From Pseudomonadota bacterium (GTDB lineage: Bacteria; Pseudomonadota; Gammaproteobacteria; Steroidobacterales; Steroidobacteraceae): a stretch of 64,000 bases of DNA. The first letter of the stretch is position 1, and each line of letters opens with the position of its first letter. This document shows positions 1 to 64,000 of the stretch, in pieces. Both the position numbers and the translations under genes were made by a program. The notes below the pieces were generated by a model. The model did no database searches, was not told the origin of the DNA, and was given only the letters and a program-made list of their open reading frames with translations. Where the stretch lies: contig JAJZDW010000009.1 of the NCBI GenBank assembly GCA_021851405.1, forward strand, positions 1 through 64,000, written 5' to 3'.

Positions 1-2
1 AG

Positions 3-137
3 GACCTCGCGACCGTCGTGCGCAACACCTGCATCACCCGCGGCACGAAATCCGCCTCGCCCGCCTTTAAGATGGTCACGACCGCCACCGACACACAACA
101 CCGCGCGCTGCAGCTGCTGCAGCAAATTACCGTGTAG
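3..137 (+). CDS. C-terminal end of a gene cut by the window edge, possibly a transposase
   Basis: An open frame enters from the left edge and ends at a TAG at 135-137, giving 44 residues ending in ALQLLQQITV. The tail resembles the extreme C-terminus of some IS-type transposases (a threonine-rich segment followed by an LLQ-type helix), but this is a recollection of style, not a family match. No terminal inverted repeat is visible before the next gene. It could equally be the end of an unrelated protein. Confidence 0.3.
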   Translation, partial: DLATVVRNTCITRGTKSASPAFKMVTTATDTQHRALQLLQQITV

Positions 138-216
138 CCACTCAGCTCACAGCCTGCAATGCGTCAACTACCTGAGCAGCAACGGATTTTTTCGCGCGCC
201 GAGGGATAACTCCAGT

Positions 217-702
217 TTAGGCGCGCGCGCCCGGCTCCACCCGGGCGATATGTGCGGCGAAACACCCGTACTTGGCGTAGTGGGCGTGCAAGTAGGCGGT
301 GCGCGGATCGGACAAGAGTCTCTCGATCAGGCGTTCAACGTTCGTCCCCGGCGTGATGTCGGCGTCAATCATCATGTGGTCATGATCGAAGGCGCGCACC
401 GACATCACTCGGGGCCGAAAAAGCGCGGGCACCTCGTTGATGCGATCGTAGCGCTGGCGAGCCCCCTCCAGGACGTAGATGGCGTGGCATGAGCGATAGG
501 GCGTGGCGGCCGGCTGGTGCAGGTAGTTGATAAGGAGCGTCGCCTCACCTGGTGCGGCCTCGCGCAGCTCGATGCGATCGGGAAAGCCGCGGGACTGATC
601 GGCGATGACGCGCCGGGCGCCGCGGCGCGCCAAACTAAGATCATCCAATCCCACGAGCGCCGCGAACGGCTCGGGCGATAATCCGGTGATGCGAAAATCC
701 AT
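217..702 (-). CDS. DUF1203 family protein
   Basis: The 161-residue product starts MDFRITGL and carries the hallmarks of DUF1203: an N-terminal FRITGL strand, a GLDD-LxxRGARR stretch, the central INYLHQPAATPYRSCHAIYV segment and a C-terminal AHYAKYGCFAAHIARV. I chose the ATG at 702 because GGAG lies about 8 bases upstream and family members begin at this point; the frame is open further upstream but unlike the family. The biochemical role of DUF1203 is unknown. It has no signal peptide and is a monocistronic, probably cytoplasmic protein. Its stop lies beside the possible transposase remnant at the left edge, so the neighbourhood does not suggest a function. Confidence 0.8.
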   Translation of the reverse strand: MDFRITGLSPEPFAALVGLDDLSLARRGARRVIADQSRGFPDRIELREAAPGEATLLINYLHQPAATPYRSCHAIYVLEGARQRYDRINEVPALFRPRVMSVRAFDHDHMMIDADITPGTNVERLIERLLSDPRTAYLHAHYAKYGCFAAHIARVEPGARA

Positions 703-780
703 CGGTAGCTCCGCACTGCGATGACGGCGGCAGCGTACTGCGCCGCGCCGTGCGGAACTCGCCAAAACCGGACCCGCAGC

Positions 781-2295
781 TCAGGCGCGGTGCACGTAAT
801 CCACTTCCGTCATCATGCCGTCCATCTGATGAATCAGGTTGTGGCAATGCAGCATCCATCGGCCGGGCGGTGAGTCGGCGCGAAACCGCCAACGCGCGGT
901 ACCGCCGGCCGGCACGAGCGTCGTGTCCTTCGCGAGCGGTCGGCGCAAGCGCTCTGCGGAGACTTCGATGAGCTCAAAGATGTGTCCATGCAGGTGCATC
1001 GGGTGATCCATGTCGGTCGGATTCTTAAAGGCGATCTCGACCCGATCGCCGCGCCGCACATCGATCCGCGGTGCGTTCGGCCAGACTTTCCCATCGATCG
1101 TCCAGTGTGGCTGGTCCGGTGTCCCCCCGCCGAGCACCAGCGTGCGCCGCACGTTGGCCGCACCAAACGATTCCGGCGTACTCGCCGTGAGCGGGACACC
1201 GTCACCGGCAAGTGCGTACGTGAACAGCCTCGCGCCCGCGAGTGACTGCGGCGGAACCTGCAGCGGATGCGCCGCCGCGTCGGCCGTGCGGATCACCATC
1301 GCCTGGCGGCGCCCGCCATCCGGCCCCATGAGGCTCTCGAGCAGCCAGGCGCCAGGACGCGTCACTTCGAACCACGCGTCGTAGCGTTCCGCCACGCCGA
1401 TGCGCAGCGCCTCGACCGTCACGGGGCGTGCGAGCGGATTGCCGTCGCTGTGCGTGACGCGCAGCTCATGGTTTGCCAGACGCACATAGTGCGTTAGCGT
1501 CGGACTGGCATTGAGGATGCGCAGCCGTACGGTCTGCCCTACTTTGACGATGAGCGGCGGTGTGTGTGGGTATGCGGCCCCGCTGATGCAATGCGACAGA
1601 TACCTCAGCGCATCCCCCATCCGCATCGGCCCGGCCGACGGGCTCATCCCACTCATCCCACTCATGTCGCTCATGCGCGGCGGGGACGGCTGCGCCCGCA
1701 TGCCCGTCGCGGTCAGGCCCGGCGGCAGATACATCGGCGCATCGCTCGTCCCGGCCAGCGCCGCGTCCAGGCTGCGCAGGTCCGGCACATCGTGCAGGAT
1801 GAGCACGACTTCGACATCGGCGCGCGGCTCACGAGGATCCTCCACCAGAAACGCCCCGAACAGCCCGCGCGCATCCTGATCACCGACGTGCGAGTGGTAC
1901 CACCGAAACCCCGGCGGATCGGGCTTGAAGGTATAGAGGAACTCCCCCCCGTTCGGGACCGGAGCCTGTGTGACATACGGAACACCATCCATGTCGTTCG
2001 GCAGGATCATGCCGTGCCAGTGGATGGTGCTCATCGATCCGGTGTGATTGACGAAGCGAGCCCGGAACGATTGCCCGTGCCGCACGCGCAGGAGTGGACC
2101 GGGCACGCGTCCGTTGTACGCCAACCCGGTGAAGTTCGCTCCGGTGACCACCGGATAGCGGTACGGGCGCGCTTCAAGCGTGACCTCGATGACATCACTG
2201 TCTGCAGCGCGCGCACTCATCGGCGGCAACAATGTCCAGCTTAGGGCTGCGGTACCAGCGGCGAGGGTCGTCTGCAGAAAATCGCGGCGGCGCAT
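781..2295 (-). CDS. Secreted multicopper oxidase with a Met-rich insert
   Basis: A 504-residue multicopper oxidase. The ATG at 2295 is preceded by GGAGAA and begins a twin-arginine signal (MRRRDFLQTT), so the protein is probably exported folded with copper. All four copper-ligand motifs are visible: HWHG near residue 92, HSH near 134, HPMHLHGH in the C-terminal third and HCHNLIHQM near the end, the last giving the Cys of the type 1 site followed by the axial Met region. A Met/Ser-rich loop (about residues 200-227, with repeated SGM) resembles the copper-binding loops of CueO and CopA type cuprous oxidases. A role in Cu(I) or phenolic oxidation is likely; it might aid lignocellulose attack, but no operator of the adjoining island lies upstream. 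Confidence 0.88.
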   Translation of the reverse strand: MRRRDFLQTTLAAGTAALSWTLLPPMSARAADSDVIEVTLEARPYRYPVVTGANFTGLAYNGRVPGPLLRVRHGQSFRARFVNHTGSMSTIHWHGMILPNDMDGVPYVTQAPVPNGGEFLYTFKPDPPGFRWYHSHVGDQDARGLFGAFLVEDPREPRADVEVVLILHDVPDLRSLDAALAGTSDAPMYLPPGLTATGMRAQPSPPRMSDMSGMSGMSPSAGPMRMGDALRYLSHCISGAAYPHTPPLIVKVGQTVRLRILNASPTLTHYVRLANHELRVTHSDGNPLARPVTVEALRIGVAERYDAWFEVTRPGAWLLESLMGPDGGRRQAMVIRTADAAAHPLQVPPQSLAGARLFTYALAGDGVPLTASTPESFGAANVRRTLVLGGGTPDQPHWTIDGKVWPNAPRIDVRRGDRVEIAFKNPTDMDHPMHLHGHIFELIEVSAERLRRPLAKDTTLVPAGGTARWRFRADSPPGRWMLHCHNLIHQMDGMMTEVDYVHRA

Positions 2296-2536
2296 GATGC
2301 GTTCTCCTTCGCAGCGCCCTGTGCGGCGCGCTCGGACCAACGGATGGCCCGGCCCCGCACGCGGGCGCGCACACTCCGCAGAACCTCCGCACGCTCGGGG
2401 GGGCGCCGGCGATGACCGGTAACGACAGAGTCCGCCGGGAATTCCCTAGCGGACGCTGCGTCGAAAGACTCCATCGTACCGCAGTCCGTCCGGCGACGGG
2501 CATGCCTCGGCCGCCCGCCCGCGACCTCGTCCGGCC

Positions 2537-4036
2537 TCAGGAGGCCGCCGGTTCTTCGGCAGGTGCGGCGCGGCCCGCGGCCGGATGCCAGAGCTCCTGG
2601 ATCGACTCGAGCGTGCGACCCTTGGTCTCAGGCACGAAGCGCAGCACGAACAGCCCGGCCAGGATCGCCCCTGCGCTGTAGAGCCAATAGGCGAAACCGT
2701 GGTTGAAGTGCCGATTCAGATAGGCACTGCCGTCGAGCATCGGGAACGTCAGTGAGACAATGAAGTTCATGATCCACTGCGCGCCGATCGCGATCGACAT
2801 CGCCTTGCCGCGGATGGCGTTCGGATAGATCTCCGCGAGCATGACCCACACCACCGGCCCCCAGGAGAATGAGAAACCCATGATGTAGAGCACGACGGCG
2901 GCAATGGCCAGATAGGACGCACCGCTCGCCCGCCCGGCTGCGGCCTGAGCGCCGGCGCTCACCAGATGCAGATCGAACAGCAGACCGATCACGATCATCG
3001 CCGCGGCCATCACAAACGCGCCCGCCACCAGCAACGGCTTGCGCCCCAGCCGGTCGACGGTGAAGGTCGCCGCCAGCGTGAACACCGTCATGGTCACCCC
3101 GACGAACGTTGCCGACTCCCAGTACGCCTGGTTGGTCGAGGCGCCCATGTTCTCGAACATGTGCGGCGCGTAGTACAGCACCGCATTGATACCCACCAGC
3201 TGCTGAAAGGCGGACAGCGCCACACCGACCACCAGCACCAGCACGCCGAAGGACAGCAGCGGGCGGGTGTGTTCGATCAGTGTCGCCTTGATCTCGTTCA
3301 GCGTCGATTGGGCGCTGTCGGTGCCGACCAGGCGCTTCAGCAGCGCGAGCGCCTCGGCGTCGCGGTCCTTCAGCACCAAGAAGCGCGGAGTCTCCGGCAC
3401 CAGGAACATGAACACGATCAGCAGCGCCGCCGGAATGGCTGCCGAGGCGAGCATGTGCCGCCACGCGGTCTGCAGCAGGTAGGCGCGGCTGTGCCCGGAC
3501 TGGATCACCCAATTGACGAAGTACACCAGGTTGATGCCGACGACGATCGCGATCTGCTGGAACGTCACCAGCATGCCGCGCGTCTCGGGCGGGGCGACTT
3601 CGGCGATGTACATCGGGGCGAGCATCGAGGCCATGCCGATCGCCGTGCCGCCCATCACGCGATAAAAGAGAAACGCCGGCAGCGCACGGTCTCCGACCGC
3701 GCCGAACAGACTCCAGAAGAACTCCGGGTAGCCGGCGCCGAGCGAGGAGACGAGGAACAGCACCCCGGCGATGAGCAGTCCGGCCCGACGCCCGATGCGC
3801 GTCGAGACCGGGCCGGCCACCGCCGCCCCGAGCACGCAGCCGAGCAGCGCGATCGAGATGGCCAAGCCCGAGAGAAGGTTCGCATCCGCGACGCTGAGAT
3901 GGCGGGGGGTGACGAAGTTATGCGTGATCGCGCTCGTGACGCCGGAAATCACCGCCGTGTCGTAGCCGAACAGCAGCCCGCCCAAGGTCGCAGCGGCGGT
4001 CAGCGCCACCACGAGCCCGGTATTGCCTTTGCTCAT
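2537..4036 (-). CDS. MFS sugar porter, probably xylose:H+ symporter
   Basis: A 499-residue protein with about 12 hydrophobic segments and the sugar-porter signatures: GGLLFGYDTAVISG in TM1, GRRAG after TM2, PETPRFL before the central loop, the QQLVGINAVLYYAP motif of TM7, and PETKGRTLE near the C-terminus. These match the XylE/GalP/GLUT family (D-xylose or hexose:proton symport across the inner membrane). The ATG at 4036 follows GAGGGGGTT. It lies 69 bp downstream of the LacI-family gene on the same strand, with a regulon operator in the gap (4053-4066) and its own TTGACA -35. Uptake of xylose released by the secreted xylosidases is the most economical role, but the sugar is inferred from context. 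Confidence 0.88.
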   Translation of the reverse strand: MSKGNTGLVVALTAAATLGGLLFGYDTAVISGVTSAITHNFVTPRHLSVADANLLSGLAISIALLGCVLGAAVAGPVSTRIGRRAGLLIAGVLFLVSSLGAGYPEFFWSLFGAVGDRALPAFLFYRVMGGTAIGMASMLAPMYIAEVAPPETRGMLVTFQQIAIVVGINLVYFVNWVIQSGHSRAYLLQTAWRHMLASAAIPAALLIVFMFLVPETPRFLVLKDRDAEALALLKRLVGTDSAQSTLNEIKATLIEHTRPLLSFGVLVLVVGVALSAFQQLVGINAVLYYAPHMFENMGASTNQAYWESATFVGVTMTVFTLAATFTVDRLGRKPLLVAGAFVMAAAMIVIGLLFDLHLVSAGAQAAAGRASGASYLAIAAVVLYIMGFSFSWGPVVWVMLAEIYPNAIRGKAMSIAIGAQWIMNFIVSLTFPMLDGSAYLNRHFNHGFAYWLYSAGAILAGLFVLRFVPETKGRTLESIQELWHPAAGRAAPAEEPAAS

Positions 4037-4052
4037 CGGAACCCCCTCGTTT

Positions 4053-4066
4053 TGGTATCGCTACCA
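4053..4066. promoter_or_regulatory. LacI-type operator upstream of the sugar porter
   Basis: TGGTATCGCTACCA, a near-perfect 14-bp palindrome. On the minus strand TTGACA (4092-4087) stands 18 bp from CATGGT, which overlaps the operator. The site lies 17 bp upstream of the sugar-porter ATG and downstream of the regulator gene, so the porter can be controlled apart from the regulator. Confidence 0.8.
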
Positions 4067-4105
4067 TGTCTCCCAGGGACCCGTTTTGTCAAGCGTCAGC
4101 GGACT

Positions 4106-5170
4106 TCAGGCCGCGCTTCTCGGGCGTGCCGCCGACTCTCGGGTGATCATCTCATGCGCCACCTGACGATGCACCGGCTCAGCGGCCGCGCCGCGTCGTC
4201 CACCACGGACGGCGGCGACCAACATGTCCACCGCCTCTCCGGCCATCTGTGCGATCGGCTGGTGGATGGTGGTCAGTCCCGGCCAGATGTTCGCCGCGAT
4301 CAGGCTGTCGTCGAAGCCGACCACGGCCAGATCGTTCGGCACCTCGAGACCGCGACGGTGTGCCTCGGCCATGACGGCCGCGGCCATGTCATCGTTGCTG
4401 GCGAAGATCGCGGTCGGCAGCGGTTCGACGGCGAGCAGCTTGCGGGCCGCATCCAGGCCGGACCGGAATGTGAAGAACCCCTGCTCGACGCGCGGCTGCG
4501 GCAATTGTCCGTGCTCCTCGATCGCCGCTGCAAAACCCCGCCAGCGCTCCTCGCTCGCGGTTTGATTCGGGTGACCCTTGATGAAGCCGAGCCGGGTGTG
4601 TCCGAGCGCCAGCAGATACTGGGTCATCTCGCGTGCCGCGGCGAAATCGTCGATGCTCACACACATCGCATCGGCAGGCGGACGGCCCGCAGCCACGGCC
4701 ACGATGCGCATGCGTGCGGCCTGCAACTCCGCGCGGATCACCGCCGACTCGCACAGCGGCGGCGGCAGCACCACGCCGACGACGCCGCCGGCGACCAGAC
4801 GGCGGACCGCACGGCGCGAAGCCGCCGGCGTCATCTCGCACTTCTCCAGCACCAGCTGCACGCCGTGACGGGTGGCGGCATCGAGCGCGCCGACCAGAAA
4901 TTCGCTGAGATAGGAGGCGCTCGGATTGCCGTACAGCAGCCCCATACGCTCGCCGCGGGCGCTCGCCAAGTTGCGCGCGGCGAGATTCGGCGAGTACCCG
5001 AGCTGGCGTACGGCCTGCATGACCGTCTGACGCGTCGCATCGCTCACGTACTGGCCGCCGTTGACCACCCGCGAGACGGTCATCGGCGAGACGCCCGCGT
5101 AGCGCGCGACGTCTTTGATGGTCACGCTGCGGCGGGCGCCGCTTCGGGATTTACGCACCGGTTTGTTCAT
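4106..5170 (-). CDS. LacI-family transcriptional regulator, XylR candidate
   Basis: A 354-residue LacI/GalR regulator. Residues about 16-70 form the helix-turn-helix and hinge (TIKDVARYAGVSPMTVSRVVN, then LGYSPNLAARNLA); the rest is the periplasmic-binding-protein-like effector domain, with FASNDDMAAAVMAEA and VVGFDDSLIAANIWPGLTTI as typical strands. It is the only LacI-family gene in the window, and twelve LacI-style palindromes with a central CG occur upstream of the hemicellulose genes. It is therefore the best candidate for their repressor, with xylose or a xylo-oligosaccharide as inducer. In Xanthomonas and Caulobacter, LacI-type XylR proteins bind very similar 14-bp sites. No copy of the site is visible in its own promoter, so autoregulation is not evident. 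Confidence 0.9.
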   Translation of the reverse strand: MNKPVRKSRSGARRSVTIKDVARYAGVSPMTVSRVVNGGQYVSDATRQTVMQAVRQLGYSPNLAARNLASARGERMGLLYGNPSASYLSEFLVGALDAATRHGVQLVLEKCEMTPAASRRAVRRLVAGGVVGVVLPPPLCESAVIRAELQAARMRIVAVAAGRPPADAMCVSIDDFAAAREMTQYLLALGHTRLGFIKGHPNQTASEERWRGFAAAIEEHGQLPQPRVEQGFFTFRSGLDAARKLLAVEPLPTAIFASNDDMAAAVMAEAHRRGLEVPNDLAVVGFDDSLIAANIWPGLTTIHQPIAQMAGEAVDMLVAAVRGGRRGAAAEPVHRQVAHEMITRESAARPRSAA

Positions 5171-5487
5171 CGATCCTCTGCGTTATTCTCGGTGGCGGTC
5201 GATTGCGGCCAACGCATGGGCCGGCGCACTTTAACACAGGCACAACAGCCCGAGCGCCGGCCCGGCCCGCCCCCCCGAGGGACTCGCCACCCCCGCTCGC
5301 AGCCGGCCGCGCGCACCGCATCTATGATAGCGGAACCAGATCCGGGCCGACCGTCTGTTCGCCGGTCCGCTCCCTCGCCGCGTCCACCCGCCCGGCCCCT
5401 GGCAAGAACGTCTTGAAGGGGCGCTCGGCATTCTCTACCCTCGCGAAGCGCTGTGTGGCGTCCCCGCCCTGGTCCGAGAGTTACCCC
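5171..5487. other. Intergenic region between the LacI regulator and the Kir channel
   Basis: This divergent 317-bp gap holds the promoters of both neighbours. The frame of the channel is open back to 5203 but that stretch is proline- and arginine-rich, low-complexity and unlike the family, so I treat it as non-coding. I see no regulon palindrome and no clear hairpin. Confidence 0.5.
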
Positions 5488-6357
5488 GTGCCCAGCACCG
5501 TTTCCGTGTTTCAGCAGCATCCGGGCCGCCGGATCGTGCGTGAGGGTCTGCCGCGCCGTCGCTGGCAGGACCTGTATCACGTGTTCATGACCATCAGCTG
5601 GCCGCGGCTGTTCATGAGCTTCGCCGGCTTCTTCGTCGCCTTCAACCTGCTGTTCGCGGCCACCTACTCGCTGCAGGCCAACGACATCGCGCACGTCAAT
5701 CCGCCGGGCTTCTGGGGCCGTTTTTTCTTCAGCGTCGAAACCCTCGCCACCGTCGGCTACGGGGACATGCACCCGCAGACGCTCTTCGCGCACATCATTG
5801 CCTCGTTTGAGATCTTCGTCGGCATGATGAGCTTGGCGCTGATCGCCGGGATGATGTTCGCGCGTTTCTCGCGTCCGACGGCGCGGATCCTCTTCGCCCA
5901 TCACGCGGTCATCCGCCCGCTCGACAGCCAGCCGACCCTCATGCTGCGCGCCGCCAATGAGCGGCACAACGTGATCATGGAGGCGCAGGCGCGCCTGCGT
6001 CTGGTGCGCGATGAACAGAGCGTCGAGGGCTTCCAGATACGGCGCGTCCACGACCTGCCGCTGCGGCGCAGCGAGCAGCCGGCGTTCCTCCTCGGCTGGA
6101 CGCTGATGCACACGTTGACGCCCGACAGCCCCCTCGCCAGCGCCACGACCGAGAGCCTGCAGGCCGAGAATGCGTTTCTGATTCTGACGATCCTCGGTAT
6201 CGACGAGACCACCGGACAGACGCTCATGGCGCGCCACGAATACCTGCCCGACATGCTGCGCTGGCAGCACTCGTTCGCCGATATCCTCATTGCCGGCGCC
6301 GATGGAATCGATCGGATCGACTACAGCCGCTTTCACGATATCAAGCCGTTCGTCTGA
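5488..6357 (+). CDS. KirBac-type inward-rectifier potassium channel
   Basis: About 289 residues from a GTG at 5488, close to the usual KirBac length. A basic slide-helix region (RRRWQDLYHVFMTISW) precedes TM1 (about residues 38-60); the pore helix and selectivity filter TVGYGDM follow at about 88-94, then TM2 (about 102-126). The rest is the cytoplasmic beta-sandwich typical of Kir channels, with an HAVIRPLDSQPTLMLRAANERHN stretch like the family. The ATG-initiated frame from 5203 would add 95 residues with no family similarity, so I prefer the GTG. It conducts K+ across the inner membrane. Its position between two hemicellulose transcription units looks accidental; no operator precedes it. 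Confidence 0.85.
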   Translation: MPSTVSVFQQHPGRRIVREGLPRRRWQDLYHVFMTISWPRLFMSFAGFFVAFNLLFAATYSLQANDIAHVNPPGFWGRFFFSVETLATVGYGDMHPQTLFAHIIASFEIFVGMMSLALIAGMMFARFSRPTARILFAHHAVIRPLDSQPTLMLRAANERHNVIMEAQARLRLVRDEQSVEGFQIRRVHDLPLRRSEQPAFLLGWTLMHTLTPDSPLASATTESLQAENAFLILTILGIDETTGQTLMARHEYLPDMLRWQHSFADILIAGADGIDRIDYSRFHDIKPFV

Positions 6358-6372
6358 GGTGCCGCGGCGGCT

Positions 6373-8592
6373 TTAGCGCCGACGCGGATCTCCGTAGAGG
6401 ATCCCCCGCCCGTCGGTCCCGACGTAGACTCGGCCGAAAATCCGCGGGTCCCCCGCAATGCACCGAAAACGCTGGCCATAGCGATGCCGCCGTCCGTTCA
6501 ACCGGTGCCAGTGCCGTCCGGCATCCTCCGAACGCCAGACGGCGAGGCTTCGATGGTGTCGCGCGAGAGCATACAGCGTCGGATAATGACGGCCCGGCGC
6601 CGCTTTGCCGAAGCTCAGCGCCACCACGTGCACGCCGCCGTTCACTTCGCGGAAGGACCGACCTCCATCGCGTGAGTGGAAAAGACCCCCTCGGCTCACG
6701 AGCCACAGGTCCCCGGCTCGCCCTGGCGTTGCGATGAGCGGCCACGGCTGTTCCGCCGAGCGCGGCTGATCGGCCGTCAGGCGCCGCGGCAAGCCCCGGG
6801 TTGCCTGATCGTGGAACACCCTGCCGCCATCGCCACTCACGAACAGCCGACCCGTGCGCAAGTCAATCGCATAAAGCCGACCCGCGACCGCGCGATCCGC
6901 GATCGGATGAGCGCCGCGCGGCAGACCACGCACGGTGTGCCAACTCGCTCCGTGGTCGCGGGTGAAGACTGGGGTTGCGGTCATGGCGATGAACGTACGT
7001 CCGCGCGGCGAGACGACGATCTGCCCGGTGGGACCCGGCGCCCACAACGGGTGCCAGGTACGGCCATAGTCGAGTGAGTACGCCAGCGTCGGTGCACCCG
7101 GCGCCGAGCGCGGCGCACGGGTTCCGCCGCGCACCACCACCGCAGGCGCGAGGCCTGCCTCGTCGATATCGTCCGTATTGGCAAAGACCGGATGGACGAA
7201 CTGCGCGCGCGGCGAGCGATTCAGGTGGTCGTGCGCAAACCCACTGAGATCCCCGAAGCCGCTGAGCAAGTGCGGTCCGCGCGGGGGACTGAGGAGTGTC
7301 AGCACCGCGGTCTGCTCCACGCCACGCACCCAAGGCCTCCAGAGCACCTCCCGGCCGCGGTCCACGTTGTGCAGCGCGTCGGTGGCGTACACCGTCGCAC
7401 CCGTGGTGTAGGCCGCATGCGATGGATCGAACGGATCGATTGCGACACCGGCGATCCACCAGCCGAACCGCGCATGGGCTCTGCCCCAGCGCAGGAACGG
7501 TGTGGCGCCGACATCACGCCGACTGCGCGCGCGGAGGTTTTGCCACTGCCGTCCGCCATCGACCGAGCGCCACAGGATGTCGCCGCCCCGCCAGCGATCC
7601 ACCGTGGCCACGAGCAACAGTCCGGGTCGGGCCGCATCGACGGCCAGTCCCATGAACCCACCCCGATCGGGTCCGCGTGACATCGGCGGGGTGATGTTGC
7701 GCCAGCGACCGCCGCGCGGGTCATAGCGGTAGACGGCACCGGCGGTGATGCCATTGGGGCCGACGCCGTTGCTGTAGGTGATGTAGAGCCGTCCACGTGC
7801 GCCGAGCGCCGCCTGCACCGGCAGCAAATCCGCGCCAGGCTGCCCGGGCACGGCGCGCCAAGTCACCCCGCCATCGCTCGAACTGAACAGGTGCGCCCGC
7901 CCCGCCAGGGTCAACCCGACAAAGAGCCGCCGCGAAGGGCGCCCGGGCGCGCCGCCGGCTGGATCCGGTACGACGAAGCTGATGCCGGCCTGCCCGGGGG
8001 GTGAGGCGCGCCAGCCGCGCCCCCGCCACGGAAAGGACCGCACCGGCTGCCACTGTTCGCCGCGATCGACGCTGCGCTGGAGTCCGTCGTACCGAGAGCC
8101 GAAGTAGAGGATGGCCGGATCATTCGGATCGACCGCCAGACGCTCCCCGAGGCCACGCCCCGGCATGTTGCCGCCCATGCGAAACGGGGTCGGAAAGATT
8201 TGCCAATGCGCGCCGCGGTCGCGCGAGCGCAGAAGGGCTGCCGGCTGGTTCGGGTACATCCCGGCCGCCACGTACAGCACATTCGCATTGCGCGGGTCGA
8301 GCGCGATGCTCTCGATGCCGAAATCACTCGATGTGTCGAGTTGATCCTCGAGCGCCCGCCAGCGCCGCTGCCGTGCACTCCAGCGGTACACACCGCCCAT
8401 GTCGGTGCGCAGATATGCCAGGCCGCGCTGGAGCGGACTGAAGACGATCGCCGGAGCAAAGCCGCCTCCGCCGACACGTACGCTGCGCCAACGGTAGGGC
8501 AGCACCCCGTGCGCGGCGAGCGCCGGCAGCGCCACGGACGCGCCCGCCAGCAGCGCCGCGGATCGCCTTGCCCACCGGCTCAGGCGCTGCAC
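6373..8592 (-). CDS. Secreted GH74 xyloglucanase
   Basis: The 739-residue product is built of repeated BNR/Asp-box hairpins (SRDRGAHW, SVDRGEQW, SSDGGVTW, SVDGGRQW, TRDHGASW, SEDAGRHW), the double seven-bladed propeller pattern of GH74. The N-terminal GGGGFAPAIVFSP, YLRTDMGGVYRW and GRGLGERLAVDP segments are typical of family endo-xyloglucanases and oligoxyloglucan reducing-end hydrolases. I chose the GTG at 8592, which overlaps the end of the epimerase gene by 13 bp and gives a signal peptide (RRSAALLAGASVALPALA). The open frame extends further upstream, but only through the epimerase gene. As the last gene of the xyloglucan operon it would cut the beta-1,4-glucan backbone. Secretion to periplasm or exterior is inferred. 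Confidence 0.88.
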   Translation of the reverse strand: MQRLSRWARRSAALLAGASVALPALAAHGVLPYRWRSVRVGGGGFAPAIVFSPLQRGLAYLRTDMGGVYRWSARQRRWRALEDQLDTSSDFGIESIALDPRNANVLYVAAGMYPNQPAALLRSRDRGAHWQIFPTPFRMGGNMPGRGLGERLAVDPNDPAILYFGSRYDGLQRSVDRGEQWQPVRSFPWRGRGWRASPPGQAGISFVVPDPAGGAPGRPSRRLFVGLTLAGRAHLFSSSDGGVTWRAVPGQPGADLLPVQAALGARGRLYITYSNGVGPNGITAGAVYRYDPRGGRWRNITPPMSRGPDRGGFMGLAVDAARPGLLLVATVDRWRGGDILWRSVDGGRQWQNLRARSRRDVGATPFLRWGRAHARFGWWIAGVAIDPFDPSHAAYTTGATVYATDALHNVDRGREVLWRPWVRGVEQTAVLTLLSPPRGPHLLSGFGDLSGFAHDHLNRSPRAQFVHPVFANTDDIDEAGLAPAVVVRGGTRAPRSAPGAPTLAYSLDYGRTWHPLWAPGPTGQIVVSPRGRTFIAMTATPVFTRDHGASWHTVRGLPRGAHPIADRAVAGRLYAIDLRTGRLFVSGDGGRVFHDQATRGLPRRLTADQPRSAEQPWPLIATPGRAGDLWLVSRGGLFHSRDGGRSFREVNGGVHVVALSFGKAAPGRHYPTLYALARHHRSLAVWRSEDAGRHWHRLNGRRHRYGQRFRCIAGDPRIFGRVYVGTDGRGILYGDPRRR

Positions 8593-9491
8593 GGCTCGCG
8601 GCTCACCGTCAGCGTCACGCGTGCGCCCAGCGCCTCGCCCGGCGCGAGCAGCCGCAGGCCGCTCACCGCCGGCGGTTCGATGCGATTCAGCGCATCGGGC
8701 ATGTGACTGACGGGCTCGAGGCACAGGAACGCCTCCCCGGGCGGACTGTAGACGTGCAGCCAGCGCAACGGCTCCTGGGCCTCGATGCGCACGCACACCT
8801 GCTCCTCGGGCAGCACCAGGTCCGCCCGACCGCTCCAACCGGTATAACAGTGATCCACGAGTGTCTGCGGCACCGGCGCACCGCGGCTGAAGTCCCAGAT
8901 CTGTCCCGGCGGCGCCAGCGCCGTCGGCAGGCACTGTGCATCCGCGAGCCACACGCCCTTGACCGGCGCACGCAGCCGGGCCGCCGGGGTGCGGCGCAGA
9001 TACGGATGCCAGCCGATGCCCGCGGGCATCGGTTCGGCGGCGCGGTTCTCGAGCACCAGCATGACCTCGAGTCCCGATTCGCTCAGCGTGAAGACCTGCC
9101 GTGCCCGGTAGGCCCAAGGCCACTCCCCGGCGGCGTGCTCGTAAGCGAGTGCCAATCGCCCCGCCTCGCGCGATTCGACCGTCCAAGGCTCGCGCCAGGC
9201 GTGGCCGTGCAGCGGGTGAGTCTGGCCCGGCGCATTCGGCTGCAGCTGCACGGCGCGAGTTCCAATCCGAAAGCGCCCGTGCGCGATTCGGTTGGCAAAC
9301 GGCATCAGCGCGAACCCGCTGCTCTCGAGCGGCTCGTCGATGTCAGGCGCCACCCGGCGCAGCACCTCCAGCCCCTGAAACTGCAGCCCCGCGAGCGCAC
9401 CGCCCAGATGCGCCAGCACATCGAGCGCGTAGCCGTGCTGCGCGATTCGGATCGCCTGGGGTGCGGATGATTCACTCACGTTTGACCTCAC
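8580..9491 (-). CDS. Aldose 1-epimerase (GalM-like)
   Basis: A 303-residue member of the aldose 1-epimerase superfamily. Visible family features are the FALMPFANRIAHGRF segment (the NR motif), PLHGHAWREPW with the catalytic His, IGWHPYLRR with the second His, and a C-terminal VYSPPGEAFLCLEPVSHMPDALN with the base Glu. It interconverts alpha and beta anomers of free sugars such as galactose, glucose or xylose. The start is a GTG; a second GTG 12 bases on (9479) has a better GAGG spacing. It has no signal peptide, so it acts in the cytoplasm on the products of the neighbouring glycosidases. It lies 28 bp after GH29 and overlaps GH74. Confidence 0.88.
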   Translation of the reverse strand: MRSNVSESSAPQAIRIAQHGYALDVLAHLGGALAGLQFQGLEVLRRVAPDIDEPLESSGFALMPFANRIAHGRFRIGTRAVQLQPNAPGQTHPLHGHAWREPWTVESREAGRLALAYEHAAGEWPWAYRARQVFTLSESGLEVMLVLENRAAEPMPAGIGWHPYLRRTPAARLRAPVKGVWLADAQCLPTALAPPGQIWDFSRGAPVPQTLVDHCYTGWSGRADLVLPEEQVCVRIEAQEPLRWLHVYSPPGEAFLCLEPVSHMPDALNRIEPPAVSGLRLLAPGEALGARVTLTVSREPCSA

Positions 9492-9519
9492 TGACGTCTC
9501 TCATCGTGTTTCCTCGGCA

Positions 9520-11352
9520 TCAACTCAGATGAACACGCAGCGCGAGCGCATACGTGTCGGGGTGACAGCGCGGTGGCAGCGTGACGCTGAGGCCCGCGCC
9601 GCTCTGATGCCACTGCGGCGCACGTTCCTCTCCCAGCCATTCGACGTGTCTGATCTGCCCCGGCCGCGTCGGCGCATCCGTACCGAGTGAACGGATCACC
9701 AGCGCCTCTGCGGGACACCCGAGCGCGAGCGCGTACACCACCGTGCCGGCCTTGTTGCGCGTGAAGCGGATGTCGGCGGCCGAAAGCCGCTGCACACTCG
9801 TGCCCTGAAAGGAACCGGGGTGAATGGCGCTCGGGCCCTCCCCGTAGACGGTCCACGGACGCGTCGCGTAGATCGCCTCACCGTTCACCGCGAGCCACGC
9901 GCCGATCTTGTCCAGGATGAGCCGCTCCTTGGCGTCGATCGTGCCGTCGGGCTTGCCCGGCACGTTCAGGATGAACGTGCCATTCTTGCTCACGGTGTCG
10001 ATCAGCCAGTGGATGACTTCGCGCGGATGCATGTAGCCGCCGAACTCCCCGGGCTGATCATACAGTGCGCGCAGGTAGTGCCAGTTGCCAAGGCAGGTCT
10101 CGGACTGCCACGGATAGGGGCGGATCTGCGCGCTCAGTCCGCGCTCGATGTCGGCGACCACGGATTTCTCCAGCCGCGCCGGGACCTTCTTCACCGTGAT
10201 GACCCCATCGACCGACCCGCCATGGCGCGCCAGACTACGGTTGTAGTAGTACGCCCCGAGGTTCATCCCGCCCCAGCCGAGCGGCAGCAATGGGTTGTCG
10301 AAATACAGCAGATCCGGATTGTGCTGGTCGATCAGGTCGCGCGTGCGATCGTAAAAGTTCTTCACATACGAGACGTCCGGCAGCGCATCGAACGGATGCT
10401 TCGGGCCATACAGCTGCTGCGGATCATAGCCCTCCCACCATTGTCCCTTGCCGTCGGCGAGCGTCAGATGCCCATCGTAGGGCACGCCGGCATAGAGACC
10501 CGTGCGGTCCGCGCCGTGCGCCGTCTGAAACCACCACCAATTGCGCGCCTGATGAACCGTGACCCCGAAGCGCAGGCCGCGTTGCCGCGCCGCCTGCGCC
10601 CAGGTGCCGATCACATCGCGGTGCGGTCCGATGTGGTGCGCATTCCAGGGATGGTGCGCCGAATGCCAGGTATCAAAGCCATCGTGGTGATTGGCAAGCG
10701 CCAGAAACAGCTTCGCGCCGGCACGCACGTACAGATCCATCAGTTCATCGGGCTGCCAATTCAGCAGCGTCCACTGCGCGCACAGATCCTTGTAGCCAAA
10801 CCGCGAGGGAGGGCCGTAGTGGGCCTGCTGGTAGTCGTACTGCTGGGTCTCGACCCCGTACTTCGTGCCTCCCTGGAGGTACATGTTGCGCGCATACCAG
10901 TCCCCGTCCTCCGGCACGCATTGCGGACTCCAGTGGTTCCAGATGCCGAACTTCGCATCCCGGTACCACTCCGGGCACTCGTACTGCAGCAGCGAGTCCC
11001 AGGTCGGTGCATACGGACCCTGCCCCGCCAGCCCGGCAAGCGGGGCGTCCATCGGCACCCCGTCCCAGGACCCCCCGGGCAGCGGTAAGGGCGGCGGGTG
11101 TCCCCAACCGCTCGGCCGCCACCGTGCCTCGTTCAATCGCTCGGCGGTGATGGCGTCTCCGTGCAGCACATAGAAGACCCGTTCGTCTTCCGCGGTTGCG
11201 CAAAACTGGGCGTAATCAGAGGTCTCACGCTCGAAGCTGCGCCGGAGCGGATACGGACGGAGCGCCGGCGGCACCGCCGCACCTGCTGGCAGCGGAAGCG
11301 ATGCCGCAGCCGCCGTCTCAGCCACCCATTTGATGAAGTGTCGTCGTCGCAT
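9520..11352 (-). CDS. Secreted GH29 alpha-L-fucosidase
   Basis: A 610-residue GH29 enzyme. The ATG at 11352 follows GGAGGA and begins a Tat-like signal (MRRRHFIKWVAETAAAASLPLPAGA). The barrel shows WYRDAKFGIWNHWSPQCVPE near residue 130, LALANHHDGFDTWHS near 218 (the HHDGF motif) and DLLYFDNPL with the predicted nucleophile Asp near 352; a beta-sandwich follows. Alpha-L-fucosidases release terminal fucose, which fits fucogalactoxyloglucan side chains and the rest of this operon. The N-terminal stretch before the barrel (about residues 30-125) is longer than usual and carries a Trp/Pro-rich segment of unknown role. Specificity for alpha-1,2-linked fucose is an inference. Confidence 0.9.
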   Translation of the reverse strand: MRRRHFIKWVAETAAAASLPLPAGAAVPPALRPYPLRRSFERETSDYAQFCATAEDERVFYVLHGDAITAERLNEARWRPSGWGHPPPLPLPGGSWDGVPMDAPLAGLAGQGPYAPTWDSLLQYECPEWYRDAKFGIWNHWSPQCVPEDGDWYARNMYLQGGTKYGVETQQYDYQQAHYGPPSRFGYKDLCAQWTLLNWQPDELMDLYVRAGAKLFLALANHHDGFDTWHSAHHPWNAHHIGPHRDVIGTWAQAARQRGLRFGVTVHQARNWWWFQTAHGADRTGLYAGVPYDGHLTLADGKGQWWEGYDPQQLYGPKHPFDALPDVSYVKNFYDRTRDLIDQHNPDLLYFDNPLLPLGWGGMNLGAYYYNRSLARHGGSVDGVITVKKVPARLEKSVVADIERGLSAQIRPYPWQSETCLGNWHYLRALYDQPGEFGGYMHPREVIHWLIDTVSKNGTFILNVPGKPDGTIDAKERLILDKIGAWLAVNGEAIYATRPWTVYGEGPSAIHPGSFQGTSVQRLSAADIRFTRNKAGTVVYALALGCPAEALVIRSLGTDAPTRPGQIRHVEWLGEERAPQWHQSGAGLSVTLPPRCHPDTYALALRVHLS

Positions 11353-11387
11353 CGGGAACCGTTCCTCCGCCGCCCACCGTGCGGCGC

Positions 11388-12752
11388 CTAATGCCGCAGG
11401 CGATAGAGCACCGAGCCATGCGCGGCAAGCCGCACCGTCAGAGCATTCGCACGGCCGAGGGTGCGCCGCTGCCACAAGTCCCGCAGCCGATAGCGACCCG
11501 GCGCCAATCCGAGCGCTCGCCACGACACGTTCAGGGTGCGCGCCTTGCCGGCGAGATTGAATGCCGCCAAATACCGCCCGCGCCCCTGCTGCGGCCGTGA
11601 GGTCCACACCACGAAACGGTCGCGGGCGAGGACCTGATGGGCATCCCGCGCCTCCTGATCCACCGCTATGACCTGCCGATCATCGAGCAGCGAGAGTGTC
11701 CAACGGTTCATGCGCGTCAAATTCCCACCGATCATCAGTGGCGAGCGGGCAATGCACCAGAGCGTCATGTAGGTGCGCTGCTCAGCATGGGTCAAGCGGC
11801 TCCAACGTGCCGAGCCCCATCCGGGCTGCGGGCCGAGATAGCCGATCGCGAGCATGTCCGCATCCGGCCAGTGTCCGGGGCGTGCCAGTGGCGCCCAGCG
11901 CGCAAGGCGCTTGAACTGATTCTCCACGCCCTGTGGATAGGCCTGTGCGCTGCGCCACAGATCCCAGACATCGTTCGAAATGCGCCACAGATTGGCATCG
12001 CGGCGCAGCTGCGCGAGCCGACCGAGCGGTGCGGGTCCTGGGGAGAGACTGAGCACCATCGGTCGGCCCGCGGTCCGCACCGCACGGGCCAGCATGCCGA
12101 TCTCCGCAGCCGCATACGGATGACTCGCGATGCAGTCCGCCTTGATGAAATCGACGCCCCAGCGCGCATAGAGCCGCACGATCGAATCGTAGTAGGCCTG
12201 ACCTGCGGCGTTAGCGGCCACGCCGTCATTGTCGGGACTCCAGGGGCACGGCGCATCGGCCAGCGCCGCCTGCCGGGCGTGGAACGTCGAGCCGGCAATC
12301 GGTAAATTCTCGCGTACCGCCTGCACGGGAATACCACGCAAGATGTGGATGCCGAACTTTAACCCCAGCGAATGCACGTACTGCGCGAGCGGACCGAAGC
12401 CCTTGCCGCCGGCCGCGGAGGGGAATCGGTTCGGCGCCGGCAAATAGCGGCCGTCGCGATCGAGCGTCATGACGGACCCCTTCGCGCCGCCGGACGGTGT
12501 CGGATTGCGCACGAACCACTCCGCGTCGATCACGGCGTACCGCCACCCGTAACGACGCAGATGCCGGCTCATCCACCGCACGTTGGCGCGAAACTGCGCC
12601 TCGGTAATGGTCGTGCCGTAGGCGTCGTAGCTGTTCCATCCCATCGGCGGACGGCGGGCCACCTGCGCCGCTCCGGCGAGCGCGGTGGCACAGACCAGCA
12701 GCGCGACCGCAGCCCCGGCAGCGCGCCGCAGCGGCGCCATGCGTCGAGTCAC
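11388..12752 (-). CDS. Secreted GH27 alpha-galactosidase-like enzyme
   Basis: A 454-residue GH27 protein. RRPPMGWNSYDAYGTTITE (about residue 33) is the classical family start, DFIKADC (nucleophile Asp near 206) and RISNDVWDLW (acid/base Asp near 261) are the catalytic motifs, and a C-terminal all-beta domain follows. The GTG at 12752 overlaps the stop of the GH31 gene as GTGA; an ATG four codons later (12740) is the alternative. Both give a signal peptide (AAGAAVALLVCATALA). GH27 enzymes remove alpha-galactose, alpha-N-acetylgalactosamine or beta-L-arabinopyranose. In a xyloglucan operon beta-L-arabinopyranose or an unusual alpha-galactosyl cap is as plausible as galactomannan side chains, so substrate is open. 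Confidence 0.87.
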   Translation of the reverse strand: MTRRMAPLRRAAGAAVALLVCATALAGAAQVARRPPMGWNSYDAYGTTITEAQFRANVRWMSRHLRRYGWRYAVIDAEWFVRNPTPSGGAKGSVMTLDRDGRYLPAPNRFPSAAGGKGFGPLAQYVHSLGLKFGIHILRGIPVQAVRENLPIAGSTFHARQAALADAPCPWSPDNDGVAANAAGQAYYDSIVRLYARWGVDFIKADCIASHPYAAAEIGMLARAVRTAGRPMVLSLSPGPAPLGRLAQLRRDANLWRISNDVWDLWRSAQAYPQGVENQFKRLARWAPLARPGHWPDADMLAIGYLGPQPGWGSARWSRLTHAEQRTYMTLWCIARSPLMIGGNLTRMNRWTLSLLDDRQVIAVDQEARDAHQVLARDRFVVWTSRPQQGRGRYLAAFNLAGKARTLNVSWRALGLAPGRYRLRDLWQRRTLGRANALTVRLAAHGSVLYRLRH

Positions 12753-15655
12753 GTGCGCGTCCCCGAGCCCCGCACGCAGGCGGCGCAGTGCACTCGTAGG
12801 GCCCGACCCGAATAGGTCAGCACCGCGTCTGCCGGGGCTTTGAAGTCCTCTCCCGAAGGCGCGCCCGGCCCGATCCAACGGATCCGAAACTGTCGGGTGT
12901 GCACCATGCCGGGAAACGACCCGGTCCGTGCACCGATTGACAGCGTGCCGTCGGCCTGATCATAGGAGAACGGGATCAGCGAATATTGACCATGCCGGTA
13001 ACCGCGGTGGGTGCCCTGATCCTCGTACAGTGTGAACCGGCCGCTGTGCCCGGTGTAGACCAGCAGCGTGATCGGCGCGCGCGGCCGCTCGCCCGTGTAT
13101 TGGATCGCCGGCCCCACCGGCACGATCGAGCCGGCCCGCACGAACAGCGGCAGACGCGCCAGCGGTGCCGCCACCGTGACGTTCTGACCCCCGCGATAGA
13201 CCCGATTGGTGAAGAAGTCGTACCAGTTCGCGCCGGCCGGCAGATACACCCGCCAGCGGCGCGCCCGATAGCGATACACGGGGCTGACCAGGAACGCCGG
13301 CCCGAACATATACTCCGTGGCAATGCTGCGCACCTGCGGGTCGCTCGGGAACTCCATCTCCAGTGCGCGCATGATCGTGCCGTTCTTGCGCCACGTATCG
13401 CCGGCGAGCGTATAAATGTAGGGCATCAGCCGGTAGCGCAGTTGGTCATAGGAAACCAGGATCCGATAGAGCTGCGTGCCCGGCGGGGAGAGATTGTAGA
13501 TCTCCCGGTGCGGCATCTGTCCGTGTGAACGGAAGATCGGGCAGAACGCGCCGAACTCGAACCAGCGTGTGTTCAGTTCACGCCACTCGGCAAGATTGGC
13601 GGCATCCGGATGCAGGTAGCGGCTTTCCGGTTGGTAGCCGCCGATGTCCATCGTCCAGTTCGGCAGCCCCGAGAGCGAGAAGCTGATGCCGGCGGCGATC
13701 TGATTCTTCATGTCGGACCAGCGCGGCGCGATGTCGCCGCTCCACACCGCCGCGCCGCAGCGCTGCAGCCCGGCAAAGCCCGAGCGCGACAGGATGAACG
13801 CGCGCCGATCCGGTCGGAACCGCAGGTTGCCGTGATACACCCCGCAGACATGTTCGAGCGCGTAGGCGTTGAAGAGAGCCGCGCCTGCTCCCAGCGGCGT
13901 GGGCGTCATGAACGCCTCGCGCTCGGCGACGCTGGTGTTCGACACCATGTCCGGCTCGTCGGCGTCCAGCCACCAGGCATCCACGCCGAGCGCCCCGAGG
14001 GTGTGCTGGATCTGGCGCCAGTACAGGTGGCGGGCAGCCGCCGAGAACGGATCGTAGAATCCAAACGTATAGCCGGGCCCCACCCAATCTTTGATGCCGA
14101 GTGTCTCCGGCAGCGTAAACATGCCGCCGAGCTTGTCGAGCGCCTTGAAATGCCGCGTGCTCGGATAAAATTTCGGCCAGACCGAAATCATGAAATGCGC
14201 GTGCAGCGCATGCACTTGGGCAATCATCGCGCGCGGATGCGGGTAGCGCGCCGGATCGAAGCGATCCGATCCCCAGGCATCATCTTTCCAATACCGCCAA
14301 TCCTGCACGATGTTGTCGAGCGGAATACCGAGCGCGCGGTACTTCTGCACCACGCCGAGCAATTGGCGTTGAGTCTGGTAGTGATCCCGGCTCTGCCAGA
14401 ATCCGTATGCCCAGCGTGGCAGGAGCACCGCCCGACCGGTGACGAAGCGATATCCGGCGATGACCTGATCGAGGTCCGCACCGTGAATGAAATAGAAATC
14501 GATGGCCCGGCCGGCCTGCGAATACAGTGAGAGCCGGCGGCGCACCGTGGCCGGTCGAGGCGGACGGTGCAGTAGCGCGATGTAACCGCCGTCACGATTC
14601 CAGACCAGACGGATCGGAACCCGTTGGCCGGCGTGCAGACGCACGCGGAAATTCCGATACCAGGGGTTCCAGTTCTGCCGCCAGGCATCGATGACTTTCC
14701 GGCCGCCGATCCACAACTGCTGATAGTCGCTGCCGTACAGGCTGAACGTGTGCAGCCCGCTGGTGCGCGCCTCGATCTGCCCCGTCCACACCACCTTCAC
14801 GTGCGACAGCTTCACCAGCGCCTTCGGAAAGGAGCGAGGATAGTGTCCGTGCCAGGTCAAGTACTGATAGTCGATATTGCGCTCCGTCCGCTCGAGCACC
14901 AGCCTGCCGTGCACGTAGTAGCGCGCCGTGAGCCCGCCACGCTGCCCGTGCGCATTGAAGAGAATCAGGCTCTGGGAGAGCTGCTGCCAGGGCCGTGGGT
15001 TACCGAAACGCGTGATCGAGTTATTGTCCCAGAGAATGCCGTAGTCACGGCTCGACACCACGAATGGCACGACGACATTCATGTTGTGCTGCGCAAGCGT
15101 GAGACTGCGGCCCTTGTAATCGATGCGGCCAGTCTGGTGCTGCCCCAATCCGTAGAACGCCTCTCCCGGAGTCGATTCGAACTGCTGACGGATCGCGAAG
15201 TATGGAACACCGTCGATCGTCACCGGTTTGAAGCTGCTGCCGCCCGGCAGCTCGCGCGAGAGCACCTGACCGCGCGCGTTGCGAAAGATGACCTGGCCAT
15301 CGCCCAGGCGGACCTGCACGGTCAGATCCGCCGTGCTGAGCGCCACGGTATTGCCGCTCTGACGCACCGTGAACGGCACGCCCGAGCCGACGGTACGAAC
15401 CGCCATGAGACTCTTCGGCAGCGTCAGGCTCGAACCCGGGAATGCCGTGACCCGGATGATCTGCGGCGCAAGCGCCTCGAGACGCACCCGCCGTGCCGCG
15501 CCGGCGCGCGGCGTGACAATGACGCCGTCGGCAATCCGCTCGAGCGCCCCGGCGGCGCGCGCCGCATCCGGCACCAACACCGCGGTGAGCACGGCCCATC
15601 CGAGCAGGCCGCAGGTCAAGATGCGGCGCAGTGCCGTGAAATCGCTCTGTGACAT
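12749..15655 (-). CDS. Secreted GH31 alpha-xylosidase with PA14 insert
   Basis: A 968-residue GH31 enzyme with an N-terminal signal (about residues 1-35). The domain order is N-terminal beta-sandwich, a PA14-like insert (about 235-375, with WTGQIEARTSGLHTFSLYGSD and QQLWIGGRKVID), the catalytic barrel, then C-terminal beta domains. The nucleophile is Asp 564 in WWLDADEP and the acid/base Asp 641 in VWSGD. A PA14 insert in this position is known from the xyloglucan-oligosaccharide alpha-xylosidase of Cellvibrio, where it helps bind long substrates. It would remove the non-reducing-end alpha-1,6-xylose from xyloglucan oligosaccharides. It is the second gene of the operon, 16 bp after GH35 and overlapping GH27 by 4 bp. 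Confidence 0.92.
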   Translation of the reverse strand: MSQSDFTALRRILTCGLLGWAVLTAVLVPDAARAAGALERIADGVIVTPRAGAARRVRLEALAPQIIRVTAFPGSSLTLPKSLMAVRTVGSGVPFTVRQSGNTVALSTADLTVQVRLGDGQVIFRNARGQVLSRELPGGSSFKPVTIDGVPYFAIRQQFESTPGEAFYGLGQHQTGRIDYKGRSLTLAQHNMNVVVPFVVSSRDYGILWDNNSITRFGNPRPWQQLSQSLILFNAHGQRGGLTARYYVHGRLVLERTERNIDYQYLTWHGHYPRSFPKALVKLSHVKVVWTGQIEARTSGLHTFSLYGSDYQQLWIGGRKVIDAWRQNWNPWYRNFRVRLHAGQRVPIRLVWNRDGGYIALLHRPPRPATVRRRLSLYSQAGRAIDFYFIHGADLDQVIAGYRFVTGRAVLLPRWAYGFWQSRDHYQTQRQLLGVVQKYRALGIPLDNIVQDWRYWKDDAWGSDRFDPARYPHPRAMIAQVHALHAHFMISVWPKFYPSTRHFKALDKLGGMFTLPETLGIKDWVGPGYTFGFYDPFSAAARHLYWRQIQHTLGALGVDAWWLDADEPDMVSNTSVAEREAFMTPTPLGAGAALFNAYALEHVCGVYHGNLRFRPDRRAFILSRSGFAGLQRCGAAVWSGDIAPRWSDMKNQIAAGISFSLSGLPNWTMDIGGYQPESRYLHPDAANLAEWRELNTRWFEFGAFCPIFRSHGQMPHREIYNLSPPGTQLYRILVSYDQLRYRLMPYIYTLAGDTWRKNGTIMRALEMEFPSDPQVRSIATEYMFGPAFLVSPVYRYRARRWRVYLPAGANWYDFFTNRVYRGGQNVTVAAPLARLPLFVRAGSIVPVGPAIQYTGERPRAPITLLVYTGHSGRFTLYEDQGTHRGYRHGQYSLIPFSYDQADGTLSIGARTGSFPGMVHTRQFRIRWIGPGAPSGEDFKAPADAVLTYSGRALRVHCAACVRGSGTRT

Positions 15656-15671
15656 GAGTCGTTCCTCGAGG

Positions 15672-17276
15672 TCAGTAAGTCCCCAGGTGCACGTGCAGCA
15701 CCTGCGGGATGGAGGTGAAGTTCAGGCCCCAATCGGTCTGGTCTCCGTTCCAGATGCGCATGAAGCGCCACCGGCCGTCGGCATAGCGGCCCTGAACGAC
15801 GCGGGCGTACTGCGCGTATTCGCCGGGGCGCGGATGCGCCAGAGAGAAGCCGACACGCACATGCACACCAGTCACCAAGAACTCATTTGGACCAAGCTGC
15901 GCAATGAGCGCACCGCCGTCGGGCACCGCTCGGTGCGTGCGCGCCGTCGTGCCGAACATCGGCATGTCGTAGGTCACATTGGCCTGCCACCGTCCGAGCG
16001 CTAGAGTCTGCGCCCGCCCATCATCCGGCTCCGCCACCGCGTGCAGGCGACCGGCGAAACTCAGCCGCGCGAGCAGCGACTGCATGGGCCGAAGCAGCCG
16101 GTATTCCAGTGCAAAGGGGGCGAGCGTCGCGGCGTCGACCACGTGCGCGCCGAGCGGATAATTGGTGTACCCGGTGAAATCGATGCCGAACGGGTCGAAG
16201 CCGATGGCCTGGTGCCCGAGGGCGCCAAAGAGGTAGCGGGCATAGGGGGCCGCATTGCCGGTCTCGGCCACGAACAGGGCGTTGTCGGGACGGTGATACA
16301 GCTGCAGCACCCGCCGATAGCGCGCCGAGTCGGGCATGTAGATGTCCGGCCCGATCAGTCCGATGTCGGGCGCCGCAGCCTTCCACACCCCGAGCGCATC
16401 GTCGGTCGGCCCACCGCTCTCGTAGGTGACCGGCGGACCGGGATGCAGCGGATCGCGCAGCGCCGCATTGACGTACATCGGCAGAGGATCGATTGCCTGG
16501 CCGGCAGCGGCCACTTTCTCAACGAAGCGGGCGATGTTCCAGGCGTGAAAAAACTCACCCGCCTTTGCTCCGAACAGCTCACGCCAGGTGCCCGGTCCGA
16601 GGTGCAACGCTCGTCTCAGCCGCACCGGCACGGGTCCATCGAACAGCCGATCGGCGCGCGCGGAGTAATCGCGCACGCAGCCGTAGGTGCCGGCCTCATT
16701 CTCGACCTGCACCATGATCACGGTATGCTGCGGGTCGATCGCCTTGACGTGGCGCATCAGGGCCACGAACGCGCGCCGGTCGGCCGCGAGCGTCGCGTGC
16801 GCGAGGGGCGAAAGCGAGGGCATCGGTCGGCCCTGGCGGTTGACGACCCGCGGGAATTGGCGGTTGTCGAGCTTCACCCAGTCCGGGGTGTACCCCGGCC
16901 CGCCGTTCTTCCAGGTTCCGAACCAGAGCAGAATGGCATGCAGATGATGGCGGCGCGCGGCGCGCACGAACTGATCGAGAAACGAAAAATCGAAGTGCCC
17001 CTCGCGCGGCTCGATCTGCTCCCAGGCGATGGGCATGACGATGGTGTTGGCGTCAATCGCGCGCATCGCCGGCCAGACCTGCGGCAGCATTGCACCGTAA
17101 TTGCTGGAGTTGTTGACCTGGGCGGCGAGCACCAGGTATGGCTTGCCGCCGACCTCGAGCTCATAGCGGCCGTGCGCCCGGATCAACCGCGGCGCCGGCT
17201 GGGCATGGACGCCCGTGGCGAGCAGCACCCCGAGGGCCAGCGCCCTCCGTGCAAGGATCCCCCACGCGTGTCTCAT
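15672..17276 (-). CDS. Secreted GH35 beta-galactosidase of the xyloglucan operon
   Basis: A 534-residue GH35-type enzyme. The ATG at 17276 follows GGAGGGGAGG and starts a signal peptide ending near VHAQ. IVMPIAWEQIEPREGHFDFSFLD (about 79-101) is the conserved barrel entry; MVQVENEAG supplies the acid/base Glu near 194 and LFVAETGN the nucleophile Glu near 338. A C-terminal beta domain of the type found in short GH35/GH42-like enzymes follows. It likely removes beta-galactose from the L side chain of xyloglucan, opening xylose to the GH31 enzyme downstream. It is the first gene of the six-gene operon and sits 42 bp behind the operator at 17318-17331. Its paralogue is the GH35 gene at 53.0-54.7 kb. 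Confidence 0.9.
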   Translation of the reverse strand: MRHAWGILARRALALGVLLATGVHAQPAPRLIRAHGRYELEVGGKPYLVLAAQVNNSSNYGAMLPQVWPAMRAIDANTIVMPIAWEQIEPREGHFDFSFLDQFVRAARRHHLHAILLWFGTWKNGGPGYTPDWVKLDNRQFPRVVNRQGRPMPSLSPLAHATLAADRRAFVALMRHVKAIDPQHTVIMVQVENEAGTYGCVRDYSARADRLFDGPVPVRLRRALHLGPGTWRELFGAKAGEFFHAWNIARFVEKVAAAGQAIDPLPMYVNAALRDPLHPGPPVTYESGGPTDDALGVWKAAAPDIGLIGPDIYMPDSARYRRVLQLYHRPDNALFVAETGNAAPYARYLFGALGHQAIGFDPFGIDFTGYTNYPLGAHVVDAATLAPFALEYRLLRPMQSLLARLSFAGRLHAVAEPDDGRAQTLALGRWQANVTYDMPMFGTTARTHRAVPDGGALIAQLGPNEFLVTGVHVRVGFSLAHPRPGEYAQYARVVQGRYADGRWRFMRIWNGDQTDWGLNFTSIPQVLHVHLGTY

Positions 17277-17317
17277 CCGCCTCCCCTCCGACCGCCGCAC
17301 TCATCGCCCGGCAGACA

Positions 17318-17331
17318 TGGTACCGCTATCA
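17318..17331. promoter_or_regulatory. LacI-type operator of the xyloglucan operon
   Basis: TGGTACCGCTATCA. On the minus strand the operator contains most of a -10 box TACCAT (17322-17317), placed 18 bp from TTGGCC (17346-17341). Repressor binding here would cover the -10 of the six-gene operon. Confidence 0.8.
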
Positions 17332-17410
17332 TGCTCGCCGGGCCAAGGTACCCTCCCGCCCCGGATGCGCTCGGCACGCGGCTCGCGCCTCGCCCCTGCA
17401 GCGTCGGCAC

Positions 17411-18064
17411 TCATCGGGCGCGCCGCGCCTGAATGGTGAAGGTGTACCGCGCACCCGCAAACTCCACGTCGACGTGCACAAAGTGTGGTTCATGCCGGCC
17501 GAAGCGCACAGCACGCGTGACCACCTCGCCGCCGTGCACCTGGCCGGGTGCAATCCGCATCGGCTGCAGGATGGCCGCCTTGAGACTCGCACGCTGCCGC
17601 TGCAGCGCGCGCCGTTCCAAGCCGCTCAGCCGCCGACGTGAGGCGATCTGCGTGTCCTCGGTGTCTCCGCCGGCGAAATTCTGCAGATTCGGCTGTCCCG
17701 AGCGGTTATACGTCACCGTCGGCCCGCCCGATGAGGCGATCTCATACGAGTGCGTGTCGCCTGAGGCGCCGGCGCGGCCTCGGGTCTGAGCCAGGAGCGC
17801 AGCGAGGCTCATCAGCGGCACCGTCGTTCCGCGCGCAGTGGTGATCCGAATGTCCTCCGGGCCGAACGCCTGCACGTGATGCGTGCGATTCAATGCGACG
17901 ATTTTCATGATCAGTTCGCCGCCGCGGCGCAACGGCTCCGGCAGGATGACCACCTCTGCGCGGGCATTGCTTGCGGTGAGCGGCGCACTGGACGCGCGCG
18001 CGCTCCGCAGCCCCAGCGTCCCAAGAATCGCGGCGGCAAGCGAAATCGCGAAGATGTCTTTCAT
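17411..18064 (-). CDS. Unknown secreted protein in the TonB receptor-halogenase operon
   Basis: I do not recognise this 217-residue protein. The ATG at 18064 follows GGAG at good spacing and starts a clear signal peptide (FAISLAAAILGTLGL, cleavage probably near ARASS). The mature part reads as beta-rich: an AEVVILPEPLRRGGELIMKIVALN strand pair, a central Gly/Ser/Asn-rich stretch, a strongly basic helix (about residues 137-160, RRRLSGLERRALQRQRASLK) and a C-terminal HGGEVVTRAVRFGRHEPHFVHVDVEFAGARYTFTIQ sandwich-like tail. It is the last gene of a leftward operon of TonB receptor and two halogenase-like proteins, 15 bp after the halogenase stop. A periplasmic partner of the receptor is a guess from context only. 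Confidence 0.7.
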   Translation of the reverse strand: MKDIFAISLAAAILGTLGLRSARASSAPLTASNARAEVVILPEPLRRGGELIMKIVALNRTHHVQAFGPEDIRITTARGTTVPLMSLAALLAQTRGRAGASGDTHSYEIASSGGPTVTYNRSGQPNLQNFAGGDTEDTQIASRRRLSGLERRALQRQRASLKAAILQPMRIAPGQVHGGEVVTRAVRFGRHEPHFVHVDVEFAGARYTFTIQARRAR

Positions 18065-18079
18065 GGCGGTCTCCATGCA

Positions 18080-19633
18080 TCAGGGATCCTCTGCCGAGCG
18101 TTCGACTTCGTGCGGCGCGGAGCAGTATCGTGTGATGAACGCCTCGTGAGTCGGCATCGCCTCGGCGGCCTGCTGAATGCTGCGGTGCGCGAGCGCGAGG
18201 CGCTGCCTGAGCGAATCGTCCGCGCCCACTGCGGCTACAGGATCGGCACGCTGCGGAACGATTCCCTGGCCGAGCAGCACGGCGATCCAGCTCGTCTCGA
18301 GGAATAATTCGTGGCCGAGCGGAATCAGTCGGCCGTGGGCCCGGAAATGCGCGATCTTCTCGGCGAGCAGTTCCGGGATCGACATGTCGCGGCAGTAGCG
18401 CCACAGTGCGCTGTCACGCCGCTGCCCGGCTTTGTAATGCAGGATGATGAAGTCGCGAATCCGCTCGAATTCCAGCCGCGACTGCCGGTTGAACTCCTCA
18501 CGCAAGCGTGGCTCAAAATCCCGATCCGGTAGATAGCGCAGCAGCCGCGTGAGCGCCGTCTGGACGAGGTGGATGCTGGTCGACTCCAGCGGTTCGAGAA
18601 ATCCGCCTGCCAGCCCCAGCGCAACGCAGTTCTTCGCCCAGGCGAGACGGCGCATGCCGGTGCTGAAGCGGATCGTGCGCGGCTCGGCGAGCGCTTCGCC
18701 TTCGAGGCTGCCGAGCAACGCCTCGGCAGCCTGATCCGGGCCCAGATGCTCGCTGCAATAGACGTATCCGTTGCCGACCCGATGCTGCAGCGGGATACGC
18801 CATTGCCAACCCGCCTCGCGTGCAGTCGCGCGCGTGTACGGGGTCAGCGGGCCGGTACCCCGGCACTGTACGGTCACCGCCCGGTCACACGGCAGCCACG
18901 CACTCCAGTCTTCATAGCCGGAATGCAACGCCTGCTCGATCAGCAGCGCGCGAAACCCGGTACAGTCGATGAACAGGTCCCCCTCGAGTCGCTCACCGCC
19001 CTCGAGCCGCAGCGCCTCGATGAACCCATCCGCGGCTCGCAACTCGACTTCGAGCACCCTGCGATCGTGCCGGATCACGCCGTGTTGCTCGGCGTAGCGG
19101 CGCAGAAACCGTGCGTACCGCACCGCATCGAAGTGATAGGCATAGGTGAACCGCGAAGCGACCGAACGCGGATCCTGGCTCGGCCGACTGAAACGCCCGA
19201 GCCGAGCCGCGCGTGCCGCGAGCGAGAACTCCTCGAGGGGCGGTGCGCCCCCGAGCGCGTTCAGCCGCAACCAGTAATGATGAAACTCGGTGATCTCGGG
19301 CGCTGCACCGTAGAAGCCGAACGGATGGAAATACCGGTGGCCCGGTCGCATCCAATCGACGAACTCGATGCCGAGCTTGAAGGTCCCCCCGACGCTGCGC
19401 ACGAACTCGTTCTCCTCGAGCCCCAGCAGCCGGTTGAACGCGTGCAGCGGCGGAATCGTCGCCTCACCAACACCAACCGTGGCGATGTGCGAGGATTCGA
19501 TCAGCTCGATGCGGCAGAACTGTGTGCCCAACACCCGCGAGAGCGCTGCGGCCGCCATCCAGCCGGCCGTGCCGCCACCGACGATGACGATGCTGCGCAG
19601 GCGCCGTTCAGAAGACCACTGGGATGTCGTCAC
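18080..19633 (-). CDS. Tryptophan-halogenase-like flavoprotein, paralogue 1
   Basis: A 517-residue flavin-dependent halogenase-family protein starting at a GTG (19633), 16 bp after the previous paralogue. It shows the FAD-binding GGGTAGW at the N-terminus, [23 protein letters not shown] (the conserved catalytic-type Lys), [11 protein letters not shown] (the WxWxIP halogenase motif) and [12 protein letters not shown] (the conserved Glu-Ser near the halide site). Known members halogenate tryptophan or other aromatics, but homologues beside TonB receptors in sugar-utilisation loci have no established substrate. There is no secondary-metabolite cluster here. It is cytoplasmic (no signal peptide) and needs a flavin reductase, none of which is encoded in the window. 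Confidence 0.88.
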
Positions 19634-19649
19634 GCCCCTGTCCTGCCCG

Positions 19650-21158
19650 TCACGCCGGGCGCGAGAGCGCGCTGCGGCGCTCGATGAATGCTTGATGCGT
19701 CGGCATCGTGCGGGCCACCCGTTCGATGCGCTCGCGTCGCTGCTGCATCGCCCGCCGCAGCTCGGCGGCATCGAGCCCCTCGATCTGCGGATCGTAGCGC
19801 TGCGGCACGCACCCCATGCCGAGAAAGATCGACACCCAGCTCGATTCGCGATAGGACTCCTCGCTGTACAGCGGCACTTTCGCGCACGCGCGCCACACGT
19901 CGATCTTGTGGCGCAGCGTCTCCGGCAGCGGCATGTCGCGACAGTATCGCCAGAACTCCGTGTCCTCGCGCGTGCTGAGGCAGTAATGCAGGATGAGGAA
20001 ATCGCGGATGCGCTCGTACTCATTGCGCGTCAGGCGGTTGTATTCGGCTGCCACAGCCGGATCGAAGCGACGATCCGGCAGGAACTCAATCAGGCGTGCC
20101 GCGGCATTCTGGATGAGCTGGATACCGCTCGACTCGAGCGGCTCGAGAAAGCCCGCCGCAAGACCGATCGCGATGCAGTTGCCCACCCACGCGTTGCGCC
20201 GCAGGCCAGCGGTAAATCGCAGCTGGCGCAGCTCATCGAGCGCAGGCCTCTCGAGGCTGCCGGCCAGTTGCTCGGCCGCATGCTCGTCGCTGAGGAAGCG
20301 GCTCGCGTAGACGTAACCGTTGCCAAGCCGCTGCTGCAGAGGGATGCGCCACATCCACCCCGCCGCCTGTGCCATCGCTACGGTGTACGGTGTCGGTTCC
20401 ACCTCGCGCTCGCACGGCACCACGACCGCTCGGTCGCAGGGCAGCCACTGCGACCAGGACTCGTAGCCGACCTGCAGGGCCTCTGCGATGAGGCGCGCGC
20501 GAAAGCCCGACGCATCGATGAACAGGTCCGCATCGATTTGCCGGCCATCCGCCAAGGTCAGGCCGGCGATGAATCCGTCGTGCGGCCGCAGCCGCACATC
20601 GGCCACCAGACCCTCGGTGCGCCGCACGCCGTTGCGCTCCGCGACCGCGCGCAGACACCGGACATACCCGCTCGCCTCGAGATGGTAGGCGTACCGATAG
20701 GCCGCAGCCGGCGAGCCCGCCTCGCTCGCGGGCGGGGCGAACCGGCCGAGCCTACCGGCAACGTACGGGAAGGAATACGCCCCCAGCGGCGTCGGATCGC
20801 CGAGCGCGCGCAACCGCAACCAGTGATGATGCGGTGCGATGCCATCGATGTCGGCGCCAAAGTCCCCGAAGAAATGGAAGTGACGCCCGCCCGCCGCACA
20901 CCAGTCACGAAATTCGATACCGAGCTTGAACGTCGCTGAACTCTGTCGCAGCAGCTCGCCCTCCTCGATCCCGAGCAGACCGTTCAGCGCGCGGATGATC
21001 GGTACGGTGGCCTCGCCGACGCCGATGGTACCCAAGTCCTCGGACTCCACCAGCTCGATCGCGACGCGGCCGCGCAGAAACCGCGCCAGCACCGCCGCGC
21101 TGATCCACCCCGCGGTACCGCCGCCGACAATGACGATTTTCTCAAGCGGTCCGGCCAT
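19650..21158 (-). CDS. Tryptophan-halogenase-like flavoprotein, paralogue 2
   Basis: A 502-residue paralogue of the protein just downstream. The ATG at 21158 follows a G-rich stretch and gives [18 protein letters not shown]. It keeps the FAD motif, [34 protein letters not shown] and [12 protein letters not shown]. An [14 protein letters not shown] segment and HHHW region differ from paralogue 1, so the two may act on different substrates. It lies 83 bp after the TonB receptor, a gap holding a strong hairpin (21194-21229) that may set the ratio of receptor to halogenase. Function in glycan use is unknown. Confidence 0.88.
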
Positions 21159-21193
21159 TGAGCGCCCGCCCCCCCTTATGCACACCGCGAACA

Positions 21194-21229
21194 GCGGCGC
21201 CCGGCGAGTCTAGCCCAGCCGGGCGCCGC
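21194..21229. repeat. Perfect 12-bp inverted repeat between TonB receptor and halogenase genes
   Basis: GCGGCGCCCGGC (21194-21205) and its exact complement (21218-21229) are separated by 12 bp. There is no T-run, so it is more likely an mRNA-stabilising or attenuating hairpin inside the operon than a full intrinsic terminator. Confidence 0.65.
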
Positions 21230-21241
21230 GCACGGCGCACC

Positions 21242-24200
21242 TCAGAACTGCATACGCACCGCAAGGGCCACGGTCCGGTCCGTGGTCGTCCAGCTGTAGA
21301 TCGGCGCGAACGTGGCACCGCCGACGTCGATCTTGGTGCGCGACTGCAGAATGTTCGTCGCTTGCAGTCCGACCTTCAGGTAGCGGTTGACGTCGTAGAA
21401 CACCTCGCCGTCGAGCTGACCGTAATTCTCCATCCAGGCCGGCTCGTTGAGGTTGGCCGCCGAGGTCGTCAGCAGGTAGCGCTCGCGCCAGTTCCAGGCC
21501 AGTCGCCCCTCGACGTGGTGATTCTGATACATCACCGCCGCGTTGTAACTCCAGCGCGACATGCCCTCGAGCGGCAGGTTCTGATCCTGCGCCCCGCCGC
21601 CGCGGCAGGAGTTCTGGTTCACGCCCGCACTCGCCGTCACCGTACTGCCCACCTCGCAGTTGTTGAACACGTTGATCGCGGCGTTCGAGCCTCCGGCGCT
21701 GTCGACGAAGGTGAGATTCCCGGTGAACCCCAGGCCCTGCAGGTACCACGGCAGGAAGTGGTAGAACTGCTGATACGCCAGCTCGAACCCTTTGACCGAG
21801 CCACGCTTGCCGTTCATGTTCTCCATGACCTGGAAGGTCTGGGTCACGCCGTTGCGTGTAAACGTCTCGTTGTTCACGCCGGTAAAGATGTAATTACTGA
21901 TGTCCTTGTAGAAGATGTCGAACGTGATGTCGCCCGCCGGCGCGAAATACCACTCGAGACTGGAATCGAGATTGATCGCCTCGATGGGCTTCAGTTCGGG
22001 ATTGCCCGCCGTCCCGCTGGTCGCATTGACCAAAGCCGGCAGCGGCGTACTGCCCTGGAATCCGTAGCCGATCGTCTTGTAGGGCAGCATCTGGTCGAAC
22101 GACGGGCGGGTCATCCCTTCGCTCGCCGCGATGCGCCACTGCAGATCGTGAGTCAGCAGGAAGCGCACGTTGAAGCTGGGCAGCACGTTGGTGTACGCGT
22201 TGGCCGGGAACGTGTACGGCGTAGCTCCGCCGTTGCCGGTGAACTGGATGGCGCTGGAGATGTACTGGCACTGCGTCGCGCTGTAGCCGCCCGAGAGGCA
22301 ACTCGCCACCGAACCGGCTTTGATCGGAGCGATTTCAAGCACGCCGGTCGCCGGGGAGTCGACCGTGCGCACCACGCGCACACCGAAGTTGCCATCCATC
22401 GGGCCGACTGGCGTGTGGTGGTGGAAGTCCAGCTCGAGGTACCCCGCATAGGTATGCTGCGCCTGGTCATTCACACCGTTGGCGGCGTTATCGGCGCTGA
22501 GCGGACTGTAATTGTTCCAATTGGTGGTCTCCGGCGTCCAACCCCAGCCCGCGCCGCTCGCCTGCTCGACTGACTGCAGCACGGAGTTGTAGGCGTACTG
22601 GGTGCCGTTGCGCACCAGTTGGTAGGAGGGAAAGATGCCTCCGCCCGGATACGGGACGCTGCCGCCCATGAAGTTGCTGAAGCTCTCGTACTGGGTGGCC
22701 CAGCTCGGGGAAGCCGTGATCGGCACGGGCTTGCCGCCGAACTGGTAATCCCACGACAGCAACGACCAGTTCCAGTTGCCCTCACGAGTGATCGCGTGAC
22801 GATCCTCGACCCGCGCACCGAAACGGAAGTCATCGAGCCAAGGGTTGTGCTCGAACTTGACGGTGCCGTCGAGGCGCTCCGCCCACTGGTGCGCGTCATT
22901 GTTCTCGATGTGATCCATCGCGCAGCACCACCAGTAATCGGCCGGGTTGTTCATCTCGTACGGAGTCTGGCTGAGCTGCATCGTCGGGGAGTTGGCGGCG
23001 GTGTTGAACGTGAGCCACTGACCGCCGGTGGCGCCGCCCAGCGGCGCTCCGCTCGGCAGCGTGCCGACCTGCGTGTAGGCCGTCATGCTGACCATGTCGG
23101 CATGCGACTGCACGTACTGCACATCGCCGCGCAGAGAGAAATCCGCAGTCGGCCGCCAGCGCAGATCGGTGGTGAACATCTGCGTCGAGTGATGGTCCTT
23201 CTCGTAGCGGGTATCGAGCTGTGGGGTGAACCACACCTTGCCGGCGGTCACCACGCCCGCGGGCGTAACGCTGGTGTAGCTCGCGGTCGGGCAGTATCCG
23301 GAACAGCCGGCGGCCGGGGTCGGCCCCGGTGCGCCGAGATACTCCCCGTAGCTGCCCTCGGCATGCTCGAGGTCGGTCGGGTTGTCCTTCGTCTGAAAGG
23401 CGTGCGCGGTGAACAACCAGGTATTGTTGGGCGACTCCCACTGGAAGACGCCATCGAGCGCCTGGCGGTTCTGCTTCCAGTCAAGACGCCGCCAGCCCAT
23501 CGAGTTCGGCACGTACACCGTCGAGCCGGCCGGCAGGCCGGCTTCGGCGACCGGCAGCGTCTGTGCGACGTAGTCGCCAAGCTGGATGCTGTCGGTGCGA
23601 TTACCCTCTTGCGCATAGGTGCCCGAGAGCAGCACGCCCATTTTACCGATGCCGGTGTGCCAGTAGTTACTCCACAGGGCATTCACGGTCGGGAAGCCCT
23701 GCTTGATCATGTCGCCATACTGGTAGTTCGCCGAGAAGGCCGTCAGGTTGTGGCGGCTCGTCAGCGGTTTGCGGGTGACCATGTCGACGACGCCGCCAAT
23801 CCCCCCCTCGATCTGGTCGGCGGTCGGGCTCTTGTAGACCTTGATCGCGGAAAGCAGGTCCGGGGAGATGTCCTCGAAGCTGATCTGACGGCCATCGTTG
23901 GCCGAGAAGATCTCCTCGCCGTCGAGTTCGCTCTTGACCCAGGAGAGGCCACGAATGAACACATTGCCGCCGGAGTCGGTAATGCGCGCCGGATCGCGAT
24001 TGTTATCCGTACGCTCGATCATCACACCGGGAATGCGCTCGAGCGCCTCCGCGACGCTGCTGTCGGGCAGCGCGCCGATATCCTCGGCCGTGACCGCATC
24101 GACGATCTGCGGCGCATTGCGCTTGATCGCCTCGGAGGAAATCATCATCTGGCGCAGACCGCTCACCACCACTTCGTGCAGCAGCGCCGGCGGTGATTTC

Positions 24201-24394
24201 GGTGCCGGCGAGGTGCCGCTCGCCGGGGCCGTCGCCGGCTGGGCCGACTCCGCAGGGCGGCTCTGTGCCTGCGCGGTCTGGGACATCGCCAGCACCAGCG
24301 CCAGCGCGGTTGCGGCGGCCGGGACTCGAAGCGGCACCGAGGACAGATCCACGGCGCGGACATGGCTGCGGCGACGATGCAAAGGAATAGCCAC
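21242..24394 (-). CDS. TonB-dependent outer-membrane receptor 1
   Basis: A 1050-residue receptor starting at a GTG. The signal peptide (AAATALALVLAMSQTAQA) is followed by a linker rich in Ala, Pro and Ser, then the plug: EVVVSGLRQMMISSEAIKRN, VDAVTAEDIGALPDSSVAEALERIPGV, FIRGLSWVKSELDGEEIF and KVYKSPTADQIEGGIGGVVDM. The barrel has many alternating strands and ends in an aromatic residue (VALAVRMQF), the usual signal for outer-membrane assembly. This plug type is frequent in receptors for plant oligosaccharides in xanthomonads and caulobacters. It heads an operon with two halogenase-like genes and a secreted unknown. Tandem operator-like sites lie upstream at 24528-24555. Substrate (xyloglucan or glucuronoxylan oligosaccharide) is inferred. 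Confidence 0.92.
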   Translation of the reverse strand: MAIPLHRRRSHVRAVDLSSVPLRVPAAATALALVLAMSQTAQAQSRPAESAQPATAPASGTSPAPKSPPALLHEVVVSGLRQMMISSEAIKRNAPQIVDAVTAEDIGALPDSSVAEALERIPGVMIERTDNNRDPARITDSGGNVFIRGLSWVKSELDGEEIFSANDGRQISFEDISPDLLSAIKVYKSPTADQIEGGIGGVVDMVTRKPLTSRHNLTAFSANYQYGDMIKQGFPTVNALWSNYWHTGIGKMGVLLSGTYAQEGNRTDSIQLGDYVAQTLPVAEAGLPAGSTVYVPNSMGWRRLDWKQNRQALDGVFQWESPNNTWLFTAHAFQTKDNPTDLEHAEGSYGEYLGAPGPTPAAGCSGYCPTASYTSVTPAGVVTAGKVWFTPQLDTRYEKDHHSTQMFTTDLRWRPTADFSLRGDVQYVQSHADMVSMTAYTQVGTLPSGAPLGGATGGQWLTFNTAANSPTMQLSQTPYEMNNPADYWWCCAMDHIENNDAHQWAERLDGTVKFEHNPWLDDFRFGARVEDRHAITREGNWNWSLLSWDYQFGGKPVPITASPSWATQYESFSNFMGGSVPYPGGGIFPSYQLVRNGTQYAYNSVLQSVEQASGAGWGWTPETTNWNNYSPLSADNAANGVNDQAQHTYAGYLELDFHHHTPVGPMDGNFGVRVVRTVDSPATGVLEIAPIKAGSVASCLSGGYSATQCQYISSAIQFTGNGGATPYTFPANAYTNVLPSFNVRFLLTHDLQWRIAASEGMTRPSFDQMLPYKTIGYGFQGSTPLPALVNATSGTAGNPELKPIEAINLDSSLEWYFAPAGDITFDIFYKDISNYIFTGVNNETFTRNGVTQTFQVMENMNGKRGSVKGFELAYQQFYHFLPWYLQGLGFTGNLTFVDSAGGSNAAINVFNNCEVGSTVTASAGVNQNSCRGGGAQDQNLPLEGMSRWSYNAAVMYQNHHVEGRLAWNWRERYLLTTSAANLNEPAWMENYGQLDGEVFYDVNRYLKVGLQATNILQSRTKIDVGGATFAPIYSWTTTDRTVALAVRMQF

Positions 24395-24527
24395 GGTTCA
24401 TTACCCCCCTCAAGAATTCGAATGTCGGTGGCGGTTCGGACCGCCCGTTGGACCAGCGCAACACTCCCCGCTGCACCTGTGCACCAGCCGCCAAAATCCC
24501 CAGGAAACCGGTGTGGCCTGAGCAAGA

Positions 24528-24541
24528 CGATAGCGCTGTCA
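24528..24541. promoter_or_regulatory. Operator-like site C1, abutting C2
   Basis: CGATAGCGCTGTCA, a diverged member of the regulon palindrome. On the minus strand its left arm contains TATCGT, a plausible -10 for TonB receptor 1, 18 bp from TTGGTA in the adjoining site. Confidence 0.6.
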
Positions 24542-24555
24542 TGATTGCGCTACCA
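24542..24555. promoter_or_regulatory. LacI-type operator C2 upstream of TonB receptor 1
   Basis: TGATTGCGCTACCA. It directly abuts site C1, and on the minus strand its end forms TTGGTA, a candidate -35 for the receptor operon. It is also about 70 bp upstream of the divergent LysR gene. Confidence 0.68.
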
Positions 24556-24624
24556 ATCTGAAATATGATAAGAACCATATGAAATTTAGTATGGATTACA
24601 GAGCGTTCTGCCCTGGGGCCGTCT

Positions 24625-25614
24625 TTGAAGAAACATCGCCGACTTGAGTCATTCCTGCGCAATCGGTTGAATATCCGGCAACTGTCCTTCATTGCCGAGC
24701 TCGATACGGCCCGTTCCGTGGGCGGCGCGGCCCAGGCCGTTGGAATGTCCCAACCGGCCGCCTCGACGCTCTTGAAGGGATTCGAAGAGGCGCTCGATGT
24801 CCAGCTGTTCGAGCGCCACGCCCGCGGCATCGTCCCGACGGAGTACGGCGAGGTCCTCACTCGTCACGCGCGCGCGATCATCGCCGAGCTCGACCAGGTG
24901 CAGGAACAGATCGCCGCGTTGAAGTCCGGCCTCGCCGGTCAGGCAACGATTGGCGCGGTGGCAACGCCGGGGACGAATCTCGTGCCCTACGCGGTGGCCC
25001 AATTGAAGCAGCAGCACCCGCGCCTGTTGATCAGTATCGACATCGACTCCAGCCGCCCGCTGATCGACCGGCTGCTGCGCGGGCAACTCGACATGGTCGT
25101 GGGCCGCCTGCTCGATGCGCAGGGTGCCGGTGAGCTCCAGATGGAGCCGCTCGCCGGTGAGGTGCATGCGGCGATCTCAGCCGCGCAGCACCCGCTCGCG
25201 GCCAGACCCCAGGTGCGCCTGGAGGACCTGCTCACCCAGCTGTGGATTCTGCCGCCGCCCGGGAGTCTCCTGCGCGAGCGGCTCACCGCGGTCTTCCAAC
25301 AGCGCGATCTGCCCATGCCGCTCAACGTCGTCGAAGCGCAGTCATTGACGGCGATTCTCGGCCTGCTGCATGCCGCACATGCCGTCGTGCCGCTGCCCTG
25401 CGAGATCGTGCAGCCGCTGTGCGACTCCGGCGACCTGACCGTGCTCATCGAGGATATCGGGCTTGATCTCGGCCCGTTCGGCTTGATCACGCGACGCCAG
25501 CATCGGCTCTCCGCAGGCGCACAGGCGCTGGCGGCAGCCCTGCGCTCGACCGCAGCGACGCTCTACGCGCGCTCCTCGTCCGGGAGTGAACCGTTGGCGC
25601 CCAGCTCGAGGTAG
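24625..25614 (+). CDS. LysR-family transcriptional regulator
   Basis: A 329-residue LysR-type regulator. The N-terminal helix-turn-helix is seen at about residues 14-70 (LNIRQLSFIAELDTARSVGGAAQAVGMSQPAASTLLKGFEEAL, then LFERHARGIVPTEYGEVL); the remainder is the effector-binding domain with GAVATPGTNLVPYAVAQLK. It resembles GbpR-type regulators of sugar genes. The listed start is a TTG. It is transcribed away from TonB receptor 1 across a 230-bp gap with two operators, so it could regulate that operon or respond to a sugar acid. Its own expression may come under the LacI-family repressor. Effector unknown. Confidence 0.88.
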   Translation: MKKHRRLESFLRNRLNIRQLSFIAELDTARSVGGAAQAVGMSQPAASTLLKGFEEALDVQLFERHARGIVPTEYGEVLTRHARAIIAELDQVQEQIAALKSGLAGQATIGAVATPGTNLVPYAVAQLKQQHPRLLISIDIDSSRPLIDRLLRGQLDMVVGRLLDAQGAGELQMEPLAGEVHAAISAAQHPLAARPQVRLEDLLTQLWILPPPGSLLRERLTAVFQQRDLPMPLNVVEAQSLTAILGLLHAAHAVVPLPCEIVQPLCDSGDLTVLIEDIGLDLGPFGLITRRQHRLSAGAQALAAALRSTAATLYARSSSGSEPLAPSSR

Positions 25615-27023
25615 GCCTGCGCCACCGCGCTCCTGAACCGCGCCGCGCGCGCGAGGTGCGGCGGGAAGATCTCCGTGAGCGCCAGAAAGCCCTCGACGTC
25701 GTGCTCCGGTTGATCGGTACAGGCGCGGCCGAGGGCGAGCAGCCGCTCGGCCTGCGGATCGGTGAGCGCGCCTCGAGCGCGCGCCCGCCCGACCACGAAG
25801 CGCATCCACGCCGCGAGCGCCAGCGCAAGATGCCCAAAGGGTCGCCCGGCGGCCATCGCCTCCGCGAGACTCGGCAGCAGACGCACCGGGAGCTTCTTCG
25901 ATCCATCCCAGGCGATCTGCGCGAGCTGGTGTCTGACACTGGGGTTGCGAAATCGATCGAGCGTCGCCTCGATGTACGCCCCGACTTCAAACGAGCCGCT
26001 CGCACGCAGACCGGGTGCGACTTCCTCGCGCAACAGACGCTCGACGCAGTGCGCGAGCGGCAGGTCACGCATCGCCTCGGCCACCGTGGTGTGACCGCGC
26101 AACAGGCCGAGGTAGGCGAGCATCGAATGCGCCCCGTTGACCACTCTCAGCTTGGCGCGGTCATAGACCGAGACGTCCCGAGCCAACGTCACGCCCACTG
26201 CAGCCCAATCGGCCAGCCGCACCGCCGGGACATCCTCGATGACCCACTGCGTGAACCGCTCGCGCTGTACCGGCCAGGCGTCATCGAGGCCGCACTCGGC
26301 GGCAACGCGGGCGATCAGGTCCGCATCGGTCGCCGGAGTGATGCTGTCGACCATGGTGCGCGGAAAGGACACCTCGAGCTCGATCCACCGGGCCAACGCC
26401 GGATCGCGCTCAGCGGCGAATGCCGTCACCGCCGCGCGCAGCGTCGGTCCGTTGTCCGGCAGGTTGTCGCAGCTGACCACGACGAACGGCGCCACGCCGC
26501 GGGCGTGTCGCCGCCGAAGCCCTTCGGTGAGAAATCCGATGACGCTGCGGACCGCGCCGTCGGCCCGCAAGTCGTGTGCGATCTCCGGGTGCGCGAGATC
26601 AAGCTGCCCATCGCCCCCGAGACAGTAGCCCTTCTCGGTGACGGTGAGCGTCACCAGAAGCGTCTCGGGCGCCTCGAGGCGCGCAAACACCGCCGGCCGC
26701 TCACTCGGTGCCACGAGGATCTCGTGCAGCGCACCGATCACGCGCAGCGGCGCCGCCGCGGCGAGCTCGGCCAAGCAATACAGGTTATTCTGCGGCGCGA
26801 GCGCATCGCGAACTGCGCCGCTGTGCAGCGCAACGGCGCTGATGGCCCAGCGCGGATCGCGCTCGAGCAGCCGATCGGCGTAGTACGCTTGATGCGCGCG
26901 GTGAAACGCGCCGGGACCGAAGTGCAGCCAACCGACGCGGCAAGCCTCGCGCACGTAGCGCGGACGAGCCACCTCCGCACGCACCTGCGCCAGCGTTGAG
27001 TCGCTCAGCGGCCTGAGTTTCAT
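25563..27023 (-). CDS. uxuB: Fructuronate reductase (D-mannonate oxidoreductase)
   Basis: A 486-residue long-chain mannitol-dehydrogenase-family protein. The ATG at 27023 gives MKLRPLSDS. Visible motifs are VGWLHFGPGAFHRAHQAYYAD (nucleotide-binding start), VSCDNLPDNG, FPRTMVDSITPATD and the catalytic KLRVVNGAHSMLAYLG. UxuB reduces D-fructuronate to D-mannonate with NADH, the second cytoplasmic step of glucuronate breakdown after UxaC and before ManD, both encoded nearby. It is divergent from GH67 and shares operator 27038-27051, which begins 14 bp from its start. Its 3' end overlaps the LysR gene by about 50 bp in a convergent arrangement. Length agrees with E. coli UxuB (486 aa). Confidence 0.9.
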   Translation of the reverse strand: MKLRPLSDSTLAQVRAEVARPRYVREACRVGWLHFGPGAFHRAHQAYYADRLLERDPRWAISAVALHSGAVRDALAPQNNLYCLAELAAAAPLRVIGALHEILVAPSERPAVFARLEAPETLLVTLTVTEKGYCLGGDGQLDLAHPEIAHDLRADGAVRSVIGFLTEGLRRRHARGVAPFVVVSCDNLPDNGPTLRAAVTAFAAERDPALARWIELEVSFPRTMVDSITPATDADLIARVAAECGLDDAWPVQRERFTQWVIEDVPAVRLADWAAVGVTLARDVSVYDRAKLRVVNGAHSMLAYLGLLRGHTTVAEAMRDLPLAHCVERLLREEVAPGLRASGSFEVGAYIEATLDRFRNPSVRHQLAQIAWDGSKKLPVRLLPSLAEAMAAGRPFGHLALALAAWMRFVVGRARARGALTDPQAERLLALGRACTDQPEHDVEGFLALTEIFPPHLARAARFRSAVAQAYLELGANGSLPDEERA

Positions 27024-27037
27024 TGCGGAAAGAGTAA

Positions 27038-27051
27038 TGGTAGCGTTATCA
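27038..27051. promoter_or_regulatory. Shared LacI-type operator between uxuB and GH67
   Basis: TGGTAGCGTTATCA. On the plus strand TTGCGG (27023-27028), 17 bp and TTATCA (27046-27051) form a promoter for GH67. On the minus strand TACCAT sits 16 bp from TTGCGT and would serve uxuB. One bound repressor would block both. Confidence 0.78.
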
Positions 27052-27084
27052 CTTTGCAACGCAATCACTATCGCCGGGGGGCGC

Positions 27085-29322
27085 ATGTCGCAGTTCACCC
27101 AGGCAGCACGACGCTGCACAACAGTCCTCGGGGCCACCGCCCTGCTCGCCCTGCCGACGGTGTTCGTCGCCGCGCATGCCGAGGACGGCTACCGGCTCTG
27201 GCTGCGCTACGTGCCGGTGCACGGCGCATGGCAGAAGCGCTACCGCCACTCGGCGCGTGAGCTGGTGCCGGGCGCGGCAGACTCACCGACGTTGCGCGCT
27301 GCGACCCAGGAGCTGGAGCGGGGGCTCACGGGACTGCTCTCGCGCCCGGTCCCGAGCGAGCCGACCGTCACTCGCAATGGCGCGATCGTGCTCGGCACAC
27401 CGCGCAGCGCACCGCTGCTGCGCTCGCTGCACCTGGGCCTGCGCCGGCTCGGTGCACAGGGCTACGTGATCCGTACCGCGCAGATCAACGCCCACCGCGT
27501 CACGGTGATCGCCGCCAATACCGATATAGGCGTGCTCTACGGGGTGTTCCGCTTCCTGCGCCAGATCCAGACCCGCCAGCCGCTCGCGCCGCTCGCCATC
27601 GCCTCGCGGCCGAAGATCCGCCGGCGCGTGCTCGACTTCTGGGACAACCTCAACGGCAGTGTCGAGCGCGGCTACGCCGGAGACTCGATCTGGAAGTGGC
27701 GCGAACTGCCGCAGTACCTCTCGCCCCGCTACACCGACTTCGCGCGCGCGTGCGCCTCGGTCGGCATCAACGGGGTGGTGCTGAACAACGTCAATGCCAG
27801 TCCGTGGATCCTCACGCCCCTGTACCTCGCCAAGGTCGCTGCGCTCGCCAATGTGCTGCGGCCCTACGGGATCCGCATCTACCTGTCGGTGCCGTTCAGT
27901 GCACCCATCACGGTCGGAAAGCTCACGAGCGCCGACCCGCTCGATCCGGCGGTGCAGGCCTGGTGGCGGCACAAAGTCGCCGCGATCTATCGCGCGGTGC
28001 CGGATTTCGGAGGCTTTCTGATGAAGGCCGATTCCGAAGGCGAACCGGGACCGGAGAACTACGGCCGCACCCAGGCGCAGGGCGCCAATCTGCTCGCCCG
28101 AGCGCTCGCCCCTCATCACGGCATCGTCATGTGGCGTGCATTCGTCTACTCCACGAACCCGCACTCCGAGGACCGCGTTCGCCAGTCCTACGACATCTTC
28201 AAGCCGCTCGACGGCAAATTCGACCGCAATGTGATCCTGCAGGTCAAAAACGGGCCGCTCGACTTCCAGCCGCGCGAGCCGTTTCATCCACTGTTCGGCG
28301 CCATGCCGCACACGCACCTGATGCTCGAACTGGAGATCACCAAGGAATACCTTGGCCAGCAGACCAGCCTCGTCTACCTCGGTACGCTGTTCCAGGGAGC
28401 GCTGCGCGCAGACACCTGGGCCCGAGGTCCGGGCTCGACGGTCGCACGGGTCATTGACGGCTCGCTCTACGGCCAGCACGACACCGCAATCGCCGGCGTC
28501 GCCAACATCGGCTCGGACCGCAACTGGTGCGGCTCAATCTTCAATCAGTCCAATTGGTACGTGTTCGGACGGCTCGCCTGGAATCCCAACGCCTCGGCCC
28601 GCACCATCGCCGCCCAGTGGGTCCGCATGACCTTCACCAATGCCGCAAAGTTCGTGCGTCCCGTAGTGCACATGATGATGGGTTCGCGCGAAGCGGTGGT
28701 CGACTACAGCGATCCTCTCGGGCTCGCCAGTCAGATGGCCGGCACGCACTACGGCCCGGGCCCGTGGATCGCCCCGAGCGCGCACGTCCCACCGGACTGG
28801 TCGGACACCTACTACAGCCGCGCGGACGCGAGCGGCATCGGCTTTGACCGCACGGCCAGCGGCAGCGATGCCGTCGCACAGTACGCCCCGCACGTCGCTG
28901 CCCGGTTCGCGAGCCTCAAGCGCTGTCCGGAAAATCTGCTCCTGTGGTTCCACCACGTACCGTGGACGTACCGCCTGGCGTCCGGCCACACGCTGTGGGA
29001 CTCGCTAGTCCTGCACTACGTGCGCGGCGTCACCGCCGTCAAGCGGATGCGCAGGACATGGCGCGGGCTTTCCCGCTTCGTCGATCCGCGTCGCTTCCAA
29101 TTGACGGCCGCGTTCCTGACCATCCAGGTGCACGAGGCCGAATGGTGGCGGGATGCGAGCATCGCCTACTTCCAATCGATCTCCCATCTGCCGCTGCCCC
29201 CAGGGGTCGCACCCCCCCCCGATTCACTCAAGGCCTACGAGGCGTTCTGCATTCCCTACCTCGAAGGAACACCCGGGACCGGAGCGGCATGCCCGCCGGA
29301 TGACGCCCCGGTGCCGCGTTGA
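27085..29322 (+). CDS. Secreted GH67 alpha-glucuronidase
   Basis: A 745-residue GH67 enzyme. I chose the ATG at 27085, behind a GGGGGG stretch, because it starts a signal peptide (TTVLGATALLALPTVFVAAHAE); the ATG at 27037 lies inside the operator. Family signatures include GVLYGVFRFLRQIQTRQPL, RRVLDFWDNLNGSVERGYAGDSIWKW, FLMKADSEGEPGP with a likely catalytic Glu near residue 318, and the C-terminal MFTN-type and HHVPWTYRLASG segments. GH67 enzymes remove (4-O-methyl-)glucuronic acid from the non-reducing end of aldouronic acids made from glucuronoxylan. The released uronic acid is the substrate of UxaC, encoded 69 bp downstream. Periplasmic action is inferred from the signal. Confidence 0.93.
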   Translation: MSQFTQAARRCTTVLGATALLALPTVFVAAHAEDGYRLWLRYVPVHGAWQKRYRHSARELVPGAADSPTLRAATQELERGLTGLLSRPVPSEPTVTRNGAIVLGTPRSAPLLRSLHLGLRRLGAQGYVIRTAQINAHRVTVIAANTDIGVLYGVFRFLRQIQTRQPLAPLAIASRPKIRRRVLDFWDNLNGSVERGYAGDSIWKWRELPQYLSPRYTDFARACASVGINGVVLNNVNASPWILTPLYLAKVAALANVLRPYGIRIYLSVPFSAPITVGKLTSADPLDPAVQAWWRHKVAAIYRAVPDFGGFLMKADSEGEPGPENYGRTQAQGANLLARALAPHHGIVMWRAFVYSTNPHSEDRVRQSYDIFKPLDGKFDRNVILQVKNGPLDFQPREPFHPLFGAMPHTHLMLELEITKEYLGQQTSLVYLGTLFQGALRADTWARGPGSTVARVIDGSLYGQHDTAIAGVANIGSDRNWCGSIFNQSNWYVFGRLAWNPNASARTIAAQWVRMTFTNAAKFVRPVVHMMMGSREAVVDYSDPLGLASQMAGTHYGPGPWIAPSAHVPPDWSDTYYSRADASGIGFDRTASGSDAVAQYAPHVAARFASLKRCPENLLLWFHHVPWTYRLASGHTLWDSLVLHYVRGVTAVKRMRRTWRGLSRFVDPRRFQLTAAFLTIQVHEAEWWRDASIAYFQSISHLPLPPGVAPPPDSLKAYEAFCIPYLEGTPGTGAACPPDDAPVPR

Positions 29323-29391
29323 CCCCGAGAACCCCCGACCCATCAGGGTCCCGTCCTCAGCGGCGCCCCGAGCGCCCCACGAGCCGCGAAC

Positions 29392-30825
29392 ATGACTGAC
29401 CCTGCCCGCCCTGCACTGCACCCCGATCGATTGTTTCCGGCCGAGCCGGCGACCCGGGCCATCGCCCGACGTCTCCACGCCGAAGTGCGTGCATTGCCGA
29501 TCATCAGTCCCCATGGGCACACCGATCCGCGCTGGTTCGCGGCCAACGAGCCGTTCAGCGATCCGGCCGCCCTGCTGATCACCCCGGATCACTACATCAC
29601 TCGGATGCTCTACAGTCAGGGTGTGCCACTTGAGGCGCTCGGCGTCGAACCGAACGGCGAGCGGCACAGCCCGCCGGCGCCCGAGGCCATCTGGCGCACC
29701 TTCGCCGCGCATTACCACCTGTTCCGCGGCACTCCCTCTCGCCTGTGGCTCGACTGGGTCCTCACCGAGGTGTTCGGCGCCGACAGCCCCCTCACGAGCG
29801 CGAACGCCGAGCAGACCTACGCGCGCATCTGCGAGCGGCTCGCCGCGCCGGCCTTCCGCCCACGCGCGCTGTTCGAGAGATTCAGCATCGAAGTGCTGGC
29901 CACCACCGAGTCGCCGCTGGATTCCCTCGAGCACCACGCCGCCCTCCGCACGAGCGGCTGGCCCGGACGAGTGATCAGCGCCTATCGGCCCGATCCGGTG
30001 GTCGATCCGCACACCCCGGGATTCCTCACGCACCTGGAGCGCCTCGGCGCACTGAGCGGATTCGATCCGTTCAGCTGGCGGGGATATCTCGGCGCCCATC
30101 GGGCGCGACGCGCCTTCTTTGCCTCCCTCGGCGCGACTTCCACCGACCATGGCCACCCGACCGCGCTAACGACCGATCTGGGTGAACGGGACGCCGAGGC
30201 GCTGTTCGAGCGCGTCGTGCGAACCACGCGCCGCGGGGAACTCACCGACGCCGATGCCGAGACATTCCGCGCCCAGATGCTCACCGAGATGGCCCGCATG
30301 AGCCTCGAGGACGGCCTGGTGATGCAGATTCACCCCGGTGCCTGGCGCAACCACAACACGCCGCTGTACCGTCGTTTCGGTGCGAACATCGGCGCCGACA
30401 TCCCGACGCGGACCGACTATGTCGCCGCACTGCGTCCGCTGCTGAATCGCTTCGGCAACGAGCGCGCCCTCACGATCATCGTGTTCACGCTCGATGAATC
30501 GAGCTACAGCCGCGAACTGGCGCCGCTCGCCGGACACTATCCGGCGCTGCGACTGGGACCGGCCTGGTGGTTCCACGACAGCCCCGAGGGTTTGCTGCGC
30601 TTTCGCGAGCAGACCAGCGAAACGGCCGGGTTCTACAACACCGTGGGCTTCAACGACGACACGCGCGCGTTCTTGTCAATTCCGGCGCGCCACGACGCGG
30701 CGCGGCGCATCGACTGCGCATTTCTCGCCCGGTGGGTGGCCGAGCACCGTCTCTCTGAGGACGAGGCGCTGCAGGTGGCGCATGATCTGGTCTATCGGCT
30801 GCCCAAACAGGCCTATCGGCTCTGA
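29392..30825 (+). CDS. uxaC: Glucuronate isomerase
   Basis: A 477-residue UxaC (E. coli 470). The metal-binding ISPHGHTDPRWFA near residue 37 gives the amidohydrolase-type HxH, and PDHYITRMLYSQGV, FEIRFSIE-like FERFSIEVLATTESPLDSL, MQIHPGAWRNHN, TLDESSYSRELAPLAG and GPAWWFHDSPEG are all conserved family stretches. It converts D-glucuronate to D-fructuronate in the cytoplasm. It follows GH67 in the same orientation and is probably cotranscribed, linking release of glucuronic acid to its catabolism. The 4-O-methyl group found on hardwood xylan would have to be removed elsewhere. Confidence 0.95.
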   Translation: MTDPARPALHPDRLFPAEPATRAIARRLHAEVRALPIISPHGHTDPRWFAANEPFSDPAALLITPDHYITRMLYSQGVPLEALGVEPNGERHSPPAPEAIWRTFAAHYHLFRGTPSRLWLDWVLTEVFGADSPLTSANAEQTYARICERLAAPAFRPRALFERFSIEVLATTESPLDSLEHHAALRTSGWPGRVISAYRPDPVVDPHTPGFLTHLERLGALSGFDPFSWRGYLGAHRARRAFFASLGATSTDHGHPTALTTDLGERDAEALFERVVRTTRRGELTDADAETFRAQMLTEMARMSLEDGLVMQIHPGAWRNHNTPLYRRFGANIGADIPTRTDYVAALRPLLNRFGNERALTIIVFTLDESSYSRELAPLAGHYPALRLGPAWWFHDSPEGLLRFREQTSETAGFYNTVGFNDDTRAFLSIPARHDAARRIDCAFLARWVAEHRLSEDEALQVAHDLVYRLPKQAYRL

Positions 30826-30906
30826 TCGGCTCCGCGCCCGGCCGGCGCCGCAACGATAGCGACGCAGGCCGGGGCGGGTCGATTCACGAGCGCCGTGCGA
30901 CTCGGC

Positions 30907-32853
30907 TCACTGCACCGCGAACGCGCGGTACGAATGGGGCGCGAGCCTGACGACGAAGCTGCTCTGCCCCTGTTCGCTCGGCAACGGATTCGGCGTGATG
31001 AGCGGCGAGGACAGCACCGTGCGCCCCGAGGCCAGATCGAGCAGCTGGCGAGCCCCTCGATGTACGAAGATGCGCACCGTCACGGGACGCGCCAGATACG
31101 ACTCGACGACGAACGTGTGATTGCTATAAGCGAACACTGCGACGTGCGCCGGCGCGTTGATGCGCACCGGGAAGTTCGCCAGCAGATACCCGCGCAGTGT
31201 ATTCAGCACGGGTTCGGGCAATCGGTAGAGATCTCCCATGTTGCTCGGAACGTCCAGCACGTAGAGTTCCCCGCGCGAATAACCGGTCATCAGCAGCAGC
31301 GGCACGCCATGAGCCGACGCCTCCCCTTCGACCACCGGCCAGCTGTCGTTGGTGTAGAAGCGAATCTCCGGGAAGACGATCCGCGCCGCGCGTTCACCCG
31401 GAACGTTCAGTCCCGCAGTGGTGCCACCGGCAATGCTGCCCAGATAGTGCCGCACCATGATCGGCCCTCCGGTGTAGGTGATGTCGGCGATGGCGCGGAT
31501 TCCGCGATGCTCCTGCTCGAGCGTGTGCAGCAACCCGGAGGTGATGATCACATCGCCCCCAGCCTTCAACCGCGCCTGGATCTTCGCCACCAAGTGCGGG
31601 TCGGCCGCCGCCTCCGCGCTGAGCAGCACGATCGGAGCATGCCTCGGGAAGTGCGGCTCGAGATTGATCGGGATGCCGATGTTGCCCAAGTAGTTCTGCA
31701 GGAAGTCCTCGCCGCTTGACTGGAACGGTTTGTAACTGGCGATCCCGATCGGGTGCCCGAGCTTGCCGAGAATTTTGTCGACTTTGCCGAGCGCATAGCC
31801 GGCAACGCTGGCCCAGCCCGGCACCGCCTCGCTGCCCGGTGGCGCCTTGAACGCACGCACCATGGCGTTCCAGTCGAAGCTGGTGCGATCCGCCGCCCAG
31901 GCATAGCGTGCACCGGGGCTCACCGCCTCGGGCACGGCGAGCTGTGGCCAGCTGAACAGCGTGATTTCCGGCGACTTGGCGAACAGTGTGTCCCAGAGCT
32001 GCTCGGCGTAGCGGTCGACGTACCGGTCGCCGAAGGTATCGACCCAGCCGCCCTTGTCCCCGTGCGGGCGGATGTTGTGATAGTAGCGGTAGATCAGATA
32101 GCTCTCGTACTGCTGAAGCATCTGCGCGGTGTGCACCGGATCGCGAGTCTCGGTGCCGGTGTAGATGCCGCTGAACATCTTCGCCTCGCGGTCCAGATCG
32201 AAGCCCAGCCCTTGGAAGTGCTCGTACCAGTTCGGGTACTTGATGATCACTTTGGCATGCGGGTTGACTTGGCGCGCCGTATCGATGATCAGATGCTGCG
32301 CCACCCAGCGCATCTTGCGCAGCCGGTACTGCGTCCAGCTGAGGGACCCCTTGGCCTTGATGTCGGCGTTGCTGCGCGTATTGAAGAACGTGAAATCATC
32401 GAGAATGATGGTATTGAAATGGCCCGCCGCCATGCGCACCGCGCGCTCGCAGATCGCGACGTCGTGCGGGTTCTCGAAGTCAAAGGAATTGTACTGATTG
32501 TACTGGTTGCGACCGGCGAACAGCGTGATGCCGCCGTCTACCGTGATGCCTCGTCGGCGAAAGAACGCCGCGATCCGATCGAGCGTCGCCGGGTCGGCGA
32601 ACACCTGGTCGCGGTACACCTCGAGGTACACCTTGTTGAAGTGCACCTGGCTCCAGATGCGCTGGAACTGTCGACGCAGCGTCTGCGGGTTGGCAAGCTG
32701 CCGAGTCGAGGTGACTGGGATGTACACCGCGACGCTGAAGTTCTTGTATGGGCGCACCGCGGTGCGGGCGGGCGCAGCGCCACCCGTCCCCGCGCACAGC
32801 ACCCCGCACAGTGCGGCCAGCATGCCCGCTGCTCGATGGATTCGCCTCATCAT
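30907..32853 (-). CDS. Unrecognised secreted protein with glycosidase-like architecture
   Basis: I cannot assign this 648-residue protein to a family. It has a signal peptide (AAGMLAALCGVLCAGTGGAAPA). Residues about 38-320 read as a beta/alpha barrel: FSVAVYIPV, FNKVYLEVYRDQVF, GITVDGGITLF, FNTIILDDFTFFNTR, HAKVIIKYPNW, FSGIYTGTETRD and PEITLFSWPQL. Residues about 420-530 look like a Rossmann or GATase-like domain (APIVLLSAEAAADPHL, AGGDVIITSGLLHTLEQEH), and the last 100 like a beta-sandwich. Barrel, GATase-like and beta domain is the GH42-type layout, without GH42 motifs. Candidate catalytic acids are in LEVYRD, DDFTFF and TETRD. It is the third gene of the ExuT-ManD operon, so a uronic-acid-containing xylan fragment is the likely substrate. 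Confidence 0.7.
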   Translation of the reverse strand: MMRRIHRAAGMLAALCGVLCAGTGGAAPARTAVRPYKNFSVAVYIPVTSTRQLANPQTLRRQFQRIWSQVHFNKVYLEVYRDQVFADPATLDRIAAFFRRRGITVDGGITLFAGRNQYNQYNSFDFENPHDVAICERAVRMAAGHFNTIILDDFTFFNTRSNADIKAKGSLSWTQYRLRKMRWVAQHLIIDTARQVNPHAKVIIKYPNWYEHFQGLGFDLDREAKMFSGIYTGTETRDPVHTAQMLQQYESYLIYRYYHNIRPHGDKGGWVDTFGDRYVDRYAEQLWDTLFAKSPEITLFSWPQLAVPEAVSPGARYAWAADRTSFDWNAMVRAFKAPPGSEAVPGWASVAGYALGKVDKILGKLGHPIGIASYKPFQSSGEDFLQNYLGNIGIPINLEPHFPRHAPIVLLSAEAAADPHLVAKIQARLKAGGDVIITSGLLHTLEQEHRGIRAIADITYTGGPIMVRHYLGSIAGGTTAGLNVPGERAARIVFPEIRFYTNDSWPVVEGEASAHGVPLLLMTGYSRGELYVLDVPSNMGDLYRLPEPVLNTLRGYLLANFPVRINAPAHVAVFAYSNHTFVVESYLARPVTVRIFVHRGARQLLDLASGRTVLSSPLITPNPLPSEQGQSSFVVRLAPHSYRAFAVQ

Positions 32854-32917
32854 GCCCGTCCCCTCTCTTTTGTAAAAATGCTGTACTGCGCCAACTCGAA
32901 TGACTCCGCGCCCCGGC

Positions 32918-34168
32918 TCACCAGTCCCACATCGTGCCGTCGGTCAGACGCGCCACCGGCAGTTGCTTGGGGTTGTAGGGAAAGCGCTCGGCCAGCGTCT
33001 CGTCGAGTCCGACACCGTGACCGGCACTCTCCCCGCAATGCAGGCAGCCGTCCCGGAAGGTGTAGTCGTGCGGGAACACCTCGTCGGTCTGCTCGGTGTG
33101 CCGCATGTACTCCTGGATACCGAAGTTCGGCACCCAGGCATCAAAGTGCAACGCCGCCCCGAGCGTGATCGGCGAGAGATCCGTCGCACCGTGAAAGCCA
33201 GTGCGTACCCGGTGCAGGGCGGCCAGATCGGCGATGCGGCGCACGTGCGTGATGCCTCCGCCGTGCACGAGTGTCGTGCGGATGTAGTCGATCAGCTGCC
33301 GCTCGAGCAGCGTGCGGCAGTCCCAGATGGAGTTGAATACCTCGCCCACCGCGAGCGGCGTGACCGAGTGGCGGCGGATCAGCTCGAAGCCCTCGGGGTT
33401 CTCCGCCGGCGTGGCGTCCTCGAGCCAGAACAGGCGGTACGGCTCGAGGTCCCGGGCCAGGCGCGCCGCCTCGATCGGGCTGAGGCGGTGGTGCACATCG
33501 TGCAGCAGTTCGACCTCGGGGCCGTGATCGGCGCGCAGACGCTCGAACAGCCGCGGCACGATCTGCAGGTACGGTGGCGTCGACCACACGGTTTCGAGCG
33601 GCAGTTCGCTCTCCGCCGGCTCGTACGCGTTCTTCAACCGCGTCACCCCGTAGGGCTTGGCGAGTCCGGGCACACCGCATTGGGCCCTGACCGCGTGATA
33701 ACCCTGCTCGAGGTACCGGCCGACTTCGGCACTGGCCTCCTCCACATCCCGCCCGCTGGCGTGACCGTAGACGAGGATGCCTTCGCGGCTGCGCCCGCCG
33801 AGCAGTTGGTAGAGCGGCAGCCCGGCCATCTTGCCGAGGATGTCCCACAGAGCCACGTCCACGGCCGCAATCGCAGTCATGGTCACCGGTCCGCGGCGCC
33901 AGTACGCGCCGCGATAGAGGAACTGCCACGTGTCCTCGATGCGGCCCGCGTCGCGACCGATCAGGTTCGGAATCACGTGATGCTCGAGGTACGCGGCGAC
34001 CGCGAGTTCGCGGCCGTTGAGCGTGGCATCGCCGATGCCCCAGACGCCCGAGCGCGTCTGGATCTTGAGCGTCACGAAGTTGCGTCCCGGCGAGGTGACG
34101 ATCACTCGCGCGGCAATGATCTCCCGGTCGCGGTGCGAGCCCTGCGGTGAAGAGGGTTCGTGTGTCAT
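32918..34168 (-). CDS. manD: D-mannonate dehydratase, enolase superfamily (ManD)
   Basis: A 416-residue enolase-superfamily protein. I prefer the ATG at 34168, which has GGAG 9 bases upstream, over a GTG 11 codons earlier. The N-terminal capping domain ([44 protein letters not shown]) and barrel ([46 protein letters not shown]) match ManD. Metal ligands are in LLHDVHHRL (Asp), FWLEDATP (Glu) and AVGEVFNS (Glu). ManD dehydrates D-mannonate to 2-keto-3-deoxygluconate, joining UxuB to KdgK. It is the second gene of the operon with the ExuT-like transporter. Some close relatives have low activity and act on D-gluconate, so kinetics would settle its role. Confidence 0.9.
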
Positions 34169-34247
34169 AAGTGCGATCTCCAAGACGGACGGTGCGGCCA
34201 CGCTATCGGCGCGGCGGCAGATGAGAGGTCCCGAGCCGCTGCAGCCC

Positions 34248-35546
34248 TCATGCGTCCGCCAGGGACACGGGGGTCAGCCGCGGCGCGAGCAGCTGGAACA
34301 GACCGAGGGCGATGATGTACATGCCGCCGGCCAGCGTAAACAGCAGCGAATAGCTACCGGTCGCCTGCAGCAGGTAGCCGACCGCGGTGGACACCAATGC
34401 GCCGGAGACGGCGCCAGCGAAACCGCCGAGTCCGACGGCAGAGGCCACCGCTGCGCTCGGATACAGATCGGACGTCGTGGTGAACAGGTTCGCCGACCAG
34501 CCCTGGTGCGCCGCAGCGGCCAATCCGATCAGCGCCACCGCCGCCCACAGCGAGTGCACTTCAGAGGTGAACACGACCGGCACGACGGCGATTGCGCACA
34601 GCAGCATCGCGCCCTTGCGAGCGCCATTGACGCTCCAGCCGCGGCGCATCAGCCATCCGGCCATCCAACCGCCGCCGATGCTGCCGGCATCGGCCATGAC
34701 GTACACGGCGATCAGCGGTGGACCGAGATCGGTCAAATTGAGCCCATAGCGGTGAGCGAGATACTTCGGCAGCCAGAACAGCAGGAACCACCACACCGGG
34801 TCGGTGAGGAACTTGGCGACCACGAACGCCCAGGTCTGCCGGTGCCGCAGCAATTCGCGCCACCGCACCCGGCGCGCCGGCCCAGCCGGCGCTGGATCAT
34901 CGGCACGGATGTAGGCAAGCTCCTCGGGGCTGACCTTCGGATGCTGGCCCGGGGGGCGGTAGACGATGAGCCAGGTGATCAGCCACAGCGCGCTCAGCAC
35001 GCCGGTGAGTAGAAATCCGGACCGCAGCCCCCAGAGCGACACCGCGACCGGCACCACCAGCGGGGCGATCAATGCGCCGATGTTCGAGCCGGCGTTGAAC
35101 AGCCCCGTAGCCAGTGCTCGCTCACGGCGCGGAAACCACTCCGCGACGGTTTTCACCGCCGCTGGAAAGTTGCCCGACTCCCCGAGCCCGAGCAGGAAGC
35201 GCACCGCCGCGAACTCCAACACCGTGCGCGCCAGCGCATGGCTCATCGCCGCGCAGCTCCACAGCGCGATGGCGAGCGCGTAGCCGAGTCGCGTACCGAG
35301 CTTATCGATGAGCGCCCCGGCAAACACCAGGCCGAGTGCGTAAGCGATCTGAAACGCCGCGACGATGTCGCCGTAGTCGACCTGGGTCCAGCCGAGCGAA
35401 TGACCCAGCGCCGGCGCGAGCACGCCGAGTACCTGGCGGTCGATATAATTGAGCGTGGTCGCCCAGAACAACAGTGCGCAGATTCGCCACCGGTAAGCGC
35501 CGAGGCGAGCGGTGGAGTCCCGCACTGACTGAGGCTCGACGGCCAT
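34248..35546 (-). CDS. MFS hexuronate transporter, ExuT-like
   Basis: A 432-residue anion:cation symporter-type MFS protein with about 12 TM segments. Signatures include [17 protein letters not shown] in TM1, [59 protein letters not shown], and [12 protein letters not shown]. These match ExuT, which imports glucuronate and galacturonate with H+. The ATG is at 35546. Operator 35581-35594 and a TTGCGA-17-TACCAT promoter lie just upstream. As the head gene of an operon with ManD and a secreted unknown, it likely imports glucuronate released by GH67 or a short aldouronate. Confidence 0.9.
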
Positions 35547-35580
35547 ACTCGGACGTGTCCCATACCCAAGGGGTGGCCGA

Positions 35581-35594
35581 TGGTAACGCTCCCA
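35581..35594. promoter_or_regulatory. LacI-type operator of the ExuT-ManD operon
   Basis: TGGTAACGCTCCCA, 12 of 14 matches to TGGTAGCGCTACCA. On the minus strand TTGCGA (35608-35603), 17 bp and TACCAT (35585-35580) form the promoter of the operon. Confidence 0.72.
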
Positions 35595-35677
35595 TTTTTG
35601 GCTCGCAACTTCGCCCCGGATTCCTTTCAGCGGTCTCCAGCACGCAAATTTTGTTTACGAATCGGAACGGTCAGTTA

Positions 35678-35691
35678 TGATAGCGATACCA
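35678..35691. promoter_or_regulatory. LacI-type operator of the GH3 gene
   Basis: TGATAGCGATACCA. It overlaps a good -10 box TATGAT (35676-35681), 16 bp from TTTACG, and lies 26 bp upstream of the GH3 start codon. Confidence 0.8.
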
Positions 35692-35717
35692 GTCATCGGT
35701 TTCGGGGGGATCAACCA

Positions 35718-38075
35718 ATGAAGGATCACAGTACTCGCGCGCGGGTGCTCGGCGCCCTGACCGCCGCAGCGCTGCTCGCCGCGCTCCCCGCACCGGGCGC
35801 GCACGCGGCCGGTGTGCCGCTTTACAAAAATCCGCACGCCCCGATCCCCGCCCGGGTGAAGGATCTACTGCGGCGCATGACGCTGCCGGAGAAGATCGCG
35901 CAGATCACCTCGATCTGGGACGACAAGCCACAGATCGAGAACGCCGCCGGGGACTTCGATCCGGCCAAGGCGGCCCGCAACTACCCCTATGGCATCGGCC
36001 AACTCGCCCGACCGGGCGACTACGCGCCCGATCAGTTCCGACTGCGCACCCTCGCGCAGACCATCCAGTTCGTGAACGCCGTGCAGCGCTACGACATCGA
36101 CCATACGCGCCTCGGCATCCCGACGCTGTTCCATGCGGAAGGACTGCACGGATACGTGGCCCGAGGCGCGACCAGCTTCCCGCAGGCGATCGGACTGGCG
36201 AGCACCTGGGACCCGGCACTGATTACTCGGGTGTTCGGCGTGGTGGCCCGCGAGGCCAGCGCCCGCGGCGTCGACATGCTGCTGACGCCCGTGATCAACC
36301 TCGGCCGCGATCCTCGCTGGGGACGCATCGAGGAGACCTTCGGCGAGGATCCCTACCTGGTCGGCCGGATGGGCGTCGCCGAGGTGCGTGGCCTGCAAGG
36401 CCCGGCGCTGCCTCTGACCCCGGGACACGTCCTCGCGGTGCTGAAGCACATGGCCGGCTACGGCGTGCCGCAGGCCGGCACTAACGTCGGCCCGGTCGAG
36501 CTGACGCACCGCACGCTGCGACAGATGTATCTGCCGGCGTTCCACCGGGCGATTGACCAGGCCCACGCCCAGGTGGTGATGGCCGCGTACAACGAAATCG
36601 GCGGCATCCCGTGCACCGCCAATCCCTGGTTGTTCCAGCAGGTGTTGCGCAAAGACTGGGGCTTCAAGGGGGTGGTCGTCAGCGACTATCTGGGCATCGA
36701 GCAGCTCATGACGCTGCATCACGTCGTGCCGAATCTGACCGATGCCGCCGCTCGCGCCCTGAATGCCGGTGTCGACGTCGATTTCCCCGACGGCCAGGCG
36801 TTCGCGCACCTGCCGCAGGCGCTGGCGGCCGGTAAAGTGTCGATGCAGCAGATCAACGCGGCGGTCGCCGGCGTGCTGCGCCTGAAATTTCTCTCCGGGG
36901 TGTTCGACCATCCCTATGCCAGTGTGCGCAACGCGCGCGCGATCACCGATGACCCGCAGGCGCGCGCCCTCGCGCTGAAGTCGGCGCAGGAAGCGATCGT
37001 GCTCTTGAAGAACGACGGCACGCTGCCGCTGCAGGTGAGCCGCCTGAAGACCCTGGCCGTGATCGGCCCGAACGCCGCGCCGGTGCGCCTCGGTGGCTAC
37101 TCGGGCATCCCGAGCCACCCGGTGAGCATTCTGGCGGGCATCCGCCGCTACGTCGGAGCGCGGGTGCACGTGGTGTATGCCCGCGGCGTGAAGCTGCTCG
37201 CGTACGGCAACCAGGACACCAATCGCGAAGTGCTCGAGTCGAACTCGGCAAACCTGCCGCGCATCCGCCACGCCGTGGCGGTCGCCCGCCGCGCCGATGC
37301 GGTCGTGCTGGTGCTCGGCACCCGCGTGGCGATGTGCCGCGAGGGCTGGGCCACCTATCACCTGGGAGATCGCGACACGCTGCGCCTGCGCGCCGACCAG
37401 AATCGCCTCGCGAGCGCCATCTTCGCCCTCGGCAAGCCGGTGGTGGTGGTGCTGATCAACGGCTGCCCGGTGACGGTCAACCGCATCCTGCCGCGTGCCA
37501 ACGCCCTGATCGAGGGCTGGTATCTCGGTCAAGCCGGCGGCACCGCGATGGCGGACGTGCTGTTCGGCAAAACCGATCCGGGCGGCAAGCTGCCGGTGAC
37601 CATCCCGCGCTCGGTCGGCATGGTGCCGTACAACTACGATGAGAAGCCGAGCGCGCATCGCGGCTATCTCTTCACGCGGAACTCGCCGCTGTTCCCGTTC
37701 GGCTATGGACTGTCGTACACGACCTTCCACCTCGGGCGCCCGCAGCTGTCGGCGCCGACCCTCGCGGCGCACGGCACCGTGACCGTCACGGTCAATGTGC
37801 GCAACACGGGCAAGGTCGCCGGCAGCGAGGTGGTGCAGCTGTACGTGCACGAGCTGGTGACCTCGGTGACCGAACCGGTCAAGGAGCTCAAGGGCTTCAA
37901 GCGAGTATGGCTCGCGCCCGGCGCGGCCACGCAGGTGCGCTTCAGGCTGCAGCCGCGGGTCTTTGCGATCTGGAACGAGAACATGCGCAAGGTCGTCGAA
38001 CCCGGCACGGTGCAGGTGATGGTGGGCGCCGATTCGGTGCACCTGAAGTCCGCGATGCTGCACCTGGCGAGCTGA
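35718..38075 (+). CDS. Secreted GH3 beta-xylosidase/beta-glucosidase
   Basis: A 785-residue GH3 enzyme. The ATG at 35718 follows GGGGGGA and starts a signal peptide (VLGALTAAALLAALPAPGAHAA); an upstream in-frame start lies before the operator and is not plausible. The N-terminal barrel has RMTLPEKIAQITS, FPQAIGLASTWDPAL, GRDPRWGRIEETFGEDPYLVGRMG and VLKHMAGYGVPQAG; the nucleophile is Asp 323 in VVVSDYLGIEQL. The alpha/beta sandwich and a fibronectin III-like C-terminal domain (NVRNTGKVAGSEVVQLYV) follow. GH3 enzymes of this size remove beta-linked xylose or glucose from oligosaccharides. The regulon context favours xylose, but glucose from de-xylosylated xyloglucan is equally possible. Confidence 0.92.
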   Translation: MKDHSTRARVLGALTAAALLAALPAPGAHAAGVPLYKNPHAPIPARVKDLLRRMTLPEKIAQITSIWDDKPQIENAAGDFDPAKAARNYPYGIGQLARPGDYAPDQFRLRTLAQTIQFVNAVQRYDIDHTRLGIPTLFHAEGLHGYVARGATSFPQAIGLASTWDPALITRVFGVVAREASARGVDMLLTPVINLGRDPRWGRIEETFGEDPYLVGRMGVAEVRGLQGPALPLTPGHVLAVLKHMAGYGVPQAGTNVGPVELTHRTLRQMYLPAFHRAIDQAHAQVVMAAYNEIGGIPCTANPWLFQQVLRKDWGFKGVVVSDYLGIEQLMTLHHVVPNLTDAAARALNAGVDVDFPDGQAFAHLPQALAAGKVSMQQINAAVAGVLRLKFLSGVFDHPYASVRNARAITDDPQARALALKSAQEAIVLLKNDGTLPLQVSRLKTLAVIGPNAAPVRLGGYSGIPSHPVSILAGIRRYVGARVHVVYARGVKLLAYGNQDTNREVLESNSANLPRIRHAVAVARRADAVVLVLGTRVAMCREGWATYHLGDRDTLRLRADQNRLASAIFALGKPVVVVLINGCPVTVNRILPRANALIEGWYLGQAGGTAMADVLFGKTDPGGKLPVTIPRSVGMVPYNYDEKPSAHRGYLFTRNSPLFPFGYGLSYTTFHLGRPQLSAPTLAAHGTVTVTVNVRNTGKVAGSEVVQLYVHELVTSVTEPVKELKGFKRVWLAPGAATQVRFRLQPRVFAIWNENMRKVVEPGTVQVMVGADSVHLKSAMLHLAS

Positions 38076-38400
38076 TCGGTCGGTTTGTCTCGCCGGTGAT
38101 CCCCTCGGGCTTTTCTCTCCCCGGCCCGACCGGGGATCACCGGCGGGTGTTTGCCCGCGACGTCCCGGCCGACCCTTCCGGGCAGCAGCTGCGCCACCCG
38201 CACCGCATCTTCATCAGACGCAGAACGCGCGGTCGCTGAGCGAGCGGCGCCACCGCCACCAGCCCCGCGACGTCGTCACGGCGATCGAGATCGAAACGCA
38301 GGGAGCTCGGCGGGTGCCGCGGCCTCGAGGAGAGCTCGATGAACGGACGGCGCGGGGCCTGCCGCACCCGCGCCTTGCCCACCGGGCGCGCGCCGCCCGG
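38076..38400. other. Convergent intergenic region between GH3 and xylB
   Basis: These 325 bp separate two genes that end toward each other. The region holds the long inverted repeat at 38091-38145. Short open frames cross it on both strands but they are Arg/Pro-rich and have no start signals. I see no further gene. Confidence 0.5.
38091..38145. terminator. 14-bp perfect inverted repeat, probable bidirectional terminator
   Basis: CGCCGGTGATCCCC (38091-38104) is matched exactly by its complement at 38132-38145 with a 27-bp loop. It starts 15 bp after the GH3 stop, between convergent genes. No T-run follows on either strand, so it may stop both transcripts with help from Rho, or protect the 3' ends. 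Confidence 0.55.
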
Positions 38401-39909
38401 CTAGGCGAATTCCGCGAATGCGCCCTTGAGGTCGCGGTAGAGTCGCTGGAACGTGCGGCGACGGCTCGCCAGCAGGGCTGCGAGGGCGGCATCGGGGTGC
38501 ACGATCCGCGCCACCGGCGGTGCGGCGCAGACCTCGGCCTCATCGCCCTCACCGACCGCGAGGCGAGCCAGCCGGGCCGCCCCCAGCGCGGCACCGACTT
38601 CCCCGCCCTCGCGATACGTCAGCGGCCGGCGCAGCGCCGCGGCGATCAGCCGGCCCCAGTACGGCACGCGCGCCCCGCCGCCGGTCACGCTGATCTCCCC
38701 GACCTGGTCGCTCTTCTCGGTGAGCACGTCGAGTCCGTCCGCGAAGGCGAAGGCGACCCCCTCGAGCACCGCGGCAGTGAGCTCCGCCGGCGCCGTGTCC
38801 GGCCGCAGTCCGAAGAACACTCCGCGCGCATGCGGATCATTGTGCGGGGTACGCTCGCCGGTGAGATACGGCAGGAACAGCGGGGAGTGGCGCGTCAACC
38901 CTTGCGCTTCGGCAGCGGCCGCGAGCGCGCCGAGATCCGCACCGCCGACCACCTGGGCGATCCAGTCGAGCGTATTGGCCGCGCTCAGCATCACCGACAT
39001 CTGATGCCAGCGGTCCGGCAGACAGTGACAGAACGCGTGCGCGGCACGCTCGGGATTGGGTCGGAACCGGTCGGTCACGACGAACAGCACCCCGGAGGTG
39101 CCGAGGGAGAGAAACGCCTGACCAGGTCGTACCACGCCGAGACCCACCGCGCTCGCGGCATTGTCGCCGCCGCCGCCGGCCACGATCACCCGCGGCAGTC
39201 CGAGCTGCTCGGCGGCCGCGGCGGTCAGCGTGGCGGACGGGCTAGATCCCTCCACCAGGCGCGGCATGTGCGCACGCGTCAAATCGCTCGCCGCCAGCAT
39301 CGCATCCGACCACTCGCGCCGCGCCACATCGAGCCAGCCGGTGCCGGCAGCATCGGACATGTCGCTGACGCGCTCGCCGGTGAGACGCAGCCGGACGTAG
39401 TCCTTCGGCAGCAGCACGTGTGCGGTGCGGCGGAAGACCTCCGGCTCATGCCGCGCCACCCAGAGCAGCTTCGGGGCGGTGAACCCCGGCATCATGATGT
39501 TGCCGGTGATGGTGCGGGCCGCCGGTTCGCGCCGCTCGAGCTCGAGGCACTCCTCGGCCGAGCGCCCATCGTTCCAGAGAATGGCCGGACGCAGCGGCTG
39601 ATCGCGGGCATCGAGCAGCGTCGCACCGTGCATCTGCCCGGAGAGGCCCACGGCCCGTACCGCGGCGCGCGCCGCGGCCGGCAGCGCGAGCACCGCCTGC
39701 ACGCTCGCCTGCCACCAGGCGTGCGGATCCTGCTCGGAGAATCCCGGTGCGGGACGGTTCACCTCGAGGGGTGCGGAGGCGTGCGCGGCGATGCCGCCGT
39801 GCGCATCGAGCAGCACCGCTTTGACGCTGGAGGTGCCAATATCAATTCCGAGGTACAGAGCGCTGCTCCCGTCTTGAGTGTCGCCAGATGGTAGCGATAC
39901 CACTTCCAT
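38401..39909 (-). CDS. xylB: Xylulokinase
   Basis: An FGGY-family kinase. The N-terminal LYLGIDIGTSSVKAVLLDAHG is the phosphate loop, followed by LSGQMHGATLLD, ILWNDGRSAEEC, KDYVRLRLTGE, VAGGGGDNAASAVGLG (catalytic Asp region) and FLPYLTGERTPHNDP, all typical of XylB. It phosphorylates D-xylulose made by XylA. The coordinates run to the first ATG (39909), but that ATG lies between the -35 and -10 of its own promoter and the operator occupies codons 3-7. E. coli XylB begins MYIGIDLGTSG, which aligns with the CTG at 39858, preceded by GGGAG. I think translation starts at that CTG, giving 485 residues. Confidence 0.92.
   Translation of the reverse strand: MEVVSLPSGDTQDGSSALYLGIDIGTSSVKAVLLDAHGGIAAHASAPLEVNRPAPGFSEQDPHAWWQASVQAVLALPAAARAAVRAVGLSGQMHGATLLDARDQPLRPAILWNDGRSAEECLELERREPAARTITGNIMMPGFTAPKLLWVARHEPEVFRRTAHVLLPKDYVRLRLTGERVSDMSDAAGTGWLDVARREWSDAMLAASDLTRAHMPRLVEGSSPSATLTAAAAEQLGLPRVIVAGGGGDNAASAVGLGVVRPGQAFLSLGTSGVLFVVTDRFRPNPERAAHAFCHCLPDRWHQMSVMLSAANTLDWIAQVVGGADLGALAAAAEAQGLTRHSPLFLPYLTGERTPHNDPHARGVFFGLRPDTAPAELTAAVLEGVAFAFADGLDVLTEKSDQVGEISVTGGGARVPYWGRLIAAALRRPLTYREGGEVGAALGAARLARLAVGEGDEAEVCAAPPVARIVHPDAALAALLASRRRTFQRLYRDLKGAFAEFA
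39889..39902. promoter_or_regulatory. LacI-type operator of xylB
   Basis: TGGTAGCGATACCA. On the minus strand a consensus TTGACA (39917-39912) is 18 bp from TACCAT (39893-39888), so the operator lies across the spacer and -10 box. Confidence 0.85.
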
Positions 39910-39976
39910 AGTGTCAATTTTGCGGCCGATCGAAATCTCCTTTGGGACGAGCGGATCTTCGGTTGTCGCTCAGACG

Positions 39977-39990
39977 TGATATCGCTACCA
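39977..39990. promoter_or_regulatory. LacI-type operator of the esterase operon
   Basis: TGATATCGCTACCA. TTGTCG (39963-39968), 17 bp and TACCAT (39986-39991) form the promoter, the operator again overlapping the -10. Confidence 0.82.
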
Positions 39991-40060
39991 TGTTCACCGG
40001 CTCCGCGCCGGCAGCCGTCCGGCGGCGGCGAGCGGCGTGCCGAAGAATGAGGGGAATGCC

Positions 40061-41398
40061 ATGCCGATGCTGATCAAACGCCTCCTGCCGTGCCTGTGTG
40101 CGCTCTCGGTCTGTGCCGCACTGACCGCCTGCGGCGCCGGTGGCGCCGGTGGCGGGCACCGTCCGCAGGCCGCGGCGACGGCCCCGGCGCGCCCGCCCGC
40201 CCGAGCCACGGCGCAGTGGCTCGGAACCTGGGCGGCCTCGCAGCAGATTCCCGAGCCCGGCAACACGCTGCCGAGCGCGGCGCTCACCCGAGCGACGCTG
40301 CGTCAGATCGTGCACCTGAGCGTCGGTGGAAGCGAACTGCGCGTGCGGTTCTCGAACGTCTTCGGCACCACACCGCTGCACATCCTGGCCGCGCACATCG
40401 CGGTGCCGGTCTCGCGCACCACCGGGGCGATCAACCCGGCCACCGACACCCGCCTCACGTTCGGCGGCCGTCCCGGCATCCGCATCCCCCCCGGAGCCGC
40501 CTACTACTGCGATCCGGTCGCCTTCCACGCCGCGCCGCTCTCGGACCTCGCAGTGACGATTTATCTGCGCAAGCCGCCGCAGCGCCAGACCAGCCATCCC
40601 GGCTCTCGCGAGACGTCCTTCCTGCTGCACGGCGAGCACGTGGCCGCGGCGAGCCTGCCGGGCGCGATGCGTTTCAACCACTGGTTCTTCCTCTCCGGCG
40701 TCGACGTCCGGGTGCACGGACCGGCCGCGGCGATCGTCACGCTCGGGGACTCGATCACGGACGGTCATGCCACACCCAACAACAGCGACACCCGCTGGCC
40801 GGATGATCTGGCCCGCCGGCTGCAGGCCTCGCCGGCCACGCGTCAGTTGAGCGTGCTCAACGTGGGCACGGGCGGCAACCGCCTGTTGCGCTACGGTCTC
40901 GGACCCGATGCCCTCGCCCGCTTCGACCGCGACGTACTCGGCCAGACCGGCGTGCGCGACCTGATCGTGCTCGAGGGCGTCAATGATCTGGGCGTCGCCA
41001 CCTTCCACGGGCGGATTTCCGCCGCACAGCACGCCGCACTGGTGCGCAACATCATCGGCGCGTACCGGCAGATCATCCTGCGCGCCCACGCGCACGGCAT
41101 CAAAGTCATCGGCGGCACGATCACCCCGTTCGGCGGCTCGACCTACTACCACCCCTCGGCCGCGACGGAACGCGACCGCCGCGAGATCAATGCCTGGATC
41201 CGCGCGCCCGGACACTTCGATGCCGTCGTCGACTTCGCCAAGGTGGTGCGCGACCGGCAGCATCCGCAGCGGCTGAACCCTGCGTTCGACTCCGGGGATC
41301 ACCTGCACCCGAACCCCGCGGGCTATCGCGCCATGGCGGCGGCCATCCCCCTGTCGCTGTTCTCGCCGGCGAAGCACCCCGACGGCACGCCCCGATGA
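40061..41398 (+). CDS. SGNH/GDSL-hydrolase lipoprotein, probable carbohydrate esterase
   Basis: A 445-residue SGNH hydrolase. The ATG at 40061 follows GAGGGG. The N-terminus (LIKRLLPCLCALSVCAALTACGAGG) has a lipobox, so the mature protein is probably anchored to the outer membrane through its Cys. After an N-terminal beta domain with GTWAASQQIPE and LRQIVHLSVGGSELRVRFSN, the catalytic domain has block I GDSITDG (Ser), a GGNRLL block, VLEGVNDLG (Asn) and DHLHPN (Asp-His). This layout resembles esterases that remove acetyl groups from plant polysaccharides. It overlaps CE15 by ATGA, placing it in a de-esterification operon. Acetyl-xylan or acetylated xyloglucan are the likely substrates. Confidence 0.85.
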   Translation: MPMLIKRLLPCLCALSVCAALTACGAGGAGGGHRPQAAATAPARPPARATAQWLGTWAASQQIPEPGNTLPSAALTRATLRQIVHLSVGGSELRVRFSNVFGTTPLHILAAHIAVPVSRTTGAINPATDTRLTFGGRPGIRIPPGAAYYCDPVAFHAAPLSDLAVTIYLRKPPQRQTSHPGSRETSFLLHGEHVAAASLPGAMRFNHWFFLSGVDVRVHGPAAAIVTLGDSITDGHATPNNSDTRWPDDLARRLQASPATRQLSVLNVGTGGNRLLRYGLGPDALARFDRDVLGQTGVRDLIVLEGVNDLGVATFHGRISAAQHAALVRNIIGAYRQIILRAHAHGIKVIGGTITPFGGSTYYHPSAATERDRREINAWIRAPGHFDAVVDFAKVVRDRQHPQRLNPAFDSGDHLHPNPAGYRAMAAAIPLSLFSPAKHPDGTPR

Positions 41399-42960
41399 GT
41401 CCGCGCGCCGGCGGGGTGTGCGCCGCCGCCGCGGTGACCCTCGCCTGCGCTGCCGTGCCGGCGCCGGCCGCGCCCGCCCGACACGGGCGGGCGCCGGTGA
41501 CGTTCACGACCGCCCAGGACCATCGCAACATGATGGAGCAGCTGGGCATCGAGGCGCTGCGCCCGGGCGCGAGCGGCAATGAGAACTCGCCCCATCATGC
41601 CAACCACGATGAAGCCCTGGCCGATCCCTACGGTGCGCTGCCTGATGCGCTGCGGCTCGCGGACGGCCGCCCCGTCACCACGGCGCAGACCTGGTGGCAG
41701 GTCCGCCGCCCGCAACTCGTTGCCGCGTTCGAACACGACGTGTACGGCCGGATCCCGCGCGGCGTGCCCCAGGTCACCTGGAAGGTGGCGGCCCGTGGGC
41801 GCACCCGCCTCGGCGGATATCCGGTCATCTACCGCCGTCTGATCGGCACCGTGGACAACAGCGCCTATCGGCCCCTCTCGGTGCACATCCCAGTGACGCT
41901 GGTGTTGCCCGCGCACGCGCATCATCCGGTACCGGTGCTCATCATGTTCACCTATGGCGCCCCTCCCGTGCCGCGCCGCGGGCCGGATCGCAAGCAGCTC
42001 GCGGCGCTCAATGCGCAACTGCGTGCCGTGCTCGCGCGCCACGATGCGCCCGCGCGTGCCGTGCTGCGGCAGGACCCGCATGCCGAGCTGATCTCCCGCT
42101 CGATGTTTTCCCCGCGCGCGCGCAACGTCGATGGCGGTGCCCCGTCGATCGTGCAGTTGATCGCCGCCGGGTGGGGCTTTGCCTCGCTCGATCCGACGGC
42201 CGTCCAGGCCGACGACGGCGCCGGGCTTACGCGCGGGATCATCGGTCTGACCAACCACGGACGTCCGCGCTCACCGGGTCAGTGGGGCGCGCTGCGTGCC
42301 TGGGCCTGGGCGGCGAGCCAGGTGCTCGATGCGCTGCGCACCGACCCGGCGGTCGATGCGGCACACGTGGGCATCGAAGGCGTGTCGCGCTTCGGCAAGG
42401 CGGCACTGGTCGCGATGGCGTTCGATCCTCGCTTCGCCATGGGCCTGATCGGCTCCTCCGGCAAGGGCGGGGCCACGCCGCTGCGGCGCCACTTCGGGGA
42501 GACCGTCGGTAACCTCGCCGGCGCCGGCGAATATCACTGGATGGCGGGGAATTTCCTGCGCTACGACGCCGCCCGTGCCGCGTTCGGCCCGCGCACGCCC
42601 GCGGATCTGCCGGTTGACGCCAACGAGTTGATCGCGCTGTGCGCGCCGCGGCTCGTGTTCATCAGCTACGGCATCCCCGCCATGGGCGATGCCCGCTGGC
42701 TCGATCAGCGCGGCAGTTTCATGGCGGCAGTCGCGGCGAGCGCCGTCTATCGGCTGCTCGGCGTCCCGGGGCTGCCGGTGCGCGGCAACGCACTCACCGC
42801 GCCGATGCCACCGGTCAACGTCGGACTGCTCACCGGCCGGCTCGCCTGGCGCCAGGATGACGGCGGTCATACGGATGCGCCCAACATGAAATACTTCATC
42901 GCCTGGGTCGATCAGGCCATTCACTACCACGCTGCGCAGCGCAGGGAACTCCCCCGATGA
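41395..42960 (+). CDS. CE15 glucuronoyl esterase
   Basis: A 521-residue secreted alpha/beta-hydrolase starting in an ATGA overlap with the upstream esterase. The signal peptide is short (VCAAAAVTLACAAVPAPAA). The nucleophile is Ser 331 in GVSRFGKAAL, with the Arg and Lys typical of CE15, and the His lies in the C-terminal DDGGHTDAPNMKYF. The N-terminal PDALRLADGRPVTTAQTWWQVRRPQLVAAFEHDVYGRIP is characteristic of bacterial CE15 and related proteins. CE15 enzymes cleave the ester joining lignin alcohols to the 4-O-methyl-glucuronic acid of xylan. Between two other esterases and beside glucuronate genes, this fits detachment of glucuronoxylan from lignin. Confidence 0.88.
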   Translation: MSPRAGGVCAAAAVTLACAAVPAPAAPARHGRAPVTFTTAQDHRNMMEQLGIEALRPGASGNENSPHHANHDEALADPYGALPDALRLADGRPVTTAQTWWQVRRPQLVAAFEHDVYGRIPRGVPQVTWKVAARGRTRLGGYPVIYRRLIGTVDNSAYRPLSVHIPVTLVLPAHAHHPVPVLIMFTYGAPPVPRRGPDRKQLAALNAQLRAVLARHDAPARAVLRQDPHAELISRSMFSPRARNVDGGAPSIVQLIAAGWGFASLDPTAVQADDGAGLTRGIIGLTNHGRPRSPGQWGALRAWAWAASQVLDALRTDPAVDAAHVGIEGVSRFGKAALVAMAFDPRFAMGLIGSSGKGGATPLRRHFGETVGNLAGAGEYHWMAGNFLRYDAARAAFGPRTPADLPVDANELIALCAPRLVFISYGIPAMGDARWLDQRGSFMAAVAASAVYRLLGVPGLPVRGNALTAPMPPVNVGLLTGRLAWRQDDGGHTDAPNMKYFIAWVDQAIHYHAAQRRELPR

Positions 42961-44429
42961 ACCGCACCCCGGCGACCCGCCGCCTCACCCGCACCCTCGG
43001 CCTGACACTCGCCGGCGGCCTGCTGCCGCTGGCCGCGCTCGCCGCACTCCCGCAGGTCCAGTTCACGCCCCTGCATGCGGATGGCATTTACCGCCTCGGC
43101 CAGACGGTCGGCTGGACGGTGACGGTGCCTGCGGGCGCACCGAACCCGCGCGGCCGCTTCGCCTATACGGTCAAACGCAACGATCTGGATGTCGTCAAGA
43201 CCGGGAGCTTCTCGCTCGCCTCCGGCCACGCGACCCTGGCCCTGCGCTTCGATGCGCCGGCCATGCTCTACGTCACGGTCGACTACGAGCCGACCCCATC
43301 GGCGCTGTCGCGCGCGCAGTACCTCACGTTGAACAGGAGCCTGAAGGCGCTCCTGAGCCAAGGCGATCCGGCGCTGCAACGGCTGTTGGCCCACTACCCG
43401 CACTTTCAGCCGCTCGCCCCGCCGTTCCCGTTCGGCGCCTACGCCGAGCACCGGGTCGCCACACTCGGCGCGGCGGTCGCCCCGACGCAACTGCGCGCAT
43501 CGCTGCCGCCGCCGCGCAACTTCGATGCCTTCTGGGCCCGCCAGCTCGCCGCGCTGCGACGCGTGCCGATGCACGTGAAGCTCACTCCTCTGCCGAGCGC
43601 CCAGGCCGGCGTGAAGCTGTTTCGCGTGCGCCTGAAGAGCCTCGGCTCCGACGTGCGCGGCTATTTGGCGATGCCGGCGCATGCCGGGCGCTTTCCGGCG
43701 CTCATCCTCTACCAGTGGGCCGGCGTCTATCCTCTGCACAGCGCGTGGGCGACCAATCGTGCCGCCGAGGGCTGGCTGGTGTTCGACGTCGATTCACACG
43801 ACATCCCGCCGAGCCGCGGGACCGGTGTGGCACAGAACTATCCGGACCTCGGGGTGCACAGCCCGCAAACGTCGTATTTTCTCGGGATGTATCTGCGCGA
43901 CACGCGAGCGCTTCAGTACATCCGCCACAACCGGTGGTGGAACGGCCAGACGCTGGTCCTCACGGGCACCAGCATGGGTGGACAACAGAGCCTCGCCACG
44001 GCCGGACTGAACCCCGGGAAGGAAACCGCGGTGATCGTCAATGAACCGTCGGGCGCGGACATGAACGGCCTGGCACACGGTCGCCGGCCGGGCTATCCGT
44101 TCTACGCAACGCAGGATCCCTCGGTGCTGCACACCGCGGCGTACTTCGACACGGTCAACTTCGCCCCGCACATCACCGCGCCGACCCTCATCGCCATGGG
44201 ATTCATCGACACCACCGCGCCGCCGGCCGGACTGTGGACCGAGCTCGATGAGATCCCGGCAGCGAAGGAAGCGGTACCAATGATCGACTCAGCGCACAAC
44301 AACATCACGCCCGACAAGCAGGAGGCGTGGCTGTCGCGTTCGGAGGAGCTGCTCGCGCAGCTCGCTCAGGGCGATCCGTTCGTGCCCAACCAGGCGCTCA
44401 CCCGCCCGCAGACCGGCCGCGTACGCTGA
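42957..44429 (+). CDS. CE7-type acetyl xylan esterase
   Basis: A 490-residue protein, again starting in an ATGA overlap. It has a signal peptide (LTRTLGLTLAGGLLPLAALAAL), an N-terminal beta domain (about 30-170) and a C-terminal alpha/beta-hydrolase of the CE7 cephalosporin-C deacetylase type: PPPRNFDAFWARQLAALRRVP, RGYLAMPAHAGRFPALI, the nucleophile Ser 339 in GTSMGGQQ, an ITAPTLIAMGFIDTTAPP strand with the Asp, and IDSAHNN with the His. CE7 enzymes remove acetyl groups from short xylo-oligosaccharides. The added N-terminal domain is longer than in classical CE7 enzymes and may be a binding or spacer module. Confidence 0.86.
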   Translation: MNRTPATRRLTRTLGLTLAGGLLPLAALAALPQVQFTPLHADGIYRLGQTVGWTVTVPAGAPNPRGRFAYTVKRNDLDVVKTGSFSLASGHATLALRFDAPAMLYVTVDYEPTPSALSRAQYLTLNRSLKALLSQGDPALQRLLAHYPHFQPLAPPFPFGAYAEHRVATLGAAVAPTQLRASLPPPRNFDAFWARQLAALRRVPMHVKLTPLPSAQAGVKLFRVRLKSLGSDVRGYLAMPAHAGRFPALILYQWAGVYPLHSAWATNRAAEGWLVFDVDSHDIPPSRGTGVAQNYPDLGVHSPQTSYFLGMYLRDTRALQYIRHNRWWNGQTLVLTGTSMGGQQSLATAGLNPGKETAVIVNEPSGADMNGLAHGRRPGYPFYATQDPSVLHTAAYFDTVNFAPHITAPTLIAMGFIDTTAPPAGLWTELDEIPAAKEAVPMIDSAHNNITPDKQEAWLSRSEELLAQLAQGDPFVPNQALTRPQTGRVR

Positions 44430-44445
44430 GGTGCGGCGCGGCGCC

Positions 44446-45471
44446 TCAGCGCACCAGCGCCGCGCCGCCGCGCAGCAGCGCTTCGAGTTCCTCGGCCGTG
44501 GCCTGGTTGAAGTCCGTGCCGAGCGAGTGCTTCAGACTCGCGGCGGCCGCTGCGAACTCGAGGGCGTGCTGCGGATCGAAGCCGCCGCGCACGCCGTAGA
44601 GCAGGCCGGCGGCAAAGGCATCGCCACTGCCGATCCGCTCCACGATGCCGCGCAGTTCATGCGTGCGGGAGCGAAAATCCCCGTCCCGCGTCACACAGGC
44701 GGCCGACAGCGTCTGCTCGTCCGGGCCGCGCTCGAGCCGAAAGGTGCACGCCACCTGGCGCAAGTGCGCAAAGCGCTCGAACGCCGCGCGCGCGGTGCGC
44801 GCGTACGAATCCGCATCACTCGCCGTCGGCGCCGACTGCCCGAGCATCAACGCCAGGTCGAACTCGCTGGCAAAGAGCACCTCGGCGTGCGCGGCGATGC
44901 CCGCGAGCCGCGTGCCGGCCTGCGCGGCACGGCCCTGCCAGAGCGAGGGGCGGTAGTTGCAATCAAAGGACACTCCCAGTCCCCGGTCACGTGCGGCGCG
45001 GACCGCCGCGAGCAGCGCCTCGCCAGCCGCAGGACCGAGTGCTGCCGTGATGCCCGACACGTGCAGCCAGGCGCACCCCTCGAGCAACGTCGCCCAAGGC
45101 AGCGTGACGTCCAACGCGCGGCAGAAGGCCGAATCCTCGCGGTCGTACACCACCCGCGCCGGGCGCGCACCCGCGCCGCGCTCGAGGAAATACAGGCCCA
45201 TGCGGCCCGCAGCACGGCGCACCGCGGTCGTATCCACCGCATGGCGGCGCAGCTCCGCCAGCGCTCGCTCACCGAGCGGGTTGTCCGGCAACACCGTGAT
45301 CATCGCGCTCGGGGCCCCGAGGTGGGCCAGCCCGATCGCCACGTTCGCCTCCGCACCGCCGACGTAAACGCGCAGCTCATCGGCCTCGCTCAGGCGCTCC
45401 CCGCGCGCCGCCGCGAGCCGCAGCAGCATCTCCCCGAAACACGCGATCCGGCCCGGCTCACGCAGGGTCAA
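44446..45471 (-). CDS. kdgK: 2-keto-3-deoxygluconate kinase
   Basis: A 341-residue PfkB-family kinase. CFGEMLLRLAAARGERL, YVGGAEANVAIGLAHLG and SFDCNYRPSLWQG are typical of KdgK, and GSGDAFAAGLLYG near residue 281 holds the catalytic Asp. It phosphorylates the 2-keto-3-deoxygluconate formed by ManD, giving KDPG. The start appears to be a TTG, overlapping by TTGA the stop of a 21-codon frame (45468-45533), so translation may be coupled. No regulon palindrome lies directly upstream; it may be read from the TonB receptor 2 operon 386 bp upstream on the same strand, or from its own leader. Confidence 0.9.
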   Translation of the reverse strand: MTLREPGRIACFGEMLLRLAAARGERLSEADELRVYVGGAEANVAIGLAHLGAPSAMITVLPDNPLGERALAELRRHAVDTTAVRRAAGRMGLYFLERGAGARPARVVYDREDSAFCRALDVTLPWATLLEGCAWLHVSGITAALGPAAGEALLAAVRAARDRGLGVSFDCNYRPSLWQGRAAQAGTRLAGIAAHAEVLFASEFDLALMLGQSAPTASDADSYARTARAAFERFAHLRQVACTFRLERGPDEQTLSAACVTRDGDFRSRTHELRGIVERIGSGDAFAAGLLYGVRGGFDPQHALEFAAAAASLKHSLGTDFNQATAEELEALLRGGAALVR

Positions 45472-45533
45472 GACGCCGCCCCGAGCTGCGCAGGCAAGCG
45501 TTTGGTCAGCGAACCGATCACCTGCACGCGCAT
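45468..45533 (-). CDS. Possible 21-codon leader peptide upstream of kdgK
   Basis: ATG at 45533, preceded by AGAAG, opens a 21-residue frame (MRVQVIGSLT onward) whose TGA overlaps the TTG start of kdgK. The frame is too short for any homology. The tight overlap is the only reason to list it; it may serve to couple ribosomes onto the weak TTG start. Confidence 0.3.
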   Translation of the reverse strand: MRVQVIGSLTKRLPAQLGAAS

Positions 45534-45857
45534 GTTCTTCTGAATCCTCTCGGTGAGAGGACCGAGGATACCGCGCCGTTTCCCCGCAAGGTATGGGACC
45601 GGCTCCCGGCCGGTGCGGACCACCTCATGCTCGAACCTCGCGCGCCACACGTCCCGGCGGCTCTTAGGCCGCCCATGCAGGGCACGTAGCGTGTGGGCCC
45701 GCGCCCCGCGCGCACGGCTTCACGGTCCGCTCCCCTGCAATTGAGCACCTGAAGTTCACTGACAGGTAGAGCGGCTCGGGCGACTCTATGGTCAACGGAC
45801 GCGTGCGTATCATGCCTTCGGTCTTCGTGCGTGATCACCCTCGCGGCGGCGCTCGGG
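45472..45857. other. Intergenic region between the cupin-like gene and kdgK
   Basis: A 386-bp stretch on the same strand as both neighbours. It holds the possible leader peptide and two overlapping hairpins next to kdgK. Longer open frames here are Arg-rich and start without signals. I found no full copy of the regulon palindrome. Confidence 0.5.
45544..45569 (-). promoter_or_regulatory. Two mutually exclusive hairpins in the kdgK leader
   Basis: On the minus strand ATCCTCGGT can pair with ACCGAGAGGAT (two-base bulge), or the inner CCTCTC can pair with GAGAGG over a 3-base loop. The two stems share bases and cannot form together. They lie 11 bases upstream of the leader-peptide ATG. An attenuator or translational switch is possible, but unproven. 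Confidence 0.35.
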
Positions 45858-46877
45858 TCACCCGCCTCGCATCAAGCGCATGATGCGCGCCCGCAGGTGG
45901 CCGTAATTGTCCGGCTTCAGCGGTCCGAGCAGCCCGTGTTGCGCCGCGGGCAGATGGCGCAGCGGATGGCCTTCCGTGCGGAACACGAAGTGATCGAAGA
46001 ACACCCGCCACGCCTGCCGCTCGGCCGGCGGACGTTCGGCGATGCTGATCATCGCCAGCAGCAGGCTGGTGTAGGGCGCATCCGGGCCGGCGCTGAAGGC
46101 GTCCCACCAATGGTTGACCATGACGTTGAACGGCGCCACCGCCTCGACCTGATGCCACCACAGCTTCGGCAGGTACAGCGCATCCCCGGGCTCGAGCTCG
46201 GCCACCAGCGCCTCGGCGCGGATCTCCTCGAAACGCGGAAAGCGCTGCGGGTCGGCGCCGTCCGCCGAGGCCGCCAGGCTCACCGGCGGACCGGCCATGG
46301 TGTGATCGATGGGCCCCATGTAGAGCCGACCGATCTGCTCCGGAGCGAACAGCGTGAAGCGGCGCTTGCCGGCCACCACACAGGCGAGATTGTCGAAGGT
46401 GTCGTAGTGGCTCGAGACGTTGGAGCGGTGCCCGATCCAGATGCGCGCACCGGCGCTCTGTGGCAGCAGCGGCGTGGGATTGGCCGCCATGAATCCCGGC
46501 ATGCACTGCGGAACCGGTACCGATCCGACGTAGAGCGTCGCGCTCTCAGGACGCTCGAGCGTCTCGATCATCTGCCCGATGGCATCGAGAAACCTCATCG
46601 GTCGCCGCTCGAAGTTGAATCCCTTCAGATCCGCGGTGTAGTAGTACTTGCCGGCGATCGCCGGATCGCCGACGAACGCCTCGACCTGCAGTCCGGTATC
46701 AAAAGTCGCCAAATACTGCTGCAGCTGCCGCGGCGAGAGGCGGGCGGCCTGCACGGCCGGCCACGCATCGATGAGTCCGCGCAGCACGACGGGCTGGCAC
46801 GGTTGGAGAATGTCGCGATGGAACTGCTCCGGTCCGCTCAGCTCGCGGCCGTCGATCTCCCTCGGGGCGCGTGCCAT
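45858..46877 (-). CDS. Cupin-like (JmjC-type) protein of the TonB receptor-halogenase module
   Basis: A 339-residue cupin-like protein related to JmjC and FIH-type iron/2-oxoglutarate oxygenases. PCQPVVLRGLIDAWPAVQAAR is the conserved N-terminus; SSHYDTFDNLACVVAGKRRFTLFAPEQIGRLYMGPID carries the HxD metal pair, and GDALYLPKLWWHQVEA the distal His. Homologues are repeatedly found beside TonB receptors, SapC-like and tryptophan-halogenase-like genes in xanthomonads and Alteromonadales, where they have been called Pass1-related. Their substrate is unknown; hydroxylation of a protein or glycan-transport partner is a guess. It lies 27 bp after the SapC-like gene and is the last gene of the module. 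Confidence 0.87.
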   Translation of the reverse strand: MARAPREIDGRELSGPEQFHRDILQPCQPVVLRGLIDAWPAVQAARLSPRQLQQYLATFDTGLQVEAFVGDPAIAGKYYYTADLKGFNFERRPMRFLDAIGQMIETLERPESATLYVGSVPVPQCMPGFMAANPTPLLPQSAGARIWIGHRSNVSSHYDTFDNLACVVAGKRRFTLFAPEQIGRLYMGPIDHTMAGPPVSLAASADGADPQRFPRFEEIRAEALVAELEPGDALYLPKLWWHQVEAVAPFNVMVNHWWDAFSAGPDAPYTSLLLAMISIAERPPAERQAWRVFFDHFVFRTEGHPLRHLPAAQHGLLGPLKPDNYGHLRARIMRLMRGG

Positions 46878-46904
46878 GCGAAATCCCTCGACTCGGCCGC
46901 GCGC

Positions 46905-47642
46905 TCAGCGCGCCGCGGCGTCGGGTGCGGCGGCCAGCCCCGCGGTGTGCTCGAGCAGACGCGCGTTCTTCACTCGCGCCATCTCGCGCACCTGTTTCAG
47001 CGAGGCGATCATGAGCTGGATCAGCGTCAGGTAGCCACGCCGGAACAGCTCGACCACCACCGCATCGGGCAGCCTCGCGAGCGTGTCCTGATTGATGGTG
47101 TAGAGGCCCTCACACTGGCGCAATGTGCCGTCCTCGAATTCCACCTCGATGTCGATCGGCTCGATCAACTCGAGCTCGAGCAGACGGGTGATGAAGATCC
47201 GGGTGCGCTCGATGCCGGGCACCAGGTCCTGAAAGGCCCAGATGATGCTCTGCAGGTAGCGGCTCGGCTCGCCCTGTGCACTGAACAGCGGCTTGCCCTC
47301 GCCGACGGCGACCCGCGGGTGATCCAGGTCGACGGCGAGCCCCGGGCCCTGGGCGTAAAAGGGCTCGCGCTGCAGGCTGAGCGGTCGGTAGAACTGCGCG
47401 TCGCGCTGCCAGTCGTGAAGGAACTGATTCTCTCCCGCGACGAACCCAAGCATCGCACCGCAGAAGAACTGGCCGGTCTGCGCCTCTTTGCCGAACAGGA
47501 TCGGATAGTGCACCAGCAGATGCGGGAATTCATTGACGATCACCTGCACGAAGTGCCGGTTGTCGCCATAGGCGGCCGAGGCGCGCGCGTCGATCTTCAG
47601 TTCGCGGTGCGCTTCTTTGCTGAGCGGTACGATGTTCGTCAT
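46905..47642 (-). CDS. SapC-like family protein
   Basis: A 245-residue protein of the SapC-like family. Recognisable stretches are the N-terminal NIVPLSKEAHRELKI, FVQVIVNEFPHLLVHYPILFGK, TGQFFCGAMLGFVAGENQF, PLSLQREPFYA and the C-terminal half with a YTINQDTLARLPDAVVVELFRRGYLTLIQLMIASLKQV helix pair. It has no signal peptide or membrane segment. The family name derives from S-layer-related annotations and is not a proven function. Its constant partners are a TonB receptor, a halogenase-like flavoprotein and a cupin-like protein, as here. It starts 11 bp after the halogenase stop. Role in oligosaccharide use unknown. Confidence 0.87.
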   Translation of the reverse strand: MTNIVPLSKEAHRELKIDARASAAYGDNRHFVQVIVNEFPHLLVHYPILFGKEAQTGQFFCGAMLGFVAGENQFLHDWQRDAQFYRPLSLQREPFYAQGPGLAVDLDHPRVAVGEGKPLFSAQGEPSRYLQSIIWAFQDLVPGIERTRIFITRLLELELIEPIDIEVEFEDGTLRQCEGLYTINQDTLARLPDAVVVELFRRGYLTLIQLMIASLKQVREMARVKNARLLEHTAGLAAAPDAAAR

Positions 47643-47653
47643 GGCGGCGGCAA

Positions 47654-49201
47654 TCAGATCGGCTGCAGGCCGTATTGGTGAATCTTATTCAAAAGCTCGC
47701 GGTTCGTCGGCAGCCGCATGCTCAGCTCGCCGATCATCTTCTCATTATCCTGCACGCAGCGCCGCGCGGTCGCAGCGGTATCGATGGTCTCCTCGGCAGC
47801 CACTTCGGTCTTGAACCCCATGCCGTAGAGCACGTACTGGTAGCTCGCCGCCGGGAATACCTCCTCCAGCCGATCGAACTCATCATAGAACCACGGCGAC
47901 TGGTAGCGCCAGAGCGTCAAGAGTTCCCGCAGCCGCTCCGGCACGGTCGCCGGATCGCAGTTGTCGCGCCAGAATGCGGTGTCGGTGCGCCGGGTCAGCA
48001 CATAGTGCAGCTTGAGAAAATCGATGATGCGGCCCCAGCGATACATCGTGGTCTCGTTGAACCGCTTGGCCACGAGATCCATGACCTCGTGGCAGGCCGG
48101 CAGCTGCTCGGCGAGCAGCTTCGCCGACAGCTCCACCAGCACGATGGCCGAGGACTCGAGCGGCTCGAGGAAGCCGCTCGAGAGGCCCACGGCCACGCAA
48201 TTGTTCTTCCAAAACGTCTCGCGGTGTCCGGCATGGATCGGGATCTTGCGCACCGGCAGATCGCGGTGCCGAGGCCCGATGTAGCGCAGCAGCGTCTCGC
48301 GCGCGGCCTCCTCGCTGGTATGGCGGCTCGAGTACGCGTAGCCGACCCCGCGGCGCGTCGGCAGACAGATATCCCAGGTCCAGCCGGCCTCGTGGGCCGT
48401 GGAGATGGTCTGCGAGGCGAGCGGTGCATCGGGAGATTCGTACGGCACCTGCACCGCGAGCGCCGTATCGCAGAAGAGAACATCGCCGCACTCGCGAAAG
48501 CCGACCCCTAGGGTCTTGCCGATCAGAAGTGCCGAAAAGCCCGTGCAGTCGATGAACAGGTCACCCTCGATCTGTCCGGCCTGGCGGGTGATCAGGCTTT
48601 CGATGTTGCCGGATTCACTTTGCCGCACCGACTCGACATCGGCCAGCACGTGACGGACACCGAGCGTCTCGCTGCAATGCCGTGCGAGAAACACGCCCAA
48701 TTTGCCGGCATCGAGATGGTAGGCGTAATTGGCCGGCGCCCGATACTCGCCGTGCGCAATGGTCTTTGGCGCAAGCCCGGCATCGCACAGCCGGCCTTGC
48801 GGAGTCACGAAATCACAAAAGCTGACGGGGCCGCCGGCCTGTAGCCAGTGCGGCACGAGGTTCACCCGACTGAAGCCCTGAGGAACCATGAGGGGGTGGT
48901 AGTAGGCATCGTCGGCCTCACCGGTGGTCCAGCCGACGAACTTCGCTCCCTGCTTGAACGCCGCATCGCATTCGCGAAACAGCGCGGTCTCCGAGACGCC
49001 CATCCGCTCCAGCGTCGAGCGCATCGTCGGCCACGTGCCCTCCCCCACGCCGATCGTCCGGATTTCCGGAGATTCGATCAGCGTGATCGAAAGGCCGCCC
49101 GCCTTCATCCGAGCTTGATGGCGGGCGGCGATGATGCCTGCGGTGAGCCAGCCAGCGGTTCCTCCGCCGACGATGACGACCGCCTTGACAGGCTTGTTCA
49201 C
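47654..49201 (-). CDS. Tryptophan-halogenase-like flavoprotein, paralogue 3
   Basis: A 515-residue protein starting at a GTG directly after the receptor stop codon. FAD motif GGGTAGW, VGEGTWPTMRSTLERMG, AFKQGAKFVGWTT (conserved Lys retained) and [12 protein letters not shown] are present. The WxWxIP motif is altered to WTWDICLP, and the Lys motif reads FKQGAKF rather than FKLGIEF. It therefore belongs to a different clade from the other three paralogues in this window. It is in the classic receptor-halogenase-SapC-cupin order and shares the operator at 52540. Substrate unknown. Confidence 0.87.
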   Translation of the reverse strand: MNKPVKAVVIVGGGTAGWLTAGIIAARHQARMKAGGLSITLIESPEIRTIGVGEGTWPTMRSTLERMGVSETALFRECDAAFKQGAKFVGWTTGEADDAYYHPLMVPQGFSRVNLVPHWLQAGGPVSFCDFVTPQGRLCDAGLAPKTIAHGEYRAPANYAYHLDAGKLGVFLARHCSETLGVRHVLADVESVRQSESGNIESLITRQAGQIEGDLFIDCTGFSALLIGKTLGVGFRECGDVLFCDTALAVQVPYESPDAPLASQTISTAHEAGWTWDICLPTRRGVGYAYSSRHTSEEAARETLLRYIGPRHRDLPVRKIPIHAGHRETFWKNNCVAVGLSSGFLEPLESSAIVLVELSAKLLAEQLPACHEVMDLVAKRFNETTMYRWGRIIDFLKLHYVLTRRTDTAFWRDNCDPATVPERLRELLTLWRYQSPWFYDEFDRLEEVFPAASYQYVLYGMGFKTEVAAEETIDTAATARRCVQDNEKMIGELSMRLPTNRELLNKIHQYGLQPI

Positions 49202-52200
49202 CTAGAAGCTGGCGCGCAGTCCAATGGTATACGAACGGCCGTAGTCTACCAGATTGAGCGTCTGGTTCTTAAACCGGCCATAGGTGTGGTACACCGAATC
49301 GGTCAGGTTCAGCGCCTCGAAATACGCAGTCAGATGCTTATTGATCGCGTAATTCGTGCTGAAGTCCACTTCCGTATTCGACGCCAGATACACCGGCTCG
49401 GCCCCGAACGCTCCACCGCTCTGCTCCTGTCCGAGCCCGAGCAGCTGGGAGGCCTGCCACTGCACCGCGAGGCGCGCCTGGATTCCGTGCTTCTGGTAGA
49501 ACGCGATCAGGTTTGCCGAATTGCCCACACCCGGCAGCGCGAACTGGTTCGAGGTCGTGCTGTAGGTATTGAAATTCGCATTGCTGTGCGCGTAGGTGCC
49601 ATTGACCAGGAACCCGAAGCCCCACTTCAGCATCTGCTGCCAGGCGACCGACACACCGGTGACGGTGGCCGAAAGCTGGTTGGTGTAGGTCGTTTCCGCG
49701 AAGGTCAGCGGCTGTCCGCAGGTGTTCGACAGCGGCGCGCCATTGTAGGTGCACGGCGCCGGATCGGTGACGCCCGGAACCTGCACAGAAGACACGCTCG
49801 AAGTCGGGAAATTCGTCACCCGCTTCATGAAGCCCTCGATCGAGGCGTAGTCGTTGGACGCGTAGTACCACTCGGCGCCCAGATTGAAGTTGCTGGACAG
49901 ATAGGGCATCAGACCCGGATTGTTCCCCGTCGCGGTGAGCGCATTGACGCGTCCGCCGTACGAGGTATTCGGCAGCAGCTGCCCATTCGGCGGCTGACTC
50001 TCGGTGCGCGAGAAGTCGGCCCGCAGCTTCAGATCCCGGGTGACCATCAAGTTCAGGTCCAACGACGGCAGGAAGAAGCCGTAGGAGTTGGTGGTCTCGG
50101 TCCACTGCGGTGAGCCCAGCTTGAACGAGTACGCCGTCGGATCGCCCGAGCCGCTCCAGCCGACGCTCAGCAACGGCGCCTGCAGGCCCGCAATCGTCTC
50201 CTGCGTGTGGTCGTAGCGCAATCCGACACCGACCTTCAACGTCATGGAGCCGACCGGGAAATTATGCTCGACGGTGACGAAGGGGTCGTAGTTCATGCGC
50301 GCCACGTGCTGCACGGACGAGGGGCTGAGCGCCAGCGCCGGAATGCCGCCGGTGTAGGCCGGATAACCGTCCTGCACGGCGGTCGCATTGGCACTCGGAT
50401 TGACCGGCTGTCCGGTCAGGTAGTTCAGCACCGCATACGGGTTGTACATCAACAGAGATGACGGCAGGTTGCTCGCCCCGCTGAAGCCCGGCATCCACGG
50501 CGAGATGTTCGCGGTGGAGATCAGCGATGAAGGCAGCGCCACGCCGTTGCCCGGCGACGTTCCGTAACCGGACCAGAGTTCCCAGTAGTTGTTGGTGAAG
50601 GTGTCCATTTCCTTGCTGTTCCAGTCATCATCGATGAACTGGGCGCCGAACTTCACCCGGGTCGAGTCTTTGTGCCAGCTAGCCGAAAGCTGCGCCTCGT
50701 TGACCTGATCGGTGTTCATCTGGTCCTGGATCGGCAGCACGTGCGAGCCGATGATGTACGGATTCAGACCGTTGTAGTTCGCCGCGGCAACCGCCGAGGA
50801 ACCCGAGGCGACTGCGCCCGGTCCATACGCACTCCAGTACGGCAGCACATTGCTGTTCTGGCTCAGCGCCAGACCGCCGGTGTAGTTGTTGGCCGCCGTG
50901 TTGCCATAGCCGACGTCGGCATCGATGTCGGTGTAGCCGCCGTTCGGATTGAACTTGGACACCGAGTGATCGGCATCGAGTTCCATGGTCCAGTTGGCGT
51001 TGGCATCCCACAGGACGTTCAGGCCCGTGGTATTGGTGGTGATGTAGTTGACGGCGACGAACGAATTGAAGTCCGTCGGTCCGTTGTAGTTGAAATTGGT
51101 GATCGTGCCATTGCCGTCGAGCGTCGCACCCGGGAAGTTGCCGAACCACGTACTGCGCTGCCAGCGCGTGGTGTGCTCGTCGTCCGAGGAGTAGTTGTCA
51201 TCGACGGTGACCATCACCGAGTCGACCGGATGCCACTGCAGAGACACGCGCCCGTCCTTGCGGCGCGAATCGGTGCGCTCGAGGTACATGGCCATGTCCT
51301 GCGGGTACCACACCGGCACGTTGCTGTTGCCGACCGCGCCATTGCCGACGGCGGCGCAACCGGTATTGCCGAACGCGGTGGTGTAGTTGGCCGCGAGGTT
51401 CGAGCAGGGGAACGAGGTGTTGCCCTTCCAACCGACGATGTCCTGGTGGTGACCGAGGATGTGCGAGTCCATGTAGTCGCCGTCGACCAGGATGCCGAAC
51501 TTGTTGTGATCGAAGGTGTCGCTCCACAGCGCACCGAAGCTCGGCCGGAAGCCGCCGTCCATGCTGTGGGTGTTCTCCGAGATCTGCACCTGGCTGTGCA
51601 TGCCCGGATTGTCGAACGCATTGGGGAACTTGACGTTGATCGTCGCGCCGATCGCGCCACCGGACAGAGCCATGTCCGGCGTCTTGTACACGTCGACTTC
51701 GCCGACGTACACGGCGCTGAAATCGCTGAAATTGAAGGTCTGGCCGTTACCGGAGGCGATCTGCCGTCCCTCGACCAGCACCTTGTTGAAGGAACCGCCG
51801 AAGCCATCGACCGTGATGCCCTGCACCTGGCCGGTCGCGGTCGGTGCGCCGGTCGCGCTCGCCTGACTGAGACTACCACGGTTGACCGTGACGCCCGGGA
51901 TGCGCGAGATCGCCCCGCCGATGGTCGCATCGGGGAACTGTCCGATCTGCTCAGCGGAGATCGCATCCACCACGCCGATCGAGGCCTTCTTGATCTCCAG
52001 TGAGCGCATCAGAGAGCCGCGGATACCGGTCACGACGATCGGCTGCAGTTCCGTCGCGGAATTCGCCGCCGCCTGGATGGTCGCGCTGCCGGCGGCGTTT
52101 TGCACCGGCCCGGTGTTCATGGCGAGCAGACCGGCACCGTTGCGTGCAAAGAGTCCGCTCGAGGCCATCGGCGTTGCCGGCCGACCGCGGCGCTTGACCT

Positions 52201-52411
52201 TGGCCGCCGCCCCCGGCACCGCCGGCTGATCCGTACCCGTGCCCGCCGAGGCGGTCGCGGCATGTGCCACGCCCTGCGCGGCGAGGGTCATCGACCCCAG
52301 CGCGAGCCCCGACAACCCGATTTTGGCGTAGGCCGATCGGCCCAGCGCACCGACACCGGCGTTCTTCTTGAACGCGTGCTTCGATGCGTTACGCAATGTC
52401 TTCCGACTCAT
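49202..52411 (-). CDS. TonB-dependent outer-membrane receptor 2
   Basis: A 1069-residue receptor. The ATG at 52411 is preceded by GAGGGGGC; a long, basic N-terminus (MSRKTLRNASKHAFKKN) leads into a signal (LSGLALGSMTLAAQGVAHAA). After an Ala/Gly-rich linker comes the plug: LQPIVVTGIRGSLMRSLEIKKAS, VDAISAEQIGQFPDATIGGAISRIPGV, ITVDGFGGSFNKVLVEGRQIA and VDVYKTPDMALSGGAIGATINV. The Tyr/Asn/Thr-rich barrel ends YTIGLRASF, a typical outer-membrane C-terminus. It heads the operon with halogenase 3, SapC-like and cupin-like genes, and resembles the oligosaccharide receptors of xanthomonad xylan loci. Xylo-oligosaccharides are the likely substrate. Confidence 0.92.
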   Translation of the reverse strand: MSRKTLRNASKHAFKKNAGVGALGRSAYAKIGLSGLALGSMTLAAQGVAHAATASAGTGTDQPAVPGAAAKVKRRGRPATPMASSGLFARNGAGLLAMNTGPVQNAAGSATIQAAANSATELQPIVVTGIRGSLMRSLEIKKASIGVVDAISAEQIGQFPDATIGGAISRIPGVTVNRGSLSQASATGAPTATGQVQGITVDGFGGSFNKVLVEGRQIASGNGQTFNFSDFSAVYVGEVDVYKTPDMALSGGAIGATINVKFPNAFDNPGMHSQVQISENTHSMDGGFRPSFGALWSDTFDHNKFGILVDGDYMDSHILGHHQDIVGWKGNTSFPCSNLAANYTTAFGNTGCAAVGNGAVGNSNVPVWYPQDMAMYLERTDSRRKDGRVSLQWHPVDSVMVTVDDNYSSDDEHTTRWQRSTWFGNFPGATLDGNGTITNFNYNGPTDFNSFVAVNYITTNTTGLNVLWDANANWTMELDADHSVSKFNPNGGYTDIDADVGYGNTAANNYTGGLALSQNSNVLPYWSAYGPGAVASGSSAVAAANYNGLNPYIIGSHVLPIQDQMNTDQVNEAQLSASWHKDSTRVKFGAQFIDDDWNSKEMDTFTNNYWELWSGYGTSPGNGVALPSSLISTANISPWMPGFSGASNLPSSLLMYNPYAVLNYLTGQPVNPSANATAVQDGYPAYTGGIPALALSPSSVQHVARMNYDPFVTVEHNFPVGSMTLKVGVGLRYDHTQETIAGLQAPLLSVGWSGSGDPTAYSFKLGSPQWTETTNSYGFFLPSLDLNLMVTRDLKLRADFSRTESQPPNGQLLPNTSYGGRVNALTATGNNPGLMPYLSSNFNLGAEWYYASNDYASIEGFMKRVTNFPTSSVSSVQVPGVTDPAPCTYNGAPLSNTCGQPLTFAETTYTNQLSATVTGVSVAWQQMLKWGFGFLVNGTYAHSNANFNTYSTTSNQFALPGVGNSANLIAFYQKHGIQARLAVQWQASQLLGLGQEQSGGAFGAEPVYLASNTEVDFSTNYAINKHLTAYFEALNLTDSVYHTYGRFKNQTLNLVDYGRSYTIGLRASF

Positions 52412-52539
52412 TAGATGCCCCCTCTGTCGCAAACCAGATGTTGTGAATCAGCAACGATATCGACAGCGGCCGCGCCGACCCCGCCGGCGACAGCCCTGGA
52501 AATCCCGCTCGGCGGTTAGTGGTAGCCCCCTTGGTGTTA

Positions 52540-52553
52540 TGGTACCGCTATCT
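52540..52553. promoter_or_regulatory. LacI-type operator of the TonB receptor 2 operon
   Basis: TGGTACCGCTATCT, 129 bp upstream of the receptor start. On the minus strand it contains TACCAT as a -10, but the -35 region is weak (TCGGCC at 16 bp). Confidence 0.72.
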
Positions 52554-52862
52554 GACGACGGGCCGAGTATGGTCCTGCGGTTGGCTCGATGTCAACAGGA
52601 CGGCCACCGCCCGCCCACGCCTCGGTGGATGCAGTGTTTTGCCGCACCACCGGCGCGGCAACCGATGGGTCCGGCGCGCGACCTTCGACCGACAGGAGAG
52701 ACGCACCGCGGGCCTTGTCACCCGAACCTGATTGCGCCACCAGAGCCGCGCATGTCGGGCTCCGGCTCAGGCTCACCGGCGCAGCCCGACGCCCCCCGAC
52801 GCGCGGCTGCGAACGTTGGCAGAACACCACAGCTGACCGCGGCCGTCGCCGGGGAATCATTT

Positions 52863-52876
52863 TGACAACGCTGTCA
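52863..52876. promoter_or_regulatory. Variant palindrome TGACAACGCTGTCA
   Basis: Symmetric TGACA and TGTCA arms around a central CG, differing from the regulon site in the outer arms. It overlaps a consensus TTGACA (52862-52867). It may be the operator of another LacI-family protein not encoded in this window. Confidence 0.5.
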
Positions 52877-52963
52877 TGACTCATTGATTCTGCTCGAAAA
52901 ATACCGCGGGCTCAACCGGGAATACTGCAGCTGCGGATCGAGCCGCGGTCGGCCGCGGGCCTC

Positions 52964-52977
52964 TGGTAGCGTTATCT
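52964..52977. promoter_or_regulatory. LacI-type operator of GH35-2
   Basis: TGGTAGCGTTATCT, 65 bp upstream of the GH35-2 start. TTATCT can act as the -10, with a poor -35 (TCGGCC at 17 bp). Confidence 0.72.
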
Positions 52978-53042
52978 TGACCCTGTGCACGCCGCCGTTC
53001 TACGCTGCCGCAGTCCGCCCGTCCGTCGGAACGAGGAATTGC

Positions 53043-54665
53043 ATGCCCTGCCGTCCTTGCGCCTGTGCCGCCGCACTGCTGTGGCTGTGCGGCGGTGCTG
53101 CCGCTCGCGCGAATCCCCCCCCGCAATTGCTGCAGGTCGCCGGGCACACCGAGTTGCGGGTGCAGGGCAAGCCCCTGCTGCTGCTCGGCGGGGAACTCGC
53201 CAATTCCTCCGCCGGCACGGCCGCCGCGGCCGCTCGGGTGCTGCCGGCGCTCGCCCGGCGGGGCTTCAACACGATCCTGATGCCGGTCGCTTGGCGGCAG
53301 ATCGAGCCGCGTCCGGGCCATTTCGACTTCGCGGTGCTGGATCAGTGGATCGCGCGCGCACGCGCGCAGCACCTGCACTTGGTGCTGCTGTGGTTCGGCA
53401 GCTGGAAGAATGCCCTCTCCAGCTACGCACCCACCTGGGTGCTCACCGATCCGCAGCGCTACCGGCGCGCGCGCTCGGTGAGCGGCGCACCGCTGCCGAT
53501 GCTCTCGGTGTTCGGCCGCGCGACGCGGCGAGCCGATGCGCAGGCATTCGCCCGGCTGCTGCATCACCTGCGGCGCATCGACGCACGGCAGCAGACGGTG
53601 GTGATGGTGCAGATCGAAAACGAGGTCGGTTACCTCGGCCTGGGGGGGCGTGACCGCTCGAGCCGCGCCAACCGGCTGTTCGCGCGACCCGTGCCGGGCC
53701 GATTGATCCGCGTGCTGCAAGCGGCACACTGCCGGCTGCCGTGGCGTCTGAAGCATGCGGTGCATCTGACGGGAGGCACTTGGACGGCGGTGTTCGGTCC
53801 GCTCGCCGATCAGGCGTTCATGGCGTGGTATTACGCCCGCTACGTGCAGGCCGTGGCACGCGCCGGGCTCGCCCGCGATGCACTGCCGGTGTATATGAAT
53901 GCTCAACTGCCGGCGCCACACGAGCGCGCCGGCCATTACCCGAGCGGCGGCCCGGACCCGCTGATGCAGCCGATCTATCGTGCCGGCGCCCCGGCGATTG
54001 ATTTCTACGCCCCGGACATCTACTGGCCGGACTTCGAGCGCTGGGTGAGTCGCTACCGCCGCGCCGGCAACCCCATCTTCGTCCCCGAATCGCGCCGCTC
54101 CCTCGCCGCGTTCGATGCGCTGTACGTGTTCGGACAAGCACGCGGCTTCGGCTTTTCGGCGTTCGCGGTCGATCAGCCGCCGCCGCAGGGCGATCGGCCG
54201 CAGCGTTCGCTCGCGGCCGTGTACGAGGCGCTGCGGCATCTGGCCCCTGCGCTTCTTCGCGCGCAACGCGCCGATCGGACCCGCGCGCTGATTCTGCATC
54301 TCGACAGTCCGCGGCCCGAGCAGACGCTCGCACTGGGCGGTTACTGGTTCCGGGCCACGCTGGCGCGCGACTGGAAGAGCGGCCGGCCGCTGACGCACAC
54401 GGGCGCGATGCTGCTCATCGAGCGGCGCGCGGGCGACTTCGATCTGCTCGGCATGGGCCTCACCGTGACCGTGCTGCGTGATCCGGATGTCGACACCGGC
54501 ATCGCCGGCATTGCGCAGGTGGATCGGCTCGCGTGGCACGCCGGCCGCTGGCGTGTTGTGCAGCGCCTGAACGGCGATCAGACCAACCAGGGCCGGCAGA
54601 TCCTGCTCTCAGCGCACCACGTCGGGGTGTACCGGGTGCGCCTCTACAGCATTGCGCGGCGCTGA
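53043..54665 (+). CDS. Secreted GH35 beta-galactosidase-like enzyme, second copy
   Basis: A 540-residue paralogue of the GH35 enzyme of the xyloglucan operon. The ATG at 53043 follows GAGGAA and starts a signal peptide (PCACAAALLWLCGGAAARA); the frame is open upstream but crosses the operator. ILMPVAWRQIEPRPGHFDFAVLD marks the barrel; VVMVQIENEVG has the acid/base Glu near 194 and IFVPESRR the nucleophile Glu near 349. A C-terminal beta domain follows (GDQTNQGRQILL also occurs in variant form in the paralogue). It may remove beta-galactose or beta-xylose-linked caps from xylan side chains. It has its own operator and no cotranscribed partner. Confidence 0.88.
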   Translation: MPCRPCACAAALLWLCGGAAARANPPPQLLQVAGHTELRVQGKPLLLLGGELANSSAGTAAAAARVLPALARRGFNTILMPVAWRQIEPRPGHFDFAVLDQWIARARAQHLHLVLLWFGSWKNALSSYAPTWVLTDPQRYRRARSVSGAPLPMLSVFGRATRRADAQAFARLLHHLRRIDARQQTVVMVQIENEVGYLGLGGRDRSSRANRLFARPVPGRLIRVLQAAHCRLPWRLKHAVHLTGGTWTAVFGPLADQAFMAWYYARYVQAVARAGLARDALPVYMNAQLPAPHERAGHYPSGGPDPLMQPIYRAGAPAIDFYAPDIYWPDFERWVSRYRRAGNPIFVPESRRSLAAFDALYVFGQARGFGFSAFAVDQPPPQGDRPQRSLAAVYEALRHLAPALLRAQRADRTRALILHLDSPRPEQTLALGGYWFRATLARDWKSGRPLTHTGAMLLIERRAGDFDLLGMGLTVTVLRDPDVDTGIAGIAQVDRLAWHAGRWRVVQRLNGDQTNQGRQILLSAHHVGVYRVRLYSIARR

Positions 54666-54744
54666 ACGCCGCGGGTGTTCCCGGGACGTGCGCACCCCTG
54701 CGCTGACGGCCGCGCCGGCGGCGCGGCACCATTGACGGCGCCAT

Positions 54745-54758
54745 ATTGATACCGCTAC
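54745..54758. promoter_or_regulatory. LacI-type operator of xylA
   Basis: TGATACCGCTACCA. TTGACG (54730-54735), 18 bp and TACCAT (54754-54759) form the promoter. The start of xylA is 189 bp further on, so the transcript has a long leader containing two copies of a GCGCGCGTAA sequence (near 54788 and 54898). Confidence 0.82.
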
Positions 54759-54947
54759 CATGCCGACAGAGATCTTATACAGATGTACGCGCGCGTAACC
54801 TCACAGTTGACTCTGCACACATCGACCGCGCCTCGTGGTCGGCTGGCCTGCACCGTCCGTACGCGCCCTGATTTTCCCACTCCCGGCCGCCTTCGCGCGC
54901 GCGCGTAAGGGGACGGTGATCCCGAATTCATTGCACGGAGTTGTCCG

Positions 54948-56264
54948 ATGAGCCTGTTTTCCAAGATTGCACCGGTTCGGTTCGAGGGTCCGGATACCGA
55001 TAACGAATTCGCCTTCCGCGTCTACGACAAGGACCGCCCAGTACTCGGCAAGCGCATGGAGGACTGGCTGCGCGGCGCGGTGTGCTACTGGCACTCGTTC
55101 AACTGGCCGGGTCAGGACATCTTCGGCGCCGGCACCCTGCCGCGCCCGTGGCTCGGCGCGACCATCAGCCAGGAGATGGCCGACGCGAAGCTCGAAGCGG
55201 CCTTCGACTTCCTCAGCCGCCTCGGACTGCCGTACTTCGCGTTCCACGATGTCGACGCCATGGCCACGGCAACGAGCGCCCAGGAACACGATCGCAACCT
55301 CAAGACCATCGTGGCGCACATCGAGGCGAAGATGGCCGCCACCGGCGTGAAGCTGCTCTGGGGCACGGCCAACCTGTTCAGCCACCCGCGCTATGCCGGC
55401 GGTGCCGCCACCAGCCCGGACCCCGAGGTGTACGGCTGGGCGGCCGCCCAGGTGCGCGGCTGCCTGGAGGCGACGCATCGGCTCGGCGGCCAGAACTATG
55501 TGTTGTGGGGCGGACGCGAAGGCTACGACTCGCTGCTGAACACCGATTTGAAGCGCGAACTCGATCACTACGGACGCTTCCTCTCCATGGTGGTCGAGCA
55601 CAAGCACCGCATCGGCTTCAAGGGTGCGATCCTGATCGAGCCGAAGCCCTTCGAGCCGACCAAGCATCAGTACGACCGCGACGTGGCGGCCGTCTACGCC
55701 TTCCTGCAGCGCTACGACCTCGCCAAAGAGGTGCAGGTCAATATCGAAGTCAATCACGCCACCCTCGCCGGGCTGGACTTCGAGCATGAAGTCGCTGCCG
55801 CGTTCACCTACGGCATTTTCGGCTCGATCGACATCAACCGCGGCGATGCGCGCAATGGCTGGGACACCGACCAGTTCCCGAACAATGCGCAGGAGCTCGT
55901 TCCAGCGTTCGTCGCGCTGCTCGAGGGCGGCGGTTTCACTACGGGCGGATTTAACTTCGACGCCAAGCTGCGCCGTCAGTCGGTCGATCCGACCGATCTG
56001 TTCCTCGCGCACATCGGCGGCATCGACACGCTGGCGCGCGCGCTGCTCGGCGCCGCCGATGTCATCTCCGAGCGCAAGCTCGCTGAGCTGAAGAAGAGCC
56101 GCTATCAGGGTTGGGACGGGCCGCTCGGCCAGCGCATCGAGAGCGGCGCTCTGGATCTCGCCGCGCTCGCGGACCTGGCGATCGCCTCGGACTTCCAGCC
56201 GACGGTACGCTCGGGCAAGCAGGAGCTCGCCGAGAGCCTTATCGCGCGCCACTGCAAGTACTAA
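54948..56264 (+). CDS. xylA: Xylose isomerase
   Basis: A 438-residue xylose isomerase (E. coli 440). The catalytic His 100 lies in FAFHDVDAMA; metal ligands are in LIEPKPFEPTKHQYDRD, VNIEVNHATLAG, HEVAAAFTYGIFGSIDINRGD and WDTDQFPNN. GTANLFSHPRYAGGAATSPDPEV and WGGREGYDSLLNTD are further family blocks. It converts D-xylose to D-xylulose in the cytoplasm for XylB. The ATG follows GGAG. It is followed 9 bp later by a halogenase-like gene on the same strand, so the two are cotranscribed from the operator-controlled promoter. Confidence 0.97.
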   Translation: MSLFSKIAPVRFEGPDTDNEFAFRVYDKDRPVLGKRMEDWLRGAVCYWHSFNWPGQDIFGAGTLPRPWLGATISQEMADAKLEAAFDFLSRLGLPYFAFHDVDAMATATSAQEHDRNLKTIVAHIEAKMAATGVKLLWGTANLFSHPRYAGGAATSPDPEVYGWAAAQVRGCLEATHRLGGQNYVLWGGREGYDSLLNTDLKRELDHYGRFLSMVVEHKHRIGFKGAILIEPKPFEPTKHQYDRDVAAVYAFLQRYDLAKEVQVNIEVNHATLAGLDFEHEVAAAFTYGIFGSIDINRGDARNGWDTDQFPNNAQELVPAFVALLEGGGFTTGGFNFDAKLRRQSVDPTDLFLAHIGGIDTLARALLGAADVISERKLAELKKSRYQGWDGPLGQRIESGALDLAALADLAIASDFQPTVRSGKQELAESLIARHCKY

Positions 56265-56273
56265 ACTAGGTAG

Positions 56274-57779
56274 GTGACCAATCAGCCCATTCGCAGCGTG
56301 GCCATCGTCGGCGGCGGGACCGCCGGCTGGATGGCCGCGGCGACCCTCTCGCAGTCCTTCCCGCATCTCACCGGTAGCATCCGGCTCGTCGAGTCCGCCG
56401 ATATCAGCACGGTGGGCGTCGGTGAGGCGACCATCCCGCCGATCATCGAGTACCTCCGGACGCACGGGATCGACGAGAACGAGCTGATCCGCAAGACGCA
56501 GGCGACCTTCAAACTCGGCATCGAGTTCAAGGACTGGCGGCGGGCCGGCCACAGCTACATCCATCCGTTCGGACCCACGGGTGCCCCGCTTCGCGGGGTT
56601 CCCTTTTACACCTACTGGCACAAATGCGCGCAGGTCGGAACGGCCGCGCCGCTCGAGCTGTACTCACTGCAGGCCATGGCAGCGAGGGAGGCGCGCTTCG
56701 CTCGACCCACGCCCCGACAGCACTCCCCACTCGCGAGCATCGTGTACGCACTGCACCTGGATGCGAAGCGCTTGGCCGCCTACCTGCGCACGTACGCCGA
56801 GGCCCGCGGCGTGCGGCGCATCGAGGGCACCGTGCGCAGCGTCGCGCTGCGCAGCGCGGACGGCTTCATCGAGTCACTCACGCTCGAGAGCGGCGAGCGC
56901 ATCGATGCGGATCTGTACATCGACTGCACGGGGTTTCGGGGCTTGCTGATCGAAGGAGCGCTACACACGGGGTACGAGGACTGGACGCGCTGGCTGCCGT
57001 GCGACCGGGCCATTGCGGTGGCCTGCCAGCGCACCGGCCCGCTCTCCTCGCACACCCTCGCCACGGCGCGGGAAGTCGGCTGGCAATGGCGTATCCCGCT
57101 GCAGCACCGCGTGGGCAACGGCTACGTCTACAGCAGTCAGTTCATGGACGATGATGCGGCCGAGGCGGCGCTGCTCGGCAGTCTCGAGGGCGCACCGCTG
57201 CGCACCCCTCTGCGGCTGCGCTTCACGACCGGTCGGCGCCGCAAGTTCTGGAACCGCAACTGCGTGGCCATCGGGCTTGCGGCCGGCTTCCTCGAACCGC
57301 TGGAGTCCACCGGCATCCATCTCATCCAGCGCGGACTGTTCGTGCTGCTGAAACTCTTCCCCGACCGGAATTTCCGCGCCCGGGACATCGAGGAATACAA
57401 CCAGCAGCTCGCCTTCGACTACGAGCGGGCGCGCGATTTCCTGATCGCGCACTATCATTTCACCGAGCGGGACGGACCATTCTGGGCGCACTGTCGGGCC
57501 ACGGAGCTGCCCGACAGCCTGCGCGAGCGCATCGCGCTCTTTGCCAACTACGGACGACTGATGCGCGATGAGAACGAGCTGTTCTCGGTGCAGAGCTGGT
57601 TTCACATGCTCATCGGCCAGGGGGCGCAGAGCGCCGGCTACGATCCTTTCGCCGACAGCATCGGCCCGGACCCGCAGGCCGCGCTCGATGATGTCCGCGC
57701 CGTCATTGCCCGCTGCGCCGCGACGCTGCCATCGCACGAGGCCTTCATCCGCGAGCATTGCCGGGCCGCCGCGGAGTGA
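56274..57779 (+). CDS. Tryptophan-halogenase-like flavoprotein, paralogue 4
   Basis: A 501-residue protein starting at a GTG 9 bp after xyl[57 protein letters not shown] and [14 protein letters not shown] show all the halogenase-family motifs, close to paralogue 1. Cotranscription with xylose isomerase ties this flavoprotein to xylose use rather than to secondary metabolism. The family's catalytic Lys and halide-site Glu-Ser are intact, so it may be catalytically active. Substrate unknown; no dedicated flavin reductase is adjacent. Confidence 0.88.
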   Translation: MTNQPIRSVAIVGGGTAGWMAAATLSQSFPHLTGSIRLVESADISTVGVGEATIPPIIEYLRTHGIDENELIRKTQATFKLGIEFKDWRRAGHSYIHPFGPTGAPLRGVPFYTYWHKCAQVGTAAPLELYSLQAMAAREARFARPTPRQHSPLASIVYALHLDAKRLAAYLRTYAEARGVRRIEGTVRSVALRSADGFIESLTLESGERIDADLYIDCTGFRGLLIEGALHTGYEDWTRWLPCDRAIAVACQRTGPLSSHTLATAREVGWQWRIPLQHRVGNGYVYSSQFMDDDAAEAALLGSLEGAPLRTPLRLRFTTGRRRKFWNRNCVAIGLAAGFLEPLESTGIHLIQRGLFVLLKLFPDRNFRARDIEEYNQQLAFDYERARDFLIAHYHFTERDGPFWAHCRATELPDSLRERIALFANYGRLMRDENELFSVQSWFHMLIGQGAQSAGYDPFADSIGPDPQAALDDVRAVIARCAATLPSHEAFIREHCRAAAE

Positions 57780-57816
57780 GTCGCGCGGCGCTGCGGGGCG
57801 CGACACGCCCCGCAGA

Positions 57817-58791
57817 CTAGCGCGTGCCGCTGCGCGAACTCACCACATCGAGCGGGCGGCCGGGCTGCTGGCGGCGCACCAGAGTGCTCTTGCCGAACAG
57901 CGACTCGAGCAGATCGACGGCGAGCTTCGCGGTGCGGTTGTGCTCATCGAGCGCCGGATTGAGCTCCACCACATCGAGCGAACCGACCTGGCGGGTATCG
58001 GCGATCATTTCCATGCACAGCTGTGCTTCACGGTAGGTCGGTCCGCCCGGCACGGTCGTGCCGACGCCCGGGGCGATGTCCGGATCGAGAAAATCGACAT
58101 CGAAGCTCACGTGCAGATGGGTATCGGCGTCAACGCCGCTCAGCGCCTGTTCCATGGTGGCGCGCATGCCCATCTCATCGATGTAGCGCATGTCGAACAC
58201 CTCCACGGACAGCTCGTGCACCAGGCGCCGCTCACCCTCATCGACACTGCGGATGCCGATCTGGCGGATCCACTGCGGGTGGATCGCCGGGCTCTGCCCG
58301 CCGATGCCGGTGAGCGTCCGCGGACCGAGACCGCACAGGCAGGCGAGCGGCATGCCGTGCAGGTTACCGCTCGGGGAGAGCTCCCCGGTGTTGAAATCCG
58401 CGTGCGCATCCAGCCACAGCACGCGCAGTTTCTGATGGGTGTCGCGGCAGTGCCTCGCCGCTGCACTGATCGAGCCGATCGCAAGCGAGTGATCGCCCCC
58501 GAGCATGATCGGCAGGTGGCCCTCACCGAGCGCGCCGTACACGGCCTCGTGCACCCGCTCGTTCCACGCCGCCACGGCGGGCAGATTGCGGTAGCCCTCG
58601 CGTGCCGCCTCGCTGCGGTGGCCCGGTCCGGCGAGATTGCCGCGGTCGAGCACGCTCAGGCCGCGCGCCTCGAGCGCTGCGTGTACGCCGGCGACCCGCA
58701 TCGCCTCGGGGCCCATCGAGGCGCCGAGCTCCGCGGCGCCCACGTCGGTCGGCGCGCCGATCAGCGCGACTGTGCGCCGCGCCGCGCTCAT
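57817..58791 (-). CDS. rocF: Arginase
   Basis: A 324-residue ureohydrolase. IMLGGDHSLAIGS, WLDAHADFNTGELSPSGNLHGMPLA and HVSFDVDFLDPDIAPGVGTTVPGG carry the manganese ligands and are typical of arginase; the length matches Bacillus RocF. It hydrolyses arginine to ornithine and urea. Its ATG overlaps the stop of the ornithine cyclodeaminase gene by ATGA, so the two form an operon that turns arginine into proline. It is the first gene outside the hemicellulose island. Confidence 0.94.
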   Translation of the reverse strand: MSAARRTVALIGAPTDVGAAELGASMGPEAMRVAGVHAALEARGLSVLDRGNLAGPGHRSEAAREGYRNLPAVAAWNERVHEAVYGALGEGHLPIMLGGDHSLAIGSISAAARHCRDTHQKLRVLWLDAHADFNTGELSPSGNLHGMPLACLCGLGPRTLTGIGGQSPAIHPQWIRQIGIRSVDEGERRLVHELSVEVFDMRYIDEMGMRATMEQALSGVDADTHLHVSFDVDFLDPDIAPGVGTTVPGGPTYREAQLCMEMIADTRQVGSLDVVELNPALDEHNRTAKLAVDLLESLFGKSTLVRRQQPGRPLDVVSSRSGTR

Positions 58792-59870
58792 GCGCTCAGC
58801 GCCTCGGCGAGCTCGGCAACCGTCTCGCGCGCGGTGCGCGGTGTGGCGATCATGGCGTAGAGATCCTTCGGGTCGGCGAGATCGGGGATCAGATCGATGG
58901 TGGCGTGCGTGCCCCGCCGTTCGCGGTGCAGCTGGTGCACGTAGCGTAGCGCTGCGAAGTCCTCGAGCGCAAAACCGACCGAGTCGAAGATCGTCACGTC
59001 CTGCGCGCCGGTGCGCCCGCCGCGGCCCGCGCTGAGCACGGCGGCGAGTTCCGTCACCGGGAAATCCGCCGGCATTTGCTGGATCTCACCTTCGATGCGT
59101 GATTGCGGTTCGAACTCGACCACGACGCGTGCGTCGGCGCGCCGCAGGATGTCCGCATGCAGTTCGGTCTTGCCCGGGCAGTCCCCGCCCACCGCGTTCA
59201 GGTGCATGCCCGGGGCGATCATCTCGGGGGTGAGGATGGTGGCGTTGCACTTGTCGGCGGTAATCGTGGTGACGATATCCGCCCCGACACAGGCCTCGCC
59301 CGCCGAACGGCACCGCACCACGCGCAGCCCCGGCAGACGGGTGCGACTGAGGTTCGCGACCAGTTTGTCGGTGGCCTGCGGATCGACGTCATAGAGCCGC
59401 AGCTCGCGCACGCCCAGCTGGTCATGGAATGCGATGGCCTGGAACTCCGACTGCGAGCCGTTGCCGATCAGCGCCATGACCCGGCTGTCGCTGCGAGCGA
59501 GCGCGCGCGCCGCCACGACCGAGGTCGCCGCCGTGCGCAGCGCGGTCGTCAGCGTCATTTCCGCAAGCGCCAGCGGGTACCCGGTCTCAACGTCGGCGAG
59601 CATGCCGAAGGCCATCACGGTCAGCAGACCTTTGGCCGTGTTCTTGGGGTGGCCGTTGACGTACTTGAACGCGTACTGACGGCCGTCGCTCGTGGGCATC
59701 AGCTCAATCACGCCGACGGGCGAATGGGTGGCGTGCCGCGGGGATTTTTCGAACGCGCTCCAGCGGCGGTAATCCGCTTCGATTTCGCGCGCCATCCCGG
59801 CGATGAACGCCGCGGTGCCGAGATCTCGCACGAGTTCCTGGACCCGACGAGTGCCGATGAAGTCGACCAT
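58788..59870 (-). CDS. Ornithine cyclodeaminase
   Basis: A 360-residue ornithine cyclodeaminase/mu-crystallin family protein. The ATG at 59870 follows GGAGAGAG. YAFKYVNGHPKNTAKGLLTVMAFGMLADVETGYPLALAEMTLTTALRTAATSVVAARAL is the substrate-side region with the conserved Lys and Asp, MALIGNGSQSEFQAIAF the nucleotide-binding loop, and LNAVGGDCPGKTEL a further signature of true cyclodeaminases. It converts ornithine to proline and ammonia. Upstream and divergent is an AsnC/Lrp regulator that likely controls it in response to arginine or ornithine. Confidence 0.92.
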   Translation of the reverse strand: MVDFIGTRRVQELVRDLGTAAFIAGMAREIEADYRRWSAFEKSPRHATHSPVGVIELMPTSDGRQYAFKYVNGHPKNTAKGLLTVMAFGMLADVETGYPLALAEMTLTTALRTAATSVVAARALARSDSRVMALIGNGSQSEFQAIAFHDQLGVRELRLYDVDPQATDKLVANLSRTRLPGLRVVRCRSAGEACVGADIVTTITADKCNATILTPEMIAPGMHLNAVGGDCPGKTELHADILRRADARVVVEFEPQSRIEGEIQQMPADFPVTELAAVLSAGRGGRTGAQDVTIFDSVGFALEDFAALRYVHQLHRERRGTHATIDLIPDLADPKDLYAMIATPRTARETVAELAEALSA

Positions 59871-60053
59871 GGTCTCTCTCCTGTCAGTACCCGGCGCGCC
59901 GGAGATGCGCGGGCCGGGAGACCATGATCCCCGCCCCCGCAGCCAAAGAATAGCCAGATATTTACCAAAAATGCGGCCTCCGTTGATCAAATTGTCACTC
60001 TCATGGTACATTTTGATAGACTTCGAAGCCGATCATGTCGCTGGGAGTGCCCG
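59871..60053. promoter_or_regulatory. AT-rich divergent promoter region of the arginine operon and AsnC gene
   Basis: An unusually AT-rich stretch for this window (about 59943-60025), with ATATTTACCAAAAAT and TCAAATTGTCACTCTCATGGTACATTTTGA-type arms (59986-60016). AsnC/Lrp proteins often bind such AT-rich sequence. The exact site cannot be fixed by eye. Confidence 0.45.
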
Positions 60054-60476
60054 ATGGACGATCTCGATCACCGCCTCGTCTCGTTGCTGCGCGCCCATGC
60101 GCGCACCTCGATCGCCTCACTCGCTCAGCACCTCGGCGTGGCGCGCGGCACGGTTCAGAACCGCATGAACAAGCTCGAGGCCGACGGCACGATCGTCGGC
60201 TATACCGTGCGGCTGAAGCCCGACGTGCAGGAGGATCAGATCCGCGCCTTCATGACCATCGCCGCGGAGGGCAACCAGGTCGACGCCGTCGTCAAGACGC
60301 TGCGCGGTGACCCGGCGGTCGCCAGTCTCTACAGCACCAACGGCCGCTGGGATCTGGTGGCGGAACTGCGCGCCGACTCCCTCGCATCCTTCGACCGCGT
60401 CCTCGCCCGTGTCAGCCGCACCCCCGGGGTCTCGAGCACCGAAACCAGCCTGCTGCTCTCGACGTTCAAGCTCTGA
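60054..60476 (+). CDS. AsnC/Lrp-family transcriptional regulator
   Basis: A 140-residue Lrp/AsnC regulator. DDLDHRLVSLLRAHARTSIASLAQHLGVARGTVQNRMNKLEADGTIVGYTVRL is the helix-turn-helix domain; the C-terminal RAM effector domain contains VASLYSTNGRWDLVAELRADSLASFDRVL. The ATG at 60054 follows GGGAG. It faces away from the cyclodeaminase-arginase operon and is the likely local regulator, with ornithine, arginine or proline as effector. Confidence 0.92.
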   Translation: MDDLDHRLVSLLRAHARTSIASLAQHLGVARGTVQNRMNKLEADGTIVGYTVRLKPDVQEDQIRAFMTIAAEGNQVDAVVKTLRGDPAVASLYSTNGRWDLVAELRADSLASFDRVLARVSRTPGVSSTETSLLLSTFKL

Positions 60477-60602
60477 AGCCGCACGCCGCCGAGCCGAGCG
60501 CGCCGACGCATGCACCGCAGGACGAGGTCCGCGACCGAGGCGTCGCGCATGCCGTCAGGAACGGCTCGACGCAGCGTTGAGGCCGGATGCTAAGATCCGC
60601 GC

Positions 60603-61697
60603 ATGAACCGCCCAGCGAAGCTTCGCGTCGCGCTCCTGTTCGGCGGCCAGTCGGCCGAACACGAAATCTCCATTCTGTCGGCCCGCAATGTGCTCGCGGC
60701 CCTCGATCCGCAGCGTTTCGAGGCCGTGTTGGTCGGCATCGACCGGCAGGGTCGGTGGCTGCGCCAGGATGGCGCGCGGCTGCTCGAGAGCGCGCGCGAT
60801 CCGCGTCTGGTGCGCATCGAGGACGGGCCGCCGGTCAGCAAAGAGGTGCTCTTCGCCAGCGCCTCCCCCGGTGCCATCGACGTCATCTTCCCGGTCCTGC
60901 ACGGCACGATGGGCGAAGACGGCACGGTGCAGGGGTTGTTCGAGCTCACCGGCGTTCCTTATGTCGGAGCGGGCGTGCTCGGCTCGGCCATCGGCATGGA
61001 CAAGGACGTCAGCAAGCGGCTGCTGCGCGATGCGGGCATCCCGATTGCCGCCTTCCACACCCTGCGCCGTGACCACTTCGATGCCGACCCGGCCGCCGCG
61101 CTGGCGCAGGCGCAGGACCTCGGTCTGCCCGTGTTCACCAAGCCGGCCAATGCCGGCTCCTCGATCGGCGTGCGCAAAGTCATGGCGCAAGCGGATCTAG
61201 AGGCTGCCGTCCGTCACGCGTTCCAGTTCGATGACAAGGTGCTGATCGAGGCGGCCGTCACGGCTCGGGAGATCGAACTCGCCGTGCTCGGCGGCGAGCC
61301 GCCGGCGGTGTCGGTCGCCGGGGAGATCGTGGTCCGGCACCCGGACGGCTTTTATTCCTACGACGCGAAGTATCTCGATGAGAGCGGCGCGCGCCTGGAA
61401 TTACCGGCGCGCCTCTCGCCCGAGGTGCTGATGCGCGCCCAGGCGATGGCGGTGCGCAGCTTCGAAGTGCTCGAATGCGAGGGCATGGCGCGGGTGGATC
61501 TGTTCCTCGAGCCCGACGGCACGCTGCGGGTGAACGAGATCAACACACTGCCGGGCTTCACCGCCATCTCGATGTACCCGAAGCTCTGGGAACTGTCCGG
61601 GCTCGCGCCGCGCGCGCTGGTGACGCGGCTGATCGATCTGGCGCTCGAGCGCGCCCGGCGCCGCGCGGCGCTGAAGCGCAGCGCCGGGGAGCCCTGA
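60603..61697 (+). CDS. ddl: D-alanine--D-alanine ligase
   Basis: A 364-residue ATP-grasp ligase of the DdlA length class. VALLFGGQSAEHEISILSARNV is the N-terminal signature; VLHGTMGEDGTVQGLFELTGVPYVGAGVLGSAIGMDKDVSKRLL, VFTKPANAGSSIGVRKV and VNEINTLPGFTAISMYPKLWE are the other Ddl blocks. It makes the D-Ala-D-Ala dipeptide for peptidoglycan. A TAAGAT box lies only 6 bp before the ATG (60591-60596) and no Shine-Dalgarno is visible, so the mRNA may be leaderless. It stands apart from the mra/mur cluster where DdlB usually sits. Confidence 0.95.
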   Translation: MNRPAKLRVALLFGGQSAEHEISILSARNVLAALDPQRFEAVLVGIDRQGRWLRQDGARLLESARDPRLVRIEDGPPVSKEVLFASASPGAIDVIFPVLHGTMGEDGTVQGLFELTGVPYVGAGVLGSAIGMDKDVSKRLLRDAGIPIAAFHTLRRDHFDADPAAALAQAQDLGLPVFTKPANAGSSIGVRKVMAQADLEAAVRHAFQFDDKVLIEAAVTAREIELAVLGGEPPAVSVAGEIVVRHPDGFYSYDAKYLDESGARLELPARLSPEVLMRAQAMAVRSFEVLECEGMARVDLFLEPDGTLRVNEINTLPGFTAISMYPKLWELSGLAPRALVTRLIDLALERARRRAALKRSAGEP

Positions 61698-61700
61698 ACG

Positions 61701-62303
61701 ATGAAGCTCTACTTCAACGCCCTCTCCCCCTTCGCCCGCAAGGTGCGCATCAGCGCTCTCGAGCTCGGCCTCGCCGAGCGCATCGAGCTGATCGAGGTGA
61801 CTCTCTCCCCGGTCCAGCCGCACCACGGACTGCGCACGCACAATCCCCTCGGGAAGATCCCGGCGCTGCTCACTGATGCCGATGAGGCGCTGTATGACTC
61901 CCCGGTGATCTGCGAGTACCTGGATACGCTCGCCGGTGCCGATCGCCTGTGTCCGGCGGCCGGCGCCGCACGCTGGCGCGCGCTGCGCCAGCAGGCGCTG
62001 GCCGACGGCCTGATCGATGCGGCGATTCTGATGCGCTACGAACGGGTGATCCGACCCGAGGCGCTGCGTTGGAGCGAGTGGCTCGACGGACAGCAGCTGA
62101 AGATCCGCACCGCACTCGATGCACTCGAAGCCGAGCCACTCGCCGGACCGTTCGACATCGGCGCGATTTCGATCGTGTGCGCGCTCGATTACCTCGAGTT
62201 GCGCTTTCCCGAGGAGCTCTGGCGCGAGGGTCGACCGCAGCTGAGCGCCTGGCACGAGGCGCTCAGCCCTCGCCCGTCGATCGCCTCGACCCGGCCGTCC
62301 TAG
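61701..62303 (+). CDS. Glutathione S-transferase family protein
   Basis: A 200-residue GST. MKLYFNALSPFARKVRISALELGL is the thioredoxin-fold N-terminus with the Ser typical of this bacterial class, NPLGKIPALLTDADEALYDSPVICEYLD includes the cis-Pro and the glutathione-binding DSPVI, and the helical C-terminal domain follows. It starts 3 bp after ddl and may be cotranscribed. Substrate unknown. Its TAG overlaps the end of rdgC on the other strand. Confidence 0.9.
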   Translation: MKLYFNALSPFARKVRISALELGLAERIELIEVTLSPVQPHHGLRTHNPLGKIPALLTDADEALYDSPVICEYLDTLAGADRLCPAAGAARWRALRQQALADGLIDAAILMRYERVIRPEALRWSEWLDGQQLKIRTALDALEAEPLAGPFDIGAISIVCALDYLELRFPEELWREGRPQLSAWHEALSPRPSIASTRPS

Positions 62304-63205
62304 GCCGCCGCGCGCGCCGGCTCCCCGTCGAGCTCCCCGGACAGATCGCCCAGCAGCTTGCCGAGCTCTCCGGCCATCACGGTGAAGTCCAGATCGAACT
62401 GCTCGAGCGGATCGATCTGTCCGCCATCCTCGCGCTCCGGGGCGAGTTCGAGGAATTGCAGTCGTTTGATGCCGAGCTTCTCGGTGAGCACGAAGGCAAT
62501 CCGGCCGTTCCAGGTCAACCCCAACTGGGTCGGGCGTTTACCGGCGCTCAGATGCGTGCGGATGTCCTGCCCGTCGAGCGGATGGTGCCGGTACCGGATG
62601 GTCGACTTCTGCGCATCCGCGGACTGCAATTCCAAATCCTGCTCGAGCGCGAACGGGCCCGGCGCACCGCGCTGCAGCCACGCGGCCATCGAACCGCTCA
62701 CCGAGCGCTCGGTGTCCCACATCTGCACCGCAAGACTCTCGAGCGTATCGCGCAGTGTCTCGATCACTTCCTCGGCCCGTGTGGCACTGGCGCTGTCGAC
62801 CACCAGCCAGCCGGCACCCGCATCGATCCACGCGCGCGTCACGGTTCGGCGCGTCAACGCGCGGGCGCGCAGTTCGTCCGCCACTTGCAGCTTCAACGCA
62901 CGCATCTGCCGGCGGCCGACCGGGAAGCCCTGGGTCTCGGCCTGCTCGGCGGCGCGTCGCTCCGCCTCCTGGCGGATGATGGACGCCGGCAGCAGCTTCT
63001 GGTCGATGCCGAGCGCCAGCAGATGCTGCGTCCCGATGGTGTGCAGCAGCCGGCCGGACGGCGATGGGGCCACCCAGCCGCGGCTGCGCATCTGCAGTGC
63101 GCTGCACGGCTGCAGAGGCGTGCGTCCGAGGGCAGCCTCCAGATCCGCCGCCGACCAGTTCCACTCCGGCGGCAGCCGGTACACGGTAAGATTCTTAAAC
63201 CACAT
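62300..63205 (-). CDS. rdgC: Recombination-associated protein RdgC
   Basis: A 301-residue RdgC (usual length about 300). MWFKNLTVYRLPPEWN is the family start, which fixes the ATG at 63205; the longer open frame upstream is unlike the family. SRGWVAPSPSGRLLHTIG, LPASIIRQEAERRAAE, LKLQVADELRARALTRRTVTRAWID and LGIKRLQFLELAPE follow. RdgC forms a ring around DNA and limits RecA. It is restricted to beta- and gammaproteobacteria, which helps place the organism. Confidence 0.95.
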   Translation of the reverse strand: MWFKNLTVYRLPPEWNWSAADLEAALGRTPLQPCSALQMRSRGWVAPSPSGRLLHTIGTQHLLALGIDQKLLPASIIRQEAERRAAEQAETQGFPVGRRQMRALKLQVADELRARALTRRTVTRAWIDAGAGWLVVDSASATRAEEVIETLRDTLESLAVQMWDTERSVSGSMAAWLQRGAPGPFALEQDLELQSADAQKSTIRYRHHPLDGQDIRTHLSAGKRPTQLGLTWNGRIAFVLTEKLGIKRLQFLELAPEREDGGQIDPLEQFDLDFTVMAGELGKLLGDLSGELDGEPARAAA

Positions 63206-63358
63206 AATCGCAATGCCGGCGCAAAAGGCCGCGAGTATAGCGGCCCTCGTCCGATCCCGCCCCCCGGCGCTCATACCCGGCCCGTACGCCCCGCGCCCCT
63301 CCCGTAGCCGATGCGCACCAGCGCATCGGGCGCGCGGAATCCGCCGCGCACTCCCCGC

Positions 63359-64000
63359 ATGACAGCGCGCGCCTGGCTCGTATTTCTGGGCCTCGGCATC
63401 GTGTGGGGATTGCCGTATCTATTGATCAAACTCGCCGTACGCGAGCTCTCCCCGTGCGATATCGCGTGGGGCCGGATCACACTCGCAGCGCTGCTGCTCG
63501 CACCGCTGGCATGGCGGCGCGGCACGCTCACGGTGCTGCGCACGCACACCGCGGCGATCTGCGCATTCGCACTCCTGGAGTTCGTGCTGCCGTACTGGCT
63601 CATCGCGGCAAGCGAGCGCTGGATCCCCTCCTCCGTCGCCGGCATCCTGATCTCCGGCGTACCGCTCGCCACCGTGCCGGCCGCGCGATGGTTCGGCTTG
63701 CACGAGCCGCTCGGAACACGGCGCTTGAGCGGACTGCTCGGGGGTCTGCTCGGAGTCGCGGTGCTGCTCGGCTTCGGCAGCGTCACCGGCACGCGCGGCT
63801 GGATCGGTGTCGCCAGCATGGTGTTCGCCACGCTCTGCTACGCCACCGGCCCGATGATCGTGCAACGCCACCTGCAGGACGTCGACTCCCTCGGCGCGCT
63901 CGCCGCGAGTCTCGTGGTGGCGAGCGCCGCGCTCACGGTTCCGGCAGCACTGAGCCTCCCCGAGCGGATGCCGAGCGCCCTCGCGCTCGGTTCACTCGCC
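63359..64000 (+). CDS. EamA/DMT-family transporter, truncated at the window edge
   Basis: The ATG at 63359 opens a frame that runs off the right edge after 214 codons. The sequence is strongly hydrophobic with about six TM segments: WLVFLGLGIVWGLPYLLIKLAV, DIAWGRITLAALLLAPLAW, FALLEFVLPYWLIAASERWIPSSVAGILISGVPL and a second repeat beginning GWIGVASMVFATLCYATGP. These are typical of the EamA (DMT) family of metabolite exporters such as RhaT/YdcZ-type proteins. Substrate unknown. The C-terminal third is outside the window. Confidence 0.88.
   Translation, partial: MTARAWLVFLGLGIVWGLPYLLIKLAVRELSPCDIAWGRITLAALLLAPLAWRRGTLTVLRTHTAAICAFALLEFVLPYWLIAASERWIPSSVAGILISGVPLATVPAARWFGLHEPLGTRRLSGLLGGLLGVAVLLGFGSVTGTRGWIGVASMVFATLCYATGPMIVQRHLQDVDSLGALAASLVVASAALTVPAALSLPERMPSALALGSLA

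Follow-up and report, generated by a model that had tools for sequence, protein, structure and literature searches.

A candidate XylR regulon joining xylose, xylan, uronate and xyloglucan genes in a member of the Steroidobacteraceae

Gene and box content of the locus

We analysed a 64-kb stretch of DNA (the window) on one contig, C9, of a 3.52-Mb genome. Near one end it encodes a 354-aa XylR-like regulator (4106..5170, minus strand) that belongs to the LacI family by Pfam (LacI and Peripla_BP_3 domains) and has the recognition helix SPMTVSR. Beside it on the same strand lies a xylE-like D-xylose transporter gene (2537..4036; Sugar_tr; NF007484 XylE 567 bits, below the cut-off of 608), and an exact copy of the 14-bp box TGRTANCGNTAYCA stands at 4053..4066, 16 nt before the xylE start. 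A box between xylR and xylE recurs in 7 of 10 relatives with the orthologue (8 of 11 counting the window). The preliminary description had stated that no box precedes the KirBac gene; it missed one at 5325..5338 (15.8 bits), which lies between the regulator and KirBac genes, 154 nt from the regulator start and 149 nt from the likely KirBac start at 5488. Eleven same-genus copies of this stretch were compared besides that of the window: eight carry 15.5-23.0 bits, and the box is weak or lost in three (L128, 11.0 bits; G189 and L132, 4.1 bits each and probably one record).

The xyloglucan block comes next. Its minus-strand operon (6373..17300) encodes GH35, GH31 alpha-xylosidase, GH27, GH29, an aldose epimerase and GH74 xyloglucanase, with PDB sequence matches among xyloglucan hydrolases, alpha-xylosidases and GH35 galactosidases, and an exact box (17318..17331; 22.2 bits) stands ~41 nt before the likely GH35 start (17276). 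A further minus-strand unit (17411..24394) comprises a TonB-dependent receptor, two tryptophan-halogenase-family genes and a 221-aa unknown. Both this receptor and a divergent LysR-family regulator gene (24625..25614, plus strand) are preceded by a tandem box pair (24528..24555), in which the weak 24528 site (10.0 bits) abuts that at 24542 (17.2 bits).

Uronate, xylan and xylose genes fill the remainder. An exact box at 27038..27051 separates a fructuronate reductase-like gene, uxuB (25563..27023, minus strand; Mannitol_dh; PRK15037 330 bits, below the cut-off of 603), from genes for GH67 alpha-glucuronidase and glucuronate isomerase UxaC (27085..30825, plus strand); the likely starts on either side are 14 nt and 33 nt away. 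A minus-strand unit (30907..35546) encodes an MFS transporter, taken as exuT-like from its context, along with mannonate dehydratase ManD and a 648-aa protein that has no Pfam family; the unit has a one-mismatch box (35581..35594) 34 nt before the MFS gene. An exact box at 35678..35691 lies 26 nt before the likely start of a GH3 gene (35718..38075, plus strand), whose product is probably a beta-xylosidase, judging by context. Xylulokinase XylB (38401..39858, minus strand; TIGR01312 553 bits, passing the cut-off of 380) possibly begins at CTG; the exact box on its side (39889..39902) would fall inside the reading frame if an upstream ATG or GTG were used. A second exact box (39977..39990) faces a plus-strand run of GDSL esterase, glucuronoyl esterase-like and acetyl xylan esterase-like genes (40037..44429). 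One-mismatch boxes precede a minus-strand unit of TonB receptor, halogenase-family, SapC and cupin_8 genes (45858..52411; box 52540..52553) and a second GH35-like gene (53043..54665, plus strand; box 52964..52977). The last exact box (54747..54760) precedes xylose isomerase XylA (TIGR02630 604 bits, passing the cut-off of 533) and a halogenase-family gene (54948..57779, plus strand). Operators are predicted before the xylose and xylan genes xylE, xylA, xylB, GH67, GH3 and the esterases.

A position weight matrix built from the XylR loci of other genera and scanned over the window gave 12 positions of at least 14 bits, against 0.03 expected. The window holds seven exact copies of TGRTANCGNTAYCA (4053, 17318, 27038, 35678, 39889, 39977, 54747) and five with one mismatch (5325, 24542, 35581, 52540, 52964), whereas a first-order Markov model of the window predicts 0.0019 and 0.10, respectively. 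Palindromic symmetry holds at 4 to 6 of the 7 pairs in each box, and for 6 of the 12 the nearest likely start is 14-41 nt away. Eleven of the twelve sites originally listed were recovered at 14 bits or more. The other, 24528 (CGATAGCGCTGTCA, two mismatches), is marginal at ~10.0 bits, a level that chance gives 0.5 times per window, and the site placed at 54745 is a real exact box whose coordinate should be 54747. The looser pattern behind that list, at up to three mismatches, matches the window 30 times against 11.1 expected. The broader claim of the preliminary description stood, in that the boxed units in the window are the hemicellulose ones, as did its exclusion of the multicopper oxidase: the matrix scan of the window found no position of at least 12 bits before this gene or beyond 54760.

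Looping between paired boxes was considered and set aside. Paired boxes are spaced by 97 and 88 bp in the window and by 97 and 76 bp in the relative G018. As no constant phase is kept, it is simpler to assign one box to each divergent promoter.

Distribution in the genome and across the family

The genome contains eight exact boxes, all on C9 and within 67 kb, one of them outside the window at 71167. Random density genome-wide had been named as grounds for abandoning the motif; the exact form is clustered (8/8 on C9), but the one-mismatch scan gave 32 matches, fewer than the 68 of a reversed control, and by itself told little. Thirteen of the 19 off-contig one-mismatch places were inspected, those on C17, C32, C43, C60, C64 and C74 being left out. 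Six (C11, C23) belong to a different paired palindrome, five lie inside coding sequence (C76, C21, C39, C42, C38) and one (C46) lies between genes that were not identified. The sole convincing one of the 13, C12:28223, has a GH3 gene on one side and an arabinofuranosidase-like gene on the other.

Across 200 genomes of the family, the 45 with an orthologue of the regulator hold 230 boxes against 63 in the reversed-pattern control, whereas the 155 without it hold 54 against 78. Box and orthologue co-occur (Mann-Whitney p 1.4e-24), an association in which a shared plant-polysaccharide lifestyle is not separated from the effect of XylR. Within the genus, 134 boxes occur in 19 genomes with the orthologue and 11 in 22 without, 6 of these 11 coming from one 84%-complete genome. 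Outside the genus, seven genomes with the orthologue have just one exact box, and G121 and G143 have none; large genomes are also high in the control (G074, 7 vs 4; G106, 9 vs 5).

At the best 80 named relatives' loci we found 61 boxes against 0 controls, spread over 48 loci; in the stretch examined per locus, the exact box is absent from the other 32. Six exact boxes of G018 and G038 lie off the main contig. Four of them precede GH10, a GH51-type arabinofuranosidase, GH9, or a paralogue of the 648-aa protein with GH3, and two, both in G038, are inside coding sequence. The G038 box at C45:70312 has no recognised gene downstream.

Likeness to known XylR systems

The regulator matches proteins from Caulobacter, Asticcacaulis, Pseudoxanthomonas, Luteimonas and Sphingomonas at ~51-58%, a comparison with these genera's proteins rather than with characterised XylRs, and many loci of these relatives carry the box. 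Beside the Asticcacaulis relative it reads TGGTAGCGCTAACA, letter for letter, the form printed as the Xanthomonas xyl-box in the available text of PMC10380989. For the Caulobacter regulon, the same text describes XylR as leaving the xyl-box when xylose is present (PMC10380989). The association of the box with the LacI protein, its recurrence at the relatives' loci and its identity in Asticcacaulis with the printed xyl-box together point to the known XylR/xyl-box regulon, a candidate assignment from sequence. The boxes are very probably operators of the predicted XylR orthologue at 4106-5170. The resemblance to the Xanthomonas and Caulobacter box noted in the preliminary description was borne out, and the proposal of one regulon under this protein gains support from the co-occurrence of box and protein across the family and from the SPMTVSR helix, found in only this one of the genome's eight LacI-type helices and unchanged across 11 orthologues.

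The Xanthomonas XylR regulon, in the available text of PMC10380989 and PMC1790865, is likewise headed by a LacI-family regulator and includes xylan, xylose and TonB-receptor genes. The seven exact boxes of the window match TGGTAGCGCTAACA except at 2 of 14 positions, and the 71167 box except at one. A link of the Xanthomonas regulon to hrp has also been reported. Unlike the Xanthomonas regulon, all eight exact boxes here fall in one 67-kb stretch, and a xyloglucan operon is boxed. Caulobacter relatives of the regulator have TGTTAGCGCTAACA beside them. Caulobacter uses an oxidative xylose route, whereas the window encodes xylose isomerase and xylulokinase.

Without inducer, the repressor would sit on boxes often close to start codons and block transcription. 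Its release would follow when xylose or a short xylo-oligosaccharide enters via the boxed TonB receptors and XylE, with a joint rise of transport, xylan and xyloglucan depolymerisation, and uronate and xylose catabolism. The 5325 box may mediate autoregulation of the regulator. The locus would document a XylR-type regulon, with a clear gene list, in a genus of the Steroidobacteraceae represented here by metagenome assemblies alone.

Control of the xyloglucan genes and alternative readings

GH74, GH31 and GH35 genes are grouped in the window as in the Xanthomonas-type XyGUL, with a TonB receptor and a LysR gene nearby as in that system (available text of PMC8245568). The Xanthomonas-type set of GH95 fucosidase, two TonB receptors and an esterase is absent from the block in the window, where GH29 replaces GH95, there is one TonB receptor, the operon has no esterase by Pfam, GH27 and the epimerase are added, and halogenase-family genes and the XylR box are present.

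The box itself is known, and its use on xyloglucan genes looks like an extension of the regulon. Among 17 loci of relatives, 8 place a GH31-bearing unit within reach of a box. The window, G190 and, weakly, G139 have their own box before GH35; in G191, G119, G189 and G186 the GH31-bearing genes are colinear with a boxed uxuB; and in G077 the xyloglucan locus itself contains a xylR relative, and GH74 and GH35 are each preceded by a box. Somewhat short of an even chance, in our judgement, is the wider reading that in this gammaproteobacterial family xyloglucan use came under the xylose repressor more than once and along different routes, with xylose side chains serving as the sole cue for the two hemicelluloses and the KirBac potassium channel perhaps answering too. 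Among the matches listed in the open-licence literature, no work describes xyloglucan genes of this family preceded by a XylR box; the available text of PMC4052901 says nothing on a XylR regulon, and PMC5343134 contains none of the terms looked for. The comparison makes it testable whether one pentose repressor can do the work of the galactose-linked regulation that has been proposed next to the xyloglucan cluster of Xanthomonas.

It is unlikely that the xyloglucan operon is mainly under the LysR protein (24625-25614) and the 17318 box minor or idle. Such control has been proposed for the galactose-linked GamR beside the Xanthomonas cluster (XAC1767, whose locus number adjoins the X. citri xyloglucan cluster; available text of PMC8245568), and LysR genes lie near GH31 or a TonB receptor in the window, G139, G190 and G147. 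The xylA1 gene of the X. citri xyloglucan operon is called not XylR-regulated in the available text of PMC10380989, and in G111, whose GH31 is 90% identical, a box was sought next to GH35 and none found. Against LysR control stand the 22.2 bits of the 17318 box, strong boxes before equivalent genes in G190 and G077, and the colinearity of GH31 with a boxed uxuB in four relatives.

Less probable still is binding of some or all boxes by another LacI-type protein of the genome, for which the likeliest site would be the TonB-receptor tandem at 24528/24542. The genome has eight LacI-type matches, and palindromes like TGACATCGATATCA occur in side-by-side pairs 15-17 bp apart, much as 24528 and 24542 are paired at 14 bp; two of three such pairs precede TonB receptors, the third a trehalase and a divergent unknown gene. 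However, the boxes track the orthologue of 4106-5170 across 200 genomes and adjoin its relatives in other genera and classes, and the remaining seven LacI-type proteins differ in the recognition helix. Chance palindromes of a GC-rich region, suggested by the ~11 random matches expected of the three-mismatch pattern, are a vanishingly improbable source of the boxes and were rejected on the Markov expectation and the other-genera matrix, with the genome clustering and the co-occurrence with the orthologue likewise opposed.

The 648-aa protein of the ManD unit had no match in a PDB sequence search, and a 634-aa protein gave one, at chance level (E 0.29). The family of the 648-aa protein, without a Pfam entry or a convincing PDB sequence match, has a predicted fold resembling GH42/GH164.

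A palindromic box and the units it precedes

In the window, the 14-bp palindrome occurs as seven exact and five one-mismatch copies of TGRTANCGNTAYCA, against Markov-model expectations of 0.0019 and 0.10. To reduce circularity, we scored with a matrix whose 42 source boxes, all exact and distinct, come from loci L134-L207 of XylR relatives. Loci of the same genus (L128-L133) were excluded; L134, with 97% identity across part of the protein, was kept but is boxless. Because the source boxes were chosen by a fixed pattern, the matrix is sharper at the fixed positions than one from an unconstrained alignment. The 12 best window positions scored 14.7 to 23.3 bits and the next 10.0, while 60 simulated windows held a mean of 0.03 positions of at least 14 bits. 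Eleven sites of the preliminary description are among these 12, which bears out its observation of a recurring box; its list lacked the site at 5325.

With operons deduced from gene order and start codons chosen by our reading of the sequence, the boxed units are xylE; xylR/KirBac (xylR at 4106-5170, minus strand); GH35-GH31-GH27-GH29-epimerase-GH74; a TonB receptor unit and the LysR gene divergent from it; uxuB with GH67-uxaC; MFS-manD-648 aa with GH3; xylB with three esterases; the other TonB receptor unit with a GH35-like gene; and xylA. Among solved structures, GH74 matched xyloglucanases, GH31 alpha-xylosidases and GH35 beta-galactosidases. Four tryptophan-halogenase-family genes lie in hemicellulose units (18080-21185, 47654-49201, 56274-57779): TonB receptor units hold three of them, and the fourth follows xylA. 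At xylB (39858), the only candidate start codon downstream of the box and ahead of the conserved LYLGIDIG is CTG, with no ATG, GTG or TTG there in the window or in the relative G038; in G018 an ATG stands five codons ahead of the LYLGIDIG start. Upstream starts at ATG 39909 or GTG 39903, if used, would place the box within the gene.

Co-occurrence with a XylR-type regulator

The LacI-family regulator has 354 aa, and its helix SPMTVSR, found in just one of the genome's eight LacI-type helices, is unchanged across 11 orthologues. In a first sample (35 of 60 genomes, orthologues at a threshold of at least 51%, counted by hand), 11 genomes with an orthologue held 46 exact boxes against 10 in the control, and the remaining 24 held 9 against 10. 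Across 200 genomes, the 45 with an orthologue held 230 boxes (control 63) and the 155 without held 54 (control 78). The earlier interpretation as a XylR-type hemicellulose regulon is largely supported; KirBac had been described as boxless, yet the box at 5325 sits between it and xylR.

The xylR-xylE intergenic box is present in 8 of 11 genomes, the window counted; G044 has a box beside xylR and no xylE match, a contig end interrupts G004, and G003 has no box. With a matrix derived from most of the same named loci, positions of at least 14 bits were found within 400 bp upstream of xylR in 33 of 74 loci with enough flank (reversed control 0) and within 400 bp downstream in 31 of 68 (control 2). 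The named loci with identities of 86% or above come from metagenome assemblies. On the KirBac side, or within 500 bp upstream of xylR, eight relatives (G018, G038, G111, G191, L129, L130, L131, L133) scored 15.5 to 23.0 bits, and scores were weak in G189 (4.1), L132 (4.1) and L128 (11.0). Since a GH67 gene takes KirBac's place in other genera (L105, L108, L113, L114), the box in the window's genus may be an operator for xylR and not for the channel gene.

Probable extension to xyloglucan genes

The xyl-box has been published as TGGTAGCGCTAACA, with xylose reported to release XylR in both Caulobacter and Xanthomonas (PMC10380989), and a 20-bp palindrome is reported as common to their xylose genes and TonB receptors (PMC1790865), so this kind of system is already established. 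For X. citri, the cluster is described in PMC8245568, with a proposed GamR modulation by galactose, and a 2026 review notes that XylR control of the xylan loci as in other xanthomonads had been proposed (PMC13282271). According to PMC10380989, xylA1 of the xyloglucan operon lies outside XylR regulation, whereas the window's xyloglucan operon is boxed. Judged from predicted sites, the additions are this genome and the extension to xyloglucan genes; the box set is ordinary in kind and useful in detail.

A window-like GH31 is present in 18 of 200 genomes, and a XylR orthologue accompanies it in 16 of 18, versus 29 of 182 others (Fisher p 4e-10); the two exceptions are 84% and 72% complete. A common plant-polysaccharide lifestyle could also cause this association. 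G018 lacks the xyloglucan block at the syntenic position, and no window-like GH31 was found in G018 or G038. Boxes of at least 12 bits precede a unit able to include GH31 in 8 of 17 relatives' loci (reversed control, 1 match in 17). The box reaches the GH31-bearing unit via uxuB in G191, G119, G189 and G186, the last three having GH31 with or without GH27 and no GH35 or GH74 match; scores were 14.7 bits in G139, 22.2 in G190, 14.2 (weak) in G044, and 21.1 on two arms in G077, whose locus also holds a XylR relative. The two boxes of G111, 550-730 bp ahead of GH35, were excluded from this count, and the remaining eight loci, several interrupted by contig ends, showed no box before GH31 units. 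The G077 relative (C29, 14658-15593; L231) is 55% identical and lies inside the xyloglucan locus, where GH74 and GH35 are each preceded by the same box sequence.

Boxes beyond the window and a candidate hydrolase family

In the genome (3.52 Mb, 97% complete), the eight exact copies of TGNTANCGNTANCA all fall within positions 4053-71180 of contig C9; TGGTANCGNTACCA with one mismatch allowed occurs at 11 places, 9 on C9 (control 9 places). Off C9, a box at C12:28223 separates a GH3 gene from a divergently oriented arabinofuranosidase-like gene. The eighth exact box (C9:71167) begins 42 bp ahead of the start of a 634-aa gene (C9:71209-73113, plus strand; L012 7310-9214), whose product is a 46%-identical paralogue of the 648-aa protein (window 30907-32853, minus strand). 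Both have an N-terminal hydrophobic stretch, judged by eye, and neither has a Pfam family or a convincing match in a PDB sequence search. The predicted fold of the 648-aa protein (pLDDT 76.5) resembles those of GH164 and GH42 enzymes (9-13% identity, TM about 0.5); the pair is a candidate new glycoside hydrolase family. The 634-aa form has an upstream box in all seven same-genus genomes examined; none was found for nine copies from other genera.

A second palindrome type, TGACATCGATATCA-like, occurs in adjacent pairs at C11:79663/79679, C11:95478/95495 and C23:9975/9990 (L034-L036), two of the pairs preceding TonB receptors and the third a trehalase, and is perhaps the operator of another LacI-type regulator.
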